Source: Limnoperna fortunei (taxonomy: Eukaryota; Mollusca; Bivalvia; Mytilida; Modiolidae). From it: a stretch of DNA of 64,000 bases. Numbering within the stretch: the first letter of the stretch is position 1; every line of letters begins with the position of its first letter. The stretch lies in contig OX104119.1 of NCBI GenBank assembly GCA_944474755.1, forward strand, positions 47,179,657 through 47,243,656, given 5' to 3'. A program made the translations under genes and the position numbers. Below the pieces are notes generated by a model. The model worked only from the letters and a program-made list of their open reading frames with translations, was not told the origin of the DNA and made no database searches. This document shows positions 1 through 64,000 of this stretch, piece after piece.

Positions 1-12
1 TTTTCCTCGTAG

Positions 13-141
13 ATCAAAATAATTCATTTCCATGCAGTGAATGTGGACAGTCTTTTACATCCCTTGGTGGCATGAAGCAACATAGAACTAAAATGCACTC
101 TGCTTCTGTGGATAAGAAATCCTCAAATGGTTTGGCAGTTT
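13..141 (+). pseudogene. Broken C2H2 zinc-finger exon copy (3' end deleted)
   Basis: An acceptor-like CGTAG precedes a frame coding an intact CxxC...HxxxxH finger (CSECGQSF, then MKQHRTKMH), nearly identical to the exon at 1342. After NGLA the frame runs straight into a stop. Compared with the 1342 copy, about 46 bases containing the exon end and the GT donor are missing. It therefore cannot splice as the other copies do, unless it serves as a terminal exon. Confidence 0.7.
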
Positions 142-1341
142 AATTTTATTTGAGCAAAGTGTACATTTACGACTAAAAACTTTTATATCACACCTTTACA
201 TGGATAATCAAAATAAAATTTGATTAAAGAAAATTCTAAACTCAGATGGGCGACATGTTCTTCTAAGCTATTTCCCTAAAATTGGCGTCTACAAGTTTGG
301 CGTAGAGTTGAATCTACAAGAAACAACAAAGTCTGTGGAAAATCTTGTACCAGGGCGCTTTCTACCTAACAATTTTATTTTTAACAATAATGTTCGCATT
401 CAAACAAAAAAAATGTCGTGTCAGAGATGACATTATTCTGGCCAGGATTACCGATTACAATTATTTAGTCTCTAGTTCGTATAAGTGCACAACTGTACTT
501 GCCTTGAATGGATAACGAGTTCTTATGTTACCTAATTTATTTTAATGTTATCCCTCGGGGGATCCCTAGAAGCAGTAGAATACCTTTAATTCTTACTTAA
601 AATGTCCTTGATCAATTATTTATGTGTCATGTTTAAACTTGCTGCCTTGAAATTGCGAAAGTACATTTATTATAAATTTAAAGTTTGCCTCCAAAAAGTA
701 AAGATGGTCTCATCTACGCATAACTTTACATAATTTTGGTGCTGAAACTTTTTAATGTGTTGTTTTAAAACCTTCTATTGGTTTAAGGGTTCTACAATAT
801 TAATAGATGTATTTTGCAGCGTTTAAATAATTCATAGAACTAACATTTTTTCGCAGGGCACACATATTTCTAGTAATCCATTATTGGTCTCACACACCTT
901 TAACAAATTGCTCTGACCTCCTTTTAAATGATAATTATCTTTAAACTTGACAAAGATTTTACCAAGTTTAATCTTAAACATTGATAGTAAGCATGTATTG
1001 CATTAATTACGCTTATATTATATTGTTTTAATGCACAGTTTTACAGATGGTTCACATTAAAGCTTAGAGGCGAGATCACCATATGTTTGCCATTTATGTA
1101 CATAAAATAAATCATGACATACATATTCACAAAATTTGTAACACAAACCCTTCGACACAATTCAAACAAAAGCAACAATTAGACAAAACTAAAACAACAA
1201 ACAGTTTTCCGTATGTAATTTTAATGACCAAAGGCAATTTAAATCTTTGAAATGTGGGGTTATTTTGTAAATTTGTGCAGATATCTCTTGGACTCTTTAG
1301 TCATAGTGAAATTTTAATGTTTAATTCATTTTTCCGCGTAG
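142..1341. repeat. Intron spacer, part of tandemly duplicated zinc-finger exon unit
   Basis: No gene is seen here. Bases about 142-330 are closely repeated at about 1510-1705, and bases about 1020-1341 are repeated at about 2730-2962. The finger exons were therefore duplicated together with their flanking intron sequence. The middle part is AT-rich and unremarkable. Confidence 0.7.
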
Positions 1342-1503
1342 ATCAAAATAATTCGTTTCCATGCAGTGAATGTGGACAGTCATTTACATCCCTTGGTGGC
1401 ATGAAGCAACATAGAACTAAAATGCACTCTGCTTTTGCGGATAAGAAATCCTCAAATGGTTTGGCAGAAAGAGAAACATCCCTGGTAACATCTGATCGTA
1501 AAG
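1342..1503 (+). CDS. C2H2 zinc-finger exon A (intact)
   Basis: The acceptor is TTTTTCCGCGTAG and the donor AAAG|GTACAT. It is 162 nt long and symmetric phase 1-1. It codes one C2H2 finger (CSECGQSF...MKQHRTKMH, spacing C-2-C-12-H-4-H) followed by a polar linker with RETSLV. All four zinc ligands are present. It is a shorter linker version than the 195-nt copies downstream. Such a finger could bind nucleic acid or protein; which one cannot be told from sequence. Confidence 0.78.
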
Positions 1504-4500
1504 GTACATGCATCTGAACAAAGTGTACATTTGCGACTAAAAACTTTAATATCACATTTTAATTAAATTATCACACCTTTACATGGATAATCAAAATAAA
1601 ATTTGATTAAAGAAAATTCTAAACTCAGATGGGCGACATGTTCTTGTAAGCTATTTCCTTAGAATTGGTGTCTACTAGTTTGGCGTAGAGTTGAATCTAC
1701 AAGCAACATAGAACTAAAATGCACGCTGTCTCTGTGGGTCACAATAGTTCAATAACTAGTACGAAAGGGGACGATTTCTCCTCAAATGGTTCTCCGGAAA
1801 GAGAAACATGTGGTAAAACCTGATATTGAAGGTATTTTTTGTTAAATTTTATGCTTGTCATTCCAAAAGGTTTGCTTTTATTGCTATTTGCTGATGAAAC
1901 TGGTTGAGACAAAACTAGTGAATAGTGTGTTAAATTGTTAAACATGTACCTTTGTATTTTTGACTTTTTCACTAAACAATCTACAAGCGTGCTAACTGAA
2001 GAAACATAATCTTAACATAATCGTTGAAGAATATCCTGAAAGTTGAATGGTGTGAAATTTGTTTTGATGTATCTTGGATGATTTAATGTTTAATGCAATT
2101 TCTTAGTAGATCAAATTAATTCATTTCCAGACAATGAATTTGGACAGTCATTTAAATCTCTAAAAAGGCACGAAACAATATAGCAATAAAATTCACTTCG
2201 CTGTGGATACAGTTCAAATACCATTAAGTAAATTGACTTTTCTTCCTAAGGGGGCTTGACGGAAAGGAAAATATCCCTGGTAACACAAAATAATAAGGTA
2301 TCTGTATTGACCTATTTGATCACAATGTACGGAAAAAAGTGAATGCTTATTTTATATCTTTTTTTTGTCGAGTATAAATTCTGAGCTATTTCAGTAGTTG
2401 TTGAATCTGTAATTGGCGTCAGTACACAATTTTATAAAATATTTGTTTTGATATAGTTTGAAATGATAAGACTTCATTCTTGTTTAGTTGATAGATAGAT
2501 CAAAGATACCGATTATGTTATTAGACCTTTATTTTGACTGTGTTTTTCTTTTTGGATCAACCTATATTGTTTTAAAGGCTTCATGGCATAAAGAAAAAGG
2601 ATGTATATTCCATTTTTCAAAAAAGTTTTAACCTAATGTAGAATTAATACGTTCCCGCAATTTTTGTTGGTGACTAGGAATATTCTTAATATCAGATCGC
2701 ACAAACGTTACCTAGGATACTTTTTATGTGGTTTTAATGTGCAGTTTTACAGCTGGTTAACATCGAACCTTAGAGACGAGATCAACATATGTTTGCTATT
2801 TATGTACATACAATATTTCATGGCATACATACTCACCACATTTGTCAGACAAACCAGTTGACACAATCCAAACAAAAGCAAAATCAGACAACGCTAAACT
2901 ACAAACACTTTCCTGTATGTAATTTTAATGACACAAATCAATTTACATCTTTTTCTTAGTAGATCGAAATAATTCATTTCCACGCAGTGAATGTGGACAG
3001 TCATTTAAGTCTCCAAGGGGCATGGAGCAACATAGAACTAAAATGCACTCTGTCTTTGGTAAAAATAGTTCAATAACTAGTACCAAAGGGGACGAATCTA
3101 CCTCAAATGGTTCACCGGAAAGAGAAACATCCGTGGTAAAACCTGACATTCAAGGTATTTGTTTGTCTAATTTCTATTGAGAGGTGTTTGTCATTCCAAA
3201 AGGTTTGGTTTTAGTGCCACTTGCTGATGGGTCTGGTTGAGACGAAACTAGTGAATAGAGTGTTAAATTGTAATACATGTGCATTTACCTTTGTATTTTT
3301 GATTAGTTTAGTTCCGTTTAAATGCACATCTCTCTAAAAAATCTACAAGAATGCTAACTGAAAACCTTGTTAAATGCAATTTCTTGGTAGATCAAATTAA
3401 TTCATTTCCTTACAACGAATTTGGACAGTCATTTGAATCTTTTAAAAGGCCCGAAACAACAAAGAACTAACATTTACTTAGCTTTGGATACAGTGCAAAT
3501 AGCATTAGGATATTGGACGAACCTTCCTAAGCTGGCTTGTCGAATAGAGAAATATCCCTGGTAACACAAAATAGTCATGGTATTCGTATGGACTCATTTG
3601 GTCACAATGTACAGAAAAAGTAAATGCTTATTTTATATAGTTTGTCGTGTATAAATGCTGAGCTTTTTCAGCAGTTATAGAATCAGTAATTGGTATTGGT
3701 GCCAATTTAATAAAATATTTGCTTTGATGTGGTTTGACATTATAAGACTCGATTCGTGTTTAGTTGATAGATAGATTTAATCCGTTTCAATATAATGTAT
3801 ATTGGCATTCCTGTAAATGTATTAAAGGCATGAAGAAACATGAAACTGAAATATATTCTGTCTCTGTTAATCGTCAATGTGTAGCAACTAATGCGAAAGT
3901 AGAAAGTCCTTCATCAATTGGTTTGCCAGTACAAGAACAGTCAGAGGTATCTACTAATATTCAAGGTATGTTAATTGGTCTTTGGAAAGATACTAAATGG
4001 AATGTAAATTCCATTTAGAAGATTTTAATGTCGATTTAAAAGAAACTATATATATATGTCTGGTTTACAAACTAAATTCTAATACGTAGCATCATGCAAT
4101 ATATGTGGGCAGCCATTTGAATCTATAAAGCATACAAGAAATTAATTCGTCAGATACCGAGACATAAACCAAAGAACTAAATCCATATACGAATTTTGTT
4201 TGTATATGTTTCTTAAGGTCGTTTTCTCTGTTGTGCGTTTTGACTGCTGTAGTTAGGGAAATGGACAATACGCGGACTTTTGACTACGATTACGTCATTA
4301 GCTCATTTAAACTATACATTTCAAAGCCAAATACGCAGAAACAGTAGTTGGAAACTTCGCGAAAAAATGAAAATTTGAAAATGTTATTCTTCAAATTAAA
4401 AGAAACATAATTGCCTTTTGATGTTTTATTGTATTCTGTACCGTTACGCTTCTAGGGTGGATTAAAGGTGTTAAAAGTTTGTGTATGGGGGCCGCCATAT

Positions 4501-7500
4501 TGACAGTATTTACCACGAGATTGCGTTTGTGACGTAATAAATGTAATTATCCAGTAAATATGATAAATAATCCAGTTTAAAAATATGTTTTTCTGCCTTT
4601 GCTCTTTGAAGAATATTAAAACTGTGGCGATGACTAATAACCAGCGGACAACATAGGATTACCAAATACGTCTTAATGTTTTAATGATCTTTGTATTAAT
4701 AAAAGTATTTTTAGACACAAATTTTAACCTGTCTTTATTTAACTCAGGTAATTACCTAAATAATAATTGTAATAAAATATTTATTTATATATTTTTTGTT
4801 AAACATAAAATAAAATTCCGTAAACAATTTTGCACGTCTTGAAACGGCCCAGTTGTACACGGACGTGAATAGTTTACAGGTAAATCATTATTAAGGGTTG
4901 TATTGTCCACGGTCTTTTTCTTTGAAGAATATTAAAACTGTGGCGATGACTAATAACCAGCGGACAACATAGGAAAACCAAATACGTCTTAATGTTTTAA
5001 TGATCTTTGTATTAATAAAAGTATTTTTAGACACAAATTTTAACCTGTCTTTATTTAACTCAGGTAATTACCTAAATAATAATTGTAATAAAATATTTAT
5101 TTATATATTTTTTTAAACATAAAATAAAATTCCGTAAACAATTTTGCACGTCTTGAAACGGCCCAGTTGTACACGGACGTGAATAGTTTACAGGTAAATC
5201 ATTATTTAGGGTTGTATTGTCCACGGTCTTTTTCTTTTAATCGAAGTTGGAAAGGAATGGTGCGGATTATACATAAATACAGACTCGATGTAGTGTGTTT
5301 TGTCCCTTTGAATGTTGTCAATGGCGGTCGCCATTTTGTTGTTGTGTTATATGCGGTATTTTCGTACTATTCTAACGTGATTCTTTTACAAACTTCCATA
5401 TACATGTAAATACGTTGTAATGATATTAATTTTTACTTAAATTATTTTAGTAATGTTATAATAATTATATAGGACGAATAAAAATTAAAACGGATACGAA
5501 AATAGCGGATGTGTAACCTGTATTGCGTACAGTGCAAATGGCGTCATTATGTAACCTCAAATGTTTGAAGATCAATGTTTTGATTGCAATCATTAAAGGA
5601 TTAAAATAAAACGTGTAATCTTTTTATTTTCTTTGTTTTTATTGATAAAGGAAAGTTGACAAATTGTTTTGGTTTCGAAATGTGTGAGTATCCGTTTTAA
5701 CAACGATAAAAATAGACGCTATGTGAGAATGCACTATTTTTTATTGAATTTATTACAATCACTAGAAATGAATAAAACTATAAATATAAACGATATTTTA
5801 AGAGAGAATAAATTACATATAACAGTAAAAAAAAATTATAAAAAAGCGTGACCAAGTCGGACTCGATGCTTTCATCTTGAGACGTTTTTCGAAATTTTTT
5901 ACGTGCGGATTGTATATGCATATACGAATTTTTCCCCATTTTTCGGGCCCAAGAAAGGGGTGCGGACAATACACAGCTTTTTACGGTACTTGTTTTTGAA
6001 GGGTAATTAACAAACAGGATGTTTATTGCAATTATTAGATCATTTGATGCCGACTTTGAAGTATGAATATGCGGACATTTTCAAAAGCTAATCAGATTAA
6101 ATGTAAATCATGTACTTCCAAATAAGAACAGCACTTCCCCTCCTGCTAAGGACAGGTATGATTTAAATACGCCGAAGTTTCTGAACTCAGGATGTATATA
6201 ATATTTCGAATACCTTTAAATGATATTCGCATGAAATTGTTACTGCTGTGGACAAGTCTTAAGTAGAAGTCTTTAAACTCGTTAACTATTTGTTACACAA
6301 ATCGGTTTTTTTTGCTCAGATAAGGAATACGAAACGTAATCTCGCCACAACCTTGTCTTATACATGTAGTACAACCTTCAATTATAAACCGTTTCGAGTT
6401 ATTATCACACGGCGACATTAAGGTACTTGGATGTCCAGGGATCTCTAGTATTGCCATCTAGTGACGAGATAGTGACAAGATGGCGGACCTCCATAAGTGC
6501 ATTTTTAGCTCACCTGACCCAAAGGGTCAGGTGAGCTATTGTTATCACTTTGCGTCCGTCGGCGTCGTCGTCGTCGGCGTCTGTAAACTTTTTACATTTT
6601 AATCTTCTTCTCTGAAACCACTTGGTCAATTGAAACCAAACTTGGCCATAATGTTCATTGGATGGACCTTTACAAAGTTTGTGTTTTTTATTTTGATTGG
6701 TAAACCAATATGGCCGCCACCTCAAGACTTAGTTTAACATAGGACCCTATGAGAAAAAAGTTAAAAAGGGCTTCTTCTCTGAAACGGTTTAACCAATCAA
6801 AACCAAACTTACTAGCAATATTGTTTGGATGGTCCTCTATAAAGTTAGTGTTTTTGATGGGAATTTGAAATTCAAAATGGCCGTCACCCCAGGACTTAGT
6901 TTAACATAGAACCCTATGGGAAAAAGTTTTAAAAGGCTTCTTCTCTGAAACCGGTTAATCAATGGAAACAAAAACTTACTAGCCATATTGTTTGGATGGT
7001 CCTCTATAAAGTTTGTGTTTTTTATGGCAATTGGAAATTCAAAATGGCTGCCACCGCAGAACTTGGTTAAACATTCGACCCTATGAGAAAACAGTTTAAA
7101 AGGGCTTCTTCTCTGAAACCGTTTAACCAATCAAAACAAAACTTACTAGCAATATTGTTTGGATGGTCCTCTATAAAGTTTATGTTTTTTATGTCAATTG
7201 GAAATTCAAAATGGCCGCTACCGCAGGACTTAGTTTAACATAGGACCCTATGGGAAAAAGTTTTTAAAGGCTTCTTCTCTGAAACCGGTTAATCAATGGA
7301 AACAAAAACTTACTAGCAATATTGTTTGGATGGTCCTCTGTAAAGTTTATGTTTTTTATGGCAATTGGAAATTTCAAAATGGCCGCTACCACAGGACTTA
7401 GTTTAACATAGGACCCTTTGGGAAAATTTTTTTAAAGGCTTCTTCTCTGAAACCGGTTAATCAATGGAAACAAAAACTTACTAGCAATATTGTTTGGATG

Positions 7501-10500
7501 GTCCTTTATAAAGTTTATGTTTTTATGGCAATTGGAAATTCAAAATGGCCGCCAACGCCGCAGGACTTAGTTTAACATAGGACCCTATGGGCAAATAAAA
7601 ATATCTTCTCTATACAACCGGTTAACCAATGAAACAAAGCTTTCTAGTAATATTGTTTGGATGGTCCTATTTAAAGATTATTGAAAATTACAGGACTTAC
7701 TTTAACATAAGGGAAATGCCATCTTAATTGCTTATAAAATCAGGTGAGCGATACAGGCTCTTAAGAGCCTCTGGTTTACACGGTAAATTCAATGTAGAAA
7801 CTTAACCATTGAAAATATAATAAAACATCAAGAGGCAAAAGTGTTTCTTTTTATTTGAAGAATAACATATCAAATATTCATTTTTTCGCGAAGTTTCCCT
7901 TTAAACAAACAACTGTAACCACTGAACACTGAACAACCAATATGATATCCAGTGTTCACTAAGGATGAGCGTTTCCTGCTTCAATACTGACACATTCTGT
8001 GGCACTCTCCGGCACAGAGAACATAACTGGTTCCCAGATATAACCTTAGCCACACGTCATCCTCCATTTACTGCGTGACTTTATATGTCGTCTGCCCGTG
8101 ACGTTTGTAAACAAAGAACAATGTTTGTAAAATAATATAAGAGATTTTATTTATTTTTGTATGGTCTTTTTATACACTTTTGATATAGTTTTACATTGAA
8201 ATAACTGCGTTTGTACGCGAAGCGTATCCGCCATGTGAGATATCTCTCACAATGTCAACCAATGGTATGGCAGAGGTGATTGTGTTGACGTAGGATACCC
8301 AGAATCCTTTGCGTGGAGATTGATTCTGTGGTTGATAAGCAACTTAAAAATAGCCGTTACCGACCTTGTGACTCATAACGCAATTAAATTTAAATATATT
8401 GTTTTATTTATGGATTGACTGATCCAAATCTGTTAATTGGAACTATAATCACGACATGCTATTCTTTTATAATGTTTGAAGCATTCAATGACAAATTAAA
8501 TAATATTACATCATGTTTCAACCTATATTTGCATAACAGTATTGTTTTTTAAAAACTTTTTGATGGATTTCATTGCTTGCGTTTATTGACACCTACTGTA
8601 TCAATTCCTCCAATGGTGGATTGAGTTTGCTCCAACGGCGGATTGAGTTCTTGATATATCACTAGCAGAAATAGATTAACTTCGACTAATTGATTCATTA
8701 ATGTATATAGTCATTGTTTAAATTTACTGCCCTGGAATTGCAAAAGTGTTATAAATTTAAGAAATTTGTGTATTTCCTACAAAAAAGACGGCGAAGCTTT
8801 ATCAATAAAGTTGTTTTGAATCCAGCTAATGCATCATTAGCTGGATTAAAAATAACTTTATTGATAAAGCTTCAACGTCTTTTTTATATTACCGTCAAGT
8901 AGTTCGAGTTTAGTGACACTTACTGATGAGTCGTAGTAAAACGAAACGCGCGACTGGTGTAGTACACTGTTTGAACTTGGTATGAATGACTGATTTGTTT
9001 TGTTTCCATTGATAAATAATTTTACCGACCTTACAGTAAATAGAAAAAAACTAACATCTTTGAAGATTACTCTTCAATAGAATAGCGTGCAATATAGGTG
9101 TCTTTTGGATTATCAGTGTAAAAGTTAAAGTTTTACGCATTTTTATTGGTAGATCACAACAATCTATTCCCATGTAGTGAATGTGGACAGTCATTTAAGT
9201 CCTTAAGGGGCATGAAACAACATAGAACAAAAATGCACTCTGCCTCTATGGATCAACACAGTTCAAATACCTATAAAAATGGTGATGATTGTTCCTCATT
9301 TGGTTTAATTAGAAGAGAAATACTTCTCAAAACACAAGATAGTCAAGGTATATGTATTGATATATTTTTGTCACAATGTACCGAGATAACAAAACACTTC
9401 TTGTTATTTTTTTTATACAAAGGTACTATCTTTTGGCAATTGTAATCTGCAATTTATTTTCTTTCATATTTACTTTGAAGTCGAATCAGTGCTAATGAGT
9501 TATTAATAATGATGAGGTGTTATTAGAGCCCCGTCACTTTGTGGCGGACGCCCTATAGTATCCGCCGGCCCGTCCGTCCGTCGGTGCGTCGTATCCAAGC
9601 TGTAGCTTTTTTATCTTTTGATGGTAGGCTTTTGATATTTGATATGTGGGGTAGATAATAAAACGGCGATGTGTCGCATACCGTGGTTGATGTTTTTTGA
9701 CCTTGAACTTTGATCTGAAGGTCGGCGGGACCTAAAAGGATGGATGCCATCTCACATATATCAAGTTTAGTTATGCAGTTCGTAGTGATTTAGCTTCCAT
9801 TAACTTATTTTCGTTCACTTATATGGATTTAGTCATCGTTTTAAGAAAGCATTGTGGTATTGCTGTAGTCACTAATCTTGATGTTATTTTGCATGGATTT
9901 GATATCACATAAACTTTTATAGAATATCTCGGAGTAGACGAAATATATATTGCAAACTCAACATATTGATTAGAAATGAATTCTCATTGTCATAGAGAAA
10001 TATTTTAAACTTAATGTGGCCACATGTCCATTTGCTCTGTTCCCCACGACTTGGTATCCTCTAATCGGGAGTGGAATGAACTACTTTTTACAGATTTCTT
10101 TGCAAAATGCTGCTGTAATTTAAACCAAAGCTGCCATGGATATAACATTGCAATTTCTTCCATCGTAAGCAAATGCTATATCACCAAATTACTAAGAACA
10201 ATACCGCAACTGTTTCATTTTTCGTCGCCTAAAGTAACTCAAATGAGAACTGTAGGCTTGTTTAAACAAGACTAATGTGGATTTTGTTTATCTGTTCAAA
10301 TTTTGGTCTTTAGATACATATTGACCAACTAGAAGTTTGCGTGATGGGGATGGATGCTTTATTACTTTAAAACTTTATTTCATTTCGTATAACCTAACCC
10401 TCCTGTAATACACTTGTTGTTAAGAAAATAGAACATTCATAATTGTGTTGATAGTGGGACATCCGATACGGCCACCATCACTGCACGTACTTATCAAATA

Positions 10501-13500
10501 GCTGAACGGGAAACAAACTCAAAATTCTTTTTAAACAATATTTTGATATAATTTTATAATTCTAAGCATGGTGAACACTCTTAGTTACTGTAAATTCTCT
10601 TATCGGTATCAATGCACAATTGAATATAGTTACTTGTTATAAAATGCTAAGACTTTGAACTTGTTATGTTGACAGTCAGACATAATCCATTTCAATATAA
10701 TGTTATATTATAATCCTTCAAATGTATTTGACACGACGAAACATGAAACTTAATTGCATTCTATCTCTGTTAATCGTTATTTTGTAACAACAAATGTGAT
10801 AGCAAACGTTTCTTCATCAGATGGTTTGCCTGGACAAGGAGAGTCGAACGTATCACCTGATATTGAAGGTATGTTAACTGATCTTTTAACAAATACAAAT
10901 CATACTAAAAGGAATTTTAATTGCCGTTAAGAGACTTTCATGTCGATTAAAAAGACCTTTAAATTATAATATTCTGGATTACTTGACTTCCTGATTGATA
11001 ACACATTTGTAATATGTAGGACGTGGTTTTCAACAAACAGTCGGATTCGTACCATTTGTGCTACTCTTCTTGCTGACTTGTACTTCAATTTTACGTTCTG
11101 CTATAAAAATTACATGTTCTCGTTGAATAATGAAAAACATGCGGTGAATATGCTGATCGCATCTGCCCACTGAACACGAAATTCAGGACACTGAAGAGAC
11201 AGCAATATCTGCCTGATACTTTGACCTACATCTAGAAATGAACAATGAAAGTCGGTTGAGAACCAAAATTGAATACAAAATGGACGGTTTAAATTTTCTT
11301 ATAATTAAAAATTTTCCATGTTTTTGTGGCAACATTCCAGCAGCGCCTGGATTAAGAGAATACGTCTCCCGATTGGTAAGGTACTCCAAAGCCTGTAGTA
11401 CCTATCTAGATTCCCTTAATAGAAGGTGTCTGCTTATAGAAAAGCTTCTTAACCATTAATTCACAGGGGCAAGATTAAAGTCATCACTTAGAAAATTTTA
11501 CGGTCGAATAATGTCTGAGTTGACCGATACGGAATATCTTAGATTTGTTCCGTCTGTCGTAACCACTTTTGCTTTCTTACTAAATTATGTCTACCTATGA
11601 CGAGTAACCGGGATTCAAACTTGAGTACCACGGGTGCCACACTGTCGAGCAGGAGTTGCTTACCTTCCGGAGCACCTGGACGCACCCTTTATGTGGGACT
11701 CGTGTTACTCAATATTATGGTTTTTTGTGTTATGTGTCTGTTTGTATTGTGCATTCTTTTGTTTGACTTTGATTCTGTCTTTACTTTACCTATCGTTTTA
11801 TGATCAAAACTAAATATCTTTTTTTAATTACAAACTAAATCCAAATATTGCATCGTATTTCGCAATATATTGTAATATATCTGGACATTCATTGAAATCT
11901 CTAAGCACACAAGCACGTAAGATACGAAGACAAAACTCAGAGAACACAAATCCAAATACGAAATAACAATGTCACTGTCCAGCGTTTAACTCGCGAACAC
12001 AAAAGACAACAAAACTAAAACACCAATTCAACATAACATTCAACACTAAACTCTGAACAAAAGTGTGATGTCAGGTAGTCTCGAAGAACGCGCATTTCCT
12101 GCTTCAAAATGACACCTTGTGTGTTATTTGCGTTGAAAGTTAATGCGAGGTCATGAACGTGAGCAAGGAGGATTAAGGTACCTCAGAATATCCGTCATCA
12201 TCTTTATTTTCTTTATTTGTGGATCAAATTGGTTTATCAATTAAATAAAAAATTACGGATCAAAATATGTTTCTAACTATGATTTTGGATTGAATGCCAC
12301 TTACGGAGGAGTCTTGATAATACAAAACGCTCGACTGGTGTAGTTCAATTAATGTGGTTAATATTTTTAAATGTATTTCTGTTCCCATAAATATGCACAT
12401 CTAGCTGACCTTACAAAATTGATGCACGATCGCACTACAAGTTTTTGTTTAAACAGTAATTATCTATAATAAAATATGCCACTTTAGAAATAAATATTTA
12501 ACATTATCTTTGAAGAATACCCTGCAGTTGAATAGCGTGAAATTTGTATCGCTTATTTTGATGTCCTTAGCATGATCAATATATAGGTAATTTAATGCAT
12601 TTTTATTGGTAGATCAAAACAATTCATTCGCATGCAGTGAATGTGGACAGTCATTTAGGTCCCTAAGGGGCATGGAGCAACATAGAACTAAAATGCACTC
12701 TGTCTCTGTGGATCAACACAGTTCAAATACCAATAAGACATCGGACGATTGTTCCCCGGATGGTTTACCGGAAAGAGAAATATTCCTGGTAACACCTGAT
12801 ATTCAAGGTATATGTATTGATATATCAAGTCACAAATAAATACATGTTTTGGGCCCAAGTAAATACATGTTTTGCACCCAAATAAATACATGTTTTGTGT
12901 CTATATTTTTTTGAAACAAAGAAGCACAAACGCGTTTTTTGTTCAGCTCAATCGAATTCCTTTTAGGCTGTAAATCTACACTAAATGCATTCTTGTATAT
13001 GTTAATCGTCAACATAATAGCTCTATATAAACTAAACATGCTAAGTAAATAAGAAAACATTTAACATGACATGACCATGCAATCTTAAAAGCGTTAATTC
13101 AGATATGTACTTGCGTTGTTGTCTATAGTTTTAGTCTGTTTATTTGATCAAAAACTTTAAAATATCAATGGTACACTTAAACCATAATTATGTTGTATGA
13201 AATATCAAAACGGTTAAATTCCTTAAAAATATGTGACATTTTATATTTTTAAACATTAAATTTAATCATGCCAATAACATTTTGTTTACTTTTGTTATTC
13301 ATATTTAGCTCTTATGATTGATATAAACTGTTTTTGTTTTTGTCTATTTTCAGATCAACAGGCTATAGATTGTATTCAAAGTATGGATGATATGACAGTA
13401 CTGTACAGTAGAAGGGATTCGTTCTCGGAGGACGACAGCTTTCAAGACGGTACGTGCCCTTCTGTTTTCACTCTTACCCATTAAATAACAAATTTTTGAA

Positions 13501-16500
13501 AGTGCCTTTAAACACCAGTTTAACAAACTTACTAATCAGAAGTCCCAATATGATAGTAATATTTGACAATACTAATTTTTTTTTAAATTTTAGTTACAGA
13601 CAGGTTACATCGTTATATATTATACAATATATGACTTTGATATACAATATATGTCTTTGATATAAGTAGTTATCAGGATTTATCAGCCAGATTAAATGCA
13701 ATATTCACCGAGCCGCTATGCGAGGTGAATGCACATTTTTAAGGGCTGAGACAGATAGTTACCGCATATCACAGTCAATTTTTGCTTAATTACATGAATA
13801 AAATCACCATCTTCCTTCATCAGAAAAAACAGACTGACTGCTTACATTTTGTAATTGTTGTAATGCTGTTTTTCCTTAATATTTTCTGTTAATACTGCAT
13901 TATGCTATTAATTTGCTGATAATCCTGAAATTTCAGCTTCTTCACATTTCAAATATTAAAAAGAATTAAATAAATCAATAATTTATTTCTTACATTTTAA
14001 CAGTATATGGTATAATAACAGATGCTTCAATGACCACTAAAATTAAAGTTTATAGCTATGTTGAAACAATCATTAAAAACAGGCTTGAACCGATCAAAAT
14101 CAGGTCAATATTGGATTCAATTGATTACTGTGCAGCGAAATCGTGCGGCAGACGAAATTCCCCATACCTTTAAGTTATTTTAATACTGTTCCGATTTATC
14201 GTGACCCGTAAGTTGTTTTTAGACCATTCAAAAATACTCATGAGATAGTACTCATTAACCCTTAATGATCAGGATAACTAGAAGCAACTTATTCATTTCA
14301 TCTAAGGTTAACGTTTTGTTCTTATGCAATATCATACCATTATAGTTTATCTAGGGTTTCATTCGATAGAACTGCAATTCGGTCGATGCAATAGTATAGC
14401 ATCATATGTCATCTAAGCTTAGCACTCTGATAAAATTTTATTTTTGCTCTCATGTTAAGCTTTTGATAAGATTGGCTATAATAGTACACCATCAAATATC
14501 ATTTAAGGTTCTCCTTTCGATAAGGTTGACAGCTCGAGTGTTACTGAACACTCCAAACAAGTAAGCCATCGATATCAGTTTGCTATTTTTATTTACCTGG
14601 TGATAAAATTAATTAGACTGTAACTGAAACTGCTTAATTATTTTGAAGTCACCGGTCAAATAATCTAACTCTTTATAGTTCTTATGGATAAAAGTGCTAT
14701 ATCATTTTAATTATCATTTCTATGTGATAGACTTGAAAGAGAAGCGAAGCGACTATTAGTTCATATGATTTTCATTTGTCACCAGTAGAGTGAAACAATG
14801 TCTTACCATACTCATAATCGACTACGTTAATAATAGTTTAACATTAACTTAAAAAGCAGTTTTCTATCATATTTCAGTTCTACAGTGTAACGATTCTATT
14901 CAAAGTATGGACGAAACGACAGAACCATACAGCAGAAGTAATTCGTTTTGGGAAGATGACAGCTTTGAAAACGGTACGTTCACCTGGGTTTACACTATTA
15001 TCCATTAAACGGATCCGACAATATATTGCATTAGTCACAACATACGCCATTATCCATGAATATACATATTTATTGAATAGGTTTAGTATTGGTTATTTAA
15101 AGCAATTGAGCACTATTACAGATATAAGCAGAAAGAAAATAAGTTAGCAAACATTCAATTGGTCGGAAAACGAGCAGGACATGTTGACGACCACTAGAAA
15201 AGTATAGACTCTAAGGACAGAAAATTGTATCTTTTGTTGCTAGAAAAAAACCACCAGTATCTAAAGAATGTTTTTGTATGTTGGAAATGTGTCACAAACT
15301 TGCCCTTTGTTAACAAAAAATTTGTTAAAATACATATATAATATTAATATTTACACTTTCAGAACAACTAACAGACAGCAGAAAGATATCATCTCCCTTT
15401 TTTGACTGTTGTGACCAAAAACTGAACGAATTGAAACTAGCAAAGGGTGACGTTGGTACTGTGTCAAACCCTGTAATACGTTTTAGTGATATGGTCTTAC
15501 AGGAACTAAGGAAAAAAACACCAAATTGGGGATGGCAGCGATTTAACTCTGGATCGTATTACGATAGAACAAAGGTAACTTTATAAACATTTAGGAAAAT
15601 CAAAAGAATAGTTTTTTATGCTTTCATATTGATCGATTGATTTCAATTTGTTTACGGCGAGTCAGCAACCGTATTAAGGATGCCATCGCGTGTACGTATA
15701 ATGAGTTAGTTGGTATGTGATACAGTTCTGTGACGTATCTGCTAATAAACGGTTACTATTTCTAGGAAAAACTTGTGTAAGATGTGAATGGTTATTAAGT
15801 TTAAGCTTGTCTGTATTCCAAAACGAAAACAATTCTGAGATGCCAGACCAGATTTTTTAATCGGGTCTTGCCTGTGAATGCGAATACTTTTTCTCTTTTC
15901 ACGTTAATCCATCCACATTCATGAACGTTGTGTGCGTGCAAATGATGGACCGTTTCAGTGTCGTCTATATCATAGATTTCTGGATATATTTCTGGTCAGA
16001 ACTGAACATTAAAGACAACACAAAAAGATTCATCTTCATCATTTACTCTCGAATATATATGACACAAACGGTCATCTTACTACAAGTATTTACGACAAAC
16101 GAGGCGATTTTAATTTCACAATTATAAATTTTTCTCACTAGCAGTATTATAGCATCTTTGTGCATACGGTGTCTATATTTCTCAAATGATCATGTATACA
16201 CGAGATTGAGCGAGTATATTGATTTTAAAAAACGTCACCAATTTCTTCTAAACCAAGGGTACAAGGGAAAGACTCGTCCGCGCCTTTAATAAGTTTACCT
16301 ATAAAATACCATTGTATGGTTGAAAAAGGTTCAATCTCGTTTGAAAACATGATTGCAGATAGTTTCATAATTTTTGAATGAGTATTGAGCGACAATTGTT
16401 GGCTACTCCTATTTATTACTAGTAGTATATGATACCTATCCATTTTCCATTTTCATCAACAAACAAACTCACATACTACCATACTACAGTATACATTAAT

Positions 16501-19500
16501 AGAAATAGGAGATTTGGCATGCCATAAAACTTGGTTTAATCCACCATTTCCTTTGAAATATCTATAGAAAGTCATCCACTTTCTGTCATGAAATCGTCTT
16601 GGCTTAGAAGTTATATAAATGAATGTGAAAATGCGCTGTTATGCAATTTATACTTAATTTATGGTTACTAGACTGTTATTTAGACTTCATCCTTATGTTA
16701 AAGCTACACAATATTAATCTTCGATTATCACACTTCATTTTTTTATCTACAGAACAATCAACCAGACGAGTTTGACGTTATGTTCTATCCGAAGAACGTC
16801 TTAGTTGAGGTTGACTTTGATAACAGTGGAAATGTAGCAGGGTTTTATAAGGTTAAATTAAAATCGCCGAGGTTTCCAGTAATCCAAACATTCGCAGACA
16901 AAGATGGTTATATCACTCCAGGAAAGTTTAAGGCATATGTGTTTGGTTTATTTGATGAAGTAATGAAGTCTCCTGATTTCCGACCTAGCCGACATGTCAC
17001 TCGTAAGTATCACTTGCCTTGAAATAAAAATCCTAAATTCAATGCTGATTCACATACTACTGAAATTTGCATAAAAAACCCAGTCACTCTATTTTCTATG
17101 AAATTAATATAAATTGAATTCATTAAAACAGGACGATTGAGGACATTAGCTCAACAAAGAGGAAATATGCATACGCGTTCGAAACATTCTATATTGAACG
17201 TTAATATAACAGTTACCTTAATCCAGTGAATGAGATATGCATTAATACATGAGGGTTTTACTCTGGGATGTAGTTCTGTAAATCTGTATTTTTTCGTTTC
17301 CCGCCTTTGTATTTAGGTTATTGTTATAAAATAAATCATTTTAACGTAAGGATTTTATTTCAAGAATTTTTGTATTACTAAGTCTCATTTTATTTCTTTT
17401 TATAAAGGATTAAAGATCTCTTGTCTGTTATTATTGCAAGAATCAATATCGCTCATCTTAATAGGCTTTTGTACATAAATAATAGTCAATAGGAAGTGAA
17501 AGCAAGTCGGTATGATTTTTTATTCAGTTTTCAATAAAAGTATTAAAATGTTAAAACGATGAAACTTTTCTAACAATTTAGAATATGTATTTGCCATTTA
17601 TATTTATTTTGTGTGTGCAGGTCATGTTATTATTATATAGTAATATTTTTTCCCCATTGTATTTCATATAAGAATAAAGTGCAATATATTTACACATTTT
17701 TTACACTGAATCTCGGTCTTTTATGTAATTTCCGGGAAAAGTACAGATGTGTTCCGAACATCAGCTTTTATATTTTACTGTTGTTTAGTAAACAAACATG
17801 GCCGAAAATGACATACATGATCTGCTCTCGAGGGGAAAATTAGCAGAACCGCTTGAAACTGAACAAATGGAAGTGAATTCGATTGTCGATAAAAGTAAAA
17901 TTCGAGAATTCATGGACCAACAAAGGAAAAAATCGAGTGTAAACTGTACAAAACGGGATTTAAATATCGTGTACAAGTGGCTCGTTTCCAAGCAGGAATT
18001 TCTTCGTCCGTGTCGGGTACATACCAAATACATTGGATACTCTTACCGGCGCTTGTGGTGCAAGGATAACTATGTACAGGTGATGAAAAAGGAAGTATTT
18101 ACAGTGTGCAGTTACAAACAACCGGTATAGGCTACTCTCTGATGGTGATGGACTGGAGCCTGGTCTTGAAGTAGTCGACAGTTGAAGCATTGACTACCTC
18201 AGCTGGTAAAGAGTTCCAGATCCGAATTGAGTCAGGGAAGAAGGACTTTATATTCACAACAATAAGGAGCAACCAATAAAAACACAAACAAAATCTGTTA
18301 TTTTATTTACATCTACATCAAAATATATATCTGTAATATTGACCAAGTGAAAATATGATAATATTTGACCTAGTAAAATATTACAAAATAGCATAGATAA
18401 TGAATAATCACTTAAAAGCACCAAACAATTATTACTATATAATAAAAGGATTATTGCATGAATATTGGGAAATATTGTCCCTCGCAAGATGCTATATTGC
18501 ACTCGCAAGCTCGTGCAATATAACACTTTCTTGGAACAATATTTCCCAATATTCATGCAATAACCCTATAATATTACGTCAAATCGACCATTTAACTAAA
18601 TTAAGAGCTCAAACAAAAGATAAAATATATCAAAATTAAGCGTATTTTCTATCTTCCTCAAATTTCATTTACGGTTTTGTACAGTGACGAGACATATTTT
18701 CAGGAAAAGAAAGATCAGATGACAACAGTCCTGCATATACAATTGTATACCGCGGTATTCCAGGTAAACCAGTTGACATTGATCTGGTGCCATGTTTTAG
18801 AATAGAAGGTTGGCCACCTATTGCGAGGAAAATTGATCCTAAATGGATATCTCAAGATAACGTTATTAATAGGGCAACCAAATATTATGATGTTGTTTGC
18901 AAAACATGCCCCGATGGTAAGAATATTTTAATTTAGTATTGCTTTTATCATTTCAAGAAAACACTTTCACTTAAGAAACAAACAAGCAGTTGTATTATAC
19001 GTAGTTATTGATGATTTCGTTCATAATCCTATAAGATTAGAGTACTAAATAGCTAATATTGGCACTCAATTGTTTTACAGATTACGTGATTAATATTTAA
19101 TGTCCCGATATGGATTTACCTCTAATTATGACTAAGCACGACGCGTCTCATTAATAATACGGAAAATGCATACTTTCCTGTGGCATATGGTTTTCCTATA
19201 GGTTTTAATAAAAATAGAGTTTTTAATGTTTAGTTCTGTCATTCTGATGGGTTTACGTGAAAGTTATTTGGTATATTTTAGTGTTTTAGTGCAATAATCA
19301 TCAGTAACATTAAAAGTTTCAATTTTATTACTACATTTCCATTCAATTGGCATTTGTAATTTAAATGGAATATTTTTGTATTAAATTTGTATAATTTATG
19401 AGCGACACCTTTGTTTAGCTAACCTGACCCAAATTGTCATGTGAGCTATTGTTATGACTTTGCGTCCGTCGGCGTCGTCGTCGTCGGCGTCTATAAACGT

Positions 19501-22500
19501 TTTACATTTTAATCTTCTTCTCTGCAACCACTTGGCAAATTGAAACCAAACTTGGTCATAATGTTCATTGGATGGACCTTTACAAAGTGTGTGATTTTTA
19601 TTTTGGATTGGTAAACCAATATGGCCGCCACCTCAAGACTTATTTTAACATAGGACCCAATGGGAAAAAAGTTTAAAAGGGCTTCTTCTCTGAAACCGTT
19701 TAACCAATCAAAACAAAACTTACTAGCAATATTGTTTGGTTGGTCCTCTATAAAGTTTGTGTTTTTATGGCAATTGGAAATTCAAAATGGCCGCACCGCA
19801 GGACTTAGTTTAACATAGGACCCTATGAGAAAAAGTTTTAAGAGGCCTCTTCTCTGAAAACGGTTAATCAATGGAAACAATAACTTACTAGCAATATTGT
19901 TTGGATGGTCCTCTATAAAGTTGAGGTTTTTTATGCCTATTGGAAAATCAAAATGGACGCCACCGAAGCACTTAGTTTAACATAGGACCCAATGGGAAAA
20001 AGTTTTTAAAGGCTTCTTCTCTGAAACCGGTTAATCAATGGAAACAAAAACTTACTAGCAGTATTGTTTGGATGGTCCTCTATAAAGTTAAGGTTTTTTA
20101 TGTCTGTTGGAAATTCAAAATGGTCAACAACGCAGGACGTAGTTTAATATAGGACCCTATGGGAAAAAGTTTAAAAGGCTTCTTCTCTGAAATCAGTTAA
20201 CCAATCGAAACAAAACTTACTAGCAATATTGTTGGAAGGTCCTCTATAAAGTTTGTGTTTTTTAATGCAATTGGAAATTCAAAATTACCGCTACCGCAGG
20301 ACTTAGTTTAACATAGGACCCTATGGGAAAAAGATTTTAAAGGTTTCTTCTCTGTAATCGGTTAATCAATGGAAACAAAAACTTACTAGCAATATTGTTT
20401 GGATGGTCCTCTATAAAGTTTATGTTTTTTTATGGCAATAGGAAATTTAAAATGGCCGCCACCGCAGGACTTAGTTTAACATTGGACACTATAGGAAAAA
20501 GTTTAAAAGGCTTCTTCTCTGAAACCGGTTAACCAATGGAAACAAAACTTACTAGCAATATTGTTTGGATGGTCTTTTTAAAGTTTGTGTTTTTTTTTAT
20601 CCCAATAGGAAATTCAAAATGACCACCACCGCAGGACTTTGTTTAACATTGAACCCTGTGGGTAAAAAGTTAAAAATGGCTTCTTCTCTGAAACTAGTAA
20701 ACCAATCGAATCAAAACTTACTACCAATATTGTTTGGATGGTCCTTTATAAATTTAATGTTTTTTATGCCAATTGTAAAATCAAAATGGATGCCACTGAA
20801 AAACTTAGTTTAACATAGGACCCTGTGGGGAAAAGTTAAAAAGGCGTCTTCTCTGAAACCGGTTTACCAATGAAAACAAAACTTACTACCAACATGGTCC
20901 TCTATAAAGTTTATGTTTTTATGACAATTGGAAATTCAAAATGGCCGCCAACACAGGATTTAGTTTAACATAGGACCCTATGGGAAAATGTTTAAAAGGC
21001 TTCTTCTCTGAAACCGGTTAACCAATGGAAACAAAAACTTACTAGCAATATTGTTTAAATGGTCCTCTATAAAGTTTGTGTTTTTTATGACTATTGGAAA
21101 TTCAAAATGGCCACCAACACATGACTTAGTTTAACATTGAACCCTAAGGGAAAAATGTTTAAAAGGGCTTCTTCTCTGAAACCGGTTAACCAATCAAATC
21201 AAAACTTACTACTAATATTGTTTGGATGGTCCTTTATAACGTTTATGTTTTTTATGCCAGTTGGAAAATTAAAATTGCTGCCACCGCAGGACTTAGTTTA
21301 ACATATGACCCTATGGGGAGGTTAAAAAGGTGTCTTTCTCTGAAACTGGTTAACCAATGTAAACAAAACTTACTAGCAATATTGTTTGGATGGTCCTCTA
21401 TAAAATATATGTTTTTTATGACAATTGGAAATTCAAAATGGCCACCAATGCAGGAAGTATATGTAGTTTAACATAGGACTCTATGGGAAAAAAGTTTAAA
21501 AGGCTTTTTCTCTGCATGAAACCGGTTAACCAATCAAAGCAAAACTTTCTAGCAATATTGTTTGTATGGTCCTCTATAAAGTTCATGTTTTTTATCCCAA
21601 ACGGAAATTCAAAATGTCCGCCACCGCAAGACTTGGTTTAACATTGGGCAGTATGGGAAAAAAGTTTAAAAAGTTTTCTTCTCTGAAACCGGTTAACCAA
21701 TCGAAACAAAACTTACTAGCAATATTGTTTGAATGGTCCTTTATAAAGTTCATGTTTTTATGCCAATTGGGAAATCAAAATGGACGCCACCGAAGGACTT
21801 AGTTTAACATAGGACTCTATGGGGTAAATAAAAAAAGCGTCTTCTTTAAGACCGGCTAACCAATGGAAACACAACTTACTAGCAATATTGTTTGGATGGT
21901 CCCCTTTGAAGTTTATGTTTTTTATGCCAAAAGGAAAATCAGAATTGCCATCACAGCATTACATAGATTAATAGTAGACCTTATGGAAAAAAGTGTTATT
22001 AGGTTTTTTTCTGAAACTGATTAACCAATGGAAACAAAACTTACTGACAATATTGCTTAGATGGTTTTCTTTAAAGTTTATGTTTTTTAATTGCCAATTG
22101 GTAATTCAAAATGGCCACCGCCGCAGGACTTAGTTTAACATAGGACCCTATGGGCAAATAATTTTTTTTCCGGTAAACCAATAGAAACAAAGCTTTCTAG
22201 TAATATTGTTTGGATGGTCCTATTTAAAGTTGATTGAAAATTACAAGACTTACTTTAACATCAGGGAAATGCCATCTTCATTGCCTATAAAATCAGGTGA
22301 GCGATACAGGCTCTTAAGACCCTCTGGTTTAGGAGATAAATTATATTCAATTTGTATAAATTTTTATTATTAGGAATATTTTGGCATTTCAATGCAGTAA
22401 TACCCTATTTTCCATTCAATTGACATTATTTTTTCATTTATATGGAATATTTTTATTCATTGGGTATAATTTATACTGCATATATATAAAACATAAGTCA

Positions 22501-24161
22501 TACATAAAATTATACCAATTAAATATGTTTTTGACATATAAATGAAAGATAAATAATATAAATGAAAAATTATACCAAGTAAATATAAGATTCTAGATAT
22601 CAATGAAATTATAAAATTATTGCAATAAGTACCATACAAATGTTTTGCACATGTTTGCAACAATAGGTTTAATTTAGAATATCTTCACATTCAAAATCAA
22701 ATGAAGCTATTGTGAAATTGATTGCAGGTTTTTCCATGTATATGTGTATAAAGGAAATATCAAAATGTATAACATATCAATGCTTCCAACACAATTGATT
22801 GGTTAACTGACTGATTGAAAAAATGTATGGTTGTTTATCTTTACTATCTTTTGTCTTCCATTTGGTATCCATACAATAATAGACTACTTGACATCATCAC
22901 TTGGAGCTGGGTACTCTTAGGCATGTCTGTGTGTCAAGCCATGAGAAATCGAACGAACCTCCTATACAGAACAAAAAAAATTCGTTAATATAACCAATAT
23001 CAGAATTTTGAGCATCTATAGAATTGTGTTTTGCCTTACTGAAAATAAGCTGGAATCATTCTGACTGGGTTCCCAGAGTTTGACTCATAGAACTGACCTG
23101 TGCGTCTCCGTGTGGCATAAATGGGTTGTCCGTTGGGGTATTTCAGCATTTTACTACGAAAAGCCCGACCTCAAACCAGAGTTTGAATCGTACCATGCTT
23201 CTTGCAAGATAAAGAGTCCTTTTTAGATTCGTAAAAGAGTATGCTGATTGTAGCTGCTACAAAAAGCTAAATTTGCGGTTTTCACCAATACACCATATCT
23301 TTCCATTTACGGTCAAAAATATTTATCCGTAGGTCAATCGTTCTGAATATAGCTGAATGAATGCTCGCTAGAGGGTACGCTAAACATTAAGGCAACGAGC
23401 TCATATTTATGATACGGATCTGTTTGTCTGAGGTTTCATCCCACACCACATAATTCGTCAGCAAACAATGAAATCAAGACATCATCTTGAGAGGAGTTTG
23501 TATGAAAGTCGAACACACCGAACAGTTGCAATAAATCAGATTTACGTCAGTGTTGACTAAACTCTTTTGAATGTCGCATAATAATTTCTATACCTTAAGA
23601 CCTATGCCAAATTGCTTAAAGTGGTTTTTGTTATATGGATCTTTTACCGCTTATTCGTTTTCAGCTGAAATACAAATCGATATATTTGCATTTTGCGTCG
23701 TTTTTCTCCTAGCTTTCCTTGTTCAGTTGGTTTTTATATTTTCAGATGTCACGGATGCAAATTCCCTCTGGAGACTATCTTTTTCGTACACGGAGAAAAA
23801 ACTCATCAACTATGCTGCAGATAAAAACAAATCTAGCACAAAGAAAAAGGTCTTCAAGATAATGAAAAGTTATATAGAAGATATAAAAGCTCAACATCCT
23901 AACAAGGTTAAGAAATTTTGTGCGTATCATATTAAACATTTTATGCTTTACCAATATGATGACTGGAGAGATGCGAAGAAGTCTACAACAACATGCAGTC
24001 TTCTTAAGAAACTTATTAGTATGCTTTCAAGTTCACCTCCATTTATTGAAAACTATTTCGTAATAAACGATAATGTCGTACGAAATGTTCCTATGCCTGA
24101 AATAGAATTAATTGTAAAGTGTTTGCAAAACGAATACATGGAACTACATAAGAAACTTTAA
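1342..24161 (+). CDS. Zinc-finger / cGAS-like nucleotidyltransferase gene, 3' part (5' end outside window)
   Basis: This is a multi-exon gene read from GT-AG boundaries and matching phases. The exons I support are 1342-1503, 2963-3154, 3771-3965 (divergent), 9153-9347, 12613-12807, 13354-13449, 14878-14973, 15363-15574, 16753-17002, 18704-18916 and 23746-24161. The N-terminal part is a series of single C2H2 fingers. Next come two similar acidic/serine exons, then a Mab-21/cGAS fold. That fold has GSYY, EFDVMF at the same spacing as in human cGAS, a third aspartate in PVDIDLVP, and WRLSFS. Known members of this family make cyclic dinucleotide second messengers after sensing nucleic acid. Activity and ligand here are inference. 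The initiator methionine and promoter are not in the window. The C2H2 part could in principle be a separate gene, but every junction from the fingers to the catalytic exons keeps frame. Introns are loaded with repeats. Confidence 0.82.
1675..1831 (+). pseudogene. Partial zinc-finger pseudoexon
   Basis: It begins within a copied spacer (GAATCTACAAG) that is fused directly to the second half of a finger (QHRTKMH). The CxxC half is absent. A 2-nt loss before the GAAG|GTATTT donor relative to the 2963 copy shifts the frame. It is a recombination or deletion product of the exon array. Confidence 0.6.
2110..2297 (+). pseudogene. Decayed zinc-finger pseudoexon (second type)
   Basis: The TTAGTAG|ATCAAATTAATTC start and the GGACAGTCATTTAAATC core match the finger exons. 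The first cysteine codon has become aspartate-like, the second phenylalanine-like, and there are internal stops. A close relative lies 1.28 kb downstream at 3391, in keeping with a repeated unit of about 1.3 kb. Confidence 0.6.
2490..2620 (+). pseudogene. Decayed copy of the divergent third exon type
   Basis: The upstream TAGTTGATAGATAG tract and later fragments (TATATTG, TTAAAGGC, ATGGCATAAAGAAA) match the exon at 3771, about 1.29 kb downstream. The reading frame is lost. It marks the third exon of the repeated unit. Confidence 0.45.
2963..3154 (+). CDS. C2H2 zinc-finger exon B (first Cys replaced by Arg)
   Basis: It is 192 nt, phase 1-1, with acceptor TTTTTCTTAGTAG and donor CAAG|GTATTT. 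The frame is open throughout. The finger reads RSECGQSF...MEQHRTKMH, so the first zinc-binding cysteine codon TGC has become CGC (arginine). The fold would be expected to be lost or weakened, yet splice sites and frame are kept. The linker (SSITSTKGDE...) is rich in Ser, Thr and acidic residues. Confidence 0.7.
3391..3579 (+). pseudogene. Decayed zinc-finger pseudoexon (second type, copy 2)
   Basis: TTCTTGGTAG|ATCAAATTAATTC and GGACAGTCATTTGAATC show its origin. Both cysteine codons are lost, stops interrupt it, and the donor is altered (CATG|GTATTC). It pairs with the pseudoexon at 2110. Confidence 0.6.
3771..3965 (+). CDS. Divergent exon of the finger family with lost zinc ligands but open frame
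   Basis: It is exactly 195 nt, like the intact finger exons at 9153 and 12613, and phase 1-1. The acceptor is TTGATAG and the donor CAAG|GTATGT. The frame is open. Aligned without gaps to the 9153 exon, both cysteines and the last histidine are tyrosine here; only the first histidine (MKKH) is kept. The linker keeps GL and the final IQG. It may be a retained non-zinc module or a recently silenced exon. Confidence 0.5.
4090..4143 (+). pseudogene. Short CxxC finger-half pseudoexon (fourth type)
   Basis: TACGTAG is followed by a frame with SCNICGQPF and a stop 12 codons further on. The CxxC half resembles the finger exons and the second half is missing. A related fragment lies at about 11860-11950 in the next unit. 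Confidence 0.45.
4350..4430 (+). repeat. Left arm of long inverted repeat
   Basis: It runs from GGAAACTTCGCGAAAAAATG to GATGTTTTATT and is the reverse complement of 7818-7898 with a few mismatches. Confidence 0.7.
4611..5242. repeat. 316-bp direct tandem duplication
   Basis: The segment starting GAATATTAAAACTGTGGCG at 4611 recurs at 4927 with only a few differences. It ends in the shared text GGTTGTATTGTCCACGG. High identity suggests a recent event. Nothing in it looks coding. Confidence 0.85.
5243..6503. other. No gene recognised
   Basis: This is AT-rich sequence within the composite insertion. Short ORFs here have no recognisable motifs and no splice context. I see nothing else to annotate. 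Confidence 0.5.
6504..7775 (+). mobile_element. Tandem-repeat transposable element (pearl / Helentron-associated type), copy 1
   Basis: The left end has a perfect hairpin (AGCTCACCTGACCC AAA and its complement, 6507-6537), then CGTCGGCGTCGTCGTCG. About seven core repeats of roughly 167 bp follow, each with CTTCTTCTCTGAAAC, ACTTACTAGCAATATTG and TTTAACATAGGACCC. The right end has hairpin AGGCTCTTAAGAGCCT followed by CTGG. Bivalve pearl elements and Helentron-type non-autonomous elements share this plan of core tandem repeats with a terminal hairpin. Assignment to that class is inference. Confidence 0.65.
7818..7898 (-). repeat. Right arm of long inverted repeat
   Basis: It is the reverse complement of 4350-4430, ending TTCGCGAAGTTTCC. 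Confidence 0.7.
8000..8330 (+). repeat. Dispersed repeat family P, copy 1
   Basis: It runs from the GCACAGAGAACATAACTGG motif to GGATACCCAGAATCC and includes GAGATATCTCTC. A copy in reverse orientation lies at 60105-60355, and an internally deleted one at 58085-58175. Type unknown. Confidence 0.65.
8331..8780. other. Intron, nothing recognised
   Basis: AT-rich intron of the zinc-finger/cGAS-like gene with no ORF or motif I can support. Confidence 0.5.
8781..8885. repeat. Near-perfect hairpin (about 50-bp arms)
   Basis: AAAAAAGACG...AATCCAGCTAATG is mirrored by CATTAGCTGGATT...CGTCTTTTTT with a very short loop. On a transcript of this intron it would fold into a long stem. Confidence 0.85.
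9153..9347 (+). CDS. C2H2 zinc-finger exon C (intact)
   Basis: It is 195 nt, phase 1-1, with acceptor TTTTTATTGGTAG and donor CAAG|GTATAT. The finger CSECGQSFKSLRGMKQHRTK then MH has all four ligands at C-2-C-12-H-4-H. A linker of about 35 residues contains DQHSSNT and GDDCSS. The same length and the same flanking intron text as the 12613 exon show they are duplicates. Confidence 0.78.
9515..9770. repeat. GC-richer repeat end with CCGTCCGTCCGTCGG tract
   Basis: The text from AGAGCCCCGTCACTTTGTGG through the CGTCCGTC run to TTGACCTTGAACTTTGATC resembles the start of bivalve dispersed elements that carry core repeats. No core repeat array follows, so it looks truncated. Confidence 0.4.
9771..10675. 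other. Intron, nothing recognised
   Basis: There is no supported exon. The ORF at 10024-10275 has no motif, no matching splice phase and no repeat of the finger pattern. Confidence 0.5.
10676..10868 (+). pseudogene. Decayed copy of the divergent exon at 3771
   Basis: CATAATCCATTTCAATATAA and the GAAG|GTATGT donor match the 3771 exon. In-frame stops interrupt it (for example within TTATATTATAATCC). It shows that the divergent exon was part of the duplicated unit. Confidence 0.6.
11183..11815 (+). mobile_element. LINE retrotransposon 3' end (5'-truncated)
   Basis: A frame from about 11238 reads like the reverse transcriptase C-terminal tail found in invertebrate LINEs: NFPCFCGNIP, then YVSRLVRYSKACSTY, then LLIEKLLNH, a stop, and a continuing KSSLRKFYGRI segment in another frame. 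The untranslated tail (ACACTGTCGAGCAGGAG, then GGAGCACCTGGACGCACCC) also fits a LINE 3' region. Only the tail inserted, so it is dead on arrival, as is usual for LINEs. Confidence 0.65.
11855..11955 (+). pseudogene. Decayed fourth-type finger fragment
   Basis: ATTGTAATATATCTGGACATTC and the CACACAAG text align with the fragment at 4090-4180, but the cysteine codons and frame are gone. Confidence 0.4.
11960..12612. other. Intron with array-unit spacer
   Basis: Bases about 12290-12420 repeat the spacer upstream of exon C (CGACTGGTGTAGT at 8949 and 12329) and resemble 3205-3330. This marks it as duplicated unit sequence. No gene is seen. Confidence 0.5.
12613..12807 (+). CDS. C2H2 zinc-finger exon D (intact, last finger)
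   Basis: It is 195 nt, phase 1-1, with acceptor TTTTTATTGGTAG and donor CAAG|GTATAT. The finger CSECGQSFRSLRGMEQHRTK then MH has all ligands. The linker contains DQHSSNTNK and ends VTPDIQG. It is the last finger before the acidic exons and joins them in phase 1, making an aspartate codon across the junction. Confidence 0.8.
12836..12897. repeat. Minisatellite, about three units of 27 bp
   Basis: The AAATACATGTTTTG core recurs three times, separated by GGCCCAAGT- and CACCCAAAT-like spacers. Confidence 0.8.
13354..13449 (+). CDS. Acidic/serine exon 1 of duplicated pair
   Basis: It is 96 nt, phase 1-1, with acceptor TCTATTTTCAG and donor GACG|GTACGT. It codes 32 residues with the pattern D-IQSMDD-YSR-DSF-EDDSF. 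It aligns without gaps to the exon at 14878. There is no known domain. The serine and acidic pattern could be a linker or a phosphorylated docking segment; that is inference. Confidence 0.75.
13613..14245 (-). mobile_element. Palindromic 0.6-kb element family A, copy 1 (minus orientation)
   Basis: It is the reverse complement of elements at 29679 and 60651. Shared marks are the TATTCACCGAGCCGCTATGCG hairpin, ATCAGGATTTATCAGCC, a middle TAACAGAAAATATTAAGG tract (here in reverse), and CGATTTATCGTGACCC at the far end. No ORF; a non-autonomous element. Confidence 0.7.
14246..14877. other. Intron, weak tandem similarity only
   Basis: There are loosely repeated stretches of roughly 130 bp with CATCTAAGGTT and GATAAGGTT-like text (about 14280-14530). 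No exon or element is recognised. Confidence 0.4.
14878..14973 (+). CDS. Acidic/serine exon 2 of duplicated pair
   Basis: It is 96 nt, phase 1-1, with acceptor CATATTTCAG and donor AACG|GTACGT. Its 32 residues share D-IQSMDE-YSR-NSF-EDDSF with the exon at 13354 and differ elsewhere, so the duplication is not recent. It leads in phase into the first catalytic-domain exon. Confidence 0.78.
15363..15574 (+). CDS. cGAS-like domain exon 1: N-terminal helix and GS motif
   Basis: It is 212 nt, from phase 1 to phase 0, with acceptor TTACACTTTCAG and donor AAAG|GTAACT. It begins with a linker (EQLTDSRKISS) and a helix-rich lead-in, and ends with FNSGSYYDRTK. The G-S pair is the nucleotide-binding GS motif of the cGAS/Mab-21 superfamily. 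The 13-residue step from this glycine to the first catalytic glutamate in the next exon equals that of human cGAS. Confidence 0.85.
15575..16752. other. Intron, nothing recognised
   Basis: AT-rich intron between the GS-motif and ExD exons. The ORFs here (15921-16127 plus, 16225-16443 minus) lack motifs and splice context. Confidence 0.6.
16753..17002 (+). CDS. cGAS-like domain exon 2: catalytic ExD
   Basis: It is 250 nt, from phase 0 to phase 1, with acceptor TTTTTATCTACAG and donor GTAAGT. It opens NNQPDEFDVMFYP: the E and D of EFD correspond to E225 and D227 of human cGAS, which bind the catalytic metals. The rest (VEVDFDN, FYKVKLKSPRFP, then a long helix ending in SRHVT) fits the core sheet and spine of the fold. 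No change at a key position is seen. Confidence 0.9.
17003..17797. other. Intron, nothing recognised
   Basis: AT-rich; no exon or repeat that I can name. Confidence 0.5.
17798..18050 (+). pseudogene. Possible Crypton/QRICH-ZMYM-type N-terminal domain fragment
   Basis: An ATG-started frame reads MAENDIHDLLSRGKL... followed by IREFMDQQRKKSSVNCTKRD and IVYKWLVSKQEF. This helical pattern resembles the N-terminal core-binding segment of Crypton-type tyrosine recombinases and the host genes derived from them. After about residue 70 the similarity ends, and the frame closes at 18130 with no catalytic part. It sits in an intron of the cGAS-like gene. A chance ORF or the first exon of another gene is possible. 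Confidence 0.35.
18128..18252 (-). mobile_element. LINE reverse transcriptase C-terminal tail fragment (minus strand)
   Basis: On the minus strand a frame reads KSFFPDSIRIWNSLPAEVV, then ASTVDYFKTRLQSITI and a stop. The RIWNSLP...FKxRL pattern is the usual end of many LINE ORF2 proteins. Only about 40 residues remain. Confidence 0.65.
18436..18577. repeat. Long inverted repeat (about 45-bp arms) in the intron
   Basis: TTATTGCATGAATATTGGGA with its flanks is mirrored by TCCCAATATTCATGCAATAA. The centre (TATATTGCACTCG...CGTGCAATATA) is itself palindromic. It is a fold-back element or fragment. Confidence 0.85.
18704..18916 (+). CDS. cGAS-like domain exon 3: third catalytic aspartate
   Basis: It is 213 nt, phase 1-1, with acceptor CATATTTTCAG and donor GATG|GTAAGA. 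It contains SPAYTIVYRGIPGKPVDIDL: the first D of VDID aligns with D319 of human cGAS, completing the metal-binding triad. Then follow VPCFRIEGWPP and a short run to KTCPD. Joined to the last exon it gives a junction the same length as in vertebrate cGAS before the WRLSFS motif, so no exon appears to be missing. Confidence 0.88.
18917..19413. other. Intron, nothing recognised
   Basis: AT-rich. The end (about 19320-19400) resembles 22420-22480 on the far side of the inserted tandem-repeat element. Confidence 0.5.
19414..22326 (+). mobile_element. Tandem-repeat transposable element (pearl / Helentron-associated type), copy 2
   Basis: It has the same ends as the element at 6504, with a decayed left hairpin and a right end GGCTCTTAAGACCC-TCTGG. 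About 16 core repeats of roughly 166 bp separate them, against about seven in copy 1. Frames through the repeats give repeated peptides that are by-products of the array. It fills most of the last intron of the cGAS-like gene. Confidence 0.68.
22327..23745. other. End of last intron; no gene recognised
   Basis: Bases 22340-22680 are very AT-rich. Bases 22860-23520 are of more balanced composition but show no motif I can name. The frame at 23571-23745, open into the last exon, is intron: a good acceptor (TATATTTTCAG) ends it at 23745. Confidence 0.5.
23746..24161 (+). CDS. cGAS-like domain exon 4: C-terminal lobe and stop
   Basis: It starts in phase 1 after TATATTTTCAG and ends at TAA. WRLSFSYTEKKLI matches the cGAS WRLSFS motif, which contacts the nucleotide. 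KVFKIMKSYIEDIK, FCAYHIKHFMLYQ and the LLKKLISML...ENYF helices match the C-lobe in order. The vertebrate zinc-thumb (His-Cys-Cys-Cys just after WRLSFS) is replaced by YAADKNKSSTKKK, as is usual for invertebrate cGAS-like receptors. The lysine-rich stretch could serve ligand binding; that is inference. Confidence 0.9.
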
Positions 24162-24344
24162 GGTTTCTTGGCCCACCTTGGGAGGGTACACAGTGCTCGA
24201 CACAAACAATATGTGTTGTGACTTTACTAGTTTTACAACTAATAGAGACTCAAAGCAATGACGATTGCAAAGTTCCTACATGGTGTTAATTAGACTGGTT
24301 CAGTGGTTGTCCTTATAAACGAACTGTATATTGCTTTAGGGTAC

Positions 24345-24350
24345 AATAAA
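24345..24350 (+). terminator. Polyadenylation signal of the cGAS-like gene
   Basis: AATAAA lies 184 nt after the stop codon, a normal 3' UTR length. No competing canonical signal is closer. Confidence 0.6.
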
Positions 24351-24483
24351 CATTATTTATTCCTTGGTTTTTGTGACCAATCTTTTGTTAATGAAGTGCA
24401 GGACTGCCTACTGCATTTTATTTGATTTGTAACAAATAATTTGGTAAATATATATATGGATATACTTTTTTAATATTTGAAGT

Positions 24484-24752
24484 TTGTTTGTTTGTTTGAT
24501 GGTGTTTAATGCCACTTTCAACTTTTAGCAATTTTTCATCTATATCGTGGCGTCCGGTTTTCATTGGGGGAGGAAGCCGGAGCACCCGGAGAAAACCCTC
24601 GATCTTCGGTAGTAAAACTGGCAATCCTTGTCAATTAAGATTGGAGTCGAGTACACACTGCCTGCAGTGAGAATCAAACCCGCAATCTCAGTGTTGACAG
24701 ACCACGTGGTCAATAGTAGACGAACTCCCTTAACCATTGGGCCGCCGAAACC
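24484..24752 (-). mobile_element. tRNA-derived SINE, copy 1
   Basis: The element is in reverse. Shared blocks with the copies at 42735, 58338 and 63708 are GCCACTTTCAACTTTTAGC, GGAGGAAGCCGGAGCACCCG and GTCAATTAAGATTGGAGTCG. The tRNA-like head is at the right-hand end. Confidence 0.7.
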
Positions 24753-25609
24753 ACGGTTTTAATATTTAAAAAACTTTTCCTGAACCTTTTTACTTAATTG
24801 TACCACTTTTAATCCACTCTACAATTGAAACTAGAAATATATTCCGAACTAGCTGGATATTTCTCTGGCGCAAGAAAAACAGATTTATAACCATTTCAAT
24901 TTATGTTAGCCTTACAAAGAGCATCCGTAAATATCTTGCTCTGTGTAATCTTTCGCGTGATATAATAGCTTTTTATCCTGCAAATACGTTATCCTATCTA
25001 AACTTGTTTGATAACCCTCTAGGATATCGCAATTACATTCCATTCGACGCATTACTCGATTTAATCCGATATCTATCGATATTATAAGTTCTATCTTTGT
25101 TATGAAATGTTCAAATTCTGGTGTACCAAACGATCACATATCTTCCTGAGATATCGCTACCGGTAATTATTAACTTGCACGCTGACACTCGCGAGTAAAC
25201 CAATTCATTTAATTGTTGCGGAAAACCAGGCAGTACACATACTTACCTGAACTATACAGTAAATCAACAAAAGGATTTGTTGGAAAAAAGTTATGGAGTA
25301 TTCTTCACGATATTTATGATAAGCATCATAAAGTCGGAAGTGATAGCCATATATACTGAAAATAGGTAGGGATAGAACGTTATGGGGTCGTTTATCAATG
25401 ACATTTCATAGATTACATCATACGATAGCTACAGAAATATATCAGTAAACTATTGTCGGGCATAAAAAACGCTTGCTATTATTGAAAACGTAAAATATTG
25501 TACTATATTTATTCTTTAAAAATCCGTACAAATACATCTCTTTTTATACAGTTATTTAAGAAATTGTTATATTAACATCAGGAACTGAAAACAGTTCAGT
25601 GTCATAAGT
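24753..25609. other. Intergenic, nothing recognised
   Basis: AT-rich sequence without supported ORFs or repeats. Confidence 0.5.
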
Positions 25610-25614
25610 ACTCT

Positions 25615-26122
25615 TTATTATATAGATAGAGATGAAATATCGAATTTCCCGAGTGACAGAAATCGCTGTAAATCACATGTGAAAATTATCGTTTTTTTCA
25701 CTCTCGGTTTTTTTCCCGCCAAAATGTCACTTGGCTTTGTACTATACAGATATTCATCCGCCGTTCATAGAATTTAGGATTAGGCATTAAAATTTTACGA
25801 AAACAGTTTTGATCTACATAATAAATAGGATAATCAATTGGGCATCGTGAATATCCAAAATATTATCACTCGTGCCGCATAAAGCATCAGATTAAACTCG
25901 TGCAAGTTCCGCGCACTCGTTTAATCAGATGCGTTATGCGGCACTCGTGAATATCCAAAATATGATCACTCGTGTCGAAGTTCCGCGCACGAGTTTAATC
26001 TGATGCTTTATGCGGCACGAGTGATCATACAAGTTCCGCGCACGAGTTTAATCTGATGCCTTATGCGGCACGAGTGATCATATTTTGGATATTCACTCCG
26101 CCCAATTAATTATCCTATAAGT
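25615..26122 (+). mobile_element. Fold-back element family B, copy 1
   Basis: The right part (25828-26120) is a complex palindrome built from CACTCGTGCCGCATAA, AAGTTCCGCGCAC and GAGTTTAATCTGATGC in alternating orientation, closed by TAGGATAAT...ATTATCCTA ends. The left part (GATAGAGATGAAATATCG to GGATTAGGC) recurs in reverse at 55800-56185. No ORF. Confidence 0.75.
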
Positions 26123-27339
26123 ATTTTGTCCTCCTCTGTATACCCTTGACTCCACTACTACAGCTCCAGTTAAATACTCATTTTTATGCGATTCTTGATG
26201 TAAAGTCAATTCTGATAAGACAACGTGAATTATTTCATGATATCAGTTCCTCGGTTGGTCCGTCAGAAGTTAACACAACCGAAGACGTTATTTCCGGTTA
26301 ATAAAAAATTCCCATTTTAGTCATTTATGGTTTTTATTATTGAAGTGGCATTAGAATGTAGATAACCGTAATGTATTTGAAGATTCGCCGGCATCAGTTG
26401 GTGATTTGATGGTCGGAAATATCCGGTTATTAGCTCCAATTACGTGTCGCCAGTTACGCAATGTATGACTAACGTTTATTTAAGCAAGTTTCTCACGTCT
26501 CAGCTGAGAAATAATTGTGAAGCTGCATATATAAAGTCTTACTTTGAAGAGCGTCTTGATAAACTTGCTTACATGTAATATCAAATATTTATATTATGTT
26601 TTCTTGAATCTCAAATGTTCTGCTTTACACAGCCTCAGGTTTTAAATAATGCTAATCTGAGAATATGTTAACTGGTTACCTTTTAATTCCTTGGCTAATT
26701 TTCAAAATAGGCATCTTTATTTATTATGTTAACTAAAACGAGCATAATTAAGAAGAATTGCTGACGAAATGTGTCTGTTGTAAGTCATTTGGAAGCATTT
26801 TGAATTGTCTAAATGTTGTGATGACAACATAGAAATAAATCTGTATAATTAAGTATGATGTTAGGTTTAAATGTTGTGTTTGGTTTATAGAGCATTCAGA
26901 TTTGACTACAAATAATACAAAACCCGAATTTTTCGACTTAAATAGATGTTTGTACTAAAACTTTTAATATTGAATCCAAATATCTCCAAAACTATTAGTC
27001 AGACCGACATAAAATTTGGAAGGTTACTCAAAATTTGAATCCATCGATTTGGGATGATTCTTTAGGAATGGGAAGATGATAACCGCTGTCTATCAATCTT
27101 ATTCAATCATAGCTTAACAAACCTTGATATTAGAATATTTTTTATGAACGATCCCATATGCCTGCTGGAACGCACCGATTTATTTATTGCCAACCAACAA
27201 AATCCAGAATTAAGGCATTCAAAGGCGTGGTATACGTACTGGTATAATATTTAATTCTTGTCACTATTTGAAAAAATGACTTTGAACTTCAATTGCAGTT
27301 TCCGAGTCAAAAGCGACGCATTTTAATGCAGTTTTGTAG
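26123..27339. other. Intergenic, nothing recognised
   Basis: No ORF, repeat or RNA gene that I can support. Confidence 0.5.
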
Positions 27340-27439
27340 ATACAGTTGACGGAGCTAGCCTTATCTTGTACATTTGTTTATCATAAGGCATTGCAGCTGG
27401 TTGTAAATAATTTAAAATATCGGATGTTGTTCATTTTGA

Positions 27440-28500
27440 CGTTTGCTCGAGATTACGTGATTCCGGAAAGAAATGCATTGCCAGATGTTGTGCAAATTTA
27501 TAATGTTTATTTTATGCGAATAAATCAGATGCTTCAAGTATATACATAAAGCCAAACAAAAACATTTCAGCTCAACTAATCCATGAAAGACTTGACAAGA
27601 AATCACCGAAATAGACACAACCATGCAAGCAAGTAAATAAGCTAGGCTTTTAATGCGTTATACTTCGCCTATCTCATTTGGGCGATCTAGTGGGGAAGGC
27701 CATTTGTAGTTTTGAAAACTGTCGAACCTGTTCTCTGCTCTTTTATAGAAATGTTTAATAAAGACTGCAATATAAAGTTGTGCGACCGAGATCATCTGGT
27801 CGGTCCTCGGGATGAGAAATACTCTTCCTTATTTCTGCAGAGGGAGCATTCTTGAAGATGTCTTGTGGGCCTCGCCACAATTGGCACACGATACATGTGT
27901 CCTTGGTGCTATTATATTGACCATTGTGTATCTTGTATTTCATCTTCATTGTCAGCAATTTTCACCGTCGTTGTCCACACGCGTCACCGATTGTGTAAAT
28001 TGCAACACTGGAAGTATGCGAATCTTCTACAGAAAGTATTAGGTGTTCCAAGAATTGTACACTTAATTTTACGAATTTCATATAGCAACGCAGACATTGT
28101 GCGTCACCCTTTGAAACAAATGTCAAAAATGCATCTATTTGATTGACCAATAAGCCACCGCCTTTTTACATTTTGTTCTAAACAAACTTCCTATGCTTGT
28201 CCACAGTGGATGAACACTTCCAAAAAACATTCATGTCAAACGCTTATGACAATCGGTGACAAATGGGCCAGGTATGACCTGCCCATTTACCGAACAGGGT
28301 CCATTCAGCCTCGCGTGAATATGGAGTCAGACAAATTTGTGTCAAGCACAAGTATTCCGTTCCCCTGCGACACGGTTTTTGCTCGTCAAGATAAATATAC
28401 CAACATGTTGTCGGAAGTTAACCAAGTGCCCGGTAGGGTTCCTCGCAAGGTTCTTCCAATGGCAGTGAAAAATGTGTCCGGGTTGGTCCTCCCTTTTTGA
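27440..28500. other. Unexplained stretch with overlapping ORFs on both strands
   Basis: Composition is more balanced than in the surroundings. There are open frames of 60-96 codons on both strands, for example 28210-28500 plus and 27755-27958 minus, the latter with DTCIVCQLWRGPQDIF. I recognise no domain. It could be a decayed gene or an unknown transposable element fragment. Confidence 0.3.
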
Positions 28501-29678
28501 GATTTTTTATTGCTTGATAACTTTTTCTTGATTTTTTAAGAGTAGCTAAAATATTGAATTTGAGATGTTATTCAAAACTCTAATCGGAAACCATCAACAG
28601 GATCAGCAGTCTCAGTGCGGAGTTATTTCATACATAATTTGTTTTTTTCGTTTAATTCATCAGAGGTCATGCATTGACAATCCATAAGTTTACAGCAATA
28701 TTTTTTTCCGGCGTGAGACATCTATACCAAGTGTTGATTTCAAGTATTTAGGTAATTATTGAGGAAGGGTGTATATGAAATTTTCCCGGCATGATTCATG
28801 CATGCAGTCGATGTTAAAGAACTTTAACTTTGTAAGGATATCAATACAGCTTCCGTATGTTGTACGTATGACATTTTACACATCAGTACAGTAAAAATTG
28901 CATTGTCATTTGACCTCGAGTTAAAATCAACCAGTCGTTTTAGGCCTCTTGAATGCCAAAGCATTTTTATTTTCTTATTGATGACGAAAAACATTGTCTT
29001 TGTCTTGATATTATTGTTATTATATACTAATGTTCAAATCGCTACATATCAACCATGTTTTAATATTCTTGTTATGTTGTTTCATTATTCTACAATTGTT
29101 TTAAAATAAACTGAATTTAGAACTCACTAGTGTGCGAGAATACTAATGGACGCTATATAATTTTATGTCGTATATTAACATTATTATATATAGATTGATT
29201 GGTTTATTCATTAATGATCAGTATTTTAGCTGTGGCCAGGCTTTCGTATTATGCCGTACAAGAAGACCTCCTCTATCTGCCACTGGCCTTGCACTAGGCA
29301 GCTCTGTGGGTCCGAGGAATCAGAAGTCTTAATGGCGGAGATATTTCATACAGACATTTATACTTCCAATTCATCATATGAATTGAATGTCGTGATGCGG
29401 CGATTTTAAAAACACAAAAACAGTTTTCCCGGCCACAGCATGATTCATGCATGCAGTAGATAGATAACAAGTTTTCACCATATTAGGAGACATTGTTTGC
29501 CGACATCAAAAACAGGCTATATATGTGCGACAGATATATTGTCTTAAAGCATTGAATACAAATAATCAGTTGTTGGTAAGTCTTTTTTAAGTGTGAACAT
29601 ATAAACGTTCATGTTGATTAGAAAAGAAACATGTTGTATGTTATTTGATACTATTATAAAGTATGTTATAATAAGTAT
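28501..29678. other. Intergenic with a short repeated motif
   Basis: The text TTTTCCCGGC...ATGATTCATGCATGCAGT occurs at about 28778-28808 and again at about 29425-29456, suggesting remnants of one repeat. No gene is seen. Confidence 0.4.
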
Positions 29679-30248
29679 TTATTACATGAATAGAATTTTT
29701 CGATTTCTTGGTTGGTCTAAAACATCTTTTATGTCGGATAAATCGTTTTGTCTGTTGCACGATTCTGATGGACAGTAGTCAAGCAGAATCCAATATTGAC
29801 CTGGTTTTGACCAGTCCAAGCCTTTTTTCATGACCGTTCTAACATAACTATAAATTTCAATTTTAGTGGTTATTGAATCATCTAATTAAAACAAATACTG
29901 TTAACATGTAAGAATAAAATTATTTTTTTATTTATACTCTTTTCCATATTTGAAATGTGATGAAACTGGAATTTCACGATTATCAGCAAATCAATATAAA
30001 AATGTAGCATTAACAGAAAATATTAAGGGTAACCAGCATTACAATTACAAAATGTGAGCATCCTTTGTTTTTCTGATTAAGGAAGATGGTGATGTATTCA
30101 TGTAATAAAACAATATACGGTCGCTACAAGGATTTCTCAGCCCTCAAAAAATTATTTTCATCTCGACTAGCGGCTCGGTGAATATTACATTTTTTCTGGC
30201 TGATAAATACTGATAGCGGCCTTTATGAAAATCATTAATTATATAATA
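29679..30248 (+). mobile_element. Palindromic 0.6-kb element family A, copy 2
   Basis: It starts TATTACATGAATAGAATTTT and ends ATTAATTATATAATATCG. It carries CGATTCTGATGGACAGTAGT, GTAATAAAACAATATACGG and the hairpin GCGGCTCGGTGAATATTACA. It is similar in full to 60651-61278 and to the reverse of 13613-14245. Confidence 0.75.
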
Positions 30249-31639
30249 TCGACCATGTTTTATATATGTACCGCTCTGTCGTTATTTTTAAGTTCACAAC
30301 TTGAAAGGTGTAAACTGACGCTAAAATAGTTAAATAATAACTAAAATAGTATTTATTTGTGTGCGGTATTACAAACTCACTGTTTTATCGTATTTTAGCA
30401 GAATATTTTATATCGTTATATTATAATAATATAAGACTAAACATTTGCAGTACTTTTTTCATCTTTTACAAAATAAGGAATACATTTCAGCGATTAGTAG
30501 AACTATTTTTATTTATTTTAAATATTTAATATAATATTGCAAATGATTTATCTCAAATTGCAGAAACCTATTTTATTCGATTATTGATAAACAACTATAA
30601 CTACTTCAGAGATAACTTTATTATTATTTGTAACTGCTGAACATTATTATTTTTTAAGAAAAGACATTTTAAGACTTTTTAACTTTCCTGGCATGTTTAA
30701 GTTAGCAAGATATGCAAAGTGTATCTGTTCAAAGTATTTACCAAATGTGGCTGTATGTTAAGAAACATGCTTTGTAAAGTGATAAATGAAGTAAGTCATC
30801 TATTATTGATCACTTAGCTTGCCAGTAAACACTGAGTTTGCGGGCTTAAGCCTTACAACGGAAAGGGTGTGCTCAACAACAACACAGATTGACAACGATT
30901 GTCAGTTTTCTTTGGTTTTCACTAAGCACTCTAGCTTCCTCTCCCAGTAAAACAAAGAACTCATAAATAAGTACGAAATTTTAAAAACAAACAATGTAAT
31001 AATTAATTTATAAGCATTAACATTTTATTAACGATTCAATGGATACAGATGCAGATGTGCCATCATCCGGTAATATAGATCGATGACGTCAGTTTATATT
31101 GTTGGTTAACGTGATTCATTTTCCTGGTGACTTGTCATAAAATTACTAAACTTCTTCTGGTTAATATAACATGTTGGGATAGATTACCATGCTTCTTGCA
31201 TGATGCAAAAACACATTTCACGTTCTTGTTTTTTTTGTTAACTTGTTATTATTCGAATAAAACTACCATACTTATCGTGGACATTTGGTTTTCATTCAAG
31301 TATGTGTTTAAAACTGTTTTTACTTCTTGAATTCTTTTCATCACATGTACATTGCATCACCAATCAGTATTCAATTATCATTTTCAATATTTTATCAGTC
31401 TTAACTATTGCTTATTTTGTGCATTTTACGTAACAAATTGTGTCTGTTCGTGACATCAATATATCATAAAAAATGTTATCGAAAAAATGAGGCTTATATT
31501 AGTAAGTATTAGTGTAATTTGATTGAGACTGGAAATGTAACGTTTATATGTATTACAATCTTAAAAAACGTTTGTAAAAACGTTAGAAATAAAATGACAT
31601 CAAAGATACCAAGATTAATAGAAGTTAATAGAATTTCGT
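30249..31639. other. Intergenic, nothing recognised
   Basis: AT-rich. Short ORFs (for example 31127-31330) have no motif. A short ATG frame followed by a GT at 31039-31073 was noted but cannot be supported. Confidence 0.5.
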
Positions 31640-33790
31640 CTAATCACGATTCATCAATTGCGCTCAAAACGAAACAATATTTAAAATCGAAATGAACATG
31701 ACGTTTTTGTACTAAAATCCAAGAACTTTATACAAAATCTGGCTAAGGTTATTTACACCTAGAAAATAGAAAAACTAATTATTAAAATTTCAGAGCAGTA
31801 ATTTAGACAATGACAATATCGCTGAACGAATGAATGCTATTCCTGTCAGCATAGAAGTGTGACCCCCCGTTTGGACTAACAGTCCACTAGCGGAGGCATC
31901 GACCCAGTGGTTACAAATAAAATGTTATCAAAGATACCAAGGTTAATTGAATTTACTACGCTAGGAATGATTATAAAATGAGACAATATATCAGCACTTT
32001 ATAGTTCTCCAAGTCAATATATGATTGACTGTCGCAAATATTTTAAACTTGCGACATTTAAGAGGAATCGGAAAAGAAATATGTGTATAAGCATGTTTTT
32101 AGATTTTCAAAGAACTGTTTTTCAATGAAAATACTATTATCACGAATGACTCATAACTCGCACAAGTCAGCAAGTATTGGAACAAACACGTTTCAGCTCC
32201 AATATCGAAGTGTTTATAATTTTTCTACTTTGTCTAGTTTCTTTCGTTTCTCGTAATATTCAGCTTTCAAACGTACCTATAAGCATACAATATTACATAT
32301 TTAATTTTTACTTGCTACAGTCCTGTTATAATAATAGAGACTTATTTGAAAAATATGTTCAGAATTAATATATTAGCGGTAACGCCATCAAATCATGGTA
32401 GATACAACATATAATATTCTGAGTCATGTAATAAAAATATGTCTTTTAAAAGTAAACATTTATTGTTGCAGTAACAAGTTTGGATGATTGAAGAACATGG
32501 TTTTGTCATTGCAATTTCTTATTCTTGTTGTGTTATTGGTTCAACTGCACTATTCCGATTCTACTCCATGCTATGAATACGAGTGCAATGCCGGTGCTTG
32601 TGTGCAGTTGGAAGATTACACATATAGATTCTGCATTTATAAGCCATGCCGCGGCGAGCTCAGAAGAAAACGGCAAGTACCTCCAAGATATCTATATAGG
32701 GTACTTAGAGACGACGAAAATCCTGAAAATGGACTTCACCCCAAAGACCCCGAAGCGACAAAAACCGTTCAATCACATGTTGGATGTGGTAGTAGAAACA
32801 ACTACAGATCTCAATATATCAGCACAACGGTAACATTCAAGCTGCAAGTGACTGGGCTGCCAGAGGAAATGGCAACAATATAAGAATTGTCCGCATTGAT
32901 ACAGAAGTCCTTCGTAGGCATAACGTACCAATAATCGACCTAAGTAATGCCAATAGCAGTGTTTTACCTGGGGTCATGGCACGCAATTTTGCCCACAGGT
33001 ATCAAGAAGTTCTAATTAGAGGTACAATCCCAAGTGAAGCAATAACTCTTGTATCGTTGAATCCCGTGGTATCAATAAATCCCTGTGTGTGTCAAATGTA
33101 GCTTTTGCACTGAACACAAATAGCGATATAATATTCTATTCTTTTTGTTTAAATTGTAGTCATTATTGTACCTGGCAATACGATATATATATATATATAA
33201 CTTTGTGAATTGATGTCCAATTAGTTTATTATAACACAATATATGTTTTAACAACATTTTAATATTATGTCGGTCGTTATCTGCTTAGTTCGTGCAAGCG
33301 GTAACAGTTTACTACACTTATTGTCATATTCCCTGTTTCAAAATGAAGGTATTAGCTTAATTTTATTTTGTAAAAAAAACATTAAGGACGCAAATTGTTT
33401 ATTTTTAGTAAGTTGTTAAACATGATATCCGTCTCTCCTGCTCGTAGAGAACCAAGTCATGTGTCTAGTCCCTAATCGCAAAAAATATGTTGTAGACACA
33501 AGTATTTGATACATTAAATAACTGTCAATATTTTGCCTTAAGGTACTCATTGACTTGACTTGCTGTATTGTTTAGGGTTGTTTAAATCATATTAAAAAAG
33601 GAAACCCCTTTTATAGGTGTAACCCAGCTTAGTTTTATTAGCTGTTCCAAGCCAGTGTTTATTCCCATGTATTTTTATTGTCTATTTCTTTTTATATTTT
33701 GCATGTTCAACACTCAGGTGTGTATTAACATTAGTCATTACATGTACAAGTAACAAATAAAGATACATGTATTGTGTTTCGTTTGAATTC
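31640..33790 (+). repeat. Duplicated locus, copy 1 (ADP-ribosyltransferase-like gene with flanks)
   Basis: This segment, including the upstream flank, the coding part and a 3' end with AATAAAGATACATGTATT, is repeated at 35640-37640 with many small differences. It represents an old segmental duplication of one gene. Confidence 0.75.
32497..33101 (+). pseudogene. Secreted ADP-ribosyltransferase-like protein, frameshifted copy 1
   Basis: After a TTGTTGCAG acceptor, an ATG opens a frame with a hydrophobic signal peptide (VLSLQFLILVVLLVQL). A cysteine-rich segment of about 30 residues and a furin-like RRKR site follow. The domain after it has YRVLRDDE, a SQYISTT motif and, further on, a glutamate before VLIRGTIP. 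That arginine, Ser-Thr-Thr, glutamate order is the R-S-E signature of ADP-ribosyltransferase folds. One base is missing near 32828 compared with copy 2, so the intact frame ends at 32883; the original frame is open again to a TAG at 33101. It could be a pseudogene, a true allele defect or a sequencing error. Fold assignment is moderate. Confidence 0.5.
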
Positions 33791-33798
33791 TATATATA

Positions 33799-35040
33799 CA
33801 CTTGGCAATAAGTTAGGTACCACCACGATTTTAGCTCAGGTGATTTGATTTTTTAAAACCATTATTTTTATAAATACATAACCATCGATTGTTCATTTCA
33901 TGTTTCGTTTAAAATAGTCGACTATTTTAAAGAAGTTTATGATATTACTATTCATAATGTATAGAAAAGACCAACAAGATGTCGTTTGTAAAATTATGCC
34001 ATAAAACTGCAAAATCACAACTCAAAAAAAGTTTCAGTTTAAACCGCTGGTAATGTTACATACAAAGAGTTGGCAGGTTGACGGTTATTAAGATGTAAGA
34101 AGAAATGATTTTTAAACATTTATTCACAAGCAGAGTCGGTATCGTGTGTATCTACCACGCTTCCAATGCAATTCTTGAAGTCTCATCATGCTCTGGACAA
34201 GTCTCTGAAGTCTACGTTGACGGAATTGTCGCCACTCCCGAAATAAAGTATCATGCAATTCTTGAATGTTCTTACATGGAGGGGCACGTTCGTTCACTTT
34301 CCGGCCGATATAGTCCCAAACATGCTCTATCGGATTCATATTCGGAGACATGGCACGCCATGGTAATGTCTCAATTCCCTCATTTGCAAGATAATCTTTG
34401 ACGATGCGTGCTCTATGAGGTCTTGCGTTGTCGTCCATGAACACGGGTCTGTTTTCAAGTGGATGCGCATCAAAATGGGCACAATACGGGGATCTGATCT
34501 GATCTCTGTATTTTAAAGCAGTTAGTGTGCCATCTAATGGATACAAGTCTAAATTACAGTCATATGAGAAGCAGCCCCAAACTGTTACTCCGCCACCACC
34601 AAAAGCTGTAGTTCCCAGAATTTGTGCAGGATCAAAAGCTATGTTACGTTGACGTCATACCCACATCCTACCATCAACTGGTTTCAGAAGAAAACGACTT
34701 TCGTCGTACCAATGAATTCTTTTCCATGAGCCAATATTCCACCCGATATGGTCACGCGCCCACTGTAGCCGGGCATCATTATGTCTTTGTGTAAGTGCTG
34801 GTCGCTTTATTGGTCTCCGTGCTCGAAGTCTTTCGCAGTTTAGTCTTCTGTCCGTCTACTGATTCTAACATGGACATTCCATCGACTACGCAACCTGTTT
34901 GCAGTGGTAAAAGGTTGTTGTCTAGCAAGTCTTCGAAGTAGTCTTATCTTCTCTCTGTTGTCTTCTTCAGTCGCCTTGATCTTGGCCTTTCCCCAACAAT
35001 ACCAGTTTCATTATATCGTCTCATTAGCCTAGATTTTACC
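33799..35040 (-). mobile_element. Tc1/mariner-like transposon, decayed
   Basis: The minus-strand transposase is readable from about 35040 down to 34124. Order: RRYNETGIVGERPRS, a helix-turn-helix remnant, RPALTQRHNDARLQWARDHI, WYDESRF, FGGGGVTVWGCFS, DDNARPHRA and SPNMNPIEHVWD. The DDE residues are present, but a stop follows RMWV and there are frame breaks upstream; the N-terminus is truncated. The left end CACTTGGCAATAAGTTAGG after TATATA fits a Tc1-type terminus. It sits just beyond the polyadenylation region of the ADP-ribosyltransferase-like copy 1. Confidence 0.75.
34124..34546 (-). pseudogene. Tc1-like transposase, C-terminal ORF
   Basis: A 140-residue open frame covers the second catalytic aspartate (DDNARPH), the final acidic region (NPIEHVWD) and the C-terminal tail (WRQFRQRRLQRLVQSM). 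Upstream parts are in the same family but broken, so no full enzyme is made. Confidence 0.8.
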
Positions 35041-35149
35041 TGCAAATAGCCAACCAAACAACTCGTTTTCCTGCACTGTTTTGAGAATTTTCCACTCCAA
35101 TATATTTATACTTAAAGATGATCTGTTGTTTTTTAGAGTAGACGTTATT

Positions 35150-35639
35150 TGAAATCTTCTAGCCAGGTAATTTGTAACTAAAACCAAACTTTTTGAGGCT
35201 TTGAGAGAAGAATTAGTCATGCAATAAATACTTAAATTTGAAGAATAATCTTTTAAAAATAACCTATATTGATGTTGTGTCAGATGAATTGTTAGTATTT
35301 AGCTTAAAGCGCATATAAAAAGAACAAAAGTCCAAATATTACAGTAGTTTCCATAAGGTATTTACTTTCTTTTCGAGCGATTCTATAGCTCGCTCAGTGG
35401 TAGGAGTATCGCGCAGTCTATAAATAGATAACTCCACTTTTTATTCCAACAATTTCAAAAACCTTTGTCGTAGCAGAAAAGTGTGAAACAAGCCAGTTTC
35501 TAGGTTGCAAGAATTTAAATGTCGTAACCGAAAATAACTGAACAAAACTTCAAATGTTTTTCATTTTATAATGTATTTTGTTAGTGGATATATTTTTACC
35601 TTGGTTTCCTTGCACTATTTCTGGTTTATCTTGATTTCT
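35150..35639. repeat. Dispersed flank repeat, related to 48180-48440
   Basis: AACTTTTTGAGGCTTTG, AATACTTAAATTTGAAGAA and AAAGAACAAAAGTCC-type text recurs at 48180-48350. AAATCTTCTAGCCAGG also occurs at about 39483. A tRNA A-box-like GCTCAGTGGTAGGAGTA is at about 35392 without a matching B box. Confidence 0.5.
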
Positions 35640-37640
35640 CTTACCCTTTGAACACGACTCATCAATGGCGCTTAAAACCAAACAATATTTAAAATAGAAA
35701 TGAATATAGTGTGTTATTACGAAAATCCCAAAACGTTATACAAAATCCGGCTACAGTTATCTACACCGTGAAAATAGAACAACAAATGTTTTACAAATTT
35801 CATAGCAGTAAATTTGAACAATGACTCTAATCGCTGAACGAATCAATGATATTCCTGTCAGCAACGAAGTGTGACTACTGAGCTGGTGATACCATCGGAG
35901 ACTAACAGTCCATCAACAGCGGCATCGACTCTGGTTGCAAATAAAATATCAAAGAAACCAAGGTTAATTGAACTTACTAATCTAGAAAGGCTTATACAAT
36001 GACACAAGATATCTGCATTATGTAGTTCTCGACGTTAATATATAACTGACTGTAGCAAATTGTTTTAAACATGCGACATGTAAGAGGAATCAGAAAAGAA
36101 ATATGTGTACAAGCAATTGTTTAGATTTTCAAAGACCTTGTTTTTCAATGAAAATACTTTTATCACGACTGACTCACTACTCGCACAGGACATCATGTAT
36201 TGGCACAAACACCTTTCAGCTCTATCAAAGTGTTTACAATGTTTCTACTTTGTCTAGTTTCGTTCGTTTTTCGTAATATTCTGTTTTAAAACGTACATAT
36301 AAGCATACAATATTACATATTTAATAATTTTTACTGATTATGGTCTGATAATTTCATAGACATATTTGAAAAAATATGTTCAGAATTAATGTATTAGCGA
36401 TAACGCCTTCAAGTAATGGAAAATACAACTTATAGTAGTTTCTGACAAGTCATGGTAGATACAAAATATAGGATGCATTCATAAAACGCCAAGTACTTCC
36501 AAGATATCTATATAGGGTACTTAGAGAAGACGAAAATCCTAAAAATGGACTTCACCCCAAAGACGCCAAAGCGACTAAAAGCGTTCAATCACATGTTGTA
36601 TGTGGTAGCAGAAATAACTACAGATCTCAGTATATCAGCACAACCTGTAATATTGACGCTGCACGTGACTGGGCTGCCAAAGGAACTGGCGACAATATAA
36701 GAATTGTCCGCATTGATAAAGAAGTCCTTCGAAGGCATAACGTACAATAATCGACCTACGTAAAATCCGATAGAAGTATTTTATCTGGTATCACGGCACG
36801 CAATTTTGCCCACAGATATACAGAATTACTTATTGAATGTACAATCCCAAGTGAAGCAATTACTCTTGTATCTTTGACTCCATTGGTATCGATGGATCCG
36901 TGTGTGTGTCAAATGTAACTTTTGCACTGTAAACAAATAGCGATATAATATTCTATTTTCTGTTTATATTGTAGTTATTATTGTACCTGGGAATACGATA
37001 TCTATAAAACTTTTTCAATTGATGTCCAATAACTTTATTATAACGGATATATGTTTTAACATTTTAATAGTATTTCGTTTAAACAGAATCGGCCGTTCTC
37101 TGCTTTGATCATGCACTTGATAAACAGTTTGCTACATTAATAGTAATATTTCCTCTTTAAAAATAAAGATATCAGCTTAATTTTATTTTGTTAAAGACAT
37201 TAAGGATGCAAATTGTACATTTTTCAGAAAATTATTTAACATGCTAGCCGTCTCTCCTGATCAAAGAGAACCGAGTCATGTGTCTATTCTCTAATCACAT
37301 AAATATGTTAATTTGCAAACGTTTTGTATACATAAACTGTCAATATTTTGCCTTAAGGTAAAAAATTACTTTACTTGCAGAATTGTTTAGGGTTGTTGTA
37401 TCGTATTAAAATAAATGAAACCCCCCTTTTTGGTGTAAGCCATCTAAGTTTTATTAGCTGTCCAAGCCAGTGTTTATTCCATATATATTTCTCTTCTTTT
37501 TTCTTTATATTTTTTGCATGTTTTGTCAACACTTAGATGTGTCATAACATTAGTCATTGCATGAACAAAAACCAAATAAAGATACATGTATTTTGTTTTG
37601 TTAATATTCTATGTATATTATTTGAAATTAATTGTAGTTT
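35640..37640 (+). repeat. Duplicated locus, copy 2
   Basis: It matches 31640-33790 from the upstream flank through the AATAAAGATACATGTATT 3' end. The start of the coding exon (about 250 bp with the signal peptide and cysteine segment) is absent here. Confidence 0.75.
36490..36918 (+). pseudogene. ADP-ribosyltransferase-like pseudogene, copy 2
   Basis: It begins inside the catalytic domain (YLYRVLRED, then SQYISTT). It lacks signal peptide and start, and has a one-base loss near 36745 that stops the frame after HNVQ. The break is at a different place from that of copy 1, so the two copies decayed independently. The terminal CVCQM and stop are kept. Confidence 0.55.
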
Positions 37641-37654
37641 ACCCCACATCTGCC

Positions 37655-37985
37655 TTCCTATATTTTGCTTGCAGATATTTGGTACAGATGACCCATACTA
37701 GATGAACTTACGCTAGAGCTCGTATTCGTTGAGAATGATTGTCAAACTTAGAAACTTCATTCGTCTCCAATGTCAGCATGATAGCATAACAAGGCGACCA
37801 AGAGCCAGCCCTATTACACATGGGCTCTTGCGGATCTTGGACGATCCTTAACAAAATTTGTTGTTTTGGTTTTATTTATGATTTGGCTAAATTGTTGAAT
37901 GGTGGTGGCCACACGATGAACAATTTGTCTCATGGACATCCCTGCATTCGTAAGCCAATAGTTTGCCATCAAACATTTTCTGACA
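37655..37985 (-). mobile_element. Tc1-like transposase N-terminal fragment
   Basis: The minus strand reads AGMSMRQIVHRVATT, FSQIINKTKTTNFVKDRPRS and a stop. This is the paired helix-turn-helix and GRPR-type hinge of Tc1-like transposases. The family differs from the one at 33799. Confidence 0.6.
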
Positions 37986-39745
37986 ACCGGGGCTGACTTA
38001 TTTTAACAATGTGAGAACAAGATTGAAACAAACCAGCTTTTATGGAGCATTTGGAATGACACGCATACAAACTGTGATCTTAATGCCTATGAGTTAAAAT
38101 TGTGCAATTAAAATGATGAAGCAGACGATAAACATTTTTTCACAGATAAATAATCAATAAAAAAAATTTAAATTACATGAAAAATCCAAAATTTAAGTTT
38201 TGTCCTCATTTGTTGTTTAAATACTGTTTCCATGTGTATATGAACGCATAGATGCACTAAACAAAAACATGGTAAAAGAGTATGAGGAGCAATTCCATAA
38301 TATATAACAAATTCAAGTATAAACAATATCTTTTATAATTGAAATGATAAGAGAAGCGACAGTACAGGCTTGATGTGTATTATTGTTCTTATTTCAAAAT
38401 TTTCGTTTCCAGAAAACATTGCTATCCATATTTTTAATGCGGTTGTTACTTGGAACTATTCCGATTTACCTTCAGAATAAAACAATTTAGTTGAATGAAT
38501 ACTACAGTACATTAATTGTTTTAAATAAAGGTCAAAACCTTACAAGAGATCACTTGGTTACCATGTTGACCCCTAAATAACCTCCAAAAAGAAAAGCATA
38601 ACTGACAGATTCGCTAACGCTTCCATCCTTACAAGTCAAAGTTTATGAGTTCACACGGGTCCAGATTAAGTAAGGAAATTCCCGGACTGCAGTCACTGTT
38701 TTGATTAGCTACATTATCATGCAATTAGCCAACTCGCTGTCCTACACCATTTTGCTTCATTATATTGAATATATACAATGCCAAATACTGGTTCTTTCAA
38801 TAACGGCAATAGCGAAATGCAAAACACCAAGGAAACTATAAAAAAGACAATTGACAAATCAAAGTCTAAGAAACTGGCAAACTTTAGAACCAACAATTAA
38901 AAATAAAGCAAATATAGCAATGGTCCTCATTGGGTATCATATCACAATAGTCAGTAATAGGCGTATCCAATTATCATCACATCACAATAACGGCGTGCTA
39001 AATTCAAAAATTGGAAAAACTATCTTCAATCATATTTCAAAAGACAAAAGGATACATTTCAACAAGAAATTGGTACATGTATATATAGTAAAAAATTTAA
39101 AGACGCTGACGAGTCGTTGTTTCTTGTAACCTTGGTTTATACGTTGATCCCGAAGAAATTCGGTGACGTTTTTAAAAATCAGTATGCTTGCTGCAACTAT
39201 AATAAGTCTGTCTTCAGACTCCTTGTCGCAATGAATATTTAAAAGAAGTCACGAAGAACTAATTGTTAGCCAGGATTACATTGTTTTCAAATGTGATACG
39301 TTTGTATGTGGATTTACCAGAGTTATACTTGATGCCTAGTTCTTTAATGAGGCATTCATTGTCATGTGACATCTATATAAACACAATGCAGGGACAACAA
39401 CATATATGTCATGGATATTGTCTTTGAATACGGATATAGGTCGATCAAAAAATGATTATCTTTTTTCTAATGATGCCATATGAAATCTTCTAGCCAGGGA
39501 ATTACGTTTTGTGGACTTAAGATCCCTGACTTTTGAGGATGCATCGCTTCCAGCAGCTTGCTAACACAAAAATACACAGACTGTAAGGAAACAAATGATA
39601 CTTAAAATAAGAACTACGATGCCTTATGATTAATCCAATCCTTTTTACCCTTGTTTGCTACAGACAAACAAACAATTTGTAAACCTTTTTGTATGTTTTT
39701 CATGTACGTGTCTGTTATAGTTACTTGAAATTTTGATATTGATTG
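37986..39745. other. Intergenic, no gene recognised
   Basis: The ORF at 38851-39129 has no motif. AAATCTTCTAGCCAGG at about 39483 matches 35152. Otherwise unremarkable. Confidence 0.45.
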
Positions 39746-41900
39746 TTTTTAGCTCTCCAGGACCGAATGTGAGCTTTTTTCATCACTAGGCGTCTGTCGT
39801 CTGTTGTACGTTGTAAACTTGTAAAAAATCTTCTCACCTAAAACCATTGGATCAATTTGTTTTCTCAAACTTGAATAAGATCATCCTTAGGGTTCCCACC
39901 CAAAGGGTGTTAGTCAACGGACAAAGATGGTCGCAGTTACTAAAAATAAGACATATGTGTTGACACACGTTTTGGTCAATATCTCAATGATTATATTAGC
40001 TACAGTATAATCATACTGCCTTAGAACTCAGGTGTTAGGGTAGATTATCACATGAAGAAAAAATTATCACCCGAGACGGAGTCGAAGGTGATAATTTTTT
40101 CTCCATGTGATAATGTACCCTAACACCTGAGTTCAAAGGCAGTATGATTTTTATAATACTGAATGCCTATTATCTAATGAAGAAATGTAAACTACCACAG
40201 AGTTACTGTACTGAATCATATTTTTAATGGAAAATGCTTGTTAGTCTGCTAGTTCTTTTTCCAAATAATAATTGCCCATTTTCCTGTATTTGTTGTGTCT
40301 TTGACATGTTTACACGGAAAGACACGCGACCTGTAAGTAAATTTCAGCTGATGCGGCTAATCATTTTCCAGATTGGCAATTTTCTTTCTGATAATTTTGT
40401 ATATCACTCGTAAACTTCGGCTGGAGCGGGTGATCATTTTCCAGTTCGGCAATCTCCGGTCTAAGCGGTGTTAATTTTTTTATATCACCCGTTGGTAGGA
40501 ATTAACACCCGTTGCTATAATGGGCGGGGCTAAAACGAGAATCAGTAGAAATTAACACTAGGTAACTGTCCAATAAAAAGATTTTTGCATGAAGTATAAT
40601 AAAGAAAACTGTTACCTCAAATTTTATCAGCACGTTAAGCTCTACAATAGTTGTTATTGGTTTGAAGTTGTGTAATGACGTCCTGTAGGAGTTATTGCCC
40701 TTAAATTACTATTTTGTTTACAAAATGTTTAATTATTACAATATAACTATTATAACTAAAAATATCAGAGCTAGATTGACATTGTAATTGCTTAAATGAT
40801 CAGCAAAAACAAATGCTTACAAAACACATTATTAGTCCAAAATTTTTGGACCACTCCTTATAAGACTCTAAGACATTTTTCTGAAATTTTCCGTTTTTGT
40901 CCTGTAAGTTAAAAACTATAACAGCTATAGTGAAATTGTACATTAACAAATGATCAGCAATGCAAGACCTAGAATTCACTTTTTGGTTAAAAATTGTCGA
41001 ATGACTCCGTTTTTGGATTGAAAACTAAAATCTATAACAGCTAGAGTGAAACTGTAAATTACGAAAATGATCATCAATACAAGACCTATAATTACATTTA
41101 ACGTTTGAAATTGTCACTTTAATGACAATTTTTAAGAAATTTTCTTTTTTGTCCTAAAATCCATAACAGCTAGAGTGAAACTGTACAATGCAAATATGAT
41201 GTGTACAATTACCTTAATTAATTGTTCTGAAATCGATGTCTTTTTGCAGGAGGTATTGCCTTTTAATGACTATTTCACACATAATTATCAATTTTTGCCT
41301 TGGAAATTAAAAACTGGCAAACCTAGAGAAAAATGTAAATAGCAAATGAAATTCAGGACAGGGTCTATAAATCATTATGTTGTATAAAAATTGTCTGATT
41401 ACAGCTATAGGAGTTAAAGCCCTTTAAAATTTTTGGTAAACTTTATAGTTTATGCCTTTAACTTAAATGTCATATGTCATAACATCTACGTGAAACAGTA
41501 AATTGCACAAATGATCAGCAAGGCAATGCTTACAAATCATTACTTATATAAAATTGTTAATTAACACTTTATATTAGTTATTGCCCTTAAATTAGGAATT
41601 CGGACAAAATAATTGTTGTGTTATAAATTAAAGTCTATGACATCCAAAGTAAAACTGTAAATGACTAAATTAACCTAAAGGACAATGATTACAAATGATT
41701 TAATTTTTCAGATCTTGTCTGATCGCACCTTATAGGAGTTATTGTGATAATCAGAATTTTTAAAGAAATGGTTAGTTTTTGCGCAGTAACGTAAAAGCTG
41801 TAACAACTAGACTGAAACTTTAAATTGCAAAAAAATAGCTTTAAGTCATTTGTGTTCAAGTTGTGCAATTACATTACAGCCTCCTGGGGCCTCTAGTTTT
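39746..41900 (+). mobile_element. Tandem-repeat transposable element, copy 3 (divergent family)
   Basis: The left end TAGCTCTCCAGGACCGAATGTG with GGCGTCTGTCGTCTG and the right end TCCTGGGGCCTCTAGTTTT have the layout of the elements at 6504 and 19414, but the core repeat differs. It is 120-165 bp and degenerate, with AACAGCTAGAGTGAAACTGT, AAATGATCAGCA and GGAGTTATTGCCCTTAAA, from about 40610 to 41870. A fold-back element is nested near its left end. Confidence 0.55.
40008..40149. mobile_element. Fold-back element, about 62-bp arms
   Basis: AATCATACTGCCTT...ACTCAGGTGTTAGGG...TTATCACC is mirrored by GGTGATAA...CCCTAACACCTGAGT...GGCAGTATGATT around a 16-base loop. It is nested in the element at 39746. 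Confidence 0.85.
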
Positions 41901-42197
41901 TTTAAAATTATTTTGGGGGATGGGGGTGTTTATCACTGTGAGAAACTTTTCAATATATGAACGATAGAGCAAGTGGTCTTAATTTGGGGTACTCCTTGAA
42001 AACCCCCAATTTTTAACGGGTGGAATTGAAATCTTAACACATAAAGATTGAAGTTGAGCCCACTTTACCGAAGTTAGGCTCGGACTCATCATCTTAGTAT
42101 TGCCACATTAATTTTAAACTACAACAAACTACCGAACACATACAATCATCAAAAGAAAGAAAACAATACCTACAAATTCCTACAATACTGTTTAATG

Positions 42198-42634
42198 GAT
42201 GTATTAGTCTCGATCATCCAGACGCTTAATTGCATTTGTGCGTCTGGATTCATCTCTATATTGAACTCGTTATTATTATGCCCAAAACTGGGCGTAATTT
42301 TTGATTGGATGATATTTTTATTGTCTAAAAAATTACTTCCGTTCATATCAAGAAGTGTATAAAAATTGTACCAAAGTTTACATTTGAATATTTTTATAAA
42401 ATATTACTATATTAATTAATTCAACAAATATTATTGTTATGCACAATCAAGAGAGAATCTTACTGTGACGTCATTTTATAAGTATAAACATGTTTGCATG
42501 GTTTTCCTGATCTAAAAATAAGGCCCTAAAAATAGAATCATTGTTTTGTCTCCACCTATTGGTAGCGAAATTACGACAAGGTGATCCCAGACGCTATTAT
42601 ATATGCGTCATGTGATCGAGACTATAGATGTACT
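42198..42634. mobile_element. MITE-like element with short inverted ends
   Basis: The left AGTCTCGATCATCCAGACGC and the right GCGTCATGTGATCGAGACT are inverted, about 435 bp apart. There is an internal smaller hairpin (CCAGACGC...GCGTCTGG). No ORF. Confidence 0.45.
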
Positions 42635-42734
42635 CGATTTGTCTCCCATTCGCCACGCACTAGTACGAGTATTTGTCGTCAAATGTTCATTGGCTGTCAC
42701 AGAATAACCCTTTCTCACTGCTCGTTAAAATAAT

Positions 42735-42962
42735 TGAATGTTTAACTCCACTTTCAGCAATTTTTCAGCTATATCATTGTTTAGTTTTAATTGGGGGAGG
42801 AAACCGGAGTACCCGGAGAAAACTACCGACGTTCGGTAGGAAAACTGATCCTTATCAATTAAGATTTGAGTCGAGCGCACCCTGCCCGCAATAAGACTAA
42901 AAGCCGCAACCTCACTTGATAAATAGTAGACTACCTTAACAAGTAGGCCAAAGAGGCCCCAA
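42735..42962 (-). mobile_element. tRNA-derived SINE, copy 2
   Basis: It shares TTTCAGCAATTTTTCAGCTA, GGAGGAAACCGGAGTACCCG and CAATTAAGATTTGAGTCGAG with the other copies, in reverse orientation. Confidence 0.7.
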
Positions 42963-43465
42963 CAACTTTTTAATAAAAAATCTCAGATATACGTTTAACA
43001 CGTTTATTGTAATACTAAACACCTAAACATTACAATGTATCCATATCAGCACTTAGACCCAGCATTCTTAATTATTTTCACGCCAGTCATTTAAATGGTT
43101 TTGTTTTTAATTGATGTTGTCGGCTTAACTACAAAATGTGTATGATTGATTAGGACAACATTTGGATCAGCTTTACATTTTAACAACGATAATGGCTTCT
43201 ATTCCTTACAGGACTATCTACGATGGATATATTTAAAATTCGTTCTAGGGTTTTGGATGATTATATTGCGAAGCCTACAAAAGAAAACCATCACATGAGG
43301 TTTTAAAAATATCACACAATATCGCTTTTTTGGTTAGCTATAAATACCTAAAATTTCGTCTATTACAGTAACCTATTTATATACAAATGGTGGTATAAAT
43401 AAAATATGCAAGTAGCCAACGTTTATTCTCCTTTATGTTTGAAAACTTCCACATTTGAACTAATA
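42963..43465. other. Intergenic, nothing recognised
   Basis: AT-rich; no ORF or repeat. Confidence 0.5.
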
Positions 43466-43665
43466 GGACTATACTCAAAACCACCAGAAGAGGTTTAGGA
43501 TTATAGTTAAAACCGCCAGTAGATGTTTAGGATTATAGTAAAAACAAACAGAAGAGGTTTAGGACTATAGTAAAAAACCGCCAATAGAGGTTTAGGACTA
43601 GAGTAAAAACCACCAAAAGAGGTAATGGACTATAGTAAAAACCACCAAAAGAGGTTTGATCAAAC
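43466..43665. repeat. Minisatellite, about six units of roughly 35 bp
   Basis: The AAACCACCAGAAGAGGTTTAG and GACTATAGT text recurs with variants (ACCGCCAATAGAGG, ACCACCAAAAGAGG). Confidence 0.85.
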
Positions 43666-44460
43666 GGTAAGAATTCACAGGACTAAACCACCGGTAAAAC
43701 CAATAGCCTTATCGACACAAAAAACAACCGTATTAAAAATAGTCAGTGTCAAGTCAGTAATCTATTCATCAATATTATTTAAATAAACACCAAACATGAT
43801 ATATATAATCCAAAATTTAACATATACATTGCTTTTGTAAGTTATTCTGGCTACAAAAATTGTTAAGGGGAATGAATACCAATTATACAGATTACCTAAC
43901 TCTTGTTTGATTTAATTGACGTGACATGTAAACGCAGTTGGTATAGATCTAAACCAACCTACCTACCTACCTATCTTTCTTTCTTTCTTCCTTTCTATTT
44001 TTTCCTATTACATTTCAACGCTATAATTAGATGCTTACTGGGCGCAACATTTGGAGATTTATTATATTGACATTAGATTGGCGTATGTAATGGTATACAT
44101 CACCTAGTTTATCACACAAACTGCAATAGGATTCGATAGATAAAAAATGATTTTGACTTAATAATGATTTTGCTTAGTAAGTTAAAATAATTTTCAAATT
44201 CAAATTTATCCTTAAAAATTATCAATAGTTGAGCGGTTTTGGAGAATCATTCGAGTGTTCGATGAATTGATCAGTCAGTAGCTGTTTTACAATAGCTTTC
44301 AGGTATTCTATATTTAGAAGAAATCGCTTTCCGATATATTTGTAAAACTAAAAAAAACAAAATTATTCATTATTTATTTAACTTAACACAATCATTTTAT
44401 GTCATAATGCCTATGAAATATTGACATAGAAAAGCGATACCAATATATTGTAATATTTAT
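43666..44460. other. Intergenic with a CCTA/CTTT microsatellite
   Basis: The only structured part is (CCTA)n followed by (CTTT)n at about 43960-44000. No gene is seen. Confidence 0.6.
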
Positions 44461-44596
44461 TATAGGATTAAACGCCATTTTCAATGGATTTATCGGTATA
44501 TCAACAAGACCAACTCACTCACAAACAAATAAAAGTCCGAAGGACTTTTATGATATGTTTGTGAGTGAGTTGGTCTTAGTTCAATCCTTATAATTC
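44461..44596. mobile_element. Fold-back element with 22-bp perfect inner arms
   Basis: AAGACCAACTCACTCACAAA at 44506 is mirrored at 44556-44577. The centre AAAAGTCCGAAGGACTTTTA is a second hairpin, and the outer TATAGGATT / AATCCTTATA match weakly. Confidence 0.8.
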
Positions 44597-44827
44597 TTTA
44601 AAATTGCATTAAGGAATTAATTTATCAAACGTGTTTCTCAACTTTATATTTCTTGTGTATTTGGTAGCGGGATTGACGCAGCGGTACGATTAATCCATAA
44701 ACCATTTTTTGATTTTAATAAACACAAATAAGTTTTGTATCAAGCTATAACCTTATTGTCTGTGTCAAACACAAGGAATGTTTTAAATTTAACAAATCAT
44801 TTATGATAATTCATCAAACAAATAATT

Positions 44828-47785
44828 TATATCCTCGGCTCCCCAAAGTTCGCCACCCTTACGGTTTTCATGCTGTAACTATTTACATGTTCGTAGGATA
44901 TTTACCAAATTTCACATACATACTTCCTATGATTTCCCTTTAATTCTAACATAAAAATAAAATTGCAACTTACTTTGAGTTAACAACAATAAACAACTTT
45001 TACTTACTGGAAATCGAAGTCTGCCTTGAAGATCGTCCCTCAAGTTCGCCACCCGGATGTAAATACAAATGACGTAGTGGAATTGAGGCCAAGCATATTG
45101 TATTTCCTCTTTAAATTCAACGTTAATATAAAAACAGCAAAAAATGAAAAATTAACGTCATCCAACAAATTAAAAGTCCAACATGAAAAACAACGAAAAA
45201 CTGTGATAACTGTCAATAATTGATTAATTCCTATTCCATGGCACTGCAATGGATGCACAAAAACTTTGTGTCCCTCCTCACAGCTCTCAACTCCGTGCAA
45301 TATTTAAGATGAGTCCAATGTTTACATTCTTGATTAATGCATTGGACCCAGCAGGTAAATTCTAGACCTGGTCCATTCCTGATTTCCTTAGGTGTAAACT
45401 GTTTACAGACGCAACACTTTTATGAATCAGGTATTTTTTCGTCATCTGTTTCTTGGTCGGGCTCAGAGTCTGAGGAATAATCTATGTAAATACAACTTGG
45501 ACCTGCTTTTTGAGGTATCTGTTTCATGGATTTTGTCTGTTTTGTCTGCTTTCCTTTCTCAGCTTTCCTACTAGTGGATTTAGCTTTTGTTTTAGAATTT
45601 CCTTGGTTTTCGGACGTGCTTTTTTACCTTTTCTAGTACCTCCTTTTGTGTAATAGGCATACCAGAAACTATTTTCCCAAGGGTGTTTCTTTCTTTCAAA
45701 CTGCTTTCTTTTTTAATTGCTTTCAGTTTGTTGACTCTGTCACTAAAGAAGTTAAGTTGTTTTAGATTTTCTTGAATATCTTCAACAACACCCATCAACT
45801 CATGTTGGATTTCTGCTTGAACTACATCTACTTCCATTGCAGTCTCTGTTGAATCAGTCACATCTGTAGAGTCATGTTCGTTGTGCTTGCTTTCCTCTGT
45901 ACCTATTGACGGATTGAAGACTTCAGCTGATTTCAGCAAATCCATATTAATGACGTTTTTATTCAGAGGATATATTCCTGCCTGAATGCAGATTGTAGAT
46001 TCTCTGGACATAAGGCTCTTTGGTAAGCTCTACATGCTAGCTCACAAACGTATCTTGAGATGACAGAATGAGTCGTACGCATTGTTTTATGGCATTCATT
46101 GTCGATGCGTTGTAAGGGACCATAACATTCAACATCAAGTGGTTGCAAAATATGCGATGTATGTGCTAGCACAATATGCAGGATCAAGTTTCGCTCCTGA
46201 GCCCATTCAATGATGTCCACAGCAACATGTGACTTGTGACCATCTAAGAGTAAAAGAACAGGGTCATTATTCCTTCCAGGTACGTACTTAAGAAAATGCT
46301 CAGATAAGTATTTTTTAAATACTTTGGTATTTGACCATCCAGTTTCAGTGAGAGAACAATCTGCACCAGCTGTGGCTCCAGTCATCACGTCATCAACCAT
46401 TCTTTTACCCTGAAATACAAAGTAGGGCGGCATAACAAAGCAAGCAGCACTGCCACAACCTAAAATAGTGATAGTGCTAGACCTTCCTGAGGTTACTGCT
46501 GAGGTAGTGCACTCTGCACCAGAGACAACATTAGGGGGTTTGTGGTCAATCGTAATTCCCTTTTCATCAACATTGAAAATCAAGTGTGGTTTATCAGGGA
46601 GTTTGTTCAACATTGGCAAGAGACCCACATTCAGCCCGCTGTATCTCCAAACTTCTTGGCTTGGTAACCTTAAGTTCCGGCCATCGTTTCATGAAGCCTT
46701 CAAACCATCTTAGAGTAAGCACCTCATTCTCCTTCTTTTTGTTCAGGGTATGGGCATAATCAGTTGCTAAATCCGTAACTTCCTGTCTGGTATAACCATA
46801 TCCATAAGATGCCATTGATTTTACATGCTCAACAATCCTTTCTTCCTCAAGAGTAAAGGTAGGTGCCCGTCCTGTTGTAACGCATTCGGGATCTATCCTA
46901 CCAGAAATACGGTCACGAAGGGTTGTTCTAAGGATGTTGAATTGAATGGATGCTCTTTTTGGGGACATTTCCTTGTTTATCACAGCCAGATATGCATTTG
47001 TTAATGATGTTGGACTATACTATACAGACGATACTTCTTGTCATGCCTGAGGTGAACTGGGTTAGCCTGAAACAAATGTAACCAGTTTCACCAGTTTTGT
47101 TGGACATTAGAAATATTAATTTAAATATTATATGTGATTATGCTTATGCCACTTTGTTTTCCATTATTTCATATACAATTCTAGTGCATTATATAACTAT
47201 AAGTGTTTTATATTAGAATGACAAAAATCTAGCTTCAATTTGAGCCATAAATTGTCAAAATCCATCAAGTATAAAGGAAGTTATGAACATTTATAAAAAG
47301 GCTACATATGGCTGACTAGCACCTGTTTTTCAGCCTCAAAATGATTGGAATGGTTCAGTATATTTTTTCCCGCATTTACATGATTTTGAGGGATAACATG
47401 CTAAGAGATCAAACATTTTTCAAGAAACGATTTATATAATATGCCTGGCCTAACTTCTCAATTTAGGTCATGAATACATTTCTTTGGAATGTAAATAAAT
47501 CGGCAAACCTGCACGGAGGTCATTTAAATACATTTTTTCATGGATTTAATGCAATTTGAAGGTAGGTGCATGAAAGGGCTCAGTAAAATTGTCCATTTTT
47601 ACACACCTTTTATGTTTTTATCTATATTTACCTGTTTCATCCTCATGTTTTGATTTTTTGATTCCATGCTGTTCTTGACTAAATATAGAAACGCTCTCAG
47701 CTGTCAGATGACGTCACGAACTTTCCACATGCGTATTAAAGGTAAACAAAGAAAGGTGGCGAACTTAGGCGGTTGGAGGATATAA
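44828..47785 (-). mobile_element. pogo/Tigger-like DNA transposon (nearly full length)
   Basis: The ends are inverted: left TATATCCTCGGCTCCCC..GTTCGCCACC, right GGTGGCGAAC...GAGGATATA, both beside TA. The element is about 2.96 kb with a minus-strand transposase between. A second GTTCGCCACC copy at about 45044 looks like a subterminal repeat. The TA target and internal enzyme fit the pogo group. Confidence 0.75.
45232..46983 (-). pseudogene. pogo/Tigger transposase with C-terminal PHD-like finger, frame-broken
   Basis: Three minus-strand frames follow in order. At 46983-46594: a psq-type helix-turn-helix and a CENP-B-type domain (FTLEEERIVEHV, RWFEGFMKRWPEL). At 46628-45963: the DDE_1 catalytic core with NVDEKGI, LLLDGHKSH and LQPLDV. 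At 46011-45592: a lysine-rich tail. After further frame breaks and a stop, a cysteine-rich end (CCVCKQFTP, FTCWVQC, CKHWTHLKYC, FLCIHC; 45425-45232) looks like a PHD finger. The junction near 46620 lacks about 30 expected residues. All three catalytic acidic positions are present, but no single frame spans the protein, so it is inactive as read. Confidence 0.75.
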
Positions 47786-49700
47786 GCTGATCGCTACTTT
47801 CGATATTGAAAGCCGCCATCTTTGTTACGTTGGTTACGTTAAAATAATTCGGTCAACGTCATTTATCCAAAAATAAATTAAGTCAACTTCATTTATCAAA
47901 AAAAAATTTCGTTGAAAACCTCTACCGGAAGTAATCTCAACCAATGAATTAAACGCATTTCTAAATATGCAAATAATATTAGAATTATTCTGTCTTAGAA
48001 AACATATTTACATAAAATTTGGCTCGTACGAAAAAATGGCATGTCACATACATACAAGAAAATTGTTTCCATCTTAACTACGTGGGAAAGTATTTTATAC
48101 GAAGAGTAAAAAGTCCGTAAGACAAATGAGATTGTGTGTTCAAGTCTCACTTGACTCCAATTGGGAAGATGTTTCTAAAACAAAACTTTTTGAGGCTTTG
48201 TGAGATGCAACAAATACTTAAATTTGAAGAAATATCTGAAGAAAATAACGTATTTGCAGTTAATCTTGCGTCATACGAATGGGTTGGTATGTTTCAAACA
48301 TTATCGTAAAGAGCAGATAAAAAGAAGAACAAAAAGTCCACAAATAGTATTGCCTAGTATGATACCCAACATTTTCCTTCAACACAACACACCAACTCAC
48401 ACACTGAGAGGTTTGGCATGCAAAATTAGACTAGTTTAAACCCAACATTTTTTATTGTCTGTTTTGACAGTTTCTTTTGTGTTCATTTTTTGTTTGTTTG
48501 TTATTAGCTCCATTTAAAGATTAAAAACATACTATTACCAAACTTGGAAATGATACGAGATTAACAAAATAATTTTAAAATTGTAAATAATATACAACTA
48601 AACTTTATGAGAAACTTTAAATAAAAAATATTGATTGATTGAATGATTTGCAAAATATACAAGATCATTAAAAATCAATATGATTATTATTAAACACTCT
48701 TTCTGTATTTTTACATAACGTATATACTTTCTTTCTTTTCGAGCAATTTAAAAAACTCAATGACAGAAAATTTTCACTATTGAATACTAATGTGCAGAAA
48801 TATGTATGGTATACTATTTTGAGTTATATAACAGGAAATACGATTGACAAAATCGTTGTGCTTGTTACCAGATCATGTTCCGGTATTTTGTAATTTAGTG
48901 TACTGTATTGTATTATGATGGTTGAATTTACAAGTATTAGATTTCCTAAAATGCTAGCCGACTCTAAGCTTTATTTTTCTTTGGGTACCAAAATACGTAC
49001 TGTTTTTTTAATATTAAAAGGCAATATGTATTGTTATTATTTACATTACTTCCTTATAAGTGCACAATGTTTAAATAGCCAAATCAGGCAACCGGAAAAT
49101 ATAGGTCAGAGGCAGCAATTGAAGCATGTGCTGTGCTAAGCATCTCTAGATGCATCATTCTTGGTAAGATTGTTGATGTGAACCTTGTCAGTAAGCAGGA
49201 GAAGAATTATAATTTTTTCTAACCGGAGTCATTTGTCCATAAAATACAGATCAGAGGCAGTTTCCAAGTATTTGGGGTTAGTTCATAGATGCATCATATT
49301 CACCAATATAGTTGATGTAGACCTGTTCGCGAAAATGTCACGCTTCGGAAATTTCCGACAATTTCCTCCGGGTTTCTCCATTTAAGTTTTATGATGCACA
49401 ATTGATGATAAACATACACAAATCAATGCCACTTCCCTTTTAAAACAGTTTGATTCCCATTATCTTGCAAATTTTTCCCTAACTGAGCTCTGCTTATTTT
49501 TTGGCCAATATGCAGCTATCGCCCGATATAGCAGCCAATCAAGACACAGCATTGTTTATCTGTTTTCCTTGAGGTACGACTGGTTTCCGCAGTGTAGCTT
49601 TTGATTATTTATCCCGTCTCGGAAATGAATGAATATGTTTAAACATAAAACCATAACACTATAATATATCTGTAATGAACATTTTAAACATCAAATAGAA
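47786..49700. other. Repeat fragments, no gene recognised
   Basis: Bases 48180-48440 resemble 35170-35340. A tRNA B-box-like GTGTTCAAGTCTCAC is at about 48139. Two imperfect copies of roughly 100 bp (TCAGAGGCAG...GATGCATCAT...TTGATGTAGACC) lie at about 49100-49330. ORFs here have no motifs. Confidence 0.45.
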
Positions 49701-52700
49701 AATTAAAGATCAACTGTTCGGTTGAACATTTGAGGGTCTTTCCATATTAATTTTAATTTTGTATTGCATGATGACATTCAAAATAATCAACTTTTTGCGA
49801 AATGTTATAATTTTGCTATAAATATTTAAAAAGAAATTATTTCGTATTATTTGCTACAGATTGACATTCTAAGAGAGATAACTCTTATAAAATTGTGATA
49901 CAACTTTTACCGGCATGTCTTAATTTACTCGTAATTATTAATAGAACATTTTAGAAAGAAAATAATTTCAATATCGTTAAAAATAGCAAAGGTCAAAAAC
50001 TAGCACGTGACCTTGACCCATACAAGTTTTCACGGTCAAAGGACATGAGGGTCTATGGTGAAGACCCCATGCCTCTATCATTAATAGTTAATGAGTTACA
50101 AGTGAAAAACCAATAAGTTACATATATAATGGGAGATAACTCCTATAAAATGAAGTCAAATCCTTGCCCTGTAAATGTAACAAAGTTGCTCCTTTAAGAA
50201 ATCAACATTTTGCACTCTTAAGTTTCCCTCTATCATTAATAGTTAATGAGTACCATGTGAAAAACCAATCGGTTACATATATAATGGGAGATAACTCCTA
50301 TAAAATGAAGTCAAATCCGTTTACTGCAAATGTAAAAAAGTTGCTCCTTTAAAAGACCAACATTTTGCACCCTTTAGTTCCCTTTATCATTAATAGTTAA
50401 TGAGTAACATGTAAAAAACCAATAAAATACATATATAATGGGAGATAACTCCTATAAAATGAAGTCAAATCCTTTCCCTGTAAAAGTAACAAAGTTGCTC
50501 CTTTAAAAGATCACCATTTTACACTCTTTAGTTTCCCACTATCATTAATAGTTAATGAGTACCATGTGAAAAAGCAATCAGTTACATATATAATGGGAGA
50601 TAACTCCTGTAAAATGAAGTCAAATCCGTTTACTGCCAATGTATAAAAGTTGCTCCTTTAAAAGAACAACATTTTGCACTCTTTATTTTCCCTTTATCAT
50701 TAATAGTCAATGAGTAACATGTAAAAAACCAATAAGTTACATATATAATGGGAGATAACTCCTATAAGATGACTTCAAATCCTTATCTTGTAAATGTGAC
50801 AAAGTTGCTCCTTTAAGAGATCAACATTTTGCACTCTTTCGTTTCCCAGTCTTGTTAATAGTTAATGAGTTACATGTGAAAAACCAATAAATTACATATA
50901 TAATGGGAGATAACTCCTATAAAATGAAGTCAAATCCTTACCCTGTAAATGTAACAAAGTTGCTCCTTTAAAAGATCACCATTTTGCACTCTTTAGTTTC
51001 CCACTATCATTAATAGTTAATGAGTACCATGTGAAAAAGCAATCAGTTACATATATAATGGGAAATAACTCCTGTAAAATGAAGTCAAATCCGTTTACTG
51101 CCAATGTATAAAAGTTGCTCCTTTAAAAGAACAACATTTTGCACTCTTTAGTTTCCCTCCATCATTAATAGTTAATGAGTAACATGTAATAAACCAATAA
51201 GTTACATATATAATGGGAGATAACTCCTATAAAATGAAGTCAAATCCTTACCCTGTAAATGTAACAAAGTTGCTCCTTTAAAAGATCACCATTTTGCACT
51301 CTTTAGTTTCACACTATCATTAATAGTTAATGAGTACCATGTGAAAAAGCAATCAGTTACATATATAATGGGAGATAACTCCTGTAAAATGAAGTCAAAT
51401 CCGTTTACTGCCAATGTATAAAAGTTGCTCCTTTAAAAGAACAACATTTTGCACTCTTTATTTTCCCTTTATCATTAATAGTCAATGAGTAACATGTAAA
51501 AAACCAATAAGTTACATATATAATGGGAGATAACTCCTATAAGATGACTTCAAATCCTTATCTTGTAAATGTGACAAAGTTGCTCCTTTAAGAGATCAAC
51601 ATTTTGCACTCTTTCGTTTCCCAGTATTGTTAATAGTTAATGAGTTACATGTGAAAAACCAATAAATTACATATATAATGAGAGATAACTCCTATAAAAT
51701 GAAGTCAAATCCTTACCCTGTAAATGTAACATAGATGCTCCTTTAAGTGATCAACATTTTGCACTCTTTAGTTTTCCTCTATCATTAATAGTTAATGAGT
51801 ACCATGTGAAAAACCAATCAGTTACATATATAATGGGAGATAACTCCTATAAAATGAAGTCATATCCGTTTACTGCAAATGTAAAAAAGTTGCTACTTTA
51901 AAAGGACAACATTTTGCACTCTTTAGTTTCCCTCCATCATTAATAGTTAATGAGTAACATGTAATAAGCCAATAAGTTACATATATAATGGGAGATAACT
52001 CCTATAAAATGAAGTCAAATCCTTTCTCTGTGAATGTAACAAAGTTGCTCCTTTAAGAGATCAACATTTTGCACTCTTTACTTTCCCTCTATCATTAATA
52101 GTTAATGAGTACCATGTGAAAAACCAATCAGTTATATATATAATGGGAGATAACTCCTATAAAATGAAGTCAAATTACTTCGCTCCAAATGTGACAAAGT
52201 TGCGTCTTAATAAGATGAACATTTTACTCTCAATAAGTGTTTATCTATCTTTTACCGTTTCAGAGGAGTAGCGCACACAAGCAAATGTCAAAATTTGGAA
52301 CGTGACCTTGACCTTTGACCTTGTGTCCATTTTCAAGGTCAAAGGTCATGATGGTCTAAAGTGAAGACCCCAGGCCTCTATCTCTTTTAGTTGTTGAGAT
52401 TTGTTTGAATGTCACTTACTACTTTTATTTAAAGGGAGATAACTCCTATAAGATGTCGTCAGAACCCTTCAATCAATCTGTCCCAAAGTTGCGCAAGGAT
52501 ATAGGACACATTTTGGTAAAGATTTGGTATTGCTATCTTTTTTGGTTTAGGAGGAGTAGCAGGAACAAGCTTTTTAGTAAAAGGGGAGATAACTCCGTAA
52601 AGAAAAAGGGTGCGGTCAGTCAGGGTGAACTGCGAAAGCGTAATTGGTCACCGATATCAGATATAAAATATCAAAGCGACATGTCGCGAAATGAAAAAAC

Positions 52701-52745
52701 CGCACATCAGTTTGCGCAAGAAGTGGGAGAAGAATAATAATAATA
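49701..52745. repeat. Satellite-bearing block 1: about 14 monomers of 155 bp
   Basis: The head (49701-50120) includes GTGACCTTGACCCATACAAG and GGTCAAAGGACATGAGGGTC. From about 50130 to 52190 come monomers with GGGAGATAACTCCTATAAAA, CAAAGTTGCTCCTTTAA, CATTTTGCACTCTTTAG and TATCATTAATAGTTAATGAG. Neighbouring pairs alternate, suggesting a two-monomer higher-order unit. The tail (52200-52737) repeats the head motifs with a GACCTTGACC...GGTCAAAGGTC palindrome and ends in (AAT)n. Similar GGGAGATAACTC repeats are frequent in bivalves. Non-coding. Confidence 0.8.
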
Positions 52746-55000
52746 ATTAAAGATCAACTGTTCGGTTGAACATTTGAGGGTCTTTCCATATTAATTTTAA
52801 TTTTGTATTGCATGATGACATTCAAAATAATCAACTTTTTGCGAAATGTTATAATTTTGCTATAAATATTTAAAAAGAAATTATTTTGTATTATTTGCTA
52901 CAGATTGACATTCTAAGAGAGATAACTCTGATAAAATTGTGATACAACTTTTACCGGCATGTCTTAATTTACTCGTAATTATTAATAGAACATTTTAGAA
53001 AGAAAATAATTTCAATATCGTTAAAAATAGCAAAGGTCAAAAACTAGCACGTGACCTTGACCCATACAAGTTTTCACGGTCAAAGGACATGAGGGTCTAT
53101 AGTGAAGACCCCATGCCTCTATCATTAATAGTTAATGAGTTACAAGTGAAAAACCAATAAGTTACATATATAATGGGAGATAACTCCTATAAAATGAAGT
53201 CAAATCCTTGCCCTGTAAATGTAACAAAGTTGCTCCTTTAAGATATCAACATTTTGCACTCTTAAGTTTCCCTCTATCATTAATAGTTAATGAGTACCAT
53301 GTGAAAAACCAATCAGTTACATATATAATGGGAGATAACTCCTATAAAATGAAGTCAAATCCGTTTACTGCAAATGTAAAAAAGTTGCTCCTTTAAAAGA
53401 CCAACATTTTGCACCCTTTAGTTCCCTTTATCATTAATAGTTAATGAGTAACATGTAAAAAACCAATAAAATACATATATAATGGGAGATAACTCCTATA
53501 AAATGAAGTCAAATCATTTCCCTGTAAATGTAACAAAGTTGCTCCTTTAAAAGATCACCATTTTGCACTCTTTAGTTTCCCACTATCATTAATAGTTAAT
53601 GAGTACCATGTGAAAAAGCAATCAGTTACATATATAATGGGAGATAACTCCTGTAAAATGAAGTCAAATCCGTTTACTGCCAATGTATAAAAGTTGCTCC
53701 TTTAAAAGAACAACATTTTGCACTCTTTATTTTCCCTTTATCATTAATAGTCAATGAGTAACATGTAAAAAACCAATAAGTTACATATATAATGGGAGAT
53801 AACTCCTATAAGATGACTTCAAATCCTTATCTTGTAAATGTGACAAAGTTGCTCCTTTAAGAGATCAACATTTTGCACTCTTTCGTTTCCCAGTATTGTT
53901 AATAGTTAATGAGTTACATGTGAAAAACCAATAAATTACATATATAATGGGAGATAACTCCTATAAAATGAAGTCAAATCCTTACCCTGTAAATGTAACA
54001 TAGTTGCTCCTTTAAGAGATCAACATTTTGCACTCTTTAGTTTTCCTCTATCATTAATAGTTAATGAGTACCATGTGAAAAACCAATCAGTTACATATAT
54101 AATGGGAGATAACTCCTATAAAATGAAGTCATATCCGTTTACTGCAAATGTAAAAAAGTTGCTACTTTAAAAGGACAACATTTTGCACTCTTTAGTTTCC
54201 CTCCATCATTAATAGTTAATGAGTAACATGTAATAAACCAATAAGTTACATATATAATGGGAGATAACTCCTATAAAATGAAGTCAAATCCTTTCTCTGT
54301 GAATGTAACAAAGCTGCTCCTTTAAGAGATCAACATTTTGCACTCTTTACTTTCCCTCTATCATTAATAGTTAATGAGTACCATGTGAAAAACCAATCAG
54401 TTATATATATAATGGGAGATAACTCCTATAAAATGAAGTCAAATTACTTCGCTCCAAATGTGACAAAGTTGCGTCTTAATAAGATGAACATTTTACTTTC
54501 AATAAGTGTTTATCTATCTTTTACCGTTTCAGAGGAGTAGCGCACACAAGCAAATGTCAAAATTTAGAACGTGACCTTGACCTTTGACCTTGTGTCCATT
54601 TTCAAGGTCAAAGGTCATGATGATCTAAAGTGAAGACCCCAGGCCTCTATCTCTTTTAGTTGTTGAGATTTGTTTGAATGTCACTTACTACTTTTATTTA
54701 AAGGGAGATAACTCCTATAAGATGTCGTCAGAACCCTTCAATCAATCTGTCCCAAAGTTGCGCAAGGATATAGGACACATTTTGGTAAAGATTTGGTATT
54801 GCTATCTTTTTTGGTTTAGGAGGAGTAGCAGGAACAAGCTTTTTAGAAAAAGGGGAGATAACTCCATAAAGAAAAAGGGTGCGGTCAGTCAGGGTGAACT
54901 GCGAAAGCGTAATGGGTCACCGATATCAGATATAAAATATCAAAGCGACATGTCGCGAAATGAAAAAACCGCACATCAGTTTGCGCAAGAAGTGGGAGAA

Positions 55001-55015
<15 letters not shown>
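52746..55015. repeat. Satellite-bearing block 2: about 9 monomers, duplicate of block 1
   Basis: It starts with the same AATTAAAGATCAACTGTTCG head, 3045 bp after block 1. It is nearly identical over head, monomers and tail, with about five fewer monomers. The difference in length equals a whole number of monomers, as expected from unequal exchange or slippage. Confidence 0.85.
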
Positions 55016-55031
<16 letters not shown>

Positions 55032-55142
55032 CAGAACAATAACTATAGGTCTTTCCACAGAAAGGTGGAAAGACCTAATAATAATAATAATAATCAGAAC
55101 AATAACTATAGGTCTTTCCACAGAAAGGTGGAAAGACCTAAT
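55003..55142. repeat. (AAT)n with two perfect hairpins
   Basis: Two copies of a unit made of (AAT)n, CAGAACAATAACTATAGG and a perfect stem AGGTCTTTCC ACAGAAAGGT GGAAAGACCT (about 55046-55077 and 55109-55140). It looks like the 3' end of the preceding element, duplicated. Confidence 0.8.
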
Positions 55143-55279
55143 AATTTAAAGGAATAAATCTTTCAGAAAAGGAAGAGACGATTAGACTAATTTACATAAA
55201 ATGAATATATGTGCAGGGCCAGATTTATGATACAATGTCGGTCATAAAAATTGCTACGCCAAACGCGCGTGTTTCGTCT

Positions 55280-55660
55280 TATCAAGACGCATCAGCTGCT
55301 CTTAACCCAAAAATATTTAAAATTTAAATGAATAAGATTTTGCAGTACTTTTATCATAAACATTCCGAATGTTACCCCAAATCTGGCTAGTGCCATCCAC
55401 ACCTTGTAGAAAAACCTTAGAATTTCAAACATGAACAAAATTTCGCATCAGTAATATTAGAAAATGACGTTATCATTGAATGAATCAATCAATGATTTTG
55501 TCATTATGTAAATTGTTCACAGATTTTTACCAGGACAAACATGTCCTGTAAATCCGAAAATTGATTTGTAAAAGATTTTAATCCGCTTATTATTAGGACA
55601 GTTTTACCTTTGATGTCGAGCAATATTTTCGTACATGACATTATTTGGCTTAACAGTATT
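55280..55660 (+). repeat. Third remnant of the ADP-ribosyltransferase-like locus upstream flank
   Basis: CTTAACCC-AAAATATTTAAAAT, CCCAAATCTGGCTAGTGCCAT and GCATCAGTAATATTAG align with about 31660-31840 and 35660-35850. The continuation lies at 56440-56600 after an inserted fold-back element. Confidence 0.5.
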
Positions 55661-55666
55661 CATAAT

Positions 55667-56185
55667 TATAGGATAATTAATTGGGCGGAGTGAATATCCA
55701 AAATATGATCACGAGTTCCGCATGATGCATCTGATTAAACGAGTGCGCGGCACGAGTGATCATATTCTGATATTCACGATGCCCAATTGATTATTTATTT
55801 ATTTTATAGATCTAATTGTTTTCGTAAAACTTTAATGCTTAATCCTAAATTTTATGAACGGCGGATGAATATCTGTATAGTACAAAGCCTACTGCAACAT
55901 GGCCGCCCTTATCTGGATCAGGACGCCAGCTAACTAATATTTCGTTCTGAAATAACCAATAAGGATATTGTCACGCTAAAAAAACATGTTATAGGATATT
56001 GTTCTAGCAGGTTCTGGTCTATTAGTGAACAATTATTTTAGCTTTTGTGTTTTGATCATCGTAAAGACACTTTTTTGGCGGGAAAAAAACCGAGAGTGAA
56101 AATAAACGATAATTTTCACATGTGATTTACCGTGATTTCTGTCACTCGGAAAATTCGATATTTCATCTCTATCTATATAATAATG
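55667..56185 (-). mobile_element. Fold-back element family B, copy 2 (minus orientation)
   Basis: The reverse of 25615-26122: TAGGATAATTAATTGGGCGG, then CACTCGTGCCGC-type text in a shorter palindrome, then the unique arm (GGCGGATGAATATCTGTATAG ... CACATGTGATTTAC). It carries about 160 extra bases (about 55890-56050) missing from copy 1. It interrupts the remnant flank at 55280-56600. Confidence 0.7.
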
Positions 56186-56439
56186 TCATTAATTTCATTA
56201 TATGATTTTACCTGCCTTAATCTGTTATATAAACCTCATTGTTCAATTACAAAAAAAGTTTTGGAGACTGCCAACAGAAGCATATACGATATAGCTGAAG
56301 TCTGAACCTAAGAGTTAAGTCCGTTAACCCTTAAATTATAAGCGAAATACTGTTGATGCATTTATAGTCATTTTATTATTTATTTTAAATAAATAGAACT
56401 CTGTTGCTTCAGTCTTTTTGTATTTTTGGCTCTACCGGT

Positions 56440-56600
56440 CTGTTTCCAGCATGTTAACAGTCCATCAGGACAATATTCCTGTCAGCACCGAAGTGTTACC
56501 ACTGGTGATACTATCGGGGACTAACTAGCAGAAACATCGAAACAGAGTTTGCAAATAAAACGTAATTAAAAATATCAAGGTTATATAATTTACTACGTTT
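56440..56600 (+). repeat. Third locus remnant, second part
   Basis: ATTCCTGTCAGCACCGAAGT, GGGGACTAAC and ATCAAGGTTA-type text matches 31840-31950 and 35850-35970. No part of the coding region follows. Confidence 0.5.
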
Positions 56601-57030
56601 AATAGAAAATATCTTTTTCATGAATAAGTAACTACACTTTGCACTAATGGCCTCTGTCTTCAAATACATGTAGAAGTTGTAACATAATACGGCATTTTTA
56701 ATAATCATTTTACGGATCAATCAGGCTCTATAAATTAATTAATTGATTAATTAAGCGAAATGTGTTGTGCAAAATTGTTGTTTAAAATGAGACGTTTCGC
56801 ATTAAACCACTGTTTTACGTAACGTAAACACATCCCTATTATAATACATTGAAGTAACTGTGGTATAATTAACCCATAGTGTAAGACCCGCCTCTTGCCG
56901 TCATTCAAAAAATGAACTGCGAATTGCCACAGCACATAGATCTTCTGGACTGGCTCTCTATCATGTGATAGTTTGACAACAATATTGTCACATCCATTTT
57001 TAAATTCTATTCATGGAATTATGTTACAAA

Positions 57031-57130
57031 ACATATACACCACGCCTTACTCATTAACATATTTAAACAAACTCATGCTACGCACTCGTTTGTTTAAATA
57101 TGTTAACTCGTAAAGTCGTGGTATATATAC
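57031..57130. mobile_element. Fold-back element, about 42-bp arms
   Basis: TATACACCACG...TTAACATATTTAAACAAACTC is mirrored by GTTTGTTTAAATATGTTAA...CGTGGTATATA. Confidence 0.8.
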
Positions 57131-58084
57131 TTGAAAGGTATATAAATTTTCCACGTCATCAAAGATTGTGTAACAAACGAAAATTGAAGAAGATTAATAT
57201 ATTTTTTTATTAAATTATAAGCTAAATGAAACCCCTATAAATAAAAAAAGTGAAAAAAAACATAATTAAAAATTGTTATGAACCATTTTCACTTCTGTAC
57301 TCATTAGAACAAAATCAAACGTCTTTTTAACCCCTAATAATAATTTTTCCAGATGTTAGCACTTTTACACGCCAGTCAATAGAAGTACGAGAGTCCATGT
57401 CGGTTTACGTTACATACTTTCTCTATATCTTTTGTGTTTATATCATATATGTTTAAACTGTTAATGTTTGTTTGTATTGCTTGACTAGTGTGTAAATGCA
57501 AATTTAATAAATTATAAACAGGTATACATGCGATGATTTGCTGAATTGTACGAATATTGTATTATCCTTCCTTTATAACGTCAAAACATTTTATACCCTC
57601 AAAAACATGGATAATAGAGCAGTTCAATGTACGACCGTTTTACGAGTTGACAATCATTACGCGCAATCTGAAGGTTATTACCGCCTATAGTCAGAATGTA
57701 ATCTCGAATGTAAGTGTCTGGATATGGTCCAAAAATTGCTCCAAACGTGATATGGTTAAAAGGTTTACACAGCAATATAATTTTTAGTAATTTTTAGTAG
57801 GAGGAAATATAATACCATATTAATTATTCACTATACAGAAAATATTGTAGCAGAAATAAATAATTCAGATAAATTATTGCATTTTGTTTTAAAAATTCGC
57901 CAACAATACAAAAAATATTCTTCCAAGAAAACGTTTTGATGGATATATATGTGTTTACAATCTGGCGTCATCAGTAACATTTAGCAAACTGCCACTGACG
58001 AACCAATCAAATGAATGTACTGGGACGTCACTAACGATTTCATGATTATAACAGAAAATAGTTCAAAATGGCGATTACTTTCCT
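57131..58084. other. Intergenic, nothing recognised
   Basis: AT-rich; the ORF at 57557-57787 has no motif. Confidence 0.5.
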
Positions 58085-58175
58085 CTGAGAACTATCCAGC
58101 ACAGAGAACATAACTGGTTCCCAAATATATGATTAAGGATACAGAATCCTTGGTGTGGAGTTTGACCTCCGAGGT
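58085..58175 (+). repeat. Dispersed repeat family P, copy 2 (internally deleted)
   Basis: CAGCACAGAGAACATAACTG joins almost directly to GGATACAGAATCC-TTGGTGTGGAG. The roughly 220 bp between these motifs in the 8000 copy are missing. Confidence 0.6.
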
Positions 58176-58337
58176 AACTTTCCGACCACTCACGGAGATG
58201 TTTTGAATGGTAATCTACAACATTCCGTAAACCAGAACCAAATACCACGTATCAGAAGACTGTTTGATAAATAAATTAAAATAAAATTTATTCTAATACT
58301 TTTATATAAAAACTGGTTGCATGATAAACGATTTGTT

Positions 58338-58552
58338 TTAAATAAGGTTAAGCGCCGCTTTCCGCAATATCATGGCGTTAATTTTCATTGCGGAAGGAAA
58401 CAGGAAAACGCCAGACCTTCGACAGGAAAACTGACCGTCCTGGTCAATTAAGTCGAACACAACCTGCTCGCAGTAAGGCTCGAACCAACAACCTCAGTGT
58501 TGACAATCACGTGATTAATAAAAGATGATTAACTACATTCGGCCTGCACTCT
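58338..58552 (-). mobile_element. tRNA-derived SINE, copy 3
   Basis: A diverged copy in reverse: GCGCCGCTTTCCGCAA, GACCTTCGACAGGAAAACTG, GGTCAATTAAGTCGAACAC and GGCTCGAACC (complement of the B box). Confidence 0.6.
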
Positions 58553-59390
58553 TTTTTTTTGTTGGTTTAATACATTGCAATAGTCCCAGAAATACAAATA
58601 TTAAGATACATGGATACGTAGCCTGCTGTATTTCTAAGATATTTACACAAAAATAAATAAATTGCTTCGAGCAAATTAAAACATTATACGGATTTTTTAA
58701 TGTAATTACTGCCGATCATCTTTTACCCTAACGAGATCACTGATCTAATTTATTTCAATAGTGTATCTTGTTGATTTCCTCGTTAATGTGTTAATTTCGT
58801 TTTTTGATCCGCTGTTTACAAATAAATCCCGTTCTATTGAAAAGTCAAAGGGATTATATATTAACCTAAAACTATTGTCGTGTCAGCTGAACCATTATTC
58901 CAATCATCGGAAGACGAGCTGGAAATAATATCTAAATAAAATAGGAGTTTAATTCGTAACTGCGGATCAATATGATACATTATGATCCGACTAGACAAGT
59001 CACAATAAACGGAAGCTACCAGAAGCTACTACAAGTTCTTCTTTCAATGTGTATTGAGCGGGGTAAAACATAAACTTATTATTTAATTGTTTATACGGGT
59101 AAGCCCGAGGATTGCTTTTAGAGATATTGAACTGACAAATACAAAACTAATAATATGATGAAAGTGGTAAAATCTGGTCGAAGTGCAGTTTGAAAGGAAT
59201 ATTGGAAACTTAATTTAAACATATTTTTAAAAGGACAGAAATGTTTGAAATGGGATTTTTATTCCTGGATACGCAAACACAATTTGTTTATTTTAATAAA
59301 TACTAACTCAAGTTCAGAATATTTGGGCTTTTGCTTCACGGATAGAATTTACATAAAGTCTTTAAGAAGAATTTGACCATTCTTTCAAAA
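58553..59390. other. Region upstream of the SLC1 gene
   Basis: It presumably contains the 5' UTR or an upstream intron end and promoter. No TATA box, CpG cluster or other element can be singled out. Confidence 0.4.
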
Positions 59391-59890
59391 ATGGAGGAAA
59401 ATAAAATGCCGCAAAAAGTTGATACACATATCATATTACCTATGGAGAAGGAAGAGGATGCCGAGACCTGCAAGGAAAAATGTCACAAAAATATGAAGGA
59501 AAACATCATTTTAGTCTTGCTGTTGGGATCTGTAGTTTTTGGGTGTGGTATGGGCTTCATCATCCGGGCATCGACGCAGATGACAAAACGAGAAATAATG
59601 TACCTTCAATTTCCGGGAGAAATGCTTATGAGAATGTTAAAAATGTTGATTCTTCCTTTAGTAATCTCCAGCTTGATAGCAGGAATCGCTGGTCTAGACA
59701 CTAAATCATGTGGAAAAATTGGACTTCGAACCATGTTGTACTTTGCGGCGACAACATTTATGGCTGTCATTTTGGGAATAATCCTGGCAGTGTCATTCCA
59801 GCCGGGTGGCGGGGCAAAACGGAAGGACCTAGCACGATACGGCAAATCTCATAAACTGAACTCAGTGGACACCTTTTTGGATTTAATTAG
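59391..59890 (+). CDS. SLC1 family transporter (excitatory amino acid transporter type), first coding exon
   Basis: SLC1 transporters move glutamate, aspartate or neutral amino acids across the plasma membrane, driven by sodium. The ATG at 59391 (MEENKMPQK) opens 166 codons and ends at an AG|GTAAGT donor, leaving two bases of a split codon. A charged N-terminus of about 35 residues is followed by three membrane segments in the SLC1 order: NIILVLLLGSVVFGCGMGFI, then YLQFPGEMLMRMLKMLILPL with VISSLIAGIAGLD, then MLYFAATTFMAVILGIILAV ending SFQPGGG. The exon covers roughly the first third of the usual 500-550 residues. The next exon is not found before the right edge, so intron 1 exceeds 4.1 kb. 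A TTG at 59373 is in frame but the ATG is preferred. Confidence 0.9.
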
Positions 59891-60104
59891 GTAAGTGTGA
59901 AATACTATTTACAAGAATGTTCGTTTATTGAAATCGGTTTTTGTCCTCTTAATTTAAGAGATAAAACGGACCTAACATTCCTCCGATCATAGAAACCTGT
60001 CGTCAAAAGGATACTAGATACATAATAAAAGTGAGTCAGCCACACTGAAGCTGTTGTTACTCATTTTGAACATATCAAGCTGTGAGAAAACACAAATCTT
60101 AATA
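59891..60104. other. Start of SLC1 intron 1
   Basis: Begins GTAAGT; nothing else recognised. Confidence 0.6.
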
Positions 60105-60355
60105 CAAAGGAATCTGGGTATCCTACGTTAACCACAATCACCTCTGCCACACCATTGTTGACGCCATGAGAGATATCTCGTACAAACGCAGTACTTTTTA
60201 CGTTAGTCCGTATATAAATAGACTATTATATAAACAAAACATAACGTTTAAAACACATCATTTGCAGGCGGAAAATTTAGTCCCGCAGTAAATAGGGGAT
60301 GACGTATGGTAGAGGTTATATCTGGGAACCAGTTATGTTTTCTCGGAGAAAACAC
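60105..60355 (-). repeat. Dispersed repeat family P, copy 3 (minus orientation)
   Basis: ATCTGGGTATCCTACGTTAA, CACCTCTGCCACACCATTG, GAGAGATATCTCG and GGGAACCAGTTATG mirror 8000-8330. Confidence 0.65.
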
Positions 60356-60650
60356 TGGTCTCTCTATACGACTGCACGTGCCAGAGCATGTATTTATTGG
60401 TTTTGTATTAAAAAGAAGAAATACAAAGTTAGAGTGCAATATGTACTACCATATTACGCTATGGTCGTTTCATTGCTCAGTATTGTTATATTACTTAAGG
60501 TCATGCTCTACTGTATTGCACACAATTAATAACCTAAAGTCAGCAGCGATTCAGAGAATGATTTTATTTGAAATATTCGTTACAGTCTAGTGAGGATTTC
60601 AATGAAATATTCATTAAAAAATACATTGAGCATTAAAGCATAGATGAATT

Positions 60651-61278
60651 TATATTATTACATGAATGGAATTTTGCGTGTTTTTAATTGGTCTAAAAAA
60701 CTTTTGGGTCACGATAAATCGCAACAGCACTAAAATTACATAAAATTTTTGTACGCTGCACGATTCCGCTGCATAGTAGTCAAGCGGAATACGATATCGA
60801 CCTGGTTTTTATGTTTTAGCCAATCAGAATAGCCGTCTTAACAAATTCATTCGTCCAATCAAGTCGTTTGTATTAATTGTACGTCGTGCGTGACGACAAC
60901 AAATGGCAGAAACGTCGGCTCGATATGTTGATTCATTTATATTCTTCTCATATTTGAAACTGGAATTTCGGAATTAACAGCAAATTGATACCAAAATGCA
61001 GTATTAAATAAAAAAAATATTAAGGGTAACAACAATTACAAAATGTAAGCAGGGGCTCAAGTAGAAAAGGCGTCCTCTGCTTTTCTGATCGAGAGGAGAT
61101 GGTGGTTTTATTCATGTAATAAAACAATTAATGACTTTGATATACGGTCGCTATCAGGATTGATCAGCCCTCAAAAATGTATATTCACCTCGCCTAGCGG
61201 CTCGGTGAATATTACATTTTCTCTGGCTGATAAATCCTGATAGCGACCTATATCAAAGTCATTAATTGTATAATATCT
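60651..61278 (+). mobile_element. Palindromic 0.6-kb element family A, copy 3
   Basis: It is full length: TATTACATGAATGGAATTTT to ATTAATTGTATAATAT. The right part folds on itself (TTAATGACTTTGATATACGG ... TATATCAAAGTCATTAATTG) with an inner hairpin TTCACCTCGCCTAGCGGCTC. It lies in SLC1 intron 1. Confidence 0.75.
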
Positions 61279-61867
61279 ATATATTTATTTCGTGCAAACA
61301 TTTTTTTCAAGAAGTACACAGGTTAATAATTCGAAACTAAACATAGATGTGGCGTAAAACACCATTCAAATAAACAAACAAATCATAACAGATTGAAAAT
61401 TCTAACGTGCATGCTAACGGGTTCGTAAATTTGAGTTAACGGCACGTTTGTAAACACTACGTTAAAATCTTAAGTCTGCACGTAAAGTTATTGGGTGTTT
61501 TGTGAATAGGGTATAGAGAAATAAGTAGGAAGTTTTCTACGGTTCCTCCAACTCCCTCTCTACGTCACGTTATAGCTAAAAAATTGTAAATCATCGTTCA
61601 AACAGACATTATGTATATTTCGGCTATATTATAAAATTTGCTGTATATACGGGATAAATTTACGTTTGTGGTCCGCTACCCTCTTCTTTTTTTCTGTTTT
61701 AATTCTCTCTTGTCCTTTTCAAAACCGCATTGTTATGTCTTTCTGTACAGACTGTACCTAATATTGAAGTTGAATTATTTTGGCTTGTTTCCAGTTTTGA
61801 CAGTTCAACAGACTCTTTTGAATAATAAAACTTTTGTCATATATGTTAACAGCATATACGTCTCATT
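61279..61867. other. SLC1 intron 1, nothing recognised
   Basis: The ORF at 61638-61889 has no motif. Confidence 0.5.
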
Positions 61868-62015
61868 AAAAACAAAAAAAAAGAATTAGAAAAAAACGAA
61901 AAAAACGAAAACAAATAAAAGAGAAAACGCACATAAAACAAAAAAAAAAAAAACAAAAAACAAAACAAAACAAAAGAATAGTAAAGAAAAAAAAGCAAAA
62001 ACTAAAGAAAAAAAA
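61868..62015. repeat. A-rich low-complexity tract
   Basis: Long runs of A broken by single C or G. It could be an old poly(A) tail region of a retroelement, but no element body is recognised next to it. Confidence 0.7.
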
Positions 62016-63707
62016 CTCTGTTGCTCGCAGATAGCCCGACGTGCCCGATGTGGATGCTTTATATATTTTCTTTAAAACACACACCAATATTAAAAGAATT
62101 CAATACTACCACACAGTTTATTGTATAACCATTGTCATATAATACTTTCAAAGTTTCAAGTATTCTAGTTAAGGTCGTCCGGGATCTAACAACAAATGTT
62201 CATGGAAACTTATATCAACGATGACATGTGCGTAATCCTGTTACCTTTTTCCATGTGCGTTATACTGTTACTTTGTTCTCTAAATTTTTAAATATAAACG
62301 TAATCCGTGCCAACCAATATAATACTTTTCCACTAAACTACATGTAATAGGAAACGCAAAATGCAAATATTTTATTTATGTAAAAAATTGTCAATAACAG
62401 AAATACCGTGACAGGATTCGTACGCATCAATTAACCCTATAAAGGCTGGGGCCACAATCCACCCACAAACCTGCGCAGCGCGTTACCAAGTAGAGAATAG
62501 GGTTGCTTTTTCGTTAGGAGGTGGGGGTGAGGGTTGTCAGGTCATAAAACTGAAATCCAGACCACGGGCCATAGTGGGTAACGGTATTGGAGTGTCATCC
62601 TTCTTTCACGACAACGACCCTATTGCAGATTTTGAAAAGGTGTAGTCTTATTTCAGCCACTACAAAAGTTTTCTCCGTTCCTACGCTATACATGAATGGC
62701 AAAACTGCCATTGGCAGTCAAAACTTTTGTCCCCGTTAGTTCATTGCCTTTTCCTGTAGGTTGCATGTTTGTAAACTTGTTTTCGTCCAGAATATATCCT
62801 AAAAATTGCTTCATTAAACAAACATTCCATCAGTCACTTAACCAAGTGACAGGTAATGGTATTTAGGAAGAAAATATAAACATATTTTCCGGTTGCCTCC
62901 CTTGCATATTATTTACAACATAACTTATAATAGTAGTATTTTTTCGTGTAACAGTCTTGTTCTATATGTAAATGATTCCACGAGAATTGCGCCGTAGTTA
63001 TATACAATCACATATATTCGTCACTTCCTCCTTCATTTATAAAGCATAGCGCAATAAACGGTGTCAACGTAAAGCAAGGTAATGAACAGGAAAAAACCAT
63101 TACGTTAAGGTCTATTTCATACAGTCGCATGCTGAGCCGATTCCAATGCATATTTGATGCGATGAAGCGATAACTACTAGAATCTAGTTTTTTTTTATTT
63201 TCAAATCTACCTCTTTGCACGCAAATATGTTTTTATGTTACTTCTCAGTGACATAACGCGCAGACGAAAATAAATACATAAAGAAGCTATGTTAATTTTT
63301 AATCATGCACTCAAACAAATCATACATGTAAACATAAACATATGAAAATGATTTTTAAATATTTATTTTTATTTTTGAATTGAAAGTGTTGATTTTACAC
63401 TTATGTGCCGGATGTTCAGCTGTCGGTGTATATGTAGCTTCAATCAATTATTAGATAACTATTGTCGTGTAAATTAATGTTTTTTTTTAAACTTCAACAG
63501 AAATATCATGTTTGTGTTTTAAGAAGTTTATAAATCTCTTTCACAAAAGGAATTCATGTTTAGTCCCGATTTCCGGTCTGTTTGGTACAGCTCTACTTCA
63601 TAAAAAAAATTTCCGTCTAAATATTGTTTAAAGATTTAGTGTATTGTAAACATATTCACCCTATAATACATGCACAACAGTTATTTATATTCATAATTCG
63701 TTCAAGG
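62016..63707. other. SLC1 intron 1, nothing recognised
   Basis: Bases 62440-62720 are GC-richer than average but hold no ORF or repeat that I recognise. I looked for the next SLC1 exon and did not find it. Confidence 0.45.
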
Positions 63708-63962
63708 GTTCTCGGTAGCTGGTTAAGGTAGTTCGACTAATATATATCACGTGTCCGTCCACACTGAAGTAACGGGTTCGAGTCTCACTGCAGGCAGGAT
63801 GCGTTCGACTCTAATCTTATTTGAAAAGTATTGCAGGCTTTCGTATAGAAGGTATGGGGTTTTCTCCGGGTACTCCTGCTTCCTCCCGCAAATAAAAACT
63901 GGACGCCATGATACACCTGAAAAATTGTTTAAGTAGCGTTAAAAACCATTCAAAGAAACAAG
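63708..63962 (+). mobile_element. tRNA-derived SINE, copy 4 (best-preserved head)
   Basis: An A-box-like TAGCTGGTTAAGGTAGT at about 63717 and a clear B box GGTTCGAGTCT at 63775 show the tRNA-derived promoter head. The body (GATGCGTTCGACTCTAATC, TTTCTCCGGGTACTCCTGC, GACGCCATGA) is the reverse complement of the other three copies. Confidence 0.72.
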
Positions 63963-64000
63963 TTTTGATCTTTTATTCAAATTCACATTGCACACCGGTT

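Follow-up and report, generated by a model that had tools for sequence, protein, structure and literature searches.

The combination of a Mab-21 domain and zinc fingers in one protein has a described precedent in CgcGAS of Crassostrea gigas (Qiao et al. 2021, PMC8218723). CgcGAS was cloned from cDNA, with primers designed on XM_034454330.1, and comprises 590 aa, in which SMART finds a Mab-21 domain and three zinc finger domains. The protein binds dsDNA and poly(I:C). Its knock-down was reported to bring CgIFNLP, CgIRF1 and CgIRF8 down to 0.39-, 0.40- and 0.41-fold, respectively, while the reported expression of CgSTING and CgTBK1 did not drop, and the authors do not put these two downstream. 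It was suggested, in the discussion only, that the zinc fingers help in nucleic-acid binding. The recombinant protein runs as a band of approximately 58 kDa, which is smaller than we expect for 590 residues (PMC8218723).

Concerning the cGAS-like receptors (cGLRs) in general, Cv-cGLR1 responds to dsDNA with the synthesis of 2'3'-cUA (Li et al. 2023, PMC9980059), and the structure 8GJW is given as a cGLR of C. virginica (PMC12424679). Fusions of cGLRs to ankyrin, TPR or death domains are known, and some bivalve genomes are reported to hold more than 200 cGLR genes (PMC9980059). The word "zinc" has no occurrence in the main text of Li et al. 2023, and a zinc-finger cGLR is named in no title or abstract opening that we found in the open-licence literature, where such an absence proves little.

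Here, we describe a locus of Limnoperna fortunei that is best read as encoding a cGAS-like enzyme which carries a zinc-finger module at its N-terminus. The window, i.e., the whole stretch of DNA analysed, comprises 64,000 nucleotides of contig OX104119.1, and all positions are counted from its first base.

Gene model and catalytic part

On the forward strand, finger exons, acidic exons and four catalytic exons follow each other in this order. Our joined model takes in the finger exons fB, fE, fH and fJ, the acidic exons ac1 and ac2, and the catalytic exons c1 to c4; it leaves out one finger copy that is open but has no zinc ligands (fG) and five that are broken or cut (fA, fC, fD, fF and fI). 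The result is a frame of 675 residues without a stop, in which all junction phases match, as the first-pass annotation had stated; the phase is 1 throughout, except for phase 0 between c1 and c2. Since the array touches the first bases of the window, the 5' end and the start codon of the gene lie beyond view. At the other end, a possible polyadenylation signal, AATAAA, lies 3' of the stop (24345..24350, forward strand).

Profile searches for Mab-21/cGAS and C2H2 domains, which the first-pass annotation had proposed as a check, bear out its domain assignment. On the joined model, Mab-21 scores 87.6 bits (1.5e-24) and Mab-21_C 31.2 bits (2.5e-7), each with a Pfam cut-off of 24.1, and the C2H2 profiles are likewise above their cut-offs, with 53.3 bits for zf-C2H2_4 (cut-off 27); the single finger exons score slightly under the C2H2 cut-offs. 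A search of the NCBIfam profiles gave one match only, RecO, with 14.2 bits at a cut-off of 48.7. In a scan of viral contigs, three stretches fitted a pattern, none of them a relative.

The four catalytic exons are all located on the forward strand. Exon c1 (15363..15574, phase 1 to 0) carries the first helix and the GS motif, c2 (16753..17002, phase 0 to 1) the catalytic pair EFD, c3 (18704..18916, phase 1-1) the third catalytic Asp, and c4 (23746..24161) the helical Mab-21_C part together with the stop codon. Joined in phases 0, 1 and 1, they yield 363 residues that end at this stop. The model matches 42 PDB sequences at E up to 1. The top match is 8gjw, "cGAS-like receptor 1" (212.8 bits, 8.2e-62), and numerous cGAS chains come next. 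The GSYYDRTK motif and the VDL-type Asp motif are common to both catalytic parts, but the matched chain (355 aa) represents the enzyme alone. Chance open frames were rejected as an explanation, as c1 to c4 align one after the other with a single PDB chain and the finger cores are constrained (see below).

The catalytic residues are GS 376-377, E389, D391 and D492, the last of which was set by the alignment with 8gjw and cGAS. According to Li et al. (PMC9980059), cGLRs show a G[S/G] loop and an [E/D]h[E/D]...[E/D] pattern with 50-90 residues between the second and third acid. Loop and triad are present in our model, as are the Mab-21 nucleotidyltransferase core and the C-terminal helical part; the 100 residues between D391 and D492 exceed the printed range. 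Thus, of the earlier claim that GS, ExD and the third Asp stand at cGAS spacing, the residues hold and the spacing departs from the published limits. In the alignment, both acids fall on their counterparts in 8gjw and cGAS. In human cGAS, approximately 91 residues separate the two acids, so that the printed limit has to be taken as loose.

Sequence matches to vertebrate cGAS (E about 1e-22 to 1e-15) indicate that the catalytic folds are homologous. In contrast, the vertebrate-type zinc thumb, with the motif H-x5-CC-x6-C, has no match anywhere in the catalytic part. The N-terminus of vertebrate cGAS is disordered and basic; our model has fingers instead. Calculated by part, the pI is 8.12 for the fingers, 4.05 for the two acidic exons together and 9.19 for the catalytic part, and it is because of the acidic linker that the whole model reaches only 7.79. 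Nucleic-acid-sensing cGLRs are described with a pI above 8.5 (PMC9980059), computed by another algorithm than our 9.19. The enzyme appears to be active, and by analogy with its relatives we predict that it makes a cyclic dinucleotide on ligand binding.

The introns and the neighbourhood of the gene contain further features. Two clusters of tandem repeats of roughly 167 bases are located in its introns (6585-7552 and 19496-22163); their related flanks, 7631-7789 and 22184-22342, are 93% alike, and a single mobile element, present twice, may account for both clusters. The intron between c2 and c3 contains open stretches at 17792-18127 (forward) and 18132-18302 (reverse) that show no Pfam match; by eye, the latter resembles the end of a reverse transcriptase. 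Downstream of the gene, 32488-33098 and 36472-36780 (forward) are related open stretches with weak DUF7587 matches (E 4e-4 and 8.4e-6, below the Pfam cut-off); one begins like a secreted protein, and the pair are probably tandem copies of one gene. Remains of a DDE_3 transposase, Tc1-like by eye and in two pieces, are found at 34127-34855 (reverse; 4.3e-8 on 34127-34654). At 45966-47019 (reverse), two overlapping frames match DDE_1 (3.6e-14) and HTH_psq (6.5e-5) and suggest a transposase relative that is apparently frame-broken. A tandem series of near-identical open stretches follows at 50149-55003 (forward), and 59346-59891 (forward) is an exon of a sodium:dicarboxylate symporter family (SDF) gene (2.5e-24).

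Finger exons and acidic exons

Where the first-pass annotation proposed an N-terminal C2H2 array, we count ten copies of the finger exon on the forward strand, between base 13 and base 12807, of which four are open and spliceable, one is open without zinc ligands, and five are broken or cut. The four usable exons, fB (1342..1503), fE (2963..3154), fH (9153..9347) and fJ (12613..12807), are all of phase 1-1. Three of them encode a complete C2H2 finger with all four zinc ligands; fE carries Arg in place of the first Cys. In the joined model, the complete fingers have the form C-x2-C-x12-H-x4-H and occupy residues 8-29, 126-147 and 191-212.

Decay has affected the other copies in different ways. 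The copy fA (13..138), which the window includes from just before its first base, holds a complete finger and is then cut, with no donor and an in-frame TAA; it is 96.8% identical to 1342-1467. The first half of the finger is missing from fC (1702..1831). In-frame stops and the loss of the zinc ligands mark both fD (2110..2300) and fF (3391..3582), the ends of which are approximate, and an in-frame stop is also found in fI (10737..10868, limits approximate). The copy without zinc ligands, fG (3771..3965; tblastn match 3770-3964), is open in phase 1-1. Stretches within 1-3800 repeat at a distance of 1276-1383 bases, and we conclude from this that the array grows by local duplication. An intronic direct repeat of 195 bases (4603-4797 and 4919-5113, 99% identity) is either a very recent duplication or an assembly artefact.

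The finger cores are under purifying selection and represent real coding sequence, since dN/dS (NG86) within the first 30 codons of the four open exons lies between 0.09 and 0.36 in all six pairs; here, each pair offers approximately 17 synonymous sites, which is little, the pairs are not independent, and the copies may exchange sequence. The spacers of the same exons give near-neutral values of 0.60-1.28. DNA identity between finger exons shows the same pattern: it is 0.83-0.91 for the finger part and, with gaps scored as differences, 0.50-0.77 for the remainder of the exon. The 40 bases 5' of the acceptor give 0.62-0.75, and the 20 intron bases next to the donor 0.40-0.90; from base 21 to base 80 of the intron, identity is 0.47-0.58, compared with means of 0.48-0.56 for shuffled sequence. 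The constraint is thus centred on the finger and weakens along the spacer.

In helix numbering, the four copies agree at the contact positions -1, 3 and 6; at position 2, three have Arg and the fourth has Gly. A sequence-reading, diversifying DNA code was rejected for this reason. The linkers between the fingers are 32, 42 and 43 residues wide, and with such linkers and near-constant base-contact positions the fingers do not appear to form a classical DNA-reading array. When a profile of the four finger exons was compared with the PDB, 10 sequences matched at E up to 0.1, all of them named as zinc-finger proteins and none nearer than ordinary C2H2 fingers; the designed zinc-finger protein Aart is among them.

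Two acidic exons, ac1 (13354..13449) and ac2 (14878..14973), both on the forward strand and of phase 1-1, lie between the fingers and the enzyme. They are duplicates of each other (exon identity 0.77, dN/dS 0.37). Each includes an ATG flanked by A (-3) and G (+4), which could start a finger-less protein.

One gene or two, and the role of the fingers

Exon c1 has its first Met at residue 44, and as its open frame offers none further upstream, the enzyme needs an upstream exon. If translation began at one of the ATGs in ac1 or ac2, the locus would give rise to a finger-less cGLR and, separately, to an upstream finger gene or a decaying array. Such a division, which we regard as rather improbable, would be in line with the many broken finger copies and with the fact that 87% of cGLRs are described without an added domain (PMC9980059); CgcGAS, with both kinds of domain in one cloned cDNA (PMC8218723), speaks against it. 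The splice signals, judged by a rough matrix, can be read both ways. Finger-exon acceptors (83.6-96.7 percentile) and donors (93.4-94.9) fall below the sites of the acidic exons; the acceptors of c1 and c3 are low too (87.0 and 77.7), and ac1 has a strong acceptor (99.1 percentile) that would be needless for a first exon. A gene end between fJ and c1 is possible, given an excess of ATTAAA in this interval (8 versus 3.6 expected; AATAAA, 4 versus 3.5), but only 546 bases separate fJ from ac1. The constraint on the finger cores and the matching phases argue for continuity as well, although the phases carry little weight, since the finger exons are duplicates of one another, as are the acidic exons; we estimate that they amount to about two independent matches, each with a chance of roughly one in three. 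Taking these features of the sequence together with CgcGAS, which is the strongest support, fingers and enzyme probably belong to one gene and one mRNA.

That the finger array, or perhaps the whole locus, is losing its function seems very improbable to us. The state of the array would suit such a loss, with five of ten copies broken or cut, one without ligands and one without a Cys, and so would at least 12 kb of repeats in the introns; yet c1 to c4 all have open frames and retain their catalytic residues and splice sites, and the finger cores are constrained. A serious rival, even if an unlikely one, accepts the fused gene and assigns the fingers another task: they would bind a protein partner or set location and oligomerisation, and the catalytic domain alone would sense nucleic acid. 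Single fingers on linkers of 32-43 residues with near-constant contact positions fit such a role, and a catalytic part with a pI of 9.19 is basic enough to bind nucleic acid alone. Against this reading stands the link that the CgcGAS authors draw between zinc fingers and nucleic-acid binding, as a suggestion in their discussion (PMC8218723).

A probable finger-bearing sensor and its relation to CgcGAS

The explanation that we prefer, and hold to be fairly probable as a whole, is that of a single gene with its 5' end at or outside the window edge, which would encode a cGLR whose N-terminal region carries single C2H2 fingers, set far apart in a row and joined to the cGLR core by a short acidic linker. 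Fingers and basic catalytic domain would together grip double-stranded nucleic acid; instead of recognising a base sequence, the fingers would supply extra contacts and avidity. We favour such general binding because finger spacing and invariant contacts are unlike those of sequence-reading arrays. Binding would then lead to synthesis of a cyclic dinucleotide by the enzyme and, along the lines proposed for CgcGAS, to an antiviral response via STING or a parallel IRF pathway. For activation, product and downstream route we infer by analogy from the published accounts of Cv-cGLR1 (PMC9980059) and CgcGAS (PMC8218723). Tandem duplication would generate the finger exons as interchangeable cassettes of phase 1-1, many of which decay.

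The CgcGAS precedent makes the fusion reading likely, and at the same time it undercuts the suggestion of the first-pass annotation that the gene may stand for a distinct class of innate receptor, as Mab-21 and zinc fingers were already paired there (PMC8218723). This precedent concerns the pairing of domains, not the type of finger or the end of the protein at which it is located. CgcGAS leaves approximately 230 residues beside a 360-residue enzyme, which would fit three finger units of about 64 residues as found here, by arithmetic and not by alignment. The known fusions to ankyrin, TPR or death domains likewise combine a cGLR core with a recognition or interaction module, but the added domain is another one than here. 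Judged by these comparisons, the gene appears to be a further member of an already described kind of virus sensor rather than a new class. What is new is the exon-level picture of one finger per symmetric exon, with frequent duplication and frequent decay; set beside the published description of CgcGAS, broken exon copies and a doubled acidic exon are described only from this window.

We tentatively extend this picture, in a reading that we hold to be unlikely, to finger cassettes that turn over fast and vary in copy number: each would be one finger in a phase 1-1 exon, gained by block duplication of about 1.3 kb and lost by decay. Varied inclusion of such cassettes could tune the grip on nucleic acid, and the valency of the sensor might differ between individuals or species. 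The exon arrangement suggests a route by which a zinc-finger cGLR of the CgcGAS kind may be built from duplicated one-finger exons. If true, this would be a simple way to alter the binding module of a second-messenger sensor while its enzyme remains untouched.
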